From assembly GCF_963675165.1 (NCBI RefSeq), contig NC_087388.1, forward strand, positions 750,800 to 814,799: a stretch of DNA of 64,000 nucleotides. Reading direction: 5' to 3'. The notes below the pieces were generated by a model, which was not told the DNA's origin, did not search any database, and saw only the letters and a program-made list of their open reading frames with translations. A program made the position numbers and the translations under genes. The stretch's first letter is position 1; the number at the start of each line of letters is the position of its first letter. Shown here piece by piece: positions 1-64,000 of this stretch. The stretch is from Halichondria panicea. Taxonomy: Eukaryota; Porifera; Demospongiae; Suberitida; Halichondriidae.

Positions 1-253
1 AATTGTGCCCCCCCCTATACATGTGTGTAACTGTGCCCCCCCTCCCCCATACATGTGTGTAATTGTGCCCCCCCCTATACATGTGTGTAACTGTGCCCCC
101 CCTCCCCCATACATGTGTGTAATTGTGCCCCCCCCTATACATGTGTGTAATTGTGCCCCCCCTATACATGTGTGTAATTGTGCCCCCCCCTATACATGTG
201 TGTAACTGTGCCCCCCCCATACATGTGTGTAACTGTGCCCCCCCATACATGTG
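1..253. repeat. C-rich minisatellite
   Basis: About nine imperfect units of 28-33 bp, each a tacatgtgtgtaaYtgtg core followed by a run of 7-9 C. Open frames across it are repeat artefacts (His-Val-Cys-Asn-Cys and similar). The last unit runs into the splice acceptor of the first visible FCP1 exon, so the repeat supplies that intron's pyrimidine tract. Confidence 0.9.
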
Positions 254-256
254 TAG

Positions 257-1046
257 GTCCCATGTGGTGAGTGTAGAGATGAGGTGTGAGCACAGTGTGG
301 TAGTCTATGACCTTTGTACTGACTGTGGACTCAACCTACGCAAGTGAGCAAAGTAGCATTACAATGCATGCGTGGATACCTAGACATTACAGTTAATTAA
401 GGCAAGTCATAATAATTCATTTGTTTGGACTTGTGTTAGCAGGCCACCCTCTATAATACAGCCAGGTTAATGGGCCTCAAAGTCTCTCCATAGCATGTGT
501 TTGGGCCTGTGTTAGCATCCCACCTCTTCATTACAGCCACTGTTGGTCTGCCCACGGGTCCACTATATATCTACATGTTTACATATGTAGGCCATCATGT
601 TGTTATTGCTACTCTCGATCACCTTCATGTTTATGTGCATGTACGTACTGAGTATTTTAATACTGTTGTGTTTGCAGAGGTAAGAGTGGTCCACCGGTGC
701 GACCAGGTGGCCCCACCTCTGACAGGATCAGTATGGTGCACGGCATACCAGAGATACAGATCAGCAGAGAGGTGAGGTCATCTCTAACCATAGTACAATT
801 GAACTCCCTAGGAGCTACAGAATGCATATCTTGCCTCATTGAACTTTCACGCTCTAGACCAAATTTATGTCCCCCCACTACTGTATGATAAAAACACATG
901 CTACTACATTTTATCCTCATCACTTATTGACGAACGTTTAGGTATTTGGTGTACCTCTACAAGAGTGAGAAAACGGCTAGCCTCCTTCACAGGCTTACTT
1001 TATTTATATCTTCGCTCCCTAGAATGTATATGTGATACCCCCCCCC

Positions 1047-1081
<35 letters not shown>

Positions 1082-4010
1082 GGAGGCAGAGTTGCTTGGT
1101 AACAAAGACAAGCTGCGGCTACTCTCCAGTCGGAAACTTGCCCTGATCATAGACCTGGACCAGACACTCATACACACATCAGTGGACCCCAACGTTGAGC
1201 CTGGACTACCCGTAAGTACCTCCTCTCCTAGACAGCTGTAGTTACACTCATAGCTCCTAATCTCGAGAAGATTCTAAGCCAATATTAAGAGCTTTCAAAC
1301 CCCCCTCTCTCGTTAAGATGATGATTGTATGTACAGTACATAACTGCATTTGTTTCTTATGGTACTGTTTAGACATAGCTACATGTACCATATTACTAGA
1401 ATGTTTTGCGAGTGAAAAACCTTTTGTGAATGACCGAGCCAAATGAGCAGAAATTTTGACAATTTGCTATTTAACTTTTACGATCTGGCAAGGATCGTGA
1501 TGTCATACAGTACAAGGTTTTTGCGATTATATTTTTACGAAGCGATCAACGCACACAAAATTCGTTTATGTTTGATGCTCGCAACATCCTACATGTTAGT
1601 AATACAGTACGGTATACCTGTTTGCTGAATGTACCCTGAACCTGTGTGTAAAAGTCAGACTGTTGCCCCAGGTTATCTGAAACACCTAGCAAGTGACTAG
1701 ATTAGCTTAGGTTGCTAGTGCCACTGTAACAATGTTTTGCTAGGGAAAACTATCCAGTATAACAATATCCCTCCCCCCCCTCCTCCCTGTACAGGATGTG
1801 TACGGGTTTAGGCTCCCTGGTCACTCGATGCTCTACCATTGTCGTCTGCGTCCTCACGCTCGCCAGTTCCTACTCACCGTGTCCAAGTACTACGAGACGC
1901 ACGTGTTCACCATGGGGACCAAACTGTATGCTGCCAGTGTGACTCATATTCTGGACCCAGACAAGAAGCTGTTCCACGGGAGGATCATCTCGAGAGACGA
2001 CTGCTTTGATCCTCACTCCAAAGCTCTTAGACTCAAGTACGTGTAGGGGTAGGGTGTGTGTGTGTGGATGAGGAGAGGGTTATACATGTAGTTCAACAGT
2101 TACTATTGTTTTGTTGTGATTCCAATAGAGGTGCTGCATTTTTAAATATTTCTGTAGCTTGTGCACTAAGCCACTGATAATTAGATATACCTTTTACCAA
2201 TACCTTTTACCACCCACACAGGTCTGTGTTCCCGTGTGGCGATGCAATGGTTGCCATTATCGACGATCGAGAAGATGTTTGGAGGAACTGTCCTAACCTC
2301 ATTCACGTTAAGCCGTACGTCTTTTTTGCTGGAACGTCCGACATCAACGCCCCACCAGGGTCACACCCTTCACGCCCTCACACAAAGAACACCCCCTCCA
2401 CAGCATCACATGTTACACACCCTCACACATCAACAAACACAAATACCGATTCGAACCTCACCAGCCCCTCCAAGAATGCCTCCCCTATTCAACTGTCTCC
2501 TACCAAACACATACCTGTACAAAAAGTTGAAGGTCCCTCTCAGTCCACCATAGACCCGGCGGTCCAATCCGAAAAAGTTGACTCCAGTTCTTCGAGCAAC
2601 TCAGATAGTGATCGTGACGACACGAGCAGTAGTAGCAGTAGCAGTGTGGACGATACTGTGTTTGATGCTCTAGAGAACAGTCCAACAGAGCCTTCAAACA
2701 ATGAGCTAATTTCAGCCGAAGCCCTGCAACTCCCCACTACAGCTGAGCCTCTCATCACCACGCCGACCTTTGACCTGATAAAGGACAAGAAAGTCGACGT
2801 TCAAATCACCACATCGACCTTTGACCTGATAAAGGACAAGAAAGCCGATGTTCAAATCGCCACGCCGACCTTTGAACTGATAAAGGACAAGAAAGCCGAC
2901 GTTAAAGTTACAGCTGGAAGCATCGAAATCGATCCCAAAATGGATTTATCCGAGAGTGATGCAATGGACACAGAGGTTGATAGCCAAGCAGTACTAATAC
3001 CTACGGAAACACCCCCTATTAAAGGCAAAGCTCGAAATATTGAAGACCCAGATCACTTTCTCCTTGATTTGACGGAGACCCTGAAGCGAGTTCATAAAAT
3101 GTTCTACTCTGAGTTCAAAGCAACGAGTCAGCAATCCCATAACCTCGCTACTCCGGACTTGAAGCAAATTATTCCTGAAATACGTCGTTCTGTTCTAAAA
3201 GGCACGAAGATCCTGTTCACTGGAGTGATTCCAACCAACCTGCCAGTGGAGAAGTCTCCTGAATGGAACACGGCGAGGGCATTTGGAGCATCCATTCACG
3301 ATCGATTTGTATACGGGCTGACTAGCTCCAACCCACGCAAAGCCATACAAGCCACCACACACGTTATAGTCGGGAGACCAGGTACCTCCAAGTTACGTGA
3401 GGCTAGGAGAATCTCCGGTATTAAGATTGTGAGCCCCAAGTGGTTGTGGAGCTGTGCTGAGCAGTGGAAGTTAGTTGATGAAAGGGGCTTCCCCATTCAA
3501 CTCGAAGACCAGGAACAGATCCATATCAAACCACTCATAAAATCTCCCAAAATAACCACTCCAGGACACCGAACTGATTTGAAAGACAGTACTCATACTC
3601 GTTGTGAAGATGATGTATTCGACCAAGACCTGGCACTTGCCGAGAAAACGTCTCAAAAAAGTAGAATTCCTGAGAGGCAATTGTCCATAGGCTCTGTATC
3701 TGACGAGGAGCTAGAGAGGATGAATGCTGAGGTGGATGCTGAGATAGACGTGTCCAGTGGATCCAGCTCTAACGAAGGTGATGTCTCGAGGTTGGTGGAA
3801 GCTATGGACGAGGATGTCTCGCTATCGTATGACAAGTCCGCCGGGAGTAGTCTGATTGGAGAGAATGGTCGTAAACGAAAACACGACGATGTGTCCAGCT
3901 CGTCTGATAACAGCCCCCATTCTCTGGGACTACTCGATGAATCAGTGGATGTGAGTGAGAGCAGCGATGGAGACAGTGGGGACGAACTAGCTAAACTGTT
4001 AGGAACATGA
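257..4010 (+). CDS. CTDP1: RNA polymerase II CTD phosphatase FCP1 (5' end outside window)
   Basis: Removes phosphate from the heptad-repeat C-terminal domain of the largest Pol II subunit in the nucleus, recycling the polymerase. Exons: 257-343, 678-771, 1083-1211, 1795-2036, 2222-4010; phases join throughout. The first visible exon matches the conserved Cys-containing segment before the catalytic domain (LCTDCGLNL); the second has the family's ISMVHGIPE stretch. Exon 3 carries the catalytic DLDQT motif (1152-1166) and the last exon the IIDDREDVW motif of the FCP/SCP phosphatase fold. A BRCT domain lies at about 3190-3500 (ILFTG to WLWSC), followed by an acidic Ser/Asp-rich tail ending DELAKLLGT. 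The Ser/Thr-rich linker contains three 17-residue repeats. The start codon and N-terminal lipoyl-like part lie upstream of the window. Identification is secure; the acceptor of the first exon is less certain. Confidence 0.95.
1038..1081. repeat. C12 then (AC)n microsatellite
   Basis: Twelve C followed by about 16 AC dinucleotides. It directly precedes the AAG acceptor of the FCP1 exon that carries the DLDQT active site and serves as an unusual purine-interrupted tract. Confidence 0.9.
1387..1615. mobile_element. MITE family 1 in FCP1 intron 3
   Basis: Terminal inverted repeats, degenerate here, around ACCATATTACTAGAATG at the left and the complement of ataccgtactgtattac at the right, with a shared gcgagcatcaaac subterminal motif. 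Other copies are at 5011-5223 and 37660-37876; one left-truncated copy lies at about 16955-17162. No coding capacity. Confidence 0.7.
2754..2906 (+). repeat. Three 51-bp in-frame repeats in the FCP1 linker
   Basis: Units begin at 2754, 2805 and 2856 and encode a TFDLIKDKKADVQI-like 17-residue repeat between the phosphatase domain and the BRCT domain. They differ at a few codons. The truncated FCP1 copy at 17284-18465 lacks them through an internal deletion. Confidence 0.9.
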
Positions 4011-4154
4011 TTTTATGCAATGCATAATTATTATTCGTTGTTGTGCTGTTATTGTGCAATGTCTGTTTTGTTTGTTGTTTATAATCCGCGGCTATCAATC
4101 GGAACATAGGTAAACTTTTTCGGAAAATAGTCGCCTTTCTACCTCCGGGGAATT

Positions 4155-4190
4155 AGGCGTGGTCTCCGTCTAAGTGAATGCGTGGGTGTA
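4155..4190 (+). promoter_or_regulatory. Conserved block upstream of Skeletor-like genes
   Basis: The block ggcgtggtctccgtctaag followed by tgaatg.gtggg.gta occurs before all four signal-peptide exons: here, about 16090-16127, about 18636-18670 and about 35997-36034. In three cases it is about 107-126 bp from the ATG, consistent with a proximal promoter or 5' UTR element. Here it is about 740 bp away because of the insertion at 4208-4822. Function is inferred from conservation only. Confidence 0.45.
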
Positions 4191-4207
4191 CGTGGCAGTA
4201 GTACAAG

Positions 4208-4822
4208 TAGCCTCCTTCACAAGGCCTAAACAATTAGGAAGAGCGGCCTGGAATCGAGGCTATAGTATAAGTAGCCTCCTTCACAAGGCCTGCTACTGAC
4301 TGTTCGCGCATCCGCAAAATTATTGGATAATATTCCCGTAATGTTTCCCATTAAACTGAATTTTACCCGAATTATATCCTGAATAACATATACAGACAAA
4401 GAATACTCTTCATAAAGTCAGACACAGAGCTATATAGCTAGCTAGCTAGAGACAGAGCTGTATTGGTTACAGCAGCAATTTCTTTCTGATAGAGTCGACT
4501 TTCACCAAGGTTAAGTTAGTGTCAGATGGGGGTGGCCTATCCATATAGGCTATTGTCAGCCTTCCCCTCCGTTCAGAGGATTGTTATTCACACTGTTGCA
4601 GGCTGTGAGTCCTTTGTTAACATAGTAGGCTAAGGGTAGCTATTAGAATGCTATCACACGGGCTAGAAACCTTCACAATCACACTTCTTTCCACTTTCTT
4701 CAATCCACTTCCGTTCTTTGTGACGTCATTGTTTTACTGAGCAAGTACAATGGTATCCGAATTACCCACTTTCTGGGTAATAGATGGCGCATCTCTTCTA
4801 GGAAGAGCGGCCTGGAATCGAG
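4208..4822. mobile_element. Composite insertion in the A1 promoter region
   Basis: About 615 bp absent from the matching place before A2 (18660-18690). It starts TAGCCTCCTTCACAAGGCC and ends GGCCTGGAATCGAG, and is flanked by near-identical tagtacaag / tagtataag, a possible 9-bp target duplication. A second tagcctccttcacaaggcc lies inside at about 4270, so it may be nested. No ORF of note. Together with its flanks it fills the FCP1-A1 intergenic space (4011-4900). Confidence 0.6.
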
Positions 4823-4900
4823 TAGTATAAGAAGAGATGCATCCATTCACAGATCCATTCTTTACAACCTTATGCATGCAATAGAGTGATAGAGTGCAGC

Positions 4901-7900
4901 ATGTATTGGAGTGTGTTTGTCACCGTCCTGCTTGCCTTTTCCTTCAAGGCTACTAATGGTGAGTGAAAGGATTAGCTATATACTAGGCCTATAGCTAATA
5001 CAATATTGCTATACCGTATTATGCGGGTGAAAAACCTTTGCAAATGAACCAAATCAGCAGAAAATTTGATCTTTTGCGATCTATAACTATTGTGTTCTGG
5101 CAAGGATCGTGTGTATTTACTAGTAATAATTTAGGTTTTGCGGGTTTTATTGATGCGAATTGATCAACCCTCGCAAAATTTGCAAATGTTTGATGCTCGC
5201 AAAACGTTCTAGTAATACGGTATTGAGAATGTCACACTAATATTGACTGACTGTGGAAAATTGACTCTTTATATGTACATCACATACATGTTGTACACCT
5301 ATTGTGTATTCAATGTATCGATGCAGGTCAGGTCAAGGACATACTGATTGGTACACTCCCCAACTTCCAACACGGCATAGAAGGGCAGCTGTATCTAAGG
5401 GATACAAAAACACTTGTCATTGAGAACTTCTCCTATGATGGACTCGGAGTAGGTATGTGGGCTGCATGAATCCCCATAGCAAAGATCAGATGCATGCATA
5501 TCAAAGATCATAGCAAAGATCAGATGCATGCATAACAAAGATCATAGCAAAGATCAGATGCATGCATAACAAAGATCATAGCAAAGATCAGAGCATGATT
5601 AGGGGTTGGTAGATTATGCTCAAGATATTACCTATTATGCTACTCTTTTATGCTCAAGTAAACAGCCTATTATTCTTTTCAAATAGCCTATTATTCCCAC
5701 ATTATTCCTCCAAAGCACAACATAGGACCCATGTCGTCACACAAGTAACATCAAACTATAAATAATTGCCATGTGACTCTATCTACTATAATAGAATTGC
5801 AAGGAGATAATTAACCACCAGCACTTCCAAATGTTTATACTATGACTCGTACTGACCTGTATTTGTGTGAAACCTGCCTATTATTCTAATAAATATGCCT
5901 ATTATGCCAGCATAATTCTCAGAGCATGGACAGGATGTATAGCAATGCAAAGATCATAACAAAAGATCATAACAAAAGATCATAGCAAAGATCTAACCTC
6001 GATCCCAGGCCGAGTTTTCGCTTTTATATTTATAACGGTTAGGCGAACAACTAGGCCTGGTACTAGTTGTCTGCGCATGCGTCAAATTTTCATTGTATTT
6101 GTGGTCAGCAAAAATAATTATTTAATAAATCGAAATTTGTACACAGAAAATGCACGGAGTGAGTACACAAAAGATGCACATAGGGAGCTGCTTCACAAGG
6201 GCCTGGGGAGTTGCCAGTTGTGCTGCAGCACGATTACAGTGACCCAGGGCAACTTTAGGATGATTAAATGCCTTCAAATTACATTTCAAAAATATTTAGC
6301 AGGCTGCTGGACTTCTCTGATTCTAGGCCCCAACTCGTAACTCAGTTAAATTTTGCTTAAGAAAACGTAGATTCTCTTGATGCCTCTGAGGTACCCAGCA
6401 ACGCTCGAACGAGCAGGTCATGCATACTCCAGTCCTGTGAGTATAGGACAATATTAAAAGAAACCAAAGACGGTTAAACCCTTACCTCAAACTGTCCAGT
6501 CTCGTCCGTTAGTATAGCCAAGAGGAGCACTGTTGGGATAGCTGGATATTAGCCATTGCTCCTGTACAGAGAAGTACGTGTAGATCTATACATATTAAAT
6601 TTCTCGTATTAAACAGGTTATAGTGTCATTGTCGACAAGCTGAGGATGGCAGCACCAAGTTCTCTAGCTCACACTCTTTACTTGATCCACCATATTAATG
6701 ATGAAACTATAGTCTACCTAGATCTTGCCAAACATGAACAAGACTTGATAGCATATAGGGCCCACACAAAAATATCTGACCTTAACAAGCTTGACAAAGC
6801 TTCTATACCTCTTCCCTTGTTGTTCAGTCTTCAGAATAATGTTTTCTAAGCTTCAGAGAAGAGAGAAGCTTCAACTAAGAGCCATTCCAATTGATTCCAA
6901 TAATGATAAAACGGGAACTGACTTCTAGTACACGATAGTTGTCACGAAAGTGAACGAGAATATCCATTCGTCAGAATCTGACGAACGACTGACGCATGCG
7001 CAGACAACTAGTACCAGGCCTAGTTGTTCGCCTAACCGTTATAAAAGCAAAAACTCGGCCTGGGATCGAGGCTAAGCAAAGATCATGCATGATGCATGCA
7101 TAACAACGATCATAACAAAGATCATAGCAAAGATCAGAGCATGGATCAGAATGCATAGCAAAGATCATGCCTTGGATGTATATAATTATAGCACTAATAG
7201 TCCACTGCGAGTTGTGTGTATATATATATGGAAGTATTATTGTGTTTAAAATAAAAATGAAAAATGTTGTATTTTTGCAACACTGTGTTTTGTTTTGTAT
7301 ACGGTTTTATAATGAGAATTGAGCTTGCATGCAGTGCACAAAATACTTTTAGCTACCGTATAGCGTGTATATTTTGAGGGTATATACATGTACCGCGAAC
7401 ATTTATAATCGCGAATTTAATATCGCATGCATGCATGCATGCTGTAAAAAGGCTGCTATTCCACGAAAATTAAATCTGTGAAAACCTTTCTAAAGGCATT
7501 TCCGCGAAAATTTATACCCTCGAAATAATACCCGCTATACGGTATATAGGCCATTATTGGTTGGACATTATTATCGGTAATTTGGACAAGAATTTTCATA
7601 CACAGTATTTTACAGTGCACTTGGCGTTGCAGCATGCATACATGGCCGTATCTCCTGATCTGGCAACTTTTAACACGTTACATGGAAGATTGAGCACACC
7701 CGCACTGGCTGACCATATGCTATTTTGCTAAGCAGCTTGACATGTTAATTGCATGGAAATTGACCAGTGCATATGGCAGCTGTGCCTCATAAACCTGTGC
7801 CAACATAAACAGTTTTACTTTTGCAAATGCAAGTATTACAAATGGCTATGTATAAATAAAGTCCAAAGTGAAATATCATGCATGCATTTATTTGACCTCT

Positions 7901-10900
7901 ATATACAGACACCTTTCTTTACTACTTCAAGCCTGGCCAGCAGGCTGTGCACGGTCAAGGGATCGTCATTCCTGTGCCGGGTGGAAAGTAAGAAGCACCT
8001 ATATACAATGTATATATACATTCTTTGAGTGCCACAATTGATCCCTTAAAAATTACCTTCCTTCGTATGACTTTTGTGTTATCTGCACAGCCCTGCTGAT
8101 GGTAGCTTTGTGAGAGGACGTCGCTATAGTAGAGAGCAGTTGGTGATTGATTTGCCCGAGGGCACAGATGCGTGTGACATTGGGGAGCTGACCATTTGGT
8201 GTCGACCGTTTGGAACATACTTTTCATCCATCACGCTTAATCATGACATTTTATTTGTGAGTCCTGCATGCAAGTTGTGTAACCAGTACAGCTGTTGTAC
8301 TCTTTTGAAGTGGTTGTGACTGCATGTGAAGTCACGGCACACTCACTTGTATAGGGTTAATATTTGACATGACCATATATGGCTATAATATAGGCACAAT
8401 CATCAGAAATTCTAACCATGCATGCACATTCGCTTCAGTTGCACAATGCATGGAATTGAAGTCACGGCACACTCACTTGTATAGGGTTTAATTATGTGAC
8501 ATGACCATATATGGCTATAATATAGGCATAATCATCAGAAATTCTAACCATGCATGCACGTTTGCTTCAGTTGCACAATGCATGTAATTGACTACACTTG
8601 AATGCAGTTTAGAGCCACTTAACTTGTGGTTTACCATAGAACGCGCTGTATAGTGAGTGCCTATTTTTATAGCTACTATACTATATTCATCTACATGCAC
8701 ATGCAGCGCTGTGATAGACCATAGATCTAGTATTATATCTATGGATAGACCTAGCAAAATACCACAAAACCACCATACAATGTTGCTATGCATGCAACCA
8801 GGCAGGAGTATGCTCCTGATGCAACCAACCTGTGTCCTGAGCCATGCAGTGATGGCTGTAACACGATAATTTTGTACTGTGCTTTGTGGCAAGTTTGAGG
8901 CAAATGGTAATCTGACTTGAGGTTATAATTATAGTGTTACAGTTTACATAAGACCTACTGAAGTGGTTTACTCAGTTGCACTTATCTCAAGTACAATTTA
9001 CCAAAATCCCAAGCGAGCTGCAAAGGGCAGCACCAGAGATCAAAGACATGCACCTTTGAGTTGTGTAATTTATGCAAACCACCAACCTGTATGGGCCATC
9101 TGGCCATCTGGCATATACCCACGCAGGCTCCAGACTGCCCTTAGATGGCCCTTATAATGATCCATCCAAACATTTTTATGGCTGTTATATACACCAGATG
9201 GTACACCCACCCTGCCTTACATCTATAACTGGGAGGCCATATAGATGGCCCTTATAATGATCCATCCAAACATTTTTATGGCTGTTATATACACCAGATG
9301 GTACACCCACCCTGCCTTACATCTATAACTGGGAGGCCATATAGGGTAATTTTCGTTGGCGCAAATTTTCGTATGAACTGCTACCCAATTAAGTATTTGT
9401 ACAGCTCAGGATAGTTACGTCGAACGTACTAGGTAGAATAATTTCTTCTTAGTTTTAATTGCATGTGATGCTCTACAATACGTAATAATTATACAAAAAT
9501 GTCCACCATACGAAATCTCGCTATACGGTATTCTATACTTAAAGCAATTGTAGGTATGTTTGTAGTTGATAAACAGTATACTGAGATCATAATTATATAC
9601 ACAGTACTATTTTGTGTATTTTCACAGGAGGAGCGTGCAGGACCCGATGAAGAATGTCTCATCAAGGTAGGACTGCGTTTAGTATATACTACGTATAATT
9701 ATAATCATAGTCACGGTGCACAAATAAAATGCTGAGTCGATCATTTTAACATATACGTACAATCTGCATGCATACACTAACATTCACTTACTGATATGTG
9801 GTCTCTCCATTACAGGGAAGAGGTTGGTTAGACCCCCAGCGGTTCAGTAGTATTGTGGTAAGCTAAGCTAACTTACCATTATTGCCCTTCTTCCCCCAGT
9901 TCCTTCCACTGATAAGCCATCAGTTGAGACTACTACTAAAGGTTAGTTGACACTCATAGCCATGTGCATAATGATATGTTTCATAATTGCTTCCCCCCGT
10001 AACTCATTCAGAAGAAGCTGTCACTACTGAAGGTGAGATATGCACATTGATCACATAATTATATACATGTATATAGCTTTAATAAACTATATAAGAGTGT
10101 GTCCCTATGCACCCTCACCTTGTATATATAGTGTCTGACATTGAGAGGGTAATCGTACCTCCTGTCCAGGTCCCTGCGATCAGTTGAACTGCCCTTCTTA
10201 CACTACTTGTGAGATGATTCCAGGTGTAGGTACAAATTCATCTATATCCATGTTTCCTTTCTGCCTTCCGTCCTGTGAGCTGGAGAATGGTGGATGTGCT
10301 GAAGACGAGATCTGTTCTCTTGTGGAACAACTTTGCCCTTCTAATGGGCCTTGTCAAACTACTGTGCAGTGCTCTCCTGCAGGTAATCAATTGTTAATGG
10401 AGCTAGAGTTTATAATTATAAGAGTGTCTCCACCACTTACCGTGTCTGACATTGAGAGTGTATTCGTACCTCTGTCCAGGTCCCTGTGATCAGTTGAACT
10501 GCCCTTCTTACACTACTTGTGAGATGATTCCAGGTGTAGGTACAAATTCATCTATATCCATGTTTCCTTTCTGCCTCCCGTCCTGTGAGTTGGAGAATGG
10601 TGGATGTGCTGAGGACGAGGTCTGTTCTCTTGTGGAACAACTTTGCCCTTCTAATGGACCTTGTCCAACTACTGTGCAGTGCTCTCCTGCAGGTAATCGC
10701 TTGTTAATAGAGTTAGTGTAAAAGCTCCTATAAGAGTGTGTCCCCATGCACCCTCACCTTAATTGTATATATAGTGTCTGACATTGAGAGTGTATTCGTA
10801 CCTCTGTCCAGGTCCCTGCGATCAGTTGAACTGTCCCTCTTACACTACTTGTGAGATGATTCCAGGTGTAGGTACAAATTCATCTATGTCCATGTTTCCT

Positions 10901-13900
10901 TTCTGCCTCCCGTCCTGTGAGCTGGAGAATGGTGGATGTGCTGAGGACGAGATCTGTTCTCTTGTGGAACAACTTTGCCCTTCTAATGGACCTTGTCCAA
11001 CTACTGTGCAGTGCTCTCCTGCAGGTAATCAATTGTTAATGGAGCTAGAGTTCATAATTATAAGAGTGTCTCCACCACTTACCGTGTCTGACATTGAGAG
11101 TGTATTCGTACCTCTGTCCAGGTCCCTGTGATCAGTTGAACTGCCCTTCTTACACTACTTGTGAGATGATTCCAGGTGTAGGTACAAATTCATCTATATC
11201 CATGTTTCCTTTCTGCCTCCCGTCCTGTGAGTTGGAGAATGGTGGATGTGCTGAGGACGAGGTCTGTTCTCTTGTGGAACAACTTTGCCCTTCTAATGGA
11301 CCTTGTCCAACTACTGTGCAGTGCTCTCCTGCAGGTAATCGCTTGTTAATAGAGTTAGTGTAAGAGCTCCTATAAGAGTGTGTCCCCCATGCACCCTCAC
11401 CTTAATTGTATATATAGTGTCTGACATTGAGAGTGTATTCGTACCTCTGTCCAGGTCCCTGCGATCAGTTGAACTGTCCTTCTTACACTACTTGTGAGAT
11501 GATTCCAGGTGTAGGTACAAATTCATCTATGTCCATGTTTCCTTTCTGCCTCCCGTCCTGTGAGCTGGAGAATGGTGGATGTGCTGAGGACGAGATCTGT
11601 TCTCTTGTGGAACAACTTTGCCCTTCTAATGGACCTTGTCCAACTACTGTGCAGTGCTCTCCTGCAGGTAATCAATTGTTAATGGAGCTAGAGCTCATAT
11701 AAGAGTGTCTCCACCACTTACCGTGTCTGACATTGAGAGTGTATTCGTACCTCTGTCCAGGTCCCTGCGATCAGTTGAACTGCCCTTCTTACACTACTTG
11801 TGAGATGATTCCAGGTGTAGGTACAAATTCATCTATATCCATGTTTCCTTTCTGCCTTCTGTCCTGTGAGCTGGAGAATGGTGGATGTGCTGAAGACGAG
11901 ATCTGTTCTCTTATGGAACAACTTTGCCCTTCTAATGGACCTTGTCCAACTACTGTGCAGTGCTCTCCTGCAGGTAATCAATTGTTAATGGAGCTATAGA
12001 GCTCATAATTATAAGAGTGTCTCCACCACTTACCATGTCTGACATTGAGAGTGTATTCGTACCTCTGTCCAGGTCCCTGCGATCAGTTGAACTGTCCTTC
12101 TTACACTACTTGTGAGATGATTCCAGGTGTAGGTACAAATTCATCTATATCCATGTTTCCCTTTTGCCTCCCGTCCTGTGAGTTGGAGAATGGTGGATGT
12201 GCTGAGGACGAGGTCTGTTCTCTTGTGCAACAACTTTGCCCTTCTAATGGGCCTTGTCCAACTACTGTGCAGTGCTCTCCTGCAGGTAATCAATTGTTAA
12301 TGGAGCTAGAGTTCATAATTATAAGAGTGTCTCCACCACTTACCATGTCTGACATTGAGAGTGTATTCGTACCTCTGTCCAGGTCCCTGTGATCAGTTGA
12401 ACTGCCCTTCTTACACTACTTGTGAGATGATTCCAGGTGTAGGTACAAATTCATCTATATCCATGTTTCCTTTCTGCCTCCCGTCCTGTGAGTTGGAGAA
12501 TGGTGGATGTGCTGAGGACGAGGTCTGTTCTCTTGTGGAACAACTTTGCCCTTCTAATGGACCTTGTCCAACTACTGTGCAGTGCTCTCCTGCAGGTAAT
12601 CGCTTGTTAATAGAGTTAGTGTAAAAGCTCCTATAAGAGTGTGTCCCCATGCACCCTCACCTTAATTGTATATATAGTGTCTGACATTGAGAGTGTATTC
12701 GTACCTCTGTCCAGGTCCCTGCGATCAGTTGAACTGTCCTTCTTACACTACTTGTGAGATGATTCCAGGTGTAGGTACAAATTCATCTATGTCCATGTTT
12801 CCTTTCTGCCTCCCGTCCTGTGAGCTGGAGAATGGTGGATGTGCTGAGGACGAGATCTGTTCTCTTGTGGAGCAACTTTGCCCTTCTAATGGACCTTGTC
12901 CAACTACTGTGCAGTGCTCTCCTGCAGGTAATCAATTGTTAATGGAGCTAGAGCTCATATAAGAGTGTCTCCACCACTTACCGTGTCTGACATTGAGAGT
13001 GTATTCGTACCTCTGTCCAGGTCCCTGCGATCAGTTGAACTGCCCTTCTTACACTACTTGTGAGATGATTCCAGGTGTAGGTACAAATTCATCTATATCC
13101 ATGTTTCCTTTCTGCCTTCTGTCCTGTGAGCTGGAGAATGGTGGATGTGCTGAAGACGAGATCTGTTCTCTTATGGAACAACTTTGCCCTTCTAATGGAC
13201 CTTGTCCAACTACTGTGCAGTGCTCTCCTGCAGGTAATCAATTGTTAATGGAGCTATAGAGCTCATAATTATAAGAGTGTCTCCACCACTTACCATGTCT
13301 GACATTGAGAGTGTATTCGTACCTCTGTCCAGGTCCCTGCGATCAGTTGAACTGTCCTTCTTACACTACTTGTGAGATGATTCCAGGTGTAGGTACAAAT
13401 TCATCTATATCCATGTTTCCCTTCTGCCTCCCGTCCTGTGAGTTGGAGAATGGTGGATGTGCTGAGGACGAGATCTGTTCTCTTGTGGAACAACTTTGCC
13501 CTTCTAATGGGCCTTGTCCAACTACTGTGCAGTGCTCTCCTGCAGGTAATCAATTGTTAATGGAGCTAGAGTTCATAATTATAAGAGTGTCTCCACCACT
13601 TACCGTGTCTGACATTGAGAGTGTATTCGTACCTCTGTCCAGGTCCCTGTGATCAGTTGAACTGCCCTTCTTACACTACTTGTGAGATGATTCCAGGTGT
13701 AGGTACAAATTCATCTATATCCATGTTTCCTTTCTGCCTCCCGTCCTGTGAGTTGGAGAATGGTGGATGTGCTGAGGACGAGGTCTGTTCTCTTGTGGAA
13801 CAACTTTGCCCTTCTAATGGACCTTGTCCAACTACTGTGCAGTGCTCTCCTGCAGGTAATCGCTTGTTAATAGAGTTAGTGTAAGAGCTCCTATAAGAGT

Positions 13901-15454
13901 GTGTCCCCATGCACCCTCACCTTAATTGTATATATATAATAGTGTCTGACATTGAGAGTGTATTCGTACCTCTGTCTAGGTCCCTGCGATCAGTTGAATT
14001 GTCCTTCTTACACTACTTGTGAGATGATTCCAGGTGTAGGTACAAATTTATCTATATCCATGTTTCCTTTCTGCCTCCCGTCCTGTGAGCTGGAGAATGG
14101 TGGATGTGCTGAGGACGAGATCTGTTCTCTTGTGGAACAACTTTGCCCTTCTAATGGACCTTGTCCAACTACTGTGCAGTGCTCTCCTGCAGGTAATCAA
14201 TTGTTAATGGAGCTAGAGCTCATATAAAAGTGTCTCCACCACTTACCGTGTCTGACATTGAGAGTGTATTCGTACCTCCTGTCCAGGTCCCTGCGATCAG
14301 TTGAACTGCCCTTCTTACACTACTTGTGAGATGATTCCAGGTGTAGGTACAAATTCATCTATAACCATGTTTCCTTTCTGCTTCCCATCCTGTGAGTTGG
14401 AGAATGGTGGATGTGCTGAGGACGAGGTCTGTTCTCTTGTGGATCAACTTTGCCCTTCTAATGGACCTTGTCCCACTACTGTGCAGTGCTCTCCTGCAGG
14501 TAATCTAATAGAGCTACTATTTGCCTTCATATTTTTATTATCTCAGCTATAGGTACTCGATCCTCACATGCATTTATCTTACAGATCCTTGCAGTACATT
14601 TAGATGCCAAAGGGGCTACAGGTGCCAAGTGTACGAGCCAACCAATGAGGCGTACTGTGAGCCAGCATGTGACCTGTTCAATGGCGGGTGTACTACAGGA
14701 ACCTACTGTATTCTTCGCCGGGACCGTGATTGCAATGAGGGGCCGTGTCCATCTCTAAAAAGCTGTTGTTTTTTCCCACGCTGTGACATGCACGTCTGTA
14801 GCGCTAGGGAAACCAGGAGAAGCCCATGCATTATTGAGTGAGAAGCTATAGCCTTACCATCCTCACCCCTTTGATTTGTGTCCCTTGTGGAAATATTTGA
14901 CATTCAGTTTTATTGCTATAGTGTATACATGTATAGTATATTATGTGCATACATTAGAAACATTTCGATACATTAATAATAATGCCTCTCTCAATTCCGC
15001 CACATGCAGTGCAGAGGATTCCCAATGTGATGAAGAGGAGTGTCCATTTACTTACTGTCGTAATTGTTACTTCTCGTCCCAAAATCAGCCATTGCCAGGC
15101 AACTGTGGGACATGTAATGAAAACAGTGTCAATAATAAATGTACTAAAAGATGGGCAACTTGCACCAGAAGAGCACATTTTGCTGCTTATGGACAGGTAA
15201 GATAATACATGCAGTAGAAATGACGTCTCTCTAAAACGGCAATAAAGCGAGAGGCTCCTAAGATTAGTTTTTGTACTGTAATATGACATTGTACTATATA
15301 GCTACTTACATTAGCTAACTACATTAATGTATAAACACACACACACATCACAAGTGTGCACACACAACCTCCCTCCCCACACATGCAGCCATGGCCTAGT
15401 CAGTCTTCTCTAAGGAAGGAGGAGGACTTTCGCTGTCACATACCTCCATGTTAA
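4901..15454 (+). CDS. Skeletor-like secreted protein A1: DM13 plus 14 Cys modules
   Basis: Exons 4901-4958, 5327-5452, 7909-7987, 8091-8256, 9628-9666, 9816-9822 (7 nt), 9900-9941, 10012-10032, fourteen 213-nt exons within 10170-14499, 14585-14837, 15010-15196, 15389-15454. The sum is 4023 nt, about 1341 aa, closing in frame. Residues 1-19 are a signal peptide (MYWSVFVTVLLAFSF...). Residues 20-156 form a DM13 domain (IGTLPNFQHG, LRDTKTLVIENFSYDG, ACDIGELTIWC). A short Thr/Glu linker is followed by 14 ten-Cys modules, one related tail module and a Cys-rich C-terminus ending CHIPPC. No membrane span or GPI signal was seen, so it is probably extracellular matrix. DM13 domains are proposed redox or electron-transfer modules in Skeletor-type proteins. 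Unlike A2 and C it lacks the second DM13, the DOMON and the Skeletor-type C-terminal domain. Substrate and role are unknown. Confidence 0.8.
5011..5223. mobile_element. MITE family 1 copy in A1 intron 1
   Basis: Begins ataccgtatt and ends agtaatacggtat; inner sequence tgaaaaacctttgcaaatga and tgatgctcgc matches the 37660-37876 copy in reverse orientation. Non-coding. Confidence 0.75.
5598..5919. mobile_element. AT-rich insertion, possible hAT-type MITE
   Basis: Flanked by direct repeats cagagcatg (5589-5597 and 5920-5928). The corresponding intron of A2 (about 19200-19215) has one agagcatg and no insert. Subterminal AGATTATGCT / AGAATTATGCT are inverted. An 8-9 bp duplication would fit hAT elements, but the flanks lie in a local repeat, so this is tentative. 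Non-coding. Confidence 0.5.
5997..7071. mobile_element. 1.08-kb DNA transposon with long TIRs
   Basis: Inverted repeats of about 82-88 bp, 5997-6084 and 6990-7071, from CCTCGATCCCAGGCCGAG at the outside to gcgcatgcgtca inside. Flanked by CTAA on both sides (5993-5996, 7072-7075), or TAA if three bases are duplicated. Internal ORFs are short (87 and 67 aa) and resemble no transposase I recognise, so it is probably non-autonomous. Absent from the equivalent intron in A2 and C. A TWA-type target would suggest PIF/Harbinger, but that is only a guess. Confidence 0.75.
7354..7544. mobile_element. MITE family 2 in A1 intron 2
   Basis: Inverted ends TACCGTATAGCG and CGCTATACGGTA with subterminal gagggtata / tataccctc, and internal cgcgaacatttataatcgcg. 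The same element sits in the same intron of A2 (19398-19585) and a decayed version in the next intron of C (about 38989-39175). The A1 and A2 copies therefore predate the duplication. Confidence 0.75.
9143..9342. repeat. 100-bp unit, two tandem copies
   Basis: agatggcccttataatgatc starts at 9143 and again at 9243, and the two units look identical. The corresponding intron in A2 (about 21470-21570) has one diverged unit. Confidence 0.85.
9342..9540. mobile_element. MITE family 3 in A1
   Basis: Starts tagggtaattttcgttgg and ends ctcgctatacggta; inner cagctcaggatagtta is shared with 49632-49793, 50946-51090 and a left-truncated copy at about 21757-21912. The ends resemble family 2 (CTATACGGTA). 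Confidence 0.65.
9816..9822 (+). other. Predicted 7-nt microexon of A1
   Basis: tacag|GGAAGAG|gttgg. The exon before (ends phase 0 at AAG, 9666) and the exon after (9900-9941, needs phase 1 to read VPSTDKPSVETTTK) can only be joined by 3n+1 bases. Seven bases fit, and the same seven are present in A2 (22180-22186) and C (40863-40869). In C the following sequence runs into a stop, which excludes a longer exon. The donor GTTGGT is weak. Confidence 0.45.
10170..14499 (+). repeat. Array of 14 Cys-module exons (A1)
   Basis: Fourteen 213-nt exons, each 71 aa, phase 1-1: 10170-10382, 10480-10692, 10812-11024, 11122-11334, 11455-11667, 11761-11973, 12073-12285, 12383-12595, 12715-12927, 13021-13233, 13333-13545, 13643-13855, 13980-14192, 14287-14499. 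Each has ten Cys: C-x4-C-x5-C-x17-C-x3-C-x6-C-x5-C-x6-C-x5-C-x5-C. Introns are about 90-130 bp and as similar as the exons. Modules 4-7 and 8-11 repeat with a 1260-bp period, marked by CLLSCEL and CSLMEQ in modules 6 and 10. No named domain is recognised with confidence; the CELENGGC part is EGF-like and the CxxxxCPSxxxC start is follistatin-like. Confidence 0.9.
14585..15454 (+). other. Cys-rich C-terminal tail of A1
   Basis: Exon 14585-14837 encodes one more module of the same family (CSTFRC, CQRGYRC, CEPACDLFNGGC). It ends at a GTGAGA donor placed so that unspliced reading would stop after ..SPCIIE. Exon 15010-15196 (CDEEECPFTYCRNC, ending AAYGQ) and 15389-15454 (ending FRCHIPPC, stop TAA) complete it. 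The same three exons close A2 and C. Confidence 0.8.
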
Positions 15455-16202
15455 TGAACTGGCATTGTCACTCTGACAGACTATAAGAAACAATTTATAT
15501 GGTTATATTAGAAAGAGAACTGAGAATTCGCTCTTTGAGTACATAATATACAATTAATGTCGAACAGTGCTATTTTGCCAAAACATTCTCAATCATGTAT
15601 AAAGGTGTTAGCTATTTAACATTTAACAGCACACAGAAGGTCATTAGTAGCAGCAACAGGGTACGTAGTTCGTAAAGTCACCAGAGGAGGTATGACATCC
15701 GCGTGTTGCAGGAAGCTAATTTTTGAAGCCCACATTCCTTTCTTAAAAGTTCCACTGTTGTGTGTTACCTAAACAAGCACTGAGACATTTATAGCTGCCA
15801 AAAGTCTGATTCCTGCACAGTTTGATCTAGGTTATAGAACTCTTGGTTATATAGTTATTAGCAGGTTTCAGCTTCACGAGGGATACCTGGAGTTGTCCCC
15901 CCCCCCCCCCCCCCCCTGTATTGTACCGCATGCTATAGCCTGTCTCATGAATCAGCTGCCCTTCTTTTGGAGAGACTGTGAGGTGCGGCTGATTCATGAG
16001 ACTAGGGTTAGCTTTGTTTGTGATGTGCTATTGAACTTTGACCCGGATATAAACTTGAATGTGCTTGACCACGCCTTCTACCTGTTGGAAGGCGTGGTCT
16101 CTTTCTAAGTGAATGTGTGGGCGTACACAGTGTTGACAAAAAGAGATGATGTCCATCCATTCTTCACAACCTCATGCAACCTAGTACCTCATGGAGTGCA
16201 GC
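15455..16202. other. Intergenic: C20 tract, hairpin element, promoter block
   Basis: No gene seen. A run of 20 C at 15897-15916 is followed by a 62-bp inverted repeat at 15942-16003 (gtctcatgaatcagctgcc / ggtgcggctgattcatgagac) and then the conserved upstream block at about 16090. The same order occurs before gene C: 35823-35841 (19 C), 35849-35913 (hairpin), 35997 (block). This supports common origin of the two regions. Confidence 0.75.
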
Positions 16203-16876
16203 ATGTATTGGAGTGTGTTTGTCACCTTCCTACTTGCCTTTTCCTTCAAGGCTACTAATGGTGAGTGGAAAAGGATTATCAGCTAGGGCTGCCTAACCAA
16301 GCTGTTAATATTGGACTGACTATTGGCTAGATAGTCTCATGAATCAGCCGCACCTTTGGTGTCCGTCTGAGCACTCTTTACATGAACTCATGGGCCACGT
16401 CGGATTTCCAACATGACCAATGAGATTGCTCACAAGCATCAGGTGACTTGAATAGGAGGCAGCAAATAGTGAAACTTTACATGCGGTTGAGCAGCAAGCA
16501 GTGATGTGGCTGAGCAGAGATAGCGGATGTGGTTGCATTTCTATGGTTTTGTTAGCTTGTACAGTGACGTAATACATTCCATTGTAAAATGACTTCACGT
16601 AAAGAGTGCTCAGACTGACACCAAAGGTGCGGCTGATTCATGAGACTATTGGCTAGACTGAACTGATGTGTCTTGACTCTTTATATGTACATAGACTACA
16701 TGTACACCTAGAACAGGTGTTTTCAATGTATCAATTTGTCTATGTATGCAGGTCAGGTCGAGGACATACTGGTTGGTACGCTCCCCAACTTCCAACACGG
16801 CATAGAAGGGCAGCTGTATCTAAGGGATACAAAACACTTGTCATTGAGAACTTCTCCTATGATGGACTCGGAGTAG
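16203..16876 (+). pseudogene. 5' fragment of a C-like Skeletor gene
   Basis: Exon 16203-16260 encodes the signal peptide MYWSVFVTFLLAFSFKATNG, as in gene C (VTFLL). Exon 16752-16876 encodes GQVEDILVGTLPNF and onward but has one base less than its paralogues: four A instead of five near 16831. This shifts the frame inside the first DM13 strand. Nothing of the gene follows; at about 16953 the sequence becomes FCP1 intron 3. It is a dead remnant left at a duplication junction. Confidence 0.85.
16332..16648. mobile_element. 317-bp MITE with about 45-bp TIRs, Mutator-like
   Basis: Ends TAGTCTCATGAATCAGCCGC and its complement; the inverted match continues through the cacctttggtgtc and gagcactctttac blocks. 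Flanked by ttggctaga at 16323-16331 and 16649-16657. The matching intron of gene C (about 36230) has a single ttggctaga and no element. Long TIRs with a 9-bp duplication fit Mutator-like MITEs. No coding capacity. Confidence 0.8.
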
Positions 16877-17283
16877 GTACATGGGCTGCATGAATCGCCA
16901 TAGCAAAGAAGATGCTCATGCATGCATAACAAAGATCATTAGCAAAAATCATAATGCAAGTGAAAAACTTTTGTGAATGACCGAGCCAAATGAGCAGAAA
17001 TTTTGACAATTTGCTATTTAACTTTTACGATCTGGAAAGGATCGTGATGTCATACAGTACAAGGTTTTTACGATTATATTTTTACGAAGCGATCAACACT
17101 CGCAAAATTCGCTTATGTTTGATGCTCGCAAACATCCTACATGCAGTAATACAGTACGGTATACCTGTTTGCTGAATTTTGTACACTACCTGTGTGTAAA
17201 AGTGCAGACTACCACTATTGCTACAATGTTTTGCGAGGGAAAAATTATCATGCCCCTCTCCCTTCCTCTCTCTCCCTGTACAG

Positions 17284-18465
17284 GATGTGTACAGCTTCAG
17301 GCTCCCTTGTCACTCGATGCTCTACTATTATCGTCTGCGTCCTCACACTCGCCAGTTCCTACTCACCGTGTCCAAGTACTACGAGACGCACGTGTTTACC
17401 ATGGGGACTAAACTGTATGCTTCCAGTGTGACTCATATTCTGGACCCAGACAAGAAGCTGTTTCACGGGAGGATCATCTCGAGAGACGACTGCTTTGACC
17501 CTCACTCCAAAGCTCTTAGACTCAAGTACGCCTGTGCTGTGTGTGTGTGTGTGTGTGTGTGGTTAGTGTGTGTAAGCGTGGGTGTGTGTGTGTAAGCGCC
17601 GCGGTGTGTGTGTGTGGGGGGGATGTGGATAGAGAGCTTCGGTAGACAGTTACTATAGTAATTCCAAAAGAAGTGCTGACAATTTTTAAATATTTCTGTA
17701 GCTTGTACACTAAGCCACTGATAATTAGATATACCTTTTACCAATACCTTTTACCACCCACACAGGTCTGTGTTCCCGTGTGGCGATGCAATGGTTGCCA
17801 TTATCGACGATCGAGAAGATGTTTGGAGGAACTGTCCTAACCTCATTCACGTTAAGCCGTACGTCTTCTTTGCTGGAACGTCCGACATCAACGCCCCACC
17901 AGGGTCACACCCCTCATGCCCTCACACAAAGAACACCGTTCAACTCAAAGACCAAGAGCAGATTCATATCAAACCACTCATAAAATCTCCCAAAATAACC
18001 ACTCCAGGACAGTGAACTGATTTGAAAGACAGTACTCGCACTAGTCGTGAAGATGATGTATTCGACCAAGACCTGGCACTTGCCGAGAAGACGTCTCAAA
18101 AGAGAATTCCTGAGAGGCAATTGCCTATAGGCTTAGGCTCTGTATCTGACGAGGAGCTAGAGAGGATGAATGCTGAGATAGATGCTGAGATAGACGTGTC
18201 CAGTGTGACCAGTAGTGTGGGCTCTAACGAAGGTGGTGTCTCGAGGTTGGTGGAAGCTATGGACGAGGATGTCTCGCTATCATATGACAAGTCCGCCGGG
18301 AGTAGTCTGATTGGAGAGAATGGTCGTAAACGAAAACACGACGATGTGTCCAGCTCGTCAGATAACAGCCCCCATTCTCTGGGACTACTCGATGAATCAG
18401 TGGATGTGAGTGAGAGCAGCGATGGAGACAGTGGGGACGAACTAGCTAAACTGTTAGGAACATGA
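17284..18465 (+). pseudogene. Truncated duplicate of FCP1 (no active site, no BRCT)
   Basis: Exon 17284-17525 copies FCP1 exon 1795-2036 at the same length; 17766-18465 copies the last exon with an internal deletion of about 1.1 kb that removes the Ser-rich linker, the 17-residue repeats and the BRCT domain. The exon with DLDQT is not duplicated. An in-frame TGA at 18013-18015 (CAG TGA where the parent has CAC CGA) interrupts it; beyond that, the same frame stays open to the original end (DELAKLLGT). It also lacks a promoter and a start. It cannot make an active phosphatase and is most likely a pseudogene. Retention of the acidic tail frame probably reflects recent origin. Confidence 0.88.
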
Positions 18466-18762
18466 TATTATGTAATGCGTTATTATTCCATCGTTATTGT
18501 TGTGTTGTTTGTTATTGTGCAATGTCTGTTTGAAAAAAAATTTTGTTGTTTATAATCCGCGGCTATCAATTGGAACACAGGTAACCCCGCGGTTATAATT
18601 CGGAAAATAGTCGCCTTTCTACCTTCGGGGAATTAGGCGTGGTTTCTGTCTAAGTGAATGCGTGGGGGTATGTGGCAGACAATTTGTACACAAGAGAGAA
18701 TGCATCATTCACAGATCCATTCTAATTCTTTACAACCTTGTGCATGCAATAGAGAGTGCAGA
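18466..18762. promoter_or_regulatory. Upstream region of A2
   Basis: Short intergenic space matching 4011-4207 plus 4823-4900 of the A1 side without the insertion. It contains the conserved ggcgtggtttctgtctaag block (about 18637) and a tccattc..tttacaacct.tgcatgcaa segment just before the ATG at 18763. No obvious TATA box. Confidence 0.4.
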
Positions 18763-21700
18763 ATGTATTGGAGTGTGTTTGTCACCGTCCTACTTGCCTT
18801 TTCCTTCAAGGCTACTAATGGTGAGTGGAAGGATTAGCTACTAGGCCTAACCAATATACAATATTGCTATATTGAGAATGTCACACTTTTTAATTGACTG
18901 ACTGTAGAAAATTGCCTCTTCATATGTACATCACATACATGTTGTACACCTATTGTGTGTTCAACGAATATTATGTATCGATTGTCTATGCAGGTCAGGT
19001 CGAGGACATACTGGTTGGTACGCTCCCCAACTTCCAACACGGCATAGGAGGGCAGCTGTATCTAAGGGATACAAAAACACTTGTCATCGAGAACTTCTCC
19101 TATGATGGACTCGGAGTAGGTACGTGGGCTGCATGAATCACCATAGCAAAAAGGATGCTCATGCATGATGCATGCATATCAAAGATCAGAGCAAAGATCA
19201 GAGCATGCATGGATCCAGGATGTATAGCAAAGATCATGCATGCATGCCTATATTATAGCACTAATAGTCCACTGCGAGTTTTGTGTATGGAAGTATTACG
19301 ATGTTTATTGTGTTCAATACTTTTGTTGTATTTTTGCAACACTGTTTTGTATACGGTTTTATATTGAGCTTGCAGTGCACACTGAAATACTTTTAGCTAC
19401 CGTATAGCGTGTATATTTCGAGGGTATACATGTACCGCGAACATTTATAATCGCGAATTTAATATCGCATGCATGCATGCATGCTGCAAAAAGGCTGCTA
19501 TTTCACAAAAATTAAATCCGCAAAAACTTTCTAAAGGCATTTCCGCGAAAATTTATATCCTAGAAATAATACCCGCTATACAGTATATAGGCCATTATTG
19601 GTTGGAGGTAATTTGCTAGGACAAGAATTTTCGTACACAACATTTTATAGTGCCATATATGGCCGTACTGATGTCAATGCTCTGACCACACAAGACCTAT
19701 AGTTTGGGAATGTCTTCAGCAGAAAAAAATCTCCGTGGAAACCATTGATATCATAAACAATGAGGTCAGTATAGACAATGGATTTTCCTGTACTCTCTAT
19801 CAAATCCTGTTCTTGTTCCTGTTTCTTTTTGTCAAAGAATATAAATTAAAGAGAGTTTTACACTGTTGCCGTGACATCTGGCCTCCACATTTTTGTGGTC
19901 AAATGCATAACTCTAATTTTGCAAATGAGCTGCAATAGCAATTGATTGGCGCTAAATAGACCACACACGTGTGTGGACAGAACAGTGCAAATCAATTTTA
20001 GCCGCTAGCTGCACAAAAATTAATAATATCTCCTGATCAGCATCTGGCAACTTTTACATGTACATGGAAGATTGAGAACACCCACAATCGGCCGCACTGG
20101 CTGCATGAACATGTGCTATTTTGCTAAGATACCGGCACTCGCCATGTGTTAGCGGCTTGACGTGTTAATTGCATGGAAATTGACCAGTGGCAGCTGTTAT
20201 TTTGTACACTGTTTATAATTAAGCTGGCTTCTGAACTCAGAAATGATCATAATTATGCATGGAGCAAATGTAAATGCCTCGTAAACCTGTGCCAGCATGA
20301 AAAGTTTTACTTTTGCAATTACAAGTATTACAAATAGCTATGTATAAATAAAGTCCACAGTGAAATATCATGCATGCCCTTTATTTGATCTCACTATACA
20401 TGCAGAAACCTTTCTCTACTATTTTAAGCCTGGCCAGCAGGCTGTGCACGGTCAAGGGATCATCATTCCAGTGCCGGGTGGAAAGTAAGCAAGCAACTGC
20501 AAAATATAGATTCTTTGAGTGCCACAATTGATTCCATAAAAATTACCTTCCTTTGTATGGCTTTTGTGTTATCTTCACAGCCCTGCTGATGGTAGCTTTG
20601 TGAGAGGACGTCGCTATAGTAGAGAGCAATTGGTGATTGATTTGCCCGAGGGCACAGATGCGTGTGACATTGGGGAGCTGACCATTTGGTGTCGACCGTT
20701 TAGAACATACTTTTCATCCATCACGCTTAATCATGACATTTTATTTGTGAGTCCTGCATGCAAGTTGTGTAACCAGTACAGCTGTTGTACTCTTTTGAAG
20801 TGGTTGTGGCTGCATGTGAAGTCACGGTATAAACACTTGTATGCACTAATTAATTGACATGACCATGTATGGCATAGGCATAATCATCAGAAATTCTAAC
20901 ACGTTTGCTTCAGTTGCACAATGCATGTAATTGCATGACTACACTGAATGCAGTTTAGAGCCACTTAAATTGTGGTTTACCATAGAATGCGCTGTATAGT
21001 GAGTGCCTATAGCTATTCCTACATTCATCTACACATGCAGCGCTGTGACAGACCATAGATCTAGTATCTATGGATAGACCTTGCAAAATTCTAATAATTA
21101 CCACAAAACCACCGTACATTGTTGCTATGCATGCAACCAGGAGTATGCTCCTGATGCAACCAACCTGTGTCCTGAGCCATGCAGTGATGGCTGTAACATG
21201 ATAATGTTGTACTATGCTTTGCGGCAAGTTTGAGGCGAATAGTAAATTGACTTGAGGTATATAGTGTAATTACAGTTTACATAAGACCTACTGAAGTGGT
21301 TTACTTATGTAAACAGTTGCAAGTGCAATTTGCCAAAATCCCAAGTGAGCTGCCATGTACAAGGGCAGCACCAGAGATCAAAGGTGCCTTTGAGTTGTGT
21401 AATTGATGCAAACCACCAACCCGTATGATGGGCCATCTGGCATATACCCACATGCAGGCTCCAGACTGCATGGCCCTTATAATGGTCCATCCAAACGTTT
21501 TTATGGCTGTTATAATATATCAGATATGGTATACCCACCCTGCCTTGCATCTATAACTGGGAGGCCATAATTATATGACACAATCTGGACCATCTCTTGA
21601 CTTGACTTGTGTCAACCAGTGACTCTGGTAGCTGCTCCTGTTATAGTTGATGGAGTGTAGTCAGTATCAGTAGCTGCTCCTGTTATAGTTGATGGAGTGT

Positions 21701-24700
21701 AGTCAGTATCAGTGACTCTGGTAGCTGCTCCTGTTATAGTTGACACTTAATGGCGGGTTATTTTTGTATGAACTGCCGCCCAATTAAGTATTTATACAGC
21801 TCAGGATAGTTACATTGAACGAGAATTATTTCTAATTTTCGTGTGATGTTCTACAATACGTAATAATTATACAAAAATGTCCACCATACGAAATCTCGCT
21901 ATATACGGTATTAGCATTTGTAAGTATGTTTGTGGATGATAAACAGTATACTGAGATTATATATACAGTCATGCACAATACTATTTTTGTGTATTATCAC
22001 AGGAGGAGCGTGCAGGACCTGATGAAGAATGTCTCATCAAGGTAAGACTGCGTTTAGTATACTGACTATATAATCATAGTCACAGTGCACAAATAAAATG
22101 CTGAGTCGATCATTTAGCACATACAATCTGCATGCATACACTAACATTCACTTACTGATATGTGGTCTCTCCATTACAGGGAAGAGGTTGGTTAGACCCC
22201 CAGCTGTTCAGTATTATTGGGTAAGCTAAGCTAACTTACCATCATTGCCCTCCTTCCCCCAGTTCCTTCCACTGATAAGCCATCAGTTGAGACTACTACT
22301 AAAGGTTAGTTGACACTCATAGCCATGTGCATAATGATATGTTTCATAATTGCTTCCCCCCGTAACTCATTCAGAAGAAGCTGTCACTACTGAAGGTGAG
22401 ATATGCAGATTGATCACAGATACATGTAGCTTAAAAAAATGTGGACTACAAATTATCTTGATGACGATACGATACTAATGGTTAATTTTCCATTTCACTG
22501 TCCAGTTTCAGGTCCCTGCGACGAGTTGAGCTGTCCCTCCCACGCTACTTGTGAGACATATACAGATCCATTAGGTGGATCAGATGCTGCCTTCTGCCTC
22601 CCGTCCTGTGAGCTGGAGAATGGTGGATGTGCTGAGATTGAGGCCTGTTCTCTGGAACAAAATATTTGTTTTGCTGATGGACCCTGTCCACCTAGTGTGA
22701 AGTGCACAGGTAATTGCTTGTTATTGGAGTGCCTCCACCACTCACCTAGCTTGTGTAAAGTCTGACATTGAGACCATGTTTGTATCTCCTATATCCAGAT
22801 CCCTGCGACGAGGTGAGCTGTCCCTCTAACAGTACTTGCCAGAGGCTTATATTTCCAAAGCCGATCACTTCCTCGAGTTTTGGCTTCTGCCTCCCGTCCT
22901 GTGAGTTGGATAATGGTGGATGTGCTGAGGACGAGGTCTGTTCTCTTGTGGAGCAAACTGTTTGCTTTGCTGTTGGACCCTGTCCATCTACTGTGCAGTG
23001 CTCTTCTGCAACTACAGAAGGTGAGATAAAACTTGTTTGTTCATTTCCTCTCTCATATTGAATGCCCCCCTCCCCCCACAGAACCCTCCACGGGTGTAGA
23101 GGTTGGATCATTCCCGGAAGATTCATTGCACAGTATCACAGGAACTATCTTTATACTGGACACAAAGACACTCCTCATCAAAAACTTTGGCTACGATGGC
23201 CTTGGACCAAGTGAGAGCATGAGTCTGTGAAACATATAGAGTTGGCTTGGTTACAATGAATGCATGTTTATACGTTGTCATGTCCACTGCAGGTGCCTTT
23301 TTCTACTACTACCCTCCTGGTCAGGTTATAGACAAGAACGGTGGAGGTTTTTTCATACCAGTACCCGGTGGAAGGTGAGTCACACTCACATACACTATCT
23401 GCATAGCATCTCTGTTGAACATCGATCTTGTATACGTAGTTGCCTTACCTTCATATATACCATCAGTGTACACATGCAGTGATTGTTATTGTTTCTATTG
23501 ATCTCCTATAACTCTTGTTGGTAGAGAGGATGGAGGGTTTAAGATTGGACGTAGCTACTTTAATGAAGACTTCCTGGTCCCACTGCCTGAGGGCGTGGAT
23601 GCGTGTGACATTGGCACGTTCACAATCTGGTGTGAGCCATTCACTGTCTTCTTTGCAGTCTTCTCCTTTCCAACTGAAAGGATATTTGTGAGTGAGGCAT
23701 GAGGTAGCTTAAGAGGATTTAAAGCATGTATTGAATTGTACTTCTATAATAGAGTTATCAGTTCACCAGTCTATAAGAGATTAAGTTACCTTTGGAAATT
23801 ACTTAGTTCAAGTACGTAGTTTTCTTTGTTTGTGGCACGTAGTGCATGGTGGTGATTATTTACACTCACAGCACATTCACAGCACACTCCTCTCTCCCTA
23901 CTATATAGGTGCAAGGAACTGATGAGTGCATTATTCAGGTAGGTACTCACATGCAGTCTCACACACTGCCACAAAGAAGTGTAGTCACACTGTACTTGTG
24001 TACACCCTCAGCTAGTCTTCATCATACTGTTCATGACTTACTGTACCCCACCTCTCACTCCCTGTACTCATTCTTCTGCAGTCTGGGTTGGGGACACTAG
24101 TACCATTCAAGTGTCCCAATGGAAGGAGCGTCGGTTCTGCTAAGGATTGTGATTTTGACAACTGTGCTGCCCTTGACGACCAGCTACAGCTGTCCTGGAC
24201 TGTCAGAAATGATATGCAAATGATTGACTTTAGACTCTGCGGCTGTCTAAGTAGTGATCCAAAGTCAGTTGCAATTGGTGTTAGCTTGACACAATTGAAT
24301 CATTATAATTACACGTGTACAGCCTGAACCAGTACATGGGATTCGGACTCAGTGGCAGCACCAGCCGGACACACATGATTGGGGCAGACCCTGTCATTAC
24401 GTGGGTTGATGAGACCACTGGACCACAAGCAGTCGACTATTTCCTCACTGGCTACTTCCAGGTATAGAACAACAAGTGTGTGTATGTGTGTATGCAGCTA
24501 AACCTGTGGGAGAACCATGTGGTATAGTTGTAGCTTTGACGTAACAGCAGGAGCACATTACAGTACTCCTGCTGACAGCAAGCTGTTACGTATTAAGCCA
24601 CAGCTATGAAAGTGCAACTTAATTTATGGTCTTCAAATATTGTCCCCTCCCCTCTCCTGCAGTGTCGAGATGGTCGCGGTGCATGCCCTGACGAGGACCA

Positions 24701-27700
24701 TTTCAGTGGCAGCTGCTCCAATGACATTGTCTCTGTGAGTGGATCCAGACAGGGAGGGCAGCAGTGTGTCATCTATACACGACACTTCTCTACCAGTGAG
24801 TGTGTTTTATTAGAATTAACACTACTGAAGACCATGCATAGTTGACCAATTTTACATTACAAACTTTTGCAAAGTTGAACTTCACAAGCCTCTTGGCAGG
24901 ATGGCTGTACATATAATATAGGTCTGCTTGCACATGTTGTGTTTGTGTACGTGCAGATGATAGTACGTGCGATATTCCCATCGACCCCCTCAACATGGAA
25001 CAGTACATTGTGTGGGGAGTGGGCGGACTCGGAGAGACTGCTTTCCAACACTTTAAGAGAGCATCAGGTGAGCTAATTGTACAGTTGAGGCCCATAACCA
25101 ACACTACGTGCCCATAACCAACACTACGTGCCCATGTAACTTATAGCATGGATAACGGAAGGTAGAGCTTCGATCCCCTCGAGTTATTATTCCCTCGGTA
25201 CGACTCTACAGATGTTTATTATTGAGAGGCTGCATGAAACGTCCAATTTCGAAACTAAAGATAGCCCATGCTTATTGATAGTGCTACAATTTCGTGTGCT
25301 TAATCAGTGATTGCTTTTTTGCCCAAATTTTCCACTTACATTGTCATGATACACTATACCCTCTCTCTCTATGCAGCGTCTGATCCTCCCATCCATTTTG
25401 GCAGGGCTCCAGTTAACATGTGTCCCCATGAGGTCCAGTGCCGACAGTGCAGTGAACCATTTGAAGCAGCTGTGATTGAGGCTCTTGAAGACACCACCTT
25501 CTCTGTTAGCATAGGATCCTCTGGTGCTGACCGAGGCTATGAGGCCATTACTGGTGAGAACTTGTACATGAGATATAGTTATAGTTAGTGTTATCTGTAT
25601 CCCCTATTCATATGGCTACTAATTCGGGAGCGTTAGTTTCCTTTCTCTTACTCATCTACGTTGTAGATTAATATAATTCTATCCCACGTGCAGGTCAAGT
25701 GGGATGGGGCATTGCTTACTACATCAATAACACCTTGGTACCTGAGCTGATGGTACAGAGAGGACAGGCCTACTTGTTCATTGTGGAGGCAGGGAATAAC
25801 CCTGATAACCCAGCCAATTATCACCCCTTCTACATCACTGACGATATTCACGGGAGCCGAGTATTCAAGACACCTGAAGAGAAGATGGTGAATATTCAAT
25901 AGAATTTCAATATTGTATTTGTTAATTTCCCGTGTTTAATTTTTTTTTCAGGCTGAGACTGTATTTGCTGGTTTTGATCAAAGTGACAACGTTACTGCAG
26001 GTATTATATTAAATGATCCATTTGCTACATTGTTGCTATGTCATCATGCACTATCACGAAGTCATGACGCAAAACACGTCTGGCAATAGACTAACATAAT
26101 AATTATATCCGAATTGTCCAATGGAGAAAGAGCATGATGTATACGCATAAAAAGTCCAGTCAGGGCATTGTTCAGCACTGCTGGAGTTCTGCTTTGCAAC
26201 CATGCAGGTTTTAAATTGTCCGAGGCCCTTCTCACTCTATAGATGACTTCACGAAGCATTTATAGAAGCTGCTTTTTTTGTTGGGGGCTGAAGCTGTTTT
26301 GCAGTAGTGTATATAGAGGCAAGCTCCTTTGGCTTGATTGTGGTTGTGGTGATAGGGTGTATGGATGGGAGTTGTTTAGCAGTAGCAGTGGTGGGGGGGT
26401 GGGGCTGTTTTCCAGTAGTGCGTGGAGTTGGTGTGTGTCAAGCCATTCGTCGGTCCATGTACAACAGCTCTAATTGAAGGTGAACTTAGTCTTAGTTCAG
26501 CGAGGTTCACCATCAGCGAAGCTTTTACAACTACAGATGGAAATCTCTGATTAGCTATAATTATAAATACCAATGTAACTCTGCAGATACTGCAATGACT
26601 TGCCTAGAAGAGAGAAAAGATGCTATGTCAAGGGTTGTCTCTGTTATTTTGTTCAGATCTATTTTTGTATTCTTCCCTCGGGTTTCTCCTATATATGCCA
26701 TAAATTCCTTGTGCCCGTGTTAAAACTTATTGCGTGTGGATAGCGGAAGGTACATATAGAGCTCGATCACCTTCAATCTATTATTCTCCCGTACAGCTGG
26801 TCGATTGTGTGCATGCAGAGAGGGTGCCGAGGCTGCCAGGGTGAGGGAGAGTTGTGGGAGTCGCCAGGAATACGAAGAGAGTCAAGACTGCAGCTGTGAA
26901 GAAGGGGAGCCAGCCGTTCTAATTTGGATTCCTGACGAAAACACTCCAAACATTGTCTACTATCAGGTGTGGGGGGCTAGGGCTATAGAGGCCAACGTTG
27001 AAGGATGAGTTTAATTGTAGAAGTTCAAAATAATAGAGAAGTTGCAATTTTTTTGCTCTTTCTAGTCTTTTAAATGTTTATATCAACGGTCCCCCCCTTA
27101 ACTATCATTATTTTTGTTTGGAGAACAACGTGTTTAGATTTTGCATGTGTGTGTGGGTCTCATGCACTTGTGTGTTGACTGACATCATTTGACTCCCTAC
27201 AGTGTGCCATTCACCTCAACCTGGGATGGAGGATCCGTGTACAAGATGCCCCAGGTATAGGCACATAGACCACTAGCATTTGAACCACATAATTAGTAGT
27301 GGTGACAATTATAATTTCCCTGTCCAGTTTCAGATCCCTGCGATGAGTTGAGCTGTCCCTCCCACGCTACTTGTGAGACGTATACAGATCCATTAGGTGG
27401 ATCAGATGCTGCCTTCTGCCTCCCGTCCTGTGAGCTGGGGAATGGTGGATGTGCTGAGGACGAGGTCTGTTCTTTGCAACCAAATATTTGCCTTGCTGAT
27501 GGACCCTGTCCACCTAGTGTGCAGTGCTCTCCTGCAGGTAATCGTTTGTTGACTAGTATAACTTAAATATATTTATAGATATCCTAAAAGTGTCCCCTCC
27601 ACACACCTCATGTATGGTCTGACATGAGAGTGTGGTCGTATCTCCTGTCCAGGTCCCTGCGACGAGTTGAGCTGTCCCTCCCACGCTACTTGTGAGAGGT

Positions 27701-30700
27701 ATACAGTTCCATTAGGTGGATCAGATGCTGCCTTCTGCCTCCCATCCTGTGTGTTGGAGAATGGTGGATGTGCTGAAGGCGAGGTCTGCTCCCTGCAACC
27801 AAATATTTGCTTTGCTGATGGACCCTGTCCACCTAGTGTGCAGTGCTCTCCTGCAGGTAATCGCTTTTTAACTATAGTAGATCTCCAAAGAGTGTCCCCT
27901 CCATGCATGCATGCACACACCTTGTGTATTGTTTATATTGATTATTACTGAGAGTGTTCCCTGTCCAGGTCCCTGCGGAGAGTTGAGCTGTCCCTCCCAT
28001 GCTACTTGTGAGACGTATACAGATCCATTAGGTGGATCAGATGCTGCCTTCTGCCTCCCGTCCTGTGAGCTGGAGAATGGTGGATGTGCTGAGGACGAGG
28101 TCTGCTCCCTGCAACCAAATATTTGCCTTGCTGATCGACCCTGTCCACCTAGTGTTAGGTGCTCTCCTGCAGGTAATCGTTTGTTAATAGAGTTAGTATA
28201 AGAGCTCCTATAAGAGTGTGTCCCCACCTTAACCTTGTATATAGTGTCTGACATTGAGAGTGTATTCGTACCTCCTGTCCAGGTCCCTGCGATCAGTTGA
28301 ACTGTCCTTCTTACACTACTTGTGAGATGACTCCAGGTGTAGGTCCAAATTCATCTATATCCATGTTTCCTTTCTGCCTCCCGTCCTGTGAGTTGGAGAA
28401 TGGTGGATGTGCTGAGAACGAGGTCTGTTCTCTTGTGGAACAACTTTGCCCTTCTGATGGACCTTGTCCAACTACTGTGCAGTGCTCTCCTGCAGGTAAT
28501 CAATTGTTAATGGAGCTAGAGCTCATATAAGAGTGTCTCCACCACTTACCGTGTCTGACATTGAGAGTGTATTCGTATCTCCTGTCCAGGTCCCTGCGGC
28601 GAGTTTAACTGCCCCTCCTATGCTACCTGTGAGATGATTACACGTCCAGGTCCAAATTCGTCTATATCCATGTTTCCCTTCTGCCTCCCGTCCTGTGAGT
28701 TGGAGAATGGTGGATGTGCTGAAGACGAGGTCTGTTCTCTGGTAGAGGAAATGTGCCCTTCTGATGGACCCTGTCCACCTAGTGTGCAGTGCTCTCCTGC
28801 AGGTAATATTGTTAATGGAGTGTCTCCTCCACTCACCTTGTATATATTATAGAGTCTGACATTGACAATGAGAGTGTATTCGTATCTCCTGTCCAGGTCC
28901 CTGCGATCAGTTGAACTGTCCCTCCTATGCTACCTGTGAGATGATTACACGTCCAGGTCCAAATTCGTCTCTATCCATGTTTCCCTTCTGCCTCCCGTCC
29001 TGTGAGTTGGAGAATGGTGGATGTGCTGAGAACGAGGCCTGTTCTCTTGTGGAACAACTTTGCCCTTCTGATGGACCCTGCCCACCTAATGTGCAGTGCT
29101 CTCCTGCAGGTAAGCACTTGTTAATAGAGCTAGAGCTCATATATATATATAAGAGTGTCACCTCCACTCACCTTGTGTAGTGTCTGACATTGAGTATCTC
29201 CTGTCCAGGTCTCTGCGATGAGTTGAGCTGTCCTTCTCACGCTACTTGTGAGACGTATACAGATCCATTAGGTGGATCAGATGCTGCCTTCTGCCTCCCG
29301 TCCTGTGAGCTGGGGAATGGTGGATGTGCTGAGGACGAGGTCTGTTCTTTGCAACCAAATATTTGCCTTGCTGATGGACCCTGTCCACCTAGTGTGCAGT
29401 GCTCTCCTGCAGGTAATCGTTTGTTGACTAGTATAACTTAAATATATTTATAGATATCCTAAAAGTGTTCCCTCCACACACCTCGTATGGTCTGACATGA
29501 GAGTGTGGTCATATCTCCTGTCCAGGTCCCTGCGACGAGTTGAGCTGTCCCTCCCACGCTACTTGTGAGAGGTATACAGATCCATTAGGTGGATCAGATG
29601 CTGCCTTCTGCCTCCCATCCTGTGAGTTGGAGAATGGTGGATGTGCTGAAGGCGAGGTCTGCTCCCTGCAACCAAATATTTGCTTTGCTGATGGACCCTG
29701 TCCACCTAGTGTGCAGTGTTCTCCTGCAGGTAATCGCGTTTTAACTATAGTAGATCTCCAAAGAGTGTCCCCTCCATGCATGCATGCACACACCTTGTGT
29801 ATGGTTTATATTGATTATTACTGAGAGTGTTTCCTGTCCAGGTCCTTGCGGAGAGTTGAGCTGTCCCTCCCACGCTACTTGTGAGACGTATACAGATCCA
29901 TTAGGTGGATCAGATGCTGCCTTCTGCCTCCCGTCCTGTGAGCTGGAGAATGGTGGATGTGCTGAGGACGAGGTCTGCTCCCTGCAACCAAATATTTGCC
30001 TTGCTGATCGACCCTGTCCACCTAGTGTTAGGTGCTCTCCTGCAGGTAATCGTTTGTTAATAGAGTTAGTATAAGAGCTCCTATAAGAGTGTGTCCCCAC
30101 CTTAACCTTGTATATAGTGTCTGACATTGAGAGTGTATTCGTACCTCCTGTCCAGGTCCCTGCGATCAGTTGAACTGTCCTTCTTACACTACTTGTGAGA
30201 TGACTCCAGGTATAGGTCCAAATTCATCTATATCCATGTTTCCTTTCTGCCTCCCGTCCTGTGAGTTGGAGAATGGTGGATGTGCTGAGAACGAGGTCTG
30301 TTCTCTTGTGGAACAACTTTGCCCTTCTGATGGACCTTGTCCAACTACTGTGCAGTGCTCTCCTGCAGGTAATCAATTGTTAATGGAGCTAGAGCTCATA
30401 TAAGAGTGTCTCCACCACTTACCGTGTCTGACATTGAGAGTGTATTCGTATCTCCTGTCCAGGTCCCTGCGGCGAGTTTAACTGCCCCTCCTATGCTACC
30501 TGTGAGATGATTACACGTCCAGGTCCAAATTCGTCTATATCCATGTTTCCCTTCTGCCTCCCGTCCTGTGAGTTGGAGAATGGTGGATGTGCTGAAGACG
30601 AGGTCTGTTCTCTGGTAGAGGAAATGTGCCCTTCTGATGGACCCTGTCCACCTAGTGTGCAGTGCTCTCCTGCAGGTAATATTGTTAATGGAGTGTCCCC

Positions 30701-33700
30701 TCCACTCACCTTGTATATATTATAGAGTCTGACATTGACAATGAGAGTGTATTCGTATCTCCTGTCCAGGTCCCTGCGATCAGTTGAACTGTCCCTCCTA
30801 TGCTACCTGTGAGATGATTACACGTCCAGGTCCAAATTCGTCTCTATCCATGTTTCCCTTCTGCCTCCCGTCCTGTGAGTTGGAGAATGGTGGATGTGCT
30901 GAGAACGAGGCCTGTTCTCTTGTGGAACAACTTTGCCCTTCTGATGGACCCTGCCCACCTAATGTGCAGTGCTCTCCTGCAGGTAAGCACTTGTTAATAG
31001 AGCTAGAGCTCATATATATATATAAGAGTGTCACCTCCACTCACCTTGTGTAGTGTCTGACATTGAGTATCTCCTGTCCAGGTCTCTGCGATGAGTTGAG
31101 CTGTCCTTCTCACGCTACTTGTGAGACGTATACAGATCCATTAGGTGGATCAGATGCTGCCTTCTGCCTCCCATCCTGTGAGTTGGAGAATGGTGGATGT
31201 GCTGAAGGCGAGGTCTGCTCCCTGCAACCAAATATTTGCTTTGCTGATGGACCCTGTCCACCTAGTGTGCAGTGTTCTCCTGCAGGTAATCGCGTTTTAA
31301 CTATAGTAGATCTCCAAAGAGTGTCCCCTCCATGCATGCATGCACACACCTTGTGTATGGTTTATATTGATTATTACTGAGAGTGTTTCCTGTCCAGGTC
31401 CTTGCGGAGAGTTGAGCTGTCCCTCCCACGCTACTTGTGAGACGTATACAGATCCATTAGGTGGATCAGATGCTGCCTTCTGCCTCCCGTCCTGTGAGCT
31501 GGAGAATGGTGGATGTGCTGAGGACGAGGTCTGCTCCCTGCAACCAAATATTTGCCTTGCTGATCGACCCTGTCCACCTAGTGTTAGGTGCTCTCCTGCA
31601 GGTAATCGTTTGTTAATAGAGTTAGTATAAGAGCTCCTATAAGAGTGTGTCCCCACCTTAACCTTGTATATAGTGTCTGACATTGAGAGTGTATTCGTAC
31701 CTCCTGTCCAGGTCCCTGCGATCAGTTGAACTGTCCTTCTTACACTACTTGTGAGATGACTCCAGGTATAGGTCCAAATTCATCTATATCCATGTTTCCT
31801 TTCTGCCTCCCGTCCTGTGAGTTGGAGAATGGTGGATGTGCTGAGAACGAGGTCTGTTCTCTTGTGGAACAACTTTGCCCTTCTGATGGACCTTGTCCAA
31901 CTACTGTGCAGTGCTCTCCTGCAGGTAATCAATTGTTAATGGAGCTAGAGCTCATATAAGAGTGTCTCCACCACTTACCGTGTCTGACATTGAGAGTGTA
32001 TTCGTATCTCCTGTCCAGGTCCCTGCGGCGAGTTTAACTGCCCCTCCTATGCTACCTGTGAGATGATTACACGTCCAGGTCCAAATTCGTCTATATCCAT
32101 GTTTCCCTTCTGCCTCCCGTCCTGTGAGTTGGAGAATGGTGGATGTGCTGAAGACGAGGTCTGTTCTCTGGTAGAGGAAATGTGCCCTTCTGATGGACCC
32201 TGTCCACCTAGTGTGCAGTGCTCTCCTGCAGGTAATATTGTTAATGGAGTGTCCCCTCCACTCACCTTGTATATATTATAGAGTCTGACATTGACAATGA
32301 GAGTGTATTCGTATCTCCTGTCCAGGTCCCTGCGATCAGTTGAACTGTCCCTCCTATGCTACCTGTGAGATGATTACACGTCCAGGTCCAAATTCGTCTC
32401 TATCCATGTTTCCCTTCTGCCTCCCGTCCTGTGAGTTGGAGAATGGTGGATGTGCTGAGAACGAGGCCTGTTCTCTTGTGGAACAACTTTGCCCTTCTGA
32501 TGGACCCTGCCCACCTAATGTGCAGTGCTCTCCTGCAGGTAAGCACTTGTTAATAGAGCTAGAGCTCATATATATATATAAGAGTGTCACCTCCACTCAC
32601 CTTGTGTAGTGTCTGACATTGAGTATCTCCTGTCCAGGTCTCTGCGATGAGTTGAGCTGTCCTTCTCACGCTACTTGTGAGACGTATACAGATCCATTAG
32701 GTGGATCAGATGCTGCCTTCTGCCTCCCGTCCTGTGAGCTGGGGAATGGTGGATGTGCTGAGGACGAGGTCTGTTCTTTGCAACCAAATATTTGCCTTGC
32801 TGATGGACCCTGTCCACCTAGTGTGCAGTGCTCTCCTGCAGGTAATCGTTTGTTGACTAGTATAACTTAAATATATTTATAGATATCCTAAAAGTGTTCC
32901 CTCCACACACCTCGTGTATGGTCTGACATGAGAGTGTGGTCGTATCGCCTGTCCAGGTCCCTGCGACGAGTTGAGCTGTCCCTCCCACGCTACTTGTGAG
33001 AGGTATACAGTTCCATTAGGTGGATCAGATGCTGCCTTCTGCCTCCCATCCTGTGAGTTGGAGAATGGTGGATGTGCTGAAGGCGAGGTCTGCTCCCTGC
33101 AACCAAATATTTGCTTTGCTGATGGACCCTGTCCACCTAGTGTGCAGTGTTCTCCTGCAGGTAATTGCGTTTTAACTATAGTAGATCTCCAAAGAGTGTC
33201 CCCTCCATGCATGCATGCACACACCTTGTGTATGGTTTATATTGATTATTACTGAGAGTGTTCCCTGTCCAGGTCCCTGCGGAGAGTTGAGCTGTCCCTC
33301 CCACGCTACTTGTGAGACGTATACAGATCCATTAGGTGGATCAGATGCTGCCTTCTGCCTCCCGTCCTGTGAGCTGGAGAATGGTGGATGTGCTGAGGAC
33401 GAGGTCTGCTCCCTGCAACCAAATATTTGCCTTGCTGATCGACCCTGTCCACCTAGTGTTAGGTGCTCTCCTGCAGGTAATCGTTTGTTAATAGAGTTAG
33501 AGTTAGTGTAAGAGCTCCTATAAGAGTGTGTCCCTACCCTAACCTTGTATATAGTGTCTGACAATGAGAGTGTATTCGTACCTCCTGTCCAGGTCCCTGC
33601 GATCAGTTGAACTGTCCTTCTTACACTACTTGTGAGATGACTCCAGGTATAGGTCCAAATTCATCTATATCCATGTTTCCTTTCTGCCTCCCGTCCTGTG

Positions 33701-35349
33701 AGTTGGATAATGGTGGATGTGCTGAGGACGAGGTCTGTTCTCTTGTGGAACAACTTTGCCCTTCTGATGGACCTTGTCCAACTACTGTGCAGTGCTCTCC
33801 TGCAGGTAATCAATTGTTAATGGAGCTATAGAGCTCATATAAGAGTGTCTCCACCACTTACCGTGTCTGACATTGAGAATGTATTCGTATCTCCTGTCCA
33901 GGTCCCTGCGGCGAGTTTAACTGCCCCTCCTATGCTACCTGTGAGATGATTACACGTCCAGGTCCAAATTCATCCTTATCTATGTTTCCTTTCTGCCTCC
34001 CATCCTGTGAGCTGGAGAATGGTGGATGTGATGAGGACGAGGTCTGTTCTCTGGTAGAGGAAATGTGCCCTTCTGATGGACCCTGTCCACCTAGTGTGCA
34101 GTGCTCTCCTGCAGGTAACCTCTTGTTAATGGAGCTAGAGTTCCAATAAGAGCGTCCCCACCACTCTAGTCTCACCGTGTGTAGTATCTGACATTGAGAG
34201 TTTGTCCGTATCTCCTGTCCAGATCTATGCGACCAGTTGAACTGTCCCCCCTATGCTACTTGTGAGATGGTAGGTCCAAATCCATTCTCTTTATCCGGTT
34301 TTGCCTTCTGCCTCCCGTCCTGTGAGTTAGAGAATGGTGGTTGTGCTGAGAATGAGGTATGTTCTCTGGTAGAGGAAATTTGCCCTTCTGATGGACCCTG
34401 TCCACCTAGTGTGCAGTGCTCTCCCCCAGGTAATCTAATAGAACTACTATATATACCTTCATATTTCTGTAATCTCAGCTATAGGTACTCGATGCTCACA
34501 TGCAATTATCTTACAGATCCTTGCAGTTCATTTAGATGCCAAAGGGGCTACAGGTGTCAAGTGTACGAGCCGACCAATGAGGCGTACTGTGAGCCGGCAT
34601 GTGACCTGTTCAATGGCGGGTGTACTACGGGAACCTACTGCATTCTTCGCCGGGATCGAGCTTGCAGTGAGGGGCCGTGTCCATCTCTAAAGAGCTGTTG
34701 CTTTTTCCCACGCTGTGACATGCACGTCTGTAGCGCCAGGGAGACTAGGAGAAGCCCATGCATTATTGAGTGAGAAGCTATAGCCTTACCATCCTCACCC
34801 CTTTAAATTTGTGTCCCTTGTGGAAATATTTGACATTCAGTTTATAGTAGGTGCATGCATTAGAAACATTTCGATAGTCATGACTTAATAATAATGCCCC
34901 TCTCAATTCCGCCACATGCAGTGCGGAGGATTCCCAATGTGATGAAGAGGAGTGTCCATTTACTTACTGTCGTAATTGTTACTTCTCGTCCCAAAATCAG
35001 CCATTGCCAGGCAACTGTGGGACATGTAGTGAAAACAGTGTCAATAATAAATGTACTAAAAGATGGGCAACTTGCACCAGAAGAGCACATTTTGCTACTT
35101 ATGGACAGGTAAGATATACAGTAGAAAGGACATTTCTCTAAAACGATGAAGTGAGAGGCTCCTAAGATTAGTTTTCATACTGTAATATGACATTGTACTA
35201 TATAGCTACTTACATTAGCTAACTGCATTAATGTATACCACACACACACACACACATGTGCACACACAACCTCCCTCCCCACACAGCCATGGCCTAGTCA
35301 GTCTCTAAGGAAGGAGGAGGACTTTCGCTGTCACATACCTCCATGTTAA
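18763..35349 (+). CDS. Skeletor-like giant secreted protein A2: DM13-DOMON plus 25 Cys modules
   Basis: 5' exons 18763-18820, 18994-19119, 20406-20484, 20581-20746, 22003-22041, 22180-22186, 22263-22304, 22375-22395. Then two module exons (22512-22709, 22799-23020); DM13/DOMON/Skeletor exons within 23082-27254; 23 module exons within 27334-34429; tail 34517-34769, 34922-35108, 35287-35349. The sum is 7869 nt, about 2623 aa, in frame. Signal peptide 1-19, DM13 20-156, modules 180-319, DM13 320-454, DOMON 455-563, Skeletor-type C-terminal domain to about 858, modules to about 2456, then tail. DOMON domains bind haem or sugars in other proteins, and DM13-DOMON proteins are thought to be extracellular redox proteins. 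Identification with Skeletor rests on domain order and on the GxAYxFIVEAGNNP / YHPFYITDD stretch. The Cys array is an unusual addition. Confidence 0.8.
19398..19585. mobile_element. MITE family 2 copy in A2 intron 2
   Basis: Same position and orientation as 7354-7544 in A1: ends taccgtatagcg and cgctatacagta. Also carries the cgcatgcatgcatgcatgctg core. Confidence 0.7.
21617..21745. repeat. Tandem repeat, about 45-55 bp units
   Basis: Three copies of gtagctgctcctgttatagt with gatggagtgtagtcagtatc between them, in the A2 intron before the EERAGPDEECLIK exon. The matching A1 intron does not have it. Confidence 0.8.
22512..23020 (+). other. Two Cys modules between the DM13 domains of A2
   Basis: Exon 22512-22709 (CDELSCPSHATC...CSLEQNIC) and exon 22799-23020 (CDEVSCPSNSTC...CSSATTE) each hold one ten-Cys module and are more diverged from each other than the modules of the downstream array. 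The first has two in-frame acceptors six bases apart (22506 or 22512). Gene C has none at this position. Confidence 0.8.
23082..23938 (+). other. Second DM13 domain of A2
   Basis: Exons 23082-23210 (VGSFPEDSLHSITGTIFILD), 23293-23374 (AFFYYYPPGQVIDKNG, IPVPGGR), 23525-23687 (FLVPLPEG, ACDIGTFTIWC) and 23909-23938 (VQGTDECIIQ). Same exon structure as the first DM13; the EERAGPDEECLIK exon of the first is the counterpart of VQGTDECIIQ. Confidence 0.8.
24082..24461 (+). other. DOMON domain of A2
   Basis: Exon 24082-24279 (FKCPNGRSVG, CAALDDQLQLSWTVRNDMQM, DFRLCGC) and exon 24333-24461 (YMGFGLSG, THMIGADPVITWVDE, VDYFLTGYFQ). GFGLSG followed by M-x-GAD-x-V and a W strand is the DOMON signature. 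The junction is uncertain: the best-looking acceptor (24323) needs phase 2, which no nearby GT donor gives; the acceptor at 24333 with donor at 24280 keeps the frame. Confidence 0.75.
24663..27254 (+). other. Skeletor-type C-terminal domain of A2
   Basis: Exons 24663-24795, 24957-25067, 25377-25553, 25694-25887, 25952-26000, 26797-26966, 27203-27254. Encodes CRDGRGACPDEDHFSG, YIVWGVGGLGETAFQHF, a Cys pair CRQC, then GWGIAYYINNT, QRGQAYLFIVEAGNNPDNPA, YHPFYITDDIHGS, and finally YYQCAIHLNLGWRI. The central part resembles the cupredoxin-like region that follows DOMON in Skeletor proteins. Gene C has the same exons at 43712-45481; A1 has none. Confidence 0.75.
27334..34429 (+). repeat. Array of 23 Cys-module exons (A2)
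   Basis: Exon starts: 27334, 27653, 27969, 28283, 28590, 28897, 29209, 29526, 29842, 30156, 30463, 30770, 31082, 31398, 31712, 32019, 32326, 32638, 32957, 33273, 33593, 33902, 34223. Eleven are 204 nt, eleven 213 nt, the last 207 nt, all phase 1-1. A six-exon unit (three 204 then three 213) repeats: 27334-29109, 29209-30982 (offset 1873 bp), 31082-32538 (five exons, offset 1556), 32638-34429. Units are nearly identical including introns. Modules share the ten-Cys spacing of A1; 204-nt modules have a shorter third spacing (CETYTDPLGGSDAAFC). Confidence 0.9.
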
Positions 35350-36103
35350 TGAAGCATTCTCACTTTGTATAAGAAACAATTTATATAGTTCAGTATATTA
35401 GACTGAAGGAGAACTGAGAATTCGCTTTTTGAGTACATCAATATACAATTAATGAACAGTACAGTGCTATTTTGCCAAAACACTCTCAGTCATATATATA
35501 AAGGTGTTATTTACCACTTAATTAATTTATTAACACCACATGTACCGGCTGGCTTCTAAGAATGTCGCTATAGGTACAAAAATGACAAATAGCAACAGTT
35601 ATAAGGGTACATAGTTCGTAAGGTCACCAGAGGAGGTATGACATCCGCGCGTCGCCGCAGGAAGCTAGTTTTGACGACCCGTTTTGAGGTCCATATTCCT
35701 TATTCAAGTCAGTTCCATTGTGTGTTACCTAAACAAGCACTGGGCCGTTTATAGCTGCCAAGAGTATGATTGTGCACAGTTTGATGGTTATAGCTATTAG
35801 GTTTCAGCTTCAGGAGGGGTTGCCCCCCCCCCCCCCCCCCCAGTGTTGTAGTCTCATGAATCAGCCGCCCTTCTTTTGGGAAGACTGTGAGGTGCGGCTG
35901 ATTCATGAGACTAGGGTTAGCTCTGTTTTGTGATGTGCTATTGAACTTTGACCCGGATATAAACTTGATGGTATATATGTCTTCTACCTATTGGAAGGCG
36001 TGGTCTCCGTATAAGTGAATGTGTGGGCGTACACAGTGTATAGTAGATGATGTCCATCCATTCTTCACAACCTCATGCAACCTAGTACCTCATGGAGTGC
36101 AGC
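35350..36103. other. Intergenic A2-C: C19 tract, hairpin, promoter block
   Basis: No gene seen. Contains 19 C at 35823-35841, a 65-bp inverted repeat at 35849-35913 (tagtctcatgaatcagccgc), and the conserved upstream block at about 35997, some 107 bp before the ATG of gene C. Confidence 0.7.
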
Positions 36104-39100
36104 ATGTATTGGAGTGTATTTGTCACCTTCTTACTTGCCTTTTCCTTCAAGGCTACTAATGGTGAGTGGAAAAGGATTATCAGCTAGGGCTGCCTAACCA
36201 AGCTGTTAATATTGGACTGACTATTGAATTGGCTAGACTGAACTGTTGTGTCTTGATTCTTCATAATTATGTACATAGACTACATGTATACCTAGAACAG
36301 GTGTTTTCAATGTATCAATTGTCTATGTATGCAGGTCAGGTCGAGGACATACTGGTTGGTACGCTCCCCAACTTCCAACACGGCATAGGAGGGCAGCTGT
36401 ATCTAAGGGATACAAAAACACTTGTCATTGAGAACTTCTCCTATGATGGACTCGGAGTAGGTACGTGGGCTGCATGAATCGCCATAGCAAAGAGGATGCT
36501 CATGCATGATGCATGCATAACAAAGATCATAGCAAAGATCACGATGCATGCATAACAAAGAGCATGGATGTATGCAAAGAGCACATGTGCAGCATATAGC
36601 ACTATAATATAGTCCACTGCGAGTTTTTTGTGTATATAATGGATTGTGTTCAGTACTTTCGTTGTATTTTTATGCCTCGAGGCGTAGCCGCACGAGGGAT
36701 ACGGTAAAGCTGACTGTGTGTGTGTGTGTGTATTCCAGCAGTAACTGCTCAACGGTTGCAATGCGACGAAAACTAACAGCTTCTATAGGCTTCTAGCCAC
36801 GTTCTCTTGGATTTTGATTCGTGGATTAGCAAACTAAAGCTTCTTTCTCGAGTTATGGCTAGTTTGACTCACATTGAAGGCTGTTGCAGTCTCTTCAGAA
36901 TCTTTCATAGCATCATCTGTTCGCACAAACTTTCTATTCAACATATGAGTTAGCCTTGCACTAAAGCGCTAGCTTTTTGTTAGCTACAAGACTCAGAAAA
37001 TATCTGTTAAAACAGCTAGCTAGCAGTAGCCATTTGTGAAATTGATCTCTTTGGACACACCCTTTAATTATTCCTGTGGATGTAATGCGCATGCGCGCTC
37101 ATTCCCCATGTGTGAGAAAATAATATCCAAGATCCAGGTCCAGATCCTCCTGGCAGAATCATCTTTGTCTTGAGGGCCTGGTAAGCCACAAAACACTACC
37201 ATATAACAACATAGATAATGCATGTACACAGGTCTTTTCTTCTTAGATATTATATACACTGAACTATACAGATCCTGGAAGAACTCTTTCTTGAGGTCCT
37301 GGTAAACCATGCACATAATACAATAAATAACAAAAATAGATGCATGTAAATAAGTGTTTTCTTCTCAGTGATTTCTTCTCAGTGACTTTATATAGATAAG
37401 CTAACTTTAATATAAAATTCATTTATAGATAACACTCTAATACTTTTGAGGGAAAGCAAAAACATGGCGAGAGGCATTAGCACAGCGCCAGCTTGAACAC
37501 TAGTTACACACTGTGTTTGTGTACATGCATAAATGTAGAATTGTCGGGTAAAGCTTGTTCAAGTAGTCACGTTTGCACAAAATAATTGCTATAGGCCATT
37601 CAAGCCACGTTGGTTTAGTTGGTAATTCAATTTTTGATAGGAAGATTGCAGTGATTTGATACCGTATTACTAGAATGTTTTGCGAGCATTAAACATTTGC
37701 GAAGTTTGCGATTGATCAATTCGCAACAATAAAATCGCAAAACCTAAATTATTACTAGTAAATACACACGATCCTTGCCAGAACGCAATAGTTAGATCGC
37801 AAAGGGTCAAATTTTCTGCTGATTTGGCTCATTCGCAAAGGTTTTTTCACCCGCAAAATATTCTAGTAATACGGTACCAACATCGCATGTAGGGTTTTAT
37901 GATAATGTGCCCTCGTGTGACATCATGGCCCACAAGTATTTTTGTGGGCAAATACACATACTCTATGTAATTTTGGAAATTAGAGCTATGCAAAAAACTA
38001 TTGATTGGTACCCTAAAATGTGACAGAAGGGCCACTTGGTGAAGTGCACTATATACTCAGCACAAAAAATAAATATATATATATCACCTGATCTAGAACG
38101 TTGGAAAGATTGGGCCACACCCAAAGTGATTGATCGGACGCACTGGCTGGCTCGGCATATTCTATATTGCTAGGCCATGCACTTGTGTTATAATTGCTGC
38201 ATGGAAATTGGCCAATTGCCAGCCGTTATTTTATACACTGATTGTTGAGTGTAGTGAAATCAGGATTATAATTATGTGCATGGAACCAATGCAAATGCCT
38301 CATAATTAGTGCTTGCAACAAACCTGTGCCAGCATGCAAATTTTTGTTTTTGTAAGGTTTACCATTACCGCAGTACTTTATTTGATCTCACTTTATACAG
38401 AAACCTTTCTCTACTACTTCAAGCCTGGCCAGGAGGCTGTGCACGGTGAAGGGATCTTCATTCCAGTGCCGGGTGGAAAGTAAGCAAGCAACTGCAAAAT
38501 TATGCATGCAGAGAAGGTTCGACATGCGTGCATTGATGTCATTTGCGGTCAGGTGATAACGTCCAAGGCCAATGCACAGCACTTTTAGTGATTTTTCGTG
38601 CACGCATGTCTGACCTTTGTATGCTCATACTGCACCATATACATTCTTTGATTGCCACAATTGATAACTATATATACACGCAGTTGCCACATAATCACGT
38701 TACCCTCCCTCATATGGCTTTTGTAATTGTGTTATCTGCAGCCCTGCAGATGGTAGCTTTGTGAATAGACGTCGCTATAGTGGAGAGCAGTTGGTGATTG
38801 ATTTGCCTGAGGGCACAGATGCGTGTGACATTGGGGAGCTGACCATTTGGTGTCGACCGTTTCGAGTATACTTTTCATCCATCACGCTTAATCATGACGT
38901 TTTATTTGTGAGTTATGTCATCAGTACAGCTGTTGGTTGGCATGTTTAGTCATGGTTTGATCTCACATACTGTATAGCAGCAGATATGTTTCGAGGGTAT
39001 AAATTTTTGCGGTTTTCGCTGATAAAGCATGTACAGCAGACATTTATATACATGTACCTAATATCGCATGCATGGATACATGCTGCAAAAAGGCTGCTAT

Positions 39101-42100
39101 TCCGTGAATATTAAATCTGCGAAAACCTCTCTAACGGTAATTCTGCAAAAGCTTATACCCTCGAAATATACCCGCTGGTCTTATGGTACCTATTGTTTGT
39201 ATACCTTATCTTGATGACCTCGACCACGAATTCATGATGGTGTAGCTAGCTTACCTATCTTGTTTCTTAACAGTACGTACATAGGACGAATTAATCTCAG
39301 GTATGCATGTCCACAATCAAAATCTGATTTATCTGTAACACAATGCTGTTGTTACAGTACCAGCTGTACCAGAGATAAGGCGCCTTTGAGTGGGTTTATG
39401 TAAATGAACTGTCTGACCACCAACCCCCATCTGGTATATATATGGCTGTTATGCCATCTGCATGGCATATACCCACGGGCTCCAGACTGGCCTCTATGGT
39501 CCATCTTTATGGCTTTTATATCATGCAGATGGCATGCAGGGGCGTACCTAGAAATTTTACGGGAAGGAGGCAACACCCCCGCAAAATGTTTGCCCGGAAA
39601 CCACACTCACTAATTATCGCGTAGAAGTGCATGCAAATGGCAGTAAACTGCTATTTACCTGCTCTTCTTCTCCAACAAAAGAGTGATAGAGCTCATTTTC
39701 TGCTCATTCTATAAATACCTAGTTAGCTAGTTATCCAGAAGTTGGCTAGCCAGAGCTATTAAAAGCTAGTGAGGTGAGTCACATAACACTTGTAGTTTAA
39801 TAGTACAGGAGGCAAGGGCCTCCTCTGCCTTATTGCTAGTTACGCCCCTGGCATGCATGTATATACATGTACATCTAGGCCACAGTGGCGTAGCCAGGAT
39901 TTTAGGAAGGGCCGGGCTCAAATCGGTTGAGCAGAGTCAGAGCAGGCGCTGAATAACACGAAATAAAAAAAAAAAAGGTCATCACCTTTTCCTCAGCATG
40001 CAGTCAGCATGCACATTAGATGGCCCCCTGCCCACATATCCATTGAATGACATCATTCTAGTAACTATGCATGCGTACAGTGCAGAATAAATCGACAGAT
40101 CACAGTGATTCAAGCTAAGTTGGAGTTGATGGAGCACAAAAGGGTGGGGCTCTAGCCCCGTCAGCCCCCATCTGCCTACGTCACTTGCTTTTCAGATGTT
40201 TTACGGCTCTATCCAAGTCGACGAGTATACTAGTTCTAAACCAGCTGTAGTTGCGCTTACACAAATATTATCTTTTCTTAAATCTAAATGTGCTATGTTA
40301 AGCCGATGCAAGATACGTACAACATCCACTAATGATCGTGTATACCATACACCCTTCACCTGGATATCAGGGACACTTGGTGGGGTCATGCATGCATAGG
40401 TTAACTTTTATAACTACCATGTATAGCGCAACATTTTCAAGGCACTTAAATTTCATGCAATGACCTCTAAAAGTATTTCAGGGAACGTGGGTATAGCTAT
40501 CTTACTGGAAGCACTCCCAGGCCACGCCTTTAATCTTTGCACATAAAAGAATTCGTGTAGGATTGCTAACCTACGAAAACAGCGAAAGTTAAGCCCCTAA
40601 CAAATTTCATGCTATACACTTAAAAGCATTTGTAGGTATATATGTAATATTATGTTTGTGGTTGAAAACAATAGTGTCATAGAGCATTTAATACTTGTTA
40701 CTTGAGATGTGGTATTTTCACAGGAGGAGCGTGCAGGGCCCGATGAAGAATGTCTCATCAAGGTAGGACTGCGTTTTAGTGTATACTACGTATAATTATA
40801 GTCACAGTGCACAATCCTATACATGTACACTGTTGACATTTGTGGTTTCCTCTCCATTACAGGGAAGAGGTTGGTTATAATAAGACCCCCAGCTGTTATT
40901 TTTGTTGGAAAGCTAAGCTAACTTACCATCATTGCCCTCCTTCCCCCAGTTCCTTCCACTGATAAGCCATCAGTTGAGACTACTACTAAAGGTTAGTTGA
41001 AGCTCTCAGTATATATATATTTGTACTATGGTTGCACCAAAGATCAAAGGCTTCAGTTGTAGTTTATACTACTTATACAACCTGTCTGACCACAGCCATG
41101 GTATATGGCAGTTATACCCTAGTGTATAACTGCCATATACCATGGCTGTGGTCAAACTACATGTACAGCTAGAACTGAATACAGTATCCCACCTTTGCAA
41201 CAAAATTGACACACTGTTTCAATTAAAACAATGACACACTACTCAATTCAATCAAATATTAGCAATATTAGAGTTAGAGAGAATTCAATACAAAACAGAC
41301 TACTATACTAATGATTTTAGTCAACATAAAAAGAGCCAAGTTCGAGCGATGAATAGTTCCAAAAAGGAGGTAAATTTGGAAGAACTCCGTGATCGTGAAT
41401 CGAACGATACTGGTTTGTTTGTGTTGCTTTTTTTCAACTTTCAATATTGGTTGTCACAACCTGCTTATTACATTGCTGCATGGGACCAGGAGCAGTAAGA
41501 AGGGTCCAGACTGCCAAGTGTTTCTCAGACTAAAGAGACTGCACTGCACTGGGCCAGTACAGTAGGCTTGTGGAATGATATTTTGGGGTACATTTGCACT
41601 CTTTGTAGACAAGTAGCACCAGTGTACTTTCTTGAAGTGCCTTCTATAAAGATGCAGAAACACAGCCTTCACAATTGCTTGCTTGAATCATAGACGCTTG
41701 CTTGAATCAGCCATCGCTTTTTAAAAAAATAGCAAATTCATTGCATAGCTATAGCAACAGTGACGTCAAACAGTAGTTATAAGCATATTCATTGAAGAAG
41801 CATGACAGGAAGTAGCTAAACATAGTAGTACAGTTCTAAACATAGTACAAGCCAGTTAAACTATGGCCTCTCGTGGTATATTTGCTTTACACGCTCGAGT
41901 AATCAGATAAACCAACTCGGCTGCGCCTCGTGGTTTATCAGATTACTCTCGCGTGTAAATCAAATATACCACTCGAGGCCATTGTTTAACTATAACATAT
42001 AGCCATGTGCATAATGATATGCTTCACGATTATACCCCCCCCCCCTGTAACTCATTCAGAAGAAGCTGTCACTACTGAAGGTGAGATGTGCATATTGATC

Positions 42101-45100
42101 ACATTATATATGTTTATTCATTTCCTAGATCTCATTAATGAATTCTCCCCCACAGCACCCCCCACAGGTGTGGAGATTGGAATGTTGCCCCCCAACTCAG
42201 ACTACAGTATTTCAGGAACTCTCTTTATACTGGACACAAAAACACTCCTCATCGAAGACTTCAACTACGATGGCAATGCACCAGGTGAGAGTATTACTTT
42301 AATAGTTTACCTGAATGCATATGAGCTGGTACGTTGTCATGTCAACTGCAGGTGCCTTTCTCTACTACTACCCTCCTGGTCAGGTTATAGACAAGAACGG
42401 TGGAGGTTTTTTCATACCAGTACCCGGTGGAAGGTGAGTCACACTCACATACACTATCTGCATAGCATCTCTGTTGAACATCGATCTTGTATACGTATAG
42501 TTGCCTTACCTTCATATACCATCAGCGTACACATGCAGTGATTGTTATTGTTTCTATTGATCTCCTATATACTCGATCTTGTTGGCAGAGAGAACGGAGG
42601 GTTTAAGATTGGACGTAGCTACTTTAATGAAGAACTCCTGGTCCCACTGCCTGAGGGCGTGGATGCGTGTGACATTGGCACGTTCACAATCTGGTGTATG
42701 CCATTCACTGTCTTCTTTACAGTCCTCCCCTTTCCAACTGAAAGGATATTTGTGAGTGAGGCATGAGGTAGCTTAAGAGGATTTAAAGCATGTATTGAAT
42801 TGTACTTCTATAATAGAGTTATCAGTTCACCAGTTTAAGAGATTAAGTTACCTTTGGAAATTACTTAGTTCAAAATCGTAGTTTTTTTTGTTTGTAGTGG
42901 TAGTGGTGGTGATCATTTACACTCACAGCACATTCACAGCACGCTCCTCTCTCCCCACTATATACTATAGGTGCAAGAAACCGATGAGTGCATTATTCAG
43001 GTAGGTACTCACATGCATGCAGTCTCACACACTGCAGCAAAGAAGTGTATAGCCCCACTGTAGTTGTGTACGTTCACCCTCAGCTTGTCTTTATCGTATC
43101 AAGTTGTACATGACTTACTGTACCCCACCTCTCACTCCCTGTACTCATTCTTCTGCAGCCTGGGTTGGGGACACTAGTACCATTCAAGTGTCCCAATAGA
43201 AGGAGCGTCGGTTCTGCTAGGGATTGTGATTTTGACAACTGTGCTGCCCTTGACGACCAGCTACAGCTGTCCTGGACTGTCAGAAATGATATGCAAATGA
43301 TTGACTTTAGACTCTGCGGCTGTCTAAGTGGTGATCCAAAGTCAGTTGGTGTTAGCTTGACACAAAATTGAATTATACATGTATATTCTTCCGTTCCATA
43401 CAGCCTGAACCAGTACATGGGATTCGGACTCAGTGGCAACACCAACCGGACACACATGATTGGGGCAGACCCTGTCATTACGTGGGTTGACGAGACCACT
43501 GGACCTCAAGCAGTCGACTATTTCCTCACTGGCTACTTCCAGGTATAGGACAACAAGTGTGTGTGTGTGCAGCTAAACCAGTGACAACAATGTGGTATGA
43601 TTGTTGTGGCTTAACTTAATTAGTGTTTTTTCGTGTAACATTTTTCTTTTGAAATCGGATTACAAGTTATATTGTTTGATCTCTCAATCTTTTGCTCCCC
43701 TTCCCCTGCAGTGTCGAGATGGTCGTGGTGCATGCCCTGACGAGGACCATTTCAGTGGTAGCTGCTCCAATGACATTGTCTCTGTGAGTGGATCCAGACA
43801 GGGAGGGCAGCAGTGTGTCATCTACAAACAAAGCTTCTCTACCAGTGAGTGTGTTTATAAAGCTGCTGTAGACAACATTCATGAGGACCAAGTAATGTGT
43901 ATAGCAACTCAATTGTTCCAGATAGTTGACCAATTTTACATTATGGAATAGCTTTCCCTTAATGTGAAGCTGGTAAATATTATTACAGTATGCTTGATTT
44001 GTAGTGTATATGTCTTCATGTGTTTGTGTGCAGATGACAGTACGTGTGATATTCCCATTGACCCTCTCAACATGGAACAGTACATTGTGTGGGGAGTGGG
44101 TGGTCTCGGAGAGACTGCTTTCCAACATTTCAAGAGAGCATCAGGTGAGCTACATGTACTTGTACTCATTGTATATTATCATGATACACTACCCTCTCTC
44201 TCTCTATGCAGCGTCTGACCCTCCCATCCATTTTGGTAGGACTCCAGTTAACATGTGTCCCCGTGAGGTCCAGTGCCGACAGTGCAGTGAACCATTTGAA
44301 GCAGCTGTGATTGAGGCTCTTGAAGACACTATCTTCTCTGTTAGCATAGGACCCTCTGGTGCTGACAGAGGCTATGAGGCCATTACTGGTGAGAGCTAGT
44401 GCATGAGATACAGTTTAGTTAGTATCTGTATATAGTGTTACGGCTACTTATTTGAGAGCATTGCTTATAGTGGCATGCAGCAGGCATGTAGTTAAATAGC
44501 TCTAGAGTACATGTAAGTGGAGAAACTGTTCAGTATACAAAGCTCATATTTACACTTCACTCTAGCAGAAAATGTATGTGGCAGATGCTGTTAATTTTCT
44601 GTTTTGTCATTAGATTTTTAGACTTTCTCATCTAGGCCTATACTGCCCTCCCTCGCACAGGTCAAGTGGGATGGGGCATTGCTTACTACATCAATAGCAC
44701 CTTGGTACCTGAGCTGGTGGTACAGAGAGGCCAGGCCTACGTGTTCATTGTAGAGGCAGGGAATAATCCTGACAACCCAGCCAATTATCACCCCTTCTAC
44801 ATCACTGATGATATTCACGGGAGTCGAGTGTTCAAAACACCTGAAGAGAAGATGGTGAATATATTATACATGCCATGACTCGTATTTATTAATTTAAATT
44901 TTTTTCAGGCTGAGACTGTATTTGCTGGTTTCGATGGTGACAACGTTACTGCAGGTATGATTGCATGCATGTGGGTACGTAGTGGAAGTTTAAACTTTGA
45001 TCACCTTCAATCTATTATTCTCCCGTACAGCTGGTCGACTTTGTGCATGCAGAGAGGGTGCCGAGGCTGCCAGGGTGAGAGAGAGTTGTGGGAGTCGCCA

Positions 45101-47106
45101 GGAATACGAGGAAAGTCAAGAGTGCGGCTGTGAAGAAGGGGGAGCAGCCATTCTAATTTGGATCCCTGACAAAGACACTCCAGACATAGTCTACTATCAG
45201 GTGTGGGGGGCTAGGGCTATAGAGAGGCCAACGTTGAAGGATGAGTAATAGAAGTTGCAATTTGTAGGCTCTAGGAGTCTCAGGGCTCTTTTACATGGAT
45301 GTACTTGTTAGTTTTTAACGGTCCCTAATAGTTTGGTGTTTGTTGTATCTATACATGTACGTGTGTGTATATATAGATCTCATGAACTGTATATACATTG
45401 ACTGACATCATCATTGTTTATCTCTACAGTGTGCCATTCACCTCAATCTGGGATGGAGGATCCGTGTACAAGACGCCCCAGGTAGATATAGGCACATTGA
45501 CCACATAGCTTACATGTATGTGAACTACAATAATAGTGAACATAACTCTAATTTCCCTGTCCAGATCCCTGCGACGAGTTGAGCTGTCCCTCCCACGCTA
45601 CTTGTGAGACGTATACAGATCCATTAGGTGGATCAGATGCTGCCTTCTGCCGCCCGTCCTGTGAGTTGGAGAATGGTGGTTGTGCTGAGGACGAGGTCTG
45701 TTCTCTTGTGGAACAAACTAATTGCCTTGCTGATGGACCCTGTCCACCTACTGTGCAGTGCTCTCCTCCAGGTAATCTAATAGAGCTACTATATACCTTC
45801 ATATTTCTGTCATCTCAGCTATAGGTACCCGTTGCTCACATGCAATTATCTTACAGATCCTTGCAGTACATTTAGATGCCGAAGGGGCTACAGGTGTCAA
45901 GTGTACGAGCCGACCAATGAGGCGTACTGTGAGCCAGCATGTGACCTGTTTAATGGCGGGTGTACTACGGGAACCTACTGCATTCTTCGCCAAGATCGCA
46001 ATTGCAGTGAGGGCCCGTGTCCATCTCTAAAGAGCTGTTGTTTTTTCCCGCGCTGTGACATGCACGTCTGTAGCGCCAAGGAGAACAGGAGAAGCCCATG
46101 CATTATTGAGTGAGAAGAAAATATCCATATTATACACCATAGCCCTATACCCACCCTCCCCCCTTTGTGTCGCTCGTTTAAACAAGGGAATGAATATTTC
46201 ATATTCAGCCATACTAATAATAGTACCAAGAATAGTACTCTTGATAGCACCCATAGAACTTGTACATTTAGTAGTATAACAATTACGGGTAATATAGTAT
46301 GGCTAAAAGTGCAATATGGTACGCCCCGTGCAATTAGTAACCTTGCCATTGCTTGCATGCATGCATGCTACTCGTGCTATTAATCCCTTATTGCACGAGT
46401 AACCATACTATTGATTTTTAATCGTGTATGATGAAGTTCTCATTAACATTTTCAGTCGCGTCTGTTATTCGAAAACAATACGTTAATTGTCATTGATTGC
46501 ACGCTGTCAACGACGACGTGCAATTATTGGACTGGATGTGATACGGGATTAATTGCTGTACACTCTGGACCAGTCACTATAATAGCACATTATAATAATT
46601 ATTATAATAATTTATACGTTATATACAGACCTTAATTAATAATAATGCCTCTCTCAATTCCGCCACATGCAGTGCAGAGGATTCCCAATGTGATGAAGAG
46701 GAGTGTCCATTTACTTACTGTCGTAATTGTTACTTCTCGTCCCAAAATCAGCCATTGCCAGGCAACTGTGGGACATGTAGTGAACACGATATCTTTAATA
46801 AATGTACTCAAAGATGGGCAACTTGCACCAGAAGAGCACATTTAGCTGCTTATGGACAGGTAAGATATACAGTAGAATTAAAGATGATCTCTCTAGAAAA
46901 GACAAGGGATCGAGGCTCTATTACTTGTTTTCATACTGTATTGTACGTACCATTAACTGCATGGTCATTATTATTAACCCCACCACCCACCCCACACACA
47001 CACACCCACCCACCCCACACACACACACACATAGGCATGGCCTCGTCAGTCTCTAAGGAAAGAGGAGGATTTTCGCTGTCACATACTTCCATGTCCATCA
47101 CTCTGA
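36104..47106 (+). CDS. Skeletor-like secreted protein C: DM13-DM13-DOMON with one Cys module
   Basis: Exons 36104-36161, 36335-36460, 38401-38479, 38742-38907, 40724-40762, 40863-40869, 40950-40991, 42060-42080, 42156-42284, 42352-42433, 42589-42751, 42971-43000, 43159-43350, 43414-43542, 43712-43844, 44034-44144, 44212-44388, 44661-44854, 44909-44954, 45031-45200, 45430-45481, 45565-45771, 45857-46109, 46673-46859, 47035-47106. The sum with stop is about 2865 nt, 954 aa, in frame. Signal peptide 1-19; DM13 20-156 and 180-314; DOMON 315-421; Skeletor-type domain to about 715; one ten-Cys module, the tail module and a Cys-rich end (LPCPSL, longer than in A1/A2). This is probably closest to the ancestral layout. 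An in-frame ATG 12 nt upstream (36092) exists but is not conserved. Predicted extracellular; biochemical role unknown. Confidence 0.82.
37660..37876. mobile_element. MITE family 1 copy in C intron 2
   Basis: Well-preserved inverted ends accgtattactagaatgttt and its complement tattctagtaatacggt, with gcgagcattaaac inside. Confidence 0.8.
39538..39848. mobile_element. hAT-like MITE in C
   Basis: Ends AGGGGCGTACCTAG and CTAGTTACGCCCC, flanked by TGGCATGC at 39530-39537 and 39849-39856, an 8-bp target duplication typical of hAT. A related element with ends CAGTGGCGTAGCCAGG and CTACGTCACTTG lies at about 39883-40187. Neither codes for a transposase. Confidence 0.7.
41088..41153. repeat. Perfect hairpin, 29-bp arms
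   Basis: gaccacagccatggtatatg continuing to gttata, an 8-nt loop, then the exact complement. It sits in the C intron between the VPSTDK and EEAVTTE exons. Confidence 0.9.
41854..41991. repeat. 138-bp near-perfect inverted repeat
   Basis: Arms of about 65 bp starting agttaaactatggcctc and ending gaggccattgtttaact, with ctcgtggtatatttg inside. Same intron as the hairpin at 41088. Probably a hairpin-type MITE. Confidence 0.8.
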
Positions 47107-47844
47107 TTTATTCTAACAGACTATAAGAAACATTTTAGCTATAATTTTAGAGGGAGAATTGAGAATTGCTTTTGAATAAGTACATTCGTAAGTATAAATT
47201 ATGAACAAATGAAGTTAATTATTGTCAAAACAATGCTATTTTGCCAAACATTTTGTAAAAGTTATGTAACAGCACACAGCTAGCTTCTAAAAAAGGTCGT
47301 TAGGGACAAAAAAACATGTAGTTCGTAAGATTCAATGTATAAGGACACAGTAATAGCTACATGTAACTAGTGAGTCAGGTTGCTAGGGGAGACCAGGGGT
47401 ACATGGGGGTGGGGCACATCAGTCTGTACGAGGCCTCCTGCAGAGAGAGAATAATAATTAAAATCAAAGATCTAGGCTATACATGAACCTTGCATATTTT
47501 CTCAAAACTGGGCCATCATGCAATCTTTGACTGGTCATGACTTAAGCAATTTCAAAGCTACGAACGATCTTATAGGCCTAAAATCATTTTACACAATTAA
47601 TGCATACAACTGAATATTTGAAGGCAGGACTATACCCAAGGGGAAGGATTGTTACAATTAAGCCTAATAGCTATTCCATAACTGGATTCAATTGAGGGCT
47701 GAGAGCATATTTTATAGGCTCTATTCAAGCAGCTTCTACTGCAAAGAGTGACAAGTATACGGATTGAATAGCAAGGTGGCACCGTGATCAGGGCGAGTTT
47801 TGTACAGTAATGATATAGCGGAAAGAGCAAATCCATACCACCTT
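47107..47844. other. Convergent intergenic region
   Basis: Lies between the 3' ends of gene C (+) and the ANKRD-like gene (-). No ORF, RNA gene or element is recognised; AT-rich. The end of the ANKRD gene could extend a few codons into it if a further 3' exon exists (acceptor ctttgcag on the minus strand near 47740). Confidence 0.5.
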
Positions 47845-50800
47845 CTATTGACAGACAGTGTGTGTGTGACAGATGCACTCACCAACACTCTCCTCACTCC
47901 CGGCAGACACCCATTGCTCCCTCTGTGTCAGCCAGAGAGACTCAGCCTCGTGGCGTTGTCGACAGAGGAGAGAGAACTTGAGCTCTCGAAACTTGTCCCA
48001 CACATCTTGAACTAGACCAGAGAGCAGACGAGAGTCGATGTCATCCTCTCCTGGCCTGGGAGGGGGTGGGGAATTCTCACAGCTGTACAATATGAGAGGT
48101 TTTGTATATACCCACCTTTGTTCAGTCTCTAACTTGAGGTACCGTGACTCAATGGGCGTGGACAGTGGGAGGAGCTTCTCAAGGATGAGAGTACATGCGC
48201 TGAGGGGGGCGGGGCCCTTCTTGGCTCTCTGTTGAGCACGGCACAATTCTTGAATCAGAGATAAACGTAGCCGTTCCTGAATAGAAAAAGTACAACTGTC
48301 AATTTGAAACCGTACATTCTGTATGCGTGACTATAACATAGTGCCATTGGTGATATAAATGTACTGTATACGGAGGGCCATGGCTACCTGTTCCACACGA
48401 TGAGTAGTCACTAGTCGTATTCTCTCAGTTTCCTGCTCACTGAACTGCTTGTGGAGGGTGGGTGGCAGTGGGGGGTACACCACCTGCAAATGGGGTTAGG
48501 GGGGGGGGGGGGTAAACAGTAGACACTGTCTATAATTATACTAGTGCAGTTTGTATGAGGACGTGGCGGTGAACACAAGTACATGTACACAAGGGGGGGG
48601 GGGGGGAGGTTAGTTACAAGGGAAATGTCTATAGATAGTGAAACCTGTCTATAGTAAACATAGGTTCAAACACATGCTATGGAGACTTTGGGGCCTATTA
48701 ATCTGGCTGTATTATAGAGGGTGGCCTGCTTATACATATACATGTAACACAATATACAGGCTGCACTGTACATGTAGCTTATATTTAATTAAGACTACAT
48801 GTACTATCAGGAGTACTCCTAGTACTATTAATACAACACCGTGCCTTTGGACTGATTGGTGTGATGGGCTCTCGTAATTGGAGGTCATGTGATGGAATGA
48901 AAAGGGGGAGGTCCGCATGTTCGTTAGTTTTAGGGGTGTGGCTCTTCCTCTGCTGTACCACTGCTGACCTTACCACAGGACGATGCCTCATTTTAGGAGG
49001 CTGCATGAGGAATGAAAAACAATGGATATTATGGCCTGACAGCAATAACTACGTACCTAAGAGTAAACATACGTACAATGGAGCCACCTCTGCCAACTGC
49101 AATATGAAGCCAGGCACCCATGTCCCAAATGATCAATTTGTGCACAAAAAACAACCCCTCAACAAACTAAGGCCACCTCTGTATAAAACTAAAAATGTGT
49201 TCTCTGAAGGTATCCATTATTAATAGGAACTCTACTGTACTCTACCATCAAGTCGTATGGCTTACCACAGAGACAGAGTCTTGTGAGTACGATCTCTTGA
49301 GTCTGTTCTCGTGTATGAGGTGTGCGGTAGCGGCCCTGGGGCCCTCGGGGGACGGGGGTCCTGATAATGATTTGCTGGACAGTAGTCTTGATACGCCCCC
49401 AATGGGTGGAGAGGTGCGGCAGGAAAAGACGAGAGGAAGAGAGGTACGGTATGAGATGACAGTATCATTTTGTTCGGGTGTAGTTCCTATCGGTAGGGTG
49501 TGGTCACTATTGGGTGTCGCTATGTAACTTGAGCCGTCCTCACTCTGCATTCTGATTGGTCCGTGAGTGACGTGCAGGGAGGGTGTGGTAGGTGGTGAAC
49601 CTGAGCCATTAGTAAAATCATAATAGATACTGTATAGCGGGTTATTTTCGTATGGTGGAAATTTTCGTATATTTCGTATTGAAGGAGCATCATACGAAAA
49701 TTAAAACTCAATGTCACTATCCTGAGCTGTACGAATATTTAAAGGTAGTTCATACGAAAATGTGCACCAACAAAAATTACCCACTATACGGTATTTGTAC
49801 AAACGTTCTGTGCATAATTTAACAATTTCTCACTTTTAATGTTGTTCCAGTCAAGACTGATGTTAAAGGACTCAGACTCCGCCTCTTCCTGGGTTGTTTT
49901 CGTTGTGTCTGTAGTGTCCATGGGGGGCTCACTGGCAACTGACTGCAGTCCTGGTGACATCACATCTGTGCAGCACATTCAGATACATACATGTATGATC
50001 TACTACTAATACAGTGAAACCTGTCTACAGGTACTATATTGCTCAGCCTTGGGCAGACGATAATAAAGAGGTGGCCTAGTTACTACTGGTCCAAACACAG
50101 GCTATGGAGACTTTGGGGCCCATTAACCTGGCTGTATTATAGAGGGTGGCCTGTTTACTGTAGGGAGACCACAATAGACAGGTTTCACTGTACAATGAGA
50201 ATAGGGTGTACGAAACGAAATACTTTGACACTCACACACACACCACACACACACGTACCTTTTGGGTCTTCACTGCTTTCTCTTGTCCTGAGTCCACTTG
50301 ACGATACCTTGACAATGGATAAGGGAATTGACAACACCATCTCATCAGTAGCAGCTTCTGGACTCTGACTCGAAATAAGCCCCGGGACTTCTAATGGAGG
50401 GGAGCCCTTGTCCTCACGTACTTTAGGAACATCCTCTTGAGCTATCTTGTTGTCAGGGGGTGTGGTAGGGGGTGTAATATTCTCCCCCTCCCCCTCAAGA
50501 AGCGAACTGGCTGTCATCTCTGTTAGCTGATTATCACTATCTATTTCTTTCGGGGGTGAGGAGTTTTGTTGAAGACCTTTATCGTTTGTTTCAATTTTTA
50601 TTTCAACCTTTGCTTCCTCTCTTGGCAATAATGCCACGTTTGTCTTGTTATTGGGACCATCTTTCTCACACTCTTTGTTACCTATCACCGTCTCGAGGTC
50701 GCTCTCAGATGAGGAGATATCACTAAATGACACACCCCTCAGTCTCGTCTTCTTTACCGGCATAGTGGGTGTGGTCATACTAATGGGTGTGGTCACTGGT

Positions 50801-53530
50801 GGCCTCTCAGGGCTGAACACTGCAGAGTACTCGTCTTTATCGGCAATACCATTGTCGTCGTGGTTACTCGAGTTCCTACATACAAAGAACTTGTCAGACA
50901 TGTACTGTACACAAGCGTCTGTTTCTTATACTTTATTTTTGTAATACAGGTTATTTTCATAATTATGGTGGAAATTTTTGTATTTTTCGCATCAGTAGAG
51001 CACCTACGAAAATTAAAACATAATTTTTCCGGTACAATAATTATATAGATTCAACGTCACTATCCTGAGCTGTACGAAAAGAAATATTTAACGGTAGTAA
51101 GATTAGAGTTGTGATTATAAATTGCTACGTACATGACCCTATCAAAGAGCTACTATAAACAAAAACAAAACGCAACAAAAGTTATAGACAATCAAAGATA
51201 GTTCCGAAAAAACAAACCTGATTTAGAAAAAACACCCACTTATATATAGCCCATACGTTTTGTCAGAAAATGGAAAATTTGAGCCTGAAATAAATCACTG
51301 ACTAACCCCACACCATCACACTCTATCAAAGATCTACTAAAAAAACAAAAAACAAATTGAAATCGGAGGTTTGCAACACAAGTTATGAACGATCAAAGAT
51401 ACGCAAGAACTGAATGTACAAAGCATTATATAAACTACACAATGTACATGTACCTGCGTTTAGGACAAGGGTTGTCATCGTTACTGTTAGACTCTGAGTG
51501 GTCCTGATCACATGACTTGAGGAGGTCCATGATGCCTGGATGTGTGCAGATATCGATGGGAGTATGCCCCTTGTCGTTAGCACGATGGGGGTTTCCCCCA
51601 TGCTGCAGCAACACTCGCACAGTCTACAGAAAAGGAAAGAGACAAATCTAATTCTTACACTTTTATCATTTCATCATTATTAAACGTCCTGCCTAAATGA
51701 TCTACAGCAGTTTAAGCAAGCTTCGATCTACTACAAACAACAATATGTTTTACATGTTTTCATTTCATAAAGTCCCAAAATTCAGCAGAATTATTGCTAT
51801 GGGGATGATGATATTATCAAAACACACTCTGGCAAATCCACTACATGTGCAGCTGTATACATGGCTACTATAGGCTCACCTCCAGGTGTCCATTCCCGAC
51901 GGCATCGTGTAGAGGTGTGTCACCATCCATCCCCGCTATCCCAACGTCAGCACCATGGGACAACAGTTCCCTGGCAATTGTACTGTGTCCATAGTTACAG
52001 GCCTCGTGGAGTGGAGTCCAGCCTACAGGGGGTGGGTGGTATTATACTGTATCGTTATTAGTACACCATACTCAGTAGGTGACACTATCCATATGCCCTG
52101 TATATACTCCACAGGAGCCTAATATTAGTCTAGCATACACACCAGAGTTAACCCATACCAATAACAGCAACCACCCTACATTAACAACGGTGTGGCAGCC
52201 AGACTACCACCACGTAGCTACCAACACACATCTACAATGTACCAGAGACGAGAATTTTGCCTGATACTGAAACTGTGACAGTGAAAGATGATCTCACCTG
52301 CGTGGTCAGTTGCCATGACATTGGCCCCTTGTCTGAGTAATGTACTCACTCCCTTGAGGTCACCTTTGATGGCCACCAAGTGAAGGGGGCTTTCTCCACG
52401 CTCGTTCTTACGTTGGAGTCTCCTGGGCGTGGTCTCAGGGGTTGCCGGACCAACCACCACTGCCGGGGACCCTGAAGGGGGGCAAAGGTCAAGGGGGTGG
52501 CAATTTATGGAGACAGTATATTGTAGTGGTAGAAATAATTATATGCGAGCATAAAATTATGTGTTTTGGATTGAAAAATTTATGCGATATTCAATTAACT
52601 TATTTCCTGTTAAACCCACAACTTTAATTGGGATTGTACATGTGTAGGCCTCGAATTAATTGTGCGATACAAAGTATGTGCTGATATGATAGCGACTCGC
52701 ATACTTACAATGCACATAGAACTTTATTATACAGAGCCTTTATTAGTTAGTATCATGCATTGATTTCTAGCACTACGGTATAGGTACCTGGTGACTGTTG
52801 CTTGGAGGGGTCAGTCATCTGCAGTAGTAGAGCCATTTGTTGTCTCTCAGTCAGGGGGGGTTTGAGTAGGGACGTGGCCGGTGATCCCATTCTACTCAGG
52901 GCTGTACCAGATGACGAGCTACGTCGCCTCTTCTTCACCGAGCCACCATCTGTGGGTTGGGGGTTGGTGTGTGTGTGTGTGTGGAGGGGGGTTAGTGTAT
53001 GCAGTGGGTTAGTGTGTGTGGGGCCAGGGGGGTTACTGTGTGTGGTGGGTATGGGGGGTGTGTATGTAGAGGATAGAGGTACATGTATGTATGTGTGCGG
53101 AGGGGGAAAAACTGACAATTTTTGTACATGTATGTATTTAGAACCCACAATATTCAATATTAATATGCATGTACATGTACATGTAGTTCGTACAGACCGT
53201 CTGGTCTTGAGGGTGTGCTGGCTGGAGTGTTGTCGGGATACTTCCGCTTTGTACCCTTACCAGGACGCACTGGAGTCTTGAGCACCTGCATATTAAACAT
53301 GCAATATCTAATTATTCAGCTATGCAGGTATAATAAATTATACGTCATGGTAGACATTATACATGTACATGCTGCATGCATGCAAGTTTACATGTATGTA
53401 CTGTACATGCACATTATTTTAAATATACATAATTGATTCTTACCTCCTCAAATCTCTCCTCTGCGACTGTCTTCTCTGTGGAGGGATCATTGGAAGGAGT
53501 CTTCTGGTCCATGGCACGCGGTGTGGCCAT
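47845..53530 (-). CDS. ANKRD11/12-like ankyrin-repeat regulator
   Basis: Exons on the minus strand: 53530-53444, 53285-53198, 52949-52788, 52471-52298, 52022-51880, 51623-51454, 50875-50259, 49965-49834, 49600-49266, 49000-48974, 48483-48388, 48276-48116, 48082-47845. The sum is 2430 nt, 809 aa, in frame. It has a basic KKRRRSSSS patch, then [17 protein letters not shown], matching the segment just before the ankyrin repeats of vertebrate ANKRD11/12. Ankyrin repeats follow at about residues 133-255 ([36 protein letters not shown]). A low-complexity Ser/Pro/Glu middle leads to a conserved C-terminus ([22 protein letters not shown]). Vertebrate relatives are nuclear cofactors that bind p160 coactivators and HDACs; that role is inferred. 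It is much shorter than the 2000+ residue vertebrate proteins. The last exon is read through to the first stop; the true 3' end is uncertain. Confidence 0.85.
49632..49793. mobile_element. MITE family 3 in an ANKRD-like intron
   Basis: Ends tatagcgggttattttcg and aaaattacccactatacgg form inverted repeats; internal tatcctgagctgtacgaa matches the copies in A1 and A2. A partial copy lies at about 50946-51090. Confidence 0.75.
50012..50190. mobile_element. Tc1/pogo-like MITE with TA target
   Basis: Ends CAGTGAAACCTGTCTA and TAGACAGGTTTCACTG, flanked by TA on both sides. Inner sequence ctatggagactttggggcc is repeated in a fragment at about 48645-48735 in another intron of the same gene. Non-coding. 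Confidence 0.8.
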
Positions 53531-53695
53531 ATGGCAAAGGGAGTCGAAAAAGAAACGCAAATTAGACTTCTTTCCTAAATAAAGCCCACCTAGTTACTCC
53601 GGATACAGAGAAGCTAGCTCTATGCTCCATTCTATAGCCATGGACAGCCTACCTACCTAGATCTCTCAAGTCCAACATTGCGCCACTTTGAAATC
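53531..53695. promoter_or_regulatory. Shared head-to-head promoter region
   Basis: Only about 165 bp separate the divergent ATGs of the ANKRD-like gene (minus, 53530) and RPGRIP1L (plus, 53696). No TATA box seen. Compact divergent spacing suggests a bidirectional promoter; transcription starts are not visible from sequence. Confidence 0.55.
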
Positions 53696-55724
53696 ATGGC
53701 TGGTGAGATATACATAAAGTGCATTGCATTATCACACACACCCCAACACTATGAACACACTACCCTCCTCTAACTAATCCACCCATACAGCCTCTTCTGG
53801 TGTGAGGAGAGATATACGTGATCAGAAAACGCGTGTAGCAATTTCTCAAATGGACAAGTTGGAGCTCGAAGACCGACACTATAGGCTCATGGAGGAAAAT
53901 CTGGTATGTCTAATTAATATGGATCAGCGGCTGCCATTGTAATACGTACTGTGCATTTCAGGCCTTGAAGAAATATTCAAGATCTCAGGAGGAGAAAATA
54001 AAGAAGTGAGTTGGACTAGCTAGAGGTCTGTGGTTGCCATGTATACTGTACGTACGTATCTCCGATGGTGTGTACGAGACTGTTTGGTTATAACTACAGG
54101 ATGGCCACTAAGTTGCTTCGATTGACCTCTGATGACAAGCGAGAAGCAAAGAGAGAGGGAGTATTTCACAATGGTGAACAGCTAGATACTGCACATGTAC
54201 AGCAGTACATCTTAGACTACACTGTACACACTGTATGATGTGTTTAACTTAGTCAGCTGTATAGGTACAATATCGTTATACATATAGCTACTCCTTAAAC
54301 ATGCCTTCATTTACAATGCACACTTCACGTATCTCCTCACAGCTGTTCATCACCATGGTGACCTAGAGTCGGAGCTGGACGATGCTCTCTCCAGGAACAG
54401 AGACCTGGAAAAACATATCACCTCCCTTAAGAGCAAAGTACGTACATTATCTAGTCTCAGTCTCTGCACAAATGGATTTGCATGAGTAGAAGTTGCGTTG
54501 GAACTGTACGTGCAATCACCTCAGGCAAACGAGAAAATTATTTTCAATTGGCCATAACTTTTGTTCTATTTTTCCAATTTCAATAATACGTACATGTAAT
54601 AACTATTGTGATTTTCTGAAAGCTTAGAGTTAGCTCTTTCTGTCGGTATGTTTCGCTCACAATTTTCGATCAGACCCAAATTTGGCATTTTCCCCCACTT
54701 ATAACCCACGCTTTTTTCTCAAAAACAGACCCAATAATGAACTTTGATTTTATTATTTCATCTTATAGAGCTCTTCGTAAGCTTTCAGGAAATCATAAAA
54801 CCATTGAAATCAGACCATCTAAACCCAAATTATGGCTACTCAAAGATATAATTTTGTTTCTTAGGTGATGGTACTGAAACAGCAGCTGGAGAGTCATGGG
54901 AAAAGACACACCCCCTACGACCGAATACAGTCCAGAATCAGCTCGGTGAGTAATTGTTTGTTCTGTGTGTACTACTAGACTGACCTTTGTACTGTATGCA
55001 GGGCATCAAGAAGAAAGGTCAGAGGTCGATGTCTACTGAGGACATATCCACTGACAAAAAGTGAGTATCATAGTTTTGCATGAATATATACACTATCTGT
55101 GCCCCCTCCCTTTTCAGGCCGGCTGCTCGGGATGCTGCTACTCAGTCGTCAGTCTCGTGTCACAACATTCTGGAGGAGGTCAGGAGGGACAATGAGGACT
55201 TGTGAGTGTACAGGCTCGGGGGGACATACATGTACATATACACTAGACCCTGTTGTGTGTGTGTGTGTGGGGGGGGGGGGGGTGAGGTGAGGGGGTGTAG
55301 TGCCAAATAATGAATTTTAGGTGTTTGTATAAATTATTGTATAAGATTGTTTGCTTGTTTCAGGGAGGATCAGTTGCTTCAGTTGCAGCAAGATGTGTCT
55401 GCCTTGAGAGCAGAGAAAGAGAGGACTAGAGAACAGGTGTGAAGGAAAACTAACCTAATACTTTGTAGGAGAGCAATAGTTGTCTTTTAAAATTACGTGT
55501 GTATACAAAACTGTGTAGTTACATGTACATGTACAGTATGTATTGAAATCTGTTGCCTTAGTAACAGTTGTCTTATTATACATGTACAAACTGTGTAGTT
55601 GCAGTGTAAGTGTATGTACTGTATTCTGTTTCCTTTCTTAGCAAAAACTGAGACGTGCTCAATTTGAGATAGAGAAACTTCAGCTACAAGACGAACTACA
55701 GTCTCAGATCACCACCCTGCAAAG

Positions 55725-55772
<48 letters not shown>

Positions 55773-58700
55773 ACTCCCATTTTGTATTAGTTCATTTGGT
55801 TCTCCCCTATGTACATTTTTTTGTATGCAGAGAGCATGGTGAGAGTGAGCTGAGCCTGGTCAAGTGTAGGAGGGAACTGAGGGACAAGAACTCTAGACTG
55901 GACACACTCAATAACAAATTCACCTCTCTGGAAAGAGTGGGTTAATTCATTGCCTATAATTATGGAGTCATTGTGTTTTTTCTGTACAGCTAGTACATGT
56001 AGGTATATATATGCATGTGTGGTTAGGGTTAGGGTTAGATACGCATTTGTAGTGGCTGTTTTGCTTGCACTAAGTGTGTGTTTTTATATTCCTCAGAACA
56101 ATGATCTATTGAAGGCCAGCCACTCGAGGGTACTTCACGAGATGGAAGCTCTTAGCCAACAACTGAAAGAGGTCGGTACAGCACGTATAAATATAACTGT
56201 GTAGTCTCATTTACCTCACCCTCACACAGGAACGTGGTCGTACGTCCAAGGTTGAGAGCCAGTTGCATGACTCCAGGCTATCTCAGAGGACCATCACTGA
56301 GCTACAGGGAATGGTGGAGGAGCTGAGAGGAGAGAAGGATCGTCTGAGGGAGGCCAACGATAGGCTAGCAAGAAGGTGTGTGTGTGGGGGAGGGGCTAAT
56401 TAACTCATCGAGGTACCTTTGCATCTATGTGTTGTGAATTTGTACATGTACGTAGATGTTAAATCATGCACTGTTTGTACATACAATGTATAGTGGTCGT
56501 CTTTATTTGCATTTTGCTTTGCTGTGTGTTTGACAAAATGACTCTACTATCGCTCATAACATGACGGCAGTTAGTTAGTTACTGATGAAACTTACAGCAT
56601 AGATAGAGCTAAGAAAGTACGAATACCATAATTATTCTATGAACATATTTTACATCCTTGCTCTTTGTGCTCCTCCCCCCTGTAGACAAGACGAGGTAGT
56701 GAGTAGTATAGAGGGTCAGTCGAAGGATCAACTGAAGACCAGCCAGCGAAGACTGAAAGAACTAGAGTCTGAGCATAAGAGAGAACTGAGGGAGAAGGCA
56801 AAGCTGGTCGATGAGCTGACAGTGGAGAGACGTGAGTGGTTGGTGTTAGTGATGGCTGCTTTAGGGGGAACTGTGGCTACTGATAACATAAATGATATGT
56901 ACTGTACACTTATATAATTTCGGATATGCAGAGACTGTACAATGTACATGTATGTGTGTACATACAATCATGTACTGTATGTGTGCACACTGTAAACAGT
57001 ACAGTGTATCATTATGAGGTTGCTTTCCTGGCAGAGTTGAATGAGAGCTTGGATAGTGAAATGCAGGAGCTGAGGACCACCTATCTGCAATTGAAGGAAG
57101 ACTATGATCAGATCAAAGACAAACTGAGCTTCTTCAACAAGGTGTGTGTGTGTGGGTGTGGGTGTGCTTGTGTGTGTGTGTGTGTGTGTGGGTGCGTGCA
57201 TGCTTGTGTGTGTGTGTGTATTTATACACTTTCTTCTTGATATCAATGTGTGTGTGTTTACAGTAGCTATACCCTCCCCTTAGGAGAGCTCCCTGGACTG
57301 GAGCGAGGTTGAGGAGGCCCTAGTGATGGTACGACATGGCAAAGCTACGGGAGGGGGTGTGGTCTCATTTCTGCCAGAGGACAAAGGGCAACAGGAAGTG
57401 TCAGAGTTGAGGGCTAGTCTGGCAGACACTATTAATGAGCTGGAGAAGACCAGACAACTGCTTCAGATGCAGCACACCATCAACAAGGAGTACAAGAGCG
57501 AGGTACATGTACTGTCTAGGCGTACAGTCACAGTCACAGTCTCTACATGTATGTATCACAGTTTACAGTGTATGTTTATGGCCATGGGTTAGAGCTAGGT
57601 ACAAGAGTTGAGGTACATGTAGGTCTACAGTAACAGTAACTTGTACACTTTTGACATCTATTGACTACTTGACATTTATCGACTACTTGACATCTATCGA
57701 CTACTTGACATCTACTGCTACGTATACTTACATCTATCAGCTAGTTGACATCCATCAACTACTTGACATCTATCAGCTACTTGACATCTATCGACTACTT
57801 GACATCTTCTGCTACGTATACTTACATCTACCAGCTAGGTGACATCTATCCACTACTTGATATCTACCATCACACGTCCACCACTCACCACGTACGTCGC
57901 GTCTAGGTCTAGGTGTATTTATATACGAGCAAGATCAAGAGTATGGAACGCCGTTTGTGACAAAATTCAGGCAGAATGTGATAGGCGTGTGCATCCAATA
58001 TAAAATCGATTTTTGAAGATCGATTTTTAATAATCGATTTTTTACAGTTGATTTTTCGATTTACACGTGAACGATCTTTGACAATCGATCTGATAATCGA
58101 TTTTTGAAATTCGATTTTTGATAATCGATTTTTGATAATCATTAGATTTTTGATAATCTATTTTTGATAATCGATTTTTGATAATCGATTTTAGAACTGC
58201 TCTGAAGGTGGGCTGGGGGGGCCCCTGTCTAAAGCTGTATCACGTGATACTATCCATTGAAGAATTACTCTAGTATGGAACGCCGTTTGCGACAAAATTC
58301 AGGCAGAATCTGATAGGCGTGTGCATCCAATATAAAATCGATTTTTGAAGATCGATTTTTAATAATCGATTTTTTACAGTTGATTTTCGATTTACACGTG
58401 AACGATCTTTGACAATCGATCTGATAATCGATTTTTGAAATTCGATTTTTGATAATCGATTTTTGAAATTCGATTTTTGATAATCGATTATTGAAATTTG
58501 ATTTTTGATAATTGATTTTTAATAATCGATTTTTGAAATTCGATTTTTGATAATCGATTTTTAAAAATCGATTACAAAAATCGTGATATACTAGCCTCGA
58601 ATCCAGGCCGATTAAAATGGATTCAAGGCTACAGTTAGGCCGCCCTTGAAACTCAGAACATGCACAAACTCCTTCTCCGCGGCCTGGAATCAAAGCTTGG

Positions 58701-61700
58701 CTTGGTTAGCTATCTCACATGATAGACTATAACGCAAAAGCGAAACATTATTGTTTTTTTGGAACCATTAAAAAGGAGGGCCATAAGTCACAGTAAAAAT
58801 CATTAATTTTAGAACTGCTCAGTTGGTGCTATCTTATTTAGTTTCTTCATGCACCCATTTTTGTATGCTTTCTCGCCAGCACTGTTTTATTTGGCCATCT
58901 TGTGTGTGCTTAGAGAAAGAGCTGAGAAAGAGTTTGGTGATTCCAGATAGAATAGAAGTCATGAATAGTGCAGTCTCTATGCATCACAGCAGGAGTTCAG
59001 TGTATGTGCATGGAGTAAGGAGTATTCAAAATTGCATTCTGTAGCTATTTTATGGAGCTCTGTGTGTTTATATGGATGGTCGCCTTATAATATTCTAGTA
59101 GCACAGAAAATCATGATGACATTACATACTGTCAAACTCGACAGGTTGAGTCTACCAGGGATAGACTGGTGGAGAAGGAACAAGAACACAGCTCACAGCT
59201 GCAAGAGTACGCACAGCTGTTGGACATCAAGGCTGCCAGGATTAAGAAACTAGAAGGACAGTTGAGGGAGATAGCTTATGGCACACGTCAGATCAAGCTG
59301 GACACGGGGAGGTTCGAATATGGAGGGGAGGAAGAGGTCAGCGTGGAACTGGAGAGAGGACAGAACTTATTGCAGTTCCAAGTGGGACAGGTAAAGTGAT
59401 TACTGTGTGTGGGTGTGAGGATCACTAATCCTACCCTACCTAGCATGCACTTCCAAGCACATTCACTCAATTTTTATTTGGTTATTTCCTGCTGTACAGG
59501 TTTCTCTATCAAGTGAGGCCATTTCTCAACTCCATACATCCTCCCCTGGTTTGTTCATCACTCTCAACTTCTCAGACTATGAGGCCCTGGTTACACCTGT
59601 CAAGCAAGGCTCTAGGTAACTTTGTTGTACACAAACTTGGTAAATAGTGCATAATTGGGTTTTTTTTTTCCATTGAAATGTAAGCCCCAATAAAGGGGCC
59701 ACAAACAAATTCAGTGCATACTCATTGAGTGTCCCCCTCCACGGAAATCTTTAGTAAAAGGCGAAAGATTTATTCGCTTTGAAGGGAGACCAGAGTGATG
59801 TTTTTGGAGATTTGCTTGTTGGCTTTTATAGGCACAGGATATTCCACCTTTTGTGGTTTTGTGTGGTTAGCACTAGCCACTGAATTCCATTTGACTATGA
59901 ATATCATAATAACTGCAGGCCCCACTTTGGCTTCACTTCTAACTATGTGGTGACTGTGGATGACTCTTTCCTAAAGCACCTACAAAAGGTAACAGTGTGT
60001 AAGCAGCTTTACTTGCAAACATGTCCTGTAGATACTTGATACTTTCCATTGTAAAACTTGTCTCAACTTTTATTGATTACCCTTGCTTTTTTCCCTCAGA
60101 GTTTGCTGTAAAACTTGTTAAAGTGTCCAACTTTTACTTGCTTTTTTCCCTCAGAGTTTGCTCAAGTTAGAGTTGAACCAGGGCCTTGGCTTCAAGTACC
60201 AAACTTTAGGCGTGGCCACTGTCCAATGTAAGGAGCTCATAGCCGCATCATCAGGGGGCAAAGTTCACGGGAAAGTTTCACTGACGGGGGTGGATGGTCT
60301 TCGTGAGTGTGTGTGCGTGGGGAGCGTGGAATACTGGATGCGATTCAAGCACCCTGTCACCCAGTCTCTTAGACTCTATCAGGTAATGCATTCACTGTAC
60401 AGTAGCAGAATATTGCAGTATGATTATACCGAAAATGCTTTCTCATTTTTTGTGCACATGATAGTTTTGTTGGTGCTATACATGTGTGATACATTGTTAC
60501 AGTGCTGTGTGGATTCTTGTGCAGAGTATGTTGTCTGGTATTTTTTTCAATTTTGTATTGATATATTCTCTCTAGGAGCGCAGTAAGGCTGTAGCTGCTA
60601 TTGACGAGGAGCCTCACACAGTCACACATCTCACACCCTCACACCACCACCACCCACCAGAGGACCCGGACTTCAATGAGCTAGTCATCTCAGTCAACAA
60701 GGCTCACGGTTTTGACTGCCAACAATCTGGTGAGAGTAATACTAAAAGAAGTGCATACTCTCTTCTCTATAATCAACCAGAAATAGTACAATATGACCTT
60801 ATTATTGAGGCTATGTATGCTCTACTTGTTGTACAGCTGAGTCTCCGAGTTGCTATGTGATGTACAAGTTCTACACGTTCCCTGATCACGATACTTGTAT
60901 TGTTGCCCACTCCTCGGCCCCCGTGTTCCAGGACAAGCACACCTTCCCTCTCTCTATGAACCAACACCTCAATCACTATCTACAAACCAAGGTACAACAT
61001 GTACATTGGTTTACTCTCCCTCTCTCTTCTTCCCCCACTATCTCCTACTCTCTTCCTCCTTTCAGTAAAAAATTGATATTACAGGGTCCCTGCCTGTAAT
61101 GTCCAGGTCCTGTACTACCACTGTTAGTATGCGGTTCTAGTGTACCCATGTACTGTACATTAATCATCTATACGTACATGTAACTGTGTAAGTTTTAAGG
61201 TTGTGCGTGTGTATTGTTCCGATGCATGCAGAGTTTGGAGGTCTATGTTTTTGATGATGCGTCCACTGAAGAGGGCTATGTTGGGATGACACGCCTACCA
61301 TTGCTTGAGTTAGCCGAGGGACAGCCCATCACAGGAACGTTCCAACTACATGATGTAAGTCGCACTGTACATATCGTTATTATTATAGTCTAAACAGTAT
61401 ACGTACATACTTCATATTGTACTCTACACGAAATATTACCAGTGTTTTTATGAAGGCCTTTTTTGCTACAGATGAAGGAGAAGGCTGGTGGGTTTTTGGA
61501 TATCTCTCTTCGATGGAAGCACGTCTATCACACCCCCACACCCCCACTCACTGTCACACAGCCTCACACCCTCACTACTCACACACCCCTACAAGTTATC
61601 CAAGCTCCTACCACCAAAAGCATTGAAAATCAAAGCGAACCACTTGAGATTGGTAATCTACCTTCAAAACAACAACTCAAAAACAATTCATTCCCCACAG

Positions 61701-63708
61701 AGGAACAACAGAAAACAGCAGAACCGCCTTTGAAAAAAATCGAACCTACAAGCCGAAAACAAAATGATAAGAAAGCACCTCATGTATCTGTGGGAGAAAC
61801 CCCAGCCCCCTCTGAATCAGAGAGTGTGTCATTGCCGTCTGCTAGCTCACCGAAGGTCACTAAGAGAGTTGTGAAAGTATCTCGTAGCAAAGTCCCTCCG
61901 AAAGGTCAGAGTGCAAAACGAAGCAAGGGTATTTTGAGACTGTCCAAGACTGCTGGCGAGGACAACAAGCTCCTCCCATCTTTAAAAAACTCCCTCCCAC
62001 CTCTGAAACAGGAATCACCATCGTGTGTTGACAAACAAACTGAACAGTTGAAAACAGATGTACCAACAAAGCCGCCTACAACTACTGAAATAATTTCCCC
62101 TATACCTAAACAACTAGCCAAAAATGGCCCTACTGAAACAGTACCTCACAAAGCTCCACCCACAGACTCCCCAGAGAGCGATGATGACTTCAGCTTGACT
62201 GAAACTGAGTCACTGATGAGCTCTATAACTGGACTGGAGTCAACCAAACCCCCCACTCCTGAAGTATCGGCAGCTAGTAGTCAGTTATCACTCACGACCA
62301 CGGATGACACACTCACTGCCTCCATCGAACCTATGCTGGAGAGGAGTGGACACGGTGGACCTCGTGAGGGTAGTGGACCTTGTGATGATAGTGAAGACGT
62401 GGAAGAGGAAATCGAAGAAGTATTATCTGAGGATGAGGAAGACACAATGTTTGAAGACCCTCTACATCAGTCATTAGGTAAACACATTCTTTAAGAACAT
62501 TGTCTGTTGATTCCTGTGTTTGTTTGTACGTGCAGGAAGTGACGATGTCCTGAGTGATCTCTCGGAACATTCCAGTGATGAACTCCTCCTATCACATCCC
62601 ACACTCAAGCCTGCAGATCTCCCGCCCCCTTCACCGTCACATGATCAAATGAGCGAAGACGATTGGTCGGAAATAACCCCCTCAGTAACGGATCAAGCTG
62701 ACAGCAACCCGATCACTTTAAACACTCTAACAGGAGCTACTAATTCTATAGACAATTCGTCCCCTTTTCCCAGACCCACCATATCTATTACAGTCGAGTC
62801 TTTTACTCTGGAGGCAGACAGCTCTCTGGAAGATGACTCAAGAGCGTGTAATCTCTTTGTGGAGTACCAGTTCCTGGACTTTGATTTTGGAGAGCTGGAG
62901 ACGCCCACCTCGTTACCCAAGCCAGCTCAGGGGGAGAGCATTGCATTCAATTTTGAGAAAGGTGCAGTAGGTCGCTGTACTCTGTACAATAATGTCTCTA
63001 GCTCTCTACATGCACATGCGTTAAATTGTACTATGTAGTATTCCAGTTTTGTATATAATTATGTGTGTATGTTACTGATGAGTTAAATTTGTCTGGTTTG
63101 CAGTGTTTCAGTTAAGCTCTCACCAACTTGATTTGCTGGCTGACATGCTAAAGCCTGGAGACCCATCAGAAGGAAGGTACGTGTGTATATAGAAGCTACA
63201 TGTATTATGTAACTCAAAAACAGTGTTAAATAAATTAATATAGTTTTATTAAACTTTCTCCCCCCCTCCTAGAGTTGTGTTTACGGTGGTGGCTGACCCA
63301 GAGGAGCAGGAAGGTGACTGTGTGGAAGTGGGCACGGCTGAGCTGGACCTCAACAAGGTGGGCTACTGGTAATAATCTACTCAGTTGCACATGCACAGTA
63401 CATGCAATATTGTGAGATCTATAGAATAATTATGCTCTCAATGAATTGTGTGTTGTTTGAATGAATCATTGTTATTGCCTTTCATATGATTATAGATATT
63501 GCAAAATGGTCAAGACTTGCACAGTGAATGCATTGATGGTAAGATATAATATAGTATGCTTAGGAGTGGGTTTGACATTGTTTGATTTGATTATTCCCTC
63601 CGTGCAGTGGTGAGCTGTGATGATGCTGAGACTGATGCTGAGACTGTGGGGTTCCTCTCAGTGACTGTACTAGCTCTACAAACCCTACAAATACTGAACT
63701 CACATTAG
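53696..63708 (+). CDS. RPGRIP1L: RPGRIP1L, ciliary transition-zone coiled-coil/C2 protein
   Basis: Twenty-nine exons: 53696-53702, 53791-53903, 53962-54005, 54100-54173, 54343-54437, 54865-54945, 55002-55060, 55118-55201, 55364-55436, 55642-55724, 55831-55936, 56097-56171, 56230-56375, 56686-56831, 57035-57141, 57284-57502, 59145-59390, 59500-59615, 59919-59988, 60155-60382, 60576-60729, 60837-60991, 61232-61354, 61472-62477, 62536-62961, 63104-63176, 63273-63357, 63496-63538, 63608-63708. The sum is 4338 nt, 1445 aa, in frame. Coiled coil to about residue 586 (MATKLLRLTSDDKRE early; KKLEGQLREIAYGT near its end). C2-N domain about 587-724 (GSVEYWMRF). Central C2 about 755-885 (CYVMYKFYTFPDHDT, FLDISLRW). 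A long Ser/Pro/acidic linker is followed by the C-terminal RPGR-interacting domain, about 1285-1445 (FVEYQFLDF, LPKPAQG, VVFTVVADPEE). In animals it builds the ciliary gate with nephrocystins. Linker longer than usual; human RPGRIP1L is about 1315 aa. Confidence 0.95.
55727..55768. repeat. (GT)n microsatellite
   Basis: About 20 GT pairs starting at the donor of the RPGRIP1L exon ending 55724. Similar GT-rich donor-side runs occur at about 57142-57220 and 55255-55282. Confidence 0.9.
57651..57870. repeat. 18-bp tandem repeat in RPGRIP1L intron 16
   Basis: About ten imperfect copies of cttgacatctatcgacta. The open frame over it (repeated IDYLTS) is an artefact. Confidence 0.85.
57940..58590. 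repeat. AATCGATTTTTGAT satellite in two blocks
   Basis: Each block starts gtatggaacgccgtttg and then holds many self-complementary aatcgattttt units in near-palindromic order: about 57940-58200 and 58272-58590. The blocks are direct copies of each other, the second with more units. Lies in the 1.64-kb intron 57503-59144, the longest in RPGRIP1L. Confidence 0.85.
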
Positions 63709-63890
63709 CTGTCCTTGGAATGTACATTAAATTTGTGTTTTGCATTGCAATAATATTGTCTCTCAACATGGCGTGGTCTTTACAAACTTTACCAGCCCCA
63801 CCCCTCTTTCTTGGGGTCTGGGAAGGGGAATACCCATAAAGCTTTGTTAGTTCGACGACCATTTACAACTCGCCATAAACCGCATGCTCC

Positions 63891-64000
63891 ATGATGATGG
63901 CTTACCTAACCTCCCTGTGTCTACTGGCCCTCACCCTTGCCCCCACTCAAGCTCTAGTGGTCACACTCACCAGCAGCAACTTTGATCAGGTACATATAAA
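63891..64000 (+). CDS. First exon of a probable PDI-family (thioredoxin-fold) ER protein, 3' partial
   Basis: Exon 63891-63989 encodes MMMAYLTSLCLLALTLAPTQ and then ALVVTLTSSNFDQ, followed by a gtacat donor. The first 22 or so residues are a strong signal peptide. The VVTLTSSNFDQ stretch matches the first strand and helix of thioredoxin domains in protein disulfide isomerases (the usual V-x-L-T-x-x-N-F). The CGHC active site would be in the next exon, outside the window, so catalytic status cannot be judged. Only 182 bp separate it from the RPGRIP1L stop; ATTAAA at 63726-63731 may be that gene's poly(A) signal. Confidence 0.55.
   Translation, partial: MMMAYLTSLCLLALTLAPTQALVVTLTSSNFDQVHI

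Follow-up and report, generated by a model that had tools for sequence, protein, structure and literature searches.

Insect Knickkopf (Knk) proteins combine two DM13 domains with a DOMON domain (PMC4140639). According to the available part of that report, TcKnk is a predicted GPI-anchored protein that binds colloidal chitin and has a role in protecting and ordering chitin; a GPI end is predicted for both TcKnk and TcKnk3-FL-2 and a transmembrane end for TcKnk2, while Knk3 is orthologous to Drosophila Skeletor. Genetic work has linked DM13 and DOMON proteins to insect cuticle, and the functions of the domains are called unclear in the same part of the source. Among the closest described counterparts of the repeated modules is CREMP, the cysteine-rich eggshell membrane protein (PMC3068167), which, in the available part of its description, consists of long runs of near-identical Cys-rich modules with a/b patterns.

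Here, we analyzed a window of 64,000 nucleotides from the sponge Halichondria panicea (NC_087388.1, positions 750,800 to 814,799; coordinates below are those of the window, and all features lie on the + strand). It contains a cluster of three neighbouring genes, A1, A2 and C, with a common head and a tail of 14, 25 or 1 copies of a Cys module, extending from the start codon of A1 (4901) to the stop codon of C (47106). Like Knickkopf, the cluster combines a signal peptide, two N-terminal DM13 domains and a central DOMON domain, followed by a candidate counterpart of the conserved C-terminal region, although only the first DM13 is kept in A1. Whereas the TcKnk proteins are predicted to end in a GPI anchor or transmembrane segment, with ten-Cys modules unmentioned in the available part of PMC4140639, the window genes have a module array; judged from their spliced models, they encode a Knickkopf/Skeletor-type head with a Cys-module array where the membrane anchor usually stands. 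The likeness to CREMP extends to the first half of the module, which resembles C-X4-C-X5-C. However, CREMP modules have four Cys (C-X4-C-X5-C-X8-C) instead of ten, and a DM13/DOMON head is unmentioned in the available part of PMC3068167. A DM13/DOMON head fused to ten-Cys module arrays was not found described in the open-licence literature, among the matches listed, in agreement with the sequence-only reading that had pointed to this fusion. We assign a probability of roughly 0.6 to the interpretation that the cluster is a secreted Knickkopf/Skeletor-type tandem family, whose head would bind matrix polysaccharide and whose array would form a disulfide-stiffened rod in the extracellular matrix.

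Gene models of the tandem cluster

Exons were anchored on C, their counterparts in A1, A2 and the more distant paralog D (see below) were located by alignment, and exon joins represent splicing read from the genomic sequence alone. The A1 model (4901..15454; 24 exons, 1333 aa, 167 Cys; DM13 by Pfam) comprises a signal peptide (4901-4958), a DM13 domain in four exons (5327-9666), two linkers (9917-9941 and 10012-10032), an array of 14 modules (10170-14499), a terminal module (14585-14837) and the exons T2 (15010-15196) and T3, the latter with the stop codon (15389-15454). The A2 model (18763..35349; 48 exons, 2613 aa, 299 Cys; domains by Pfam) starts with a signal peptide followed by the first DM13 (18994-22041), linkers (22280-22395) and two modules (22512-22709 and 22799-23020), continues with a second DM13 (23082-23938), a DOMON region (24082-25553) and an At5g54830-like region (25694-27254), and ends with an array of 23 modules (27334-34429), a terminal module (34517-34769), T2 (34922-35108) and T3 (35287-35349). 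The C model (36104..47106; 24 exons, 946 aa, 59 Cys; domains by Pfam) contains a signal peptide followed by the first DM13 (36335-40762), linkers (40967-40991 and 42060-42080), a second DM13 (42156-43000), a DOMON region (43159-44388), an At5g54830-like region (44661-45481), a single module (45565-45771), a terminal module (45857-46109), T2 (46673-46859) and T3 with the stop codon (47035-47106).

All three complete models were open with one terminal stop each, and splice phases were consistent across them and the head of D. The proposed organization as three tandem genes with a common signal peptide, first DM13, linkers and Cys-rich tail was thus borne out, and the predicted joining of the arrays to the DM13 exons was supported at sequence level. 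The common tail consists of three exons: the terminal module, T2 and T3. Two other exon assignments were discarded. The linker exon lk0 (e.g., at 40863) was rejected as a constitutive exon: its frame is interrupted by stops in C and D, and its length modulo three varies; it may represent an alternative end. A gene end at the TGA of the terminal module exon was also rejected: this TGA overlaps a donor that is shared by the three window genes and D (GA or AA|gtgaga) and joins T2 in phase in all four, and then T3 in A1, A2 and C.

The gene copies are segmental duplicates. Duplication units 1 and 2 also include a 3'-terminal portion of an FCP1-type CTD phosphatase gene, present at the left end of unit 1 as a 3' part with NIF and BRCT domains (1407..4198) and at the left end of unit 2 as a truncated copy (16955..18678) without the stretch matching 2394-3492, the BRCT domain being included in the missing part.

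The head and its relatives

The DM13/DOMON identity put forward from the sequence was reproduced in Pfam searches. In C (861-aa model without T2 and T3), two DM13 (E 5.2e-25), DOMON (1.7e-13) and At5g54830-like (3.8e-11) matches were obtained; the corresponding values for the first 848 aa of A2 were 2.5e-26, 1.1e-14 and 5.4e-13. A1, run as a version with 2 of its 14 modules, yielded a single DM13 (E 2e-12). A tblastn search of the A1 unit with a 536-aa core retrieved solely A1's own first DM13 and neither a second DM13 nor a DOMON, the lack of the latter being as anticipated for this gene.

A fourth gene, D (L027+L028), with 12 modules, lies 1.9 Mb from the cluster. Its head has the same opening exons, is 18-30% different from those of the window genes and is open over 709 aa, in a model where the ends of a4, lk1, lk2, CU4 and the terminal module were placed by hand. 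The spliced D model matched DOMON (E 1.6e-15), and both DM13 stretches were each over the Pfam cut-off in A2, C and D. The At5g54830-like domain of these three genes aligned with two module-less paralogs.

The C-terminal head domain has invariant His44, Cys85, Cys138 and His141 in the alignment, and we take His44, Cys138 and His141 to be reminiscent of copper ligands. Since a PDB search with a profile of five sequences, run up to E 10, matched no cupredoxin, copper binding by this domain is unsupported by sequence search. The second DM13-DOMON stretch had no PDB match up to E 1. The dN/dS values of the head were 0.19-0.52 within the window (4 comparisons) and 0.27-0.41 against D (5 comparisons), and those of the terminal module 0.06-0.21; both parts are under purifying selection. 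The description of the family as fast-evolving accordingly holds for module copy number, but not for the head and terminal module.

Inspection by eye of the C-termini of A1, A2 and C revealed a Cys-rich domain with a short polar T3 tail and neither a GPI anchor nor a transmembrane segment. Of two module-less paralogs inspected, C12:934k (L066) and C12:499k, the first showed, by eye and in its unspliced frame, a hydrophobic GPI-signal-like stretch soon after the head, at the point where the arrays begin in the module genes. The second seems to lack a GPI tail and to run on into different sequence, mucin-like in part, so anchor loss does not reduce neatly to a single step.

Ten-Cys modules and the history of the arrays

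A regex scan returned 43 ten-Cys matches, corresponding to 14 modules in A1, 2 and 23 in A2, one in C and one diverged terminal module per gene, which agrees with the module counts first proposed. All 40 module exons lie between AG and GT splice borders (acceptor and donor, respectively), have lengths of 198-222 nt that are multiples of three, with phase 1-1, keep the ten Cys and have no stop in the matched stretch. Among 16 modules scanned with Pfam, none exceeded any family cut-off. Sub-threshold matches were found to EGF_3 by the NGGC second half (7/16; best 16.7 bits, cut-off 28.5), to TILa (3/16; best E 0.0029, 18.1 bits, cut-off 27), to FOLN (follistatin/osteonectin; 3/16, all from a region on contig C1; best 16.5 bits, cut-off 21.1) and to FXa_inhibition (1/16; E 0.027); those to TILa and FXa_inhibition all came from D or C1 modules and none from window modules. 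The likeness to EGF_3 and FOLN thus stays below cut-off, the window module being distinguished by having ten Cys within a single exon. In PDB, the module profile matched chicken CREMP (PDB 9pgb) best, without reaching significance (E 0.021).

In the one other module-bearing region inspected, C1:14.75-14.79 Mb, a Kunitz domain (E 2.5e-20) and a module lie in one open frame, with TIL (8.7e-9) and VWC domains in neighbouring frames of the same strand. The ten-Cys modules of this region are shorter than those of the window and its T2 domain is 38-41% identical to the window T2, but contig C1 gave no match to DM13 or to the DOMON of C. At a third place, L067, a terminal domain related to that of the window follows a Kunitz-like exon (by eye). 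Because modules adjoin Kunitz, VWC and TIL frames and a related terminal domain, the module cassette would be mobile and secreted. The same associations, together with the weak TILa and FXa_inhibition matches, also favour a different but rather improbable role, in which the modules would be protease-inhibitor or antimicrobial units of secreted multi-headed proteins that the DM13/DOMON head targets to the surface or matrix. Multi-headed inhibitors show loop diversification; the array copies, however, are nearly identical (95-100% among A1 exons) with undiversified loops, and the EGF_3, FOLN and CREMP likenesses are of about the same strength as that to TILa.

The A1 array has a higher-order period of four modules (at shift 4, exon identity 0.981 excluding gaps and intron identity 0.944 including gaps, two values that are not comparable), and the 23 A2 modules follow the order abcdef abcdef (a/b)cdef abcde z. 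A2 module 15 (31082..31285), an in-frame chimera of types a and b preceded by an intron of type a and followed by one of type b, is the footprint of one unequal crossover. The higher-order repeats and the chimeric module support changes in array length by exon duplication.

Module dN/dS was calculated for 55 pairs of 11 representative modules, with types grouped after identities were seen. Values were 0.19-0.66 within each of two types (20/20 pairs), 0.43-1.06 between them (25 pairs) and 0.58-1.01 for module p2, which fits neither type, against the others (10 pairs). The between-type and p2 values indicate that the arrays are less constrained than the head. The between-type maximum, the near-identical higher-order repeats and copy numbers of 1, 12, 14 and 25 among paralogs would suit arrays that are neutral by-products of unequal crossing-over, of irrelevant length, with only the head and terminal domain mattering. 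We consider this unlikely, as frame, ten Cys and splice sites are kept in 40/40 modules and the within-type dN/dS, for these post hoc types, stays at 0.66 or below.

The linker and module 1 of A1 are separated by a hybrid intron of 137 bp (10033..10169). In its 5' part it matches linker introns, those of A2 (1-54, 74%) and C (1-42, 81%), and positions 58-137 match A2 introns before type-d modules (88%) and the A1 intron before module 3 (90%); since A1's own array introns match too, either array may have been the donor of the 3' half. From this intron we infer a scar of a deletion that removed the second DM13, the DOMON and the At5g54830-like region, A1 thus being a putatively derived form without DOMON. 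Exon duplication, originally proposed to tune both length and redox cassette, is supported as a source of length change, while deletion is the best reading of why the DOMON cassette is present in some genes and absent from A1. In C, the intron upstream of the module matches the A2 intron before module 3 (0.73), the downstream one matches the last-module intron of A2 (0.93) and A1 (0.89), and the exon itself begins a-like and becomes d- or p2-like. Such a pattern is compatible with the collapse of an array and with an ancestor that had a single module.

A proposed role in the extracellular matrix

In the rod interpretation that we favour, the ten-Cys module exons, arrayed in phase 1-1, together with the conserved Cys-rich terminal domain would replace the C-terminal membrane anchor of a presumably secreted protein. 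The head would bind matrix polysaccharide, probably chitin, the array would build the protein into the extracellular matrix as a disulfide-stiffened rod, and module copy number would set rod length. The genome contains four Chitin_synth_2 matches, with EDR and QRRRW motifs in both of the two inspected. Silicatein carries a Gly-Ala-Ser-Tyr form, for which no motif match was found among 30 located cysteine protease loci (77 family matches); one of these loci, L048, reads GSSW.

A self-curing matrix, where a DM13-DOMON redox head would oxidise Cys modules both in its own tail and in A1, appears quite improbable; C would then be mostly head, A2 head plus substrate and A1 mostly substrate, with array length setting cross-link density. 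Least probable is that A1, or the arrays as a whole, represent separate genes or an artefact of assembly, unspliced to the DM13 exons: long repeats of near identity pose difficulties for assembly and the models derive from genomic sequence, but the A1 linker is joined to module 1 through a 137-bp intron whose 5' part has counterparts in A2 and C, phases are consistent throughout A1, A2, C and the D head, and a chimeric module with matching flanking introns is an expected recombination product.

The same head with 1, 12 and 25 modules (2+23 in A2), plus a DOMON-less paralog with 14, in one genome provides a natural series, graded in length and domain content, in which the role of each part could be tested. 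Array growth and cassette loss are visible at one locus, where the introns still carry readable scars. If the matrix interpretation is true, exon shuffling would have turned a cell-anchored Knk-type protein into a matrix-built one.

Gene models and domain architecture

The window lies at C12:750800-814799 in the 131 Mb animal genome of H. panicea (39 contigs), and its plus strand carries the genes A1, A2 and C in tandem. Gene models were rebuilt exon by exon with C as the anchor, and the exons were carried over by alignment to A1, A2 and D, a fourth gene of the same architecture at C12:2.737-2.750 Mb, several exon ends of which were placed by hand. The spliced frames of A1 (24 exons, 1333 aa), A2 (48 exons, 2613 aa) and C (24 exons, 946 aa) were open with a single terminal stop, and 709 aa of the D head also formed an open frame. 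The interval proposed in the sequence-only reading runs from the A1 start codon to the C stop codon, and the DM13 and DOMON domains that it had named were both found by Pfam in spliced C and in the A2 and D heads. In C, two DM13 domains (E 5.2e-25), a DOMON (1.7e-13) and an At5g54830-like domain (3.8e-11) were detected, and the A2 and D heads gave the same set. A1 showed one DM13 only (E 2e-12); when the A1 unit was searched by tblastn with the 536-aa core, that DM13 was the sole match.

Read from the N-terminus, the full architecture comprises a signal peptide (by eye), a DM13, Thr-rich linkers, another DM13, a DOMON, a conserved C-terminal head domain, ten-Cys modules, a terminal module, T2 and T3; A2 carries two extra modules after the linkers, ahead of its second DM13. 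An exon-like conserved stretch was also observed 3' of the first DM13 in all four genes (window 40863-40908, 9816-9857 and 22180-22220; L027, in D, 7679-7727), with an acceptor and, in three cases, a donor; the copies in C and D contain in-frame stops. Use of this stretch as an alternative last exon could yield a DM13-only protein; a 5' transcript with DM13 only is described for TcKnk3 (PMC4140639).

The ten-Cys module and the T2 domain

A module corresponds to a single exon, 198-222 nt long and of phase 1-1, that encodes ten Cys; all 40 in the window keep the frame and are bordered by AG and GT. Sixteen diverse modules from the window, D and contig C1 share 16 invariant columns, including an NGGC motif. 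None of the 16 modules scanned from these sources reached a Pfam cut-off; the best scores below it were TILa 18.1 bits (cut-off 27), EGF_3 16.7 (28.5) and FOLN 16.5 (21.1), the FOLN and TILa matches coming from C1 or D modules only and none from the window's own. In a PDB profile search the best match was the chicken eggshell-membrane protein CREMP (E 0.021), followed by follistatin (0.54). For the terminal module, T2 and T3, no Pfam match was found up to E 5.

A one-module tblastn of the genome (E <= 0.001) returned 64 matches: 42 in the window, including two terminal modules; 13 in D, including one terminal module; and nine at C1:14.75-14.79 Mb. With a C1 module as query (E <= 0.01) there were 69, adding three at C1:6.42 Mb and a weak one on C10. 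The three are module-like, of equal score and evenly spaced at ~6.4 kb (C1:6415865, 6422244 and 6428626), and a further tandem family is possible there. At C1:14.78 Mb, a module and a Kunitz domain (E 2.5e-20) share one unspliced open frame, with TIL (E 8.7e-9) and VWC domains in neighbouring unspliced frames of the same strand. T2 gave 14 matches, in the three window genes, D, four places at C1:14.75-14.79 Mb (38-41% identity) and six elsewhere, one of which (L067) follows a Kunitz-like exon by eye. The match positions include L032 394-783, and others lie on C12 and C3. The Cys-rich T2 appears to be a terminal domain, so far undescribed, in secreted proteins and, because modules and T2 also occur at the Kunitz, TIL and VWC places, a module-plus-tail cassette appears to be present in two kinds of secreted protein.

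Among the papers listed from an open-licence subset of the literature, none was found to describe Cys-module arrays fused to a DM13/DOMON protein, in agreement with the earlier statement that none was known. The same architecture may already be present, unnamed, in databases. We assign the locus to the Knickkopf/Skeletor kind and regard its module as undescribed.

Duplication, crossover and selection

Self-comparison delimited three duplication units, at ~1407-15541, 16955-35458 and 36095-47207. Units 1 and 2 also include the 3' end of an FCP1-type gene. The fuller copy (1407-4198) has NIF and BRCT; in the truncated one (16955-18678), between A1 and A2, the part holding BRCT is missing, and this copy is probably a pseudogene brought along by segmental duplication. 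Other genes were noticed as well: an RPGRIP1-type gene downstream on the plus strand (60122-63038; C2-C2_1 E 6e-11, RPGR1_C E 3.4e-11), an ankyrin repeat on the minus strand (52218-52538; E 1.1e-5) and, at C8:493-521k, a run of papain-family copies (L044, L045, L047-L051), with Ser replacing Cys in the GSCW motif of L048.

By identity, the 23 modules of A2 form the series abcdef abcdef (a/b)cdef abcde z. In module 15, informative sites are all of type a to mid-exon and of type b thereafter; its upstream intron is identical to those preceding the type a modules 9 and 20, and its downstream intron shows full identity with the one following module 10 and 98% identity with the one following module 21. 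Module 15 thus records one unequal crossover within an exon. The A1 array has a tetramer period (identity at shift 4, 0.981 in exons and 0.944 in introns). In A1, the intron that separates the linker from module 1 has a hybrid structure: its 5' part aligns with linker introns, at 74% for A2 and 81% for C, and positions 58-137 are 88% identical to A2 introns preceding type d modules and 90% identical to the intron that precedes module 3 in A1 itself. Since the full head is present in C, A2 and D, the simplest reading is that a deletion between introns of the same phase removed the second DM13, the DOMON and the head end from A1.

dS was 0.08-0.14 among the window heads and 0.35-0.46 against D. 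Among window copies, head dN/dS was 0.19, 0.29, 0.35 and 0.52; the five comparisons against D gave 0.27-0.41, and terminal modules gave 0.06-0.21 (three comparisons). Within module types, all 20 comparisons fell at 0.19-0.66. Between the two types, which were grouped by us, values were 0.43-1.06 (25 comparisons), and p2, a module fitting neither type, gave 0.58-1.01 against the remaining modules (10 comparisons); constraint between module types is thus weak.

The head family and its relatives

Across the genome, nine places match exon 1 of the conserved head domain; besides A2, C and D, they comprise four further places on C12 and two on C16. Module matches adjoin A2, C and D among these places, and A1 has modules without the head domain. 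Two module-less paralogs were read by eye: that at C12:934k (L066) terminates shortly downstream of the head in a hydrophobic, GPI-signal-like stretch, and in that at C12:499k (L025) other, partly mucin-like sequence seems to run on. At C12:325-332k, two DM13/DOMON-family matches of equal score lie ~7 kb apart on opposite strands, possibly a recent inverted duplication, and C16:5576585-5593474 holds two places with short stretches 81-87% identical to the DOMON and head regions of C. Residues invariant across five aligned heads include His44, Cys85, Cys138 and His141, a set that recalls copper ligands; a PDB profile search with the conserved head domain found no cupredoxin.

According to PMC4140639, chitin in insects is protected and ordered by Knk proteins with this head; TcKnk, which has a predicted GPI anchor, binds colloidal chitin. 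The sponge genome encodes chitin synthases: Chitin_synth_2 matches occur at four places, with EDR and QRRRW in both of those read. In two further papers, a DOMON-domain protein is listed in the skeleton matrix of a coralline sponge (PMC4633127) and coral DOMON transcripts are placed under matrix or adhesion (PMC3204972). We infer a protein whose secreted head would bind polysaccharide and whose modules would form a rod, rich in disulfides and variable in length. CREMP, whose long near-identical Cys-module arrays sit in fibrous egg membrane (PMC3068167), serves as the working analogy for the window arrays, with no claim of membership.
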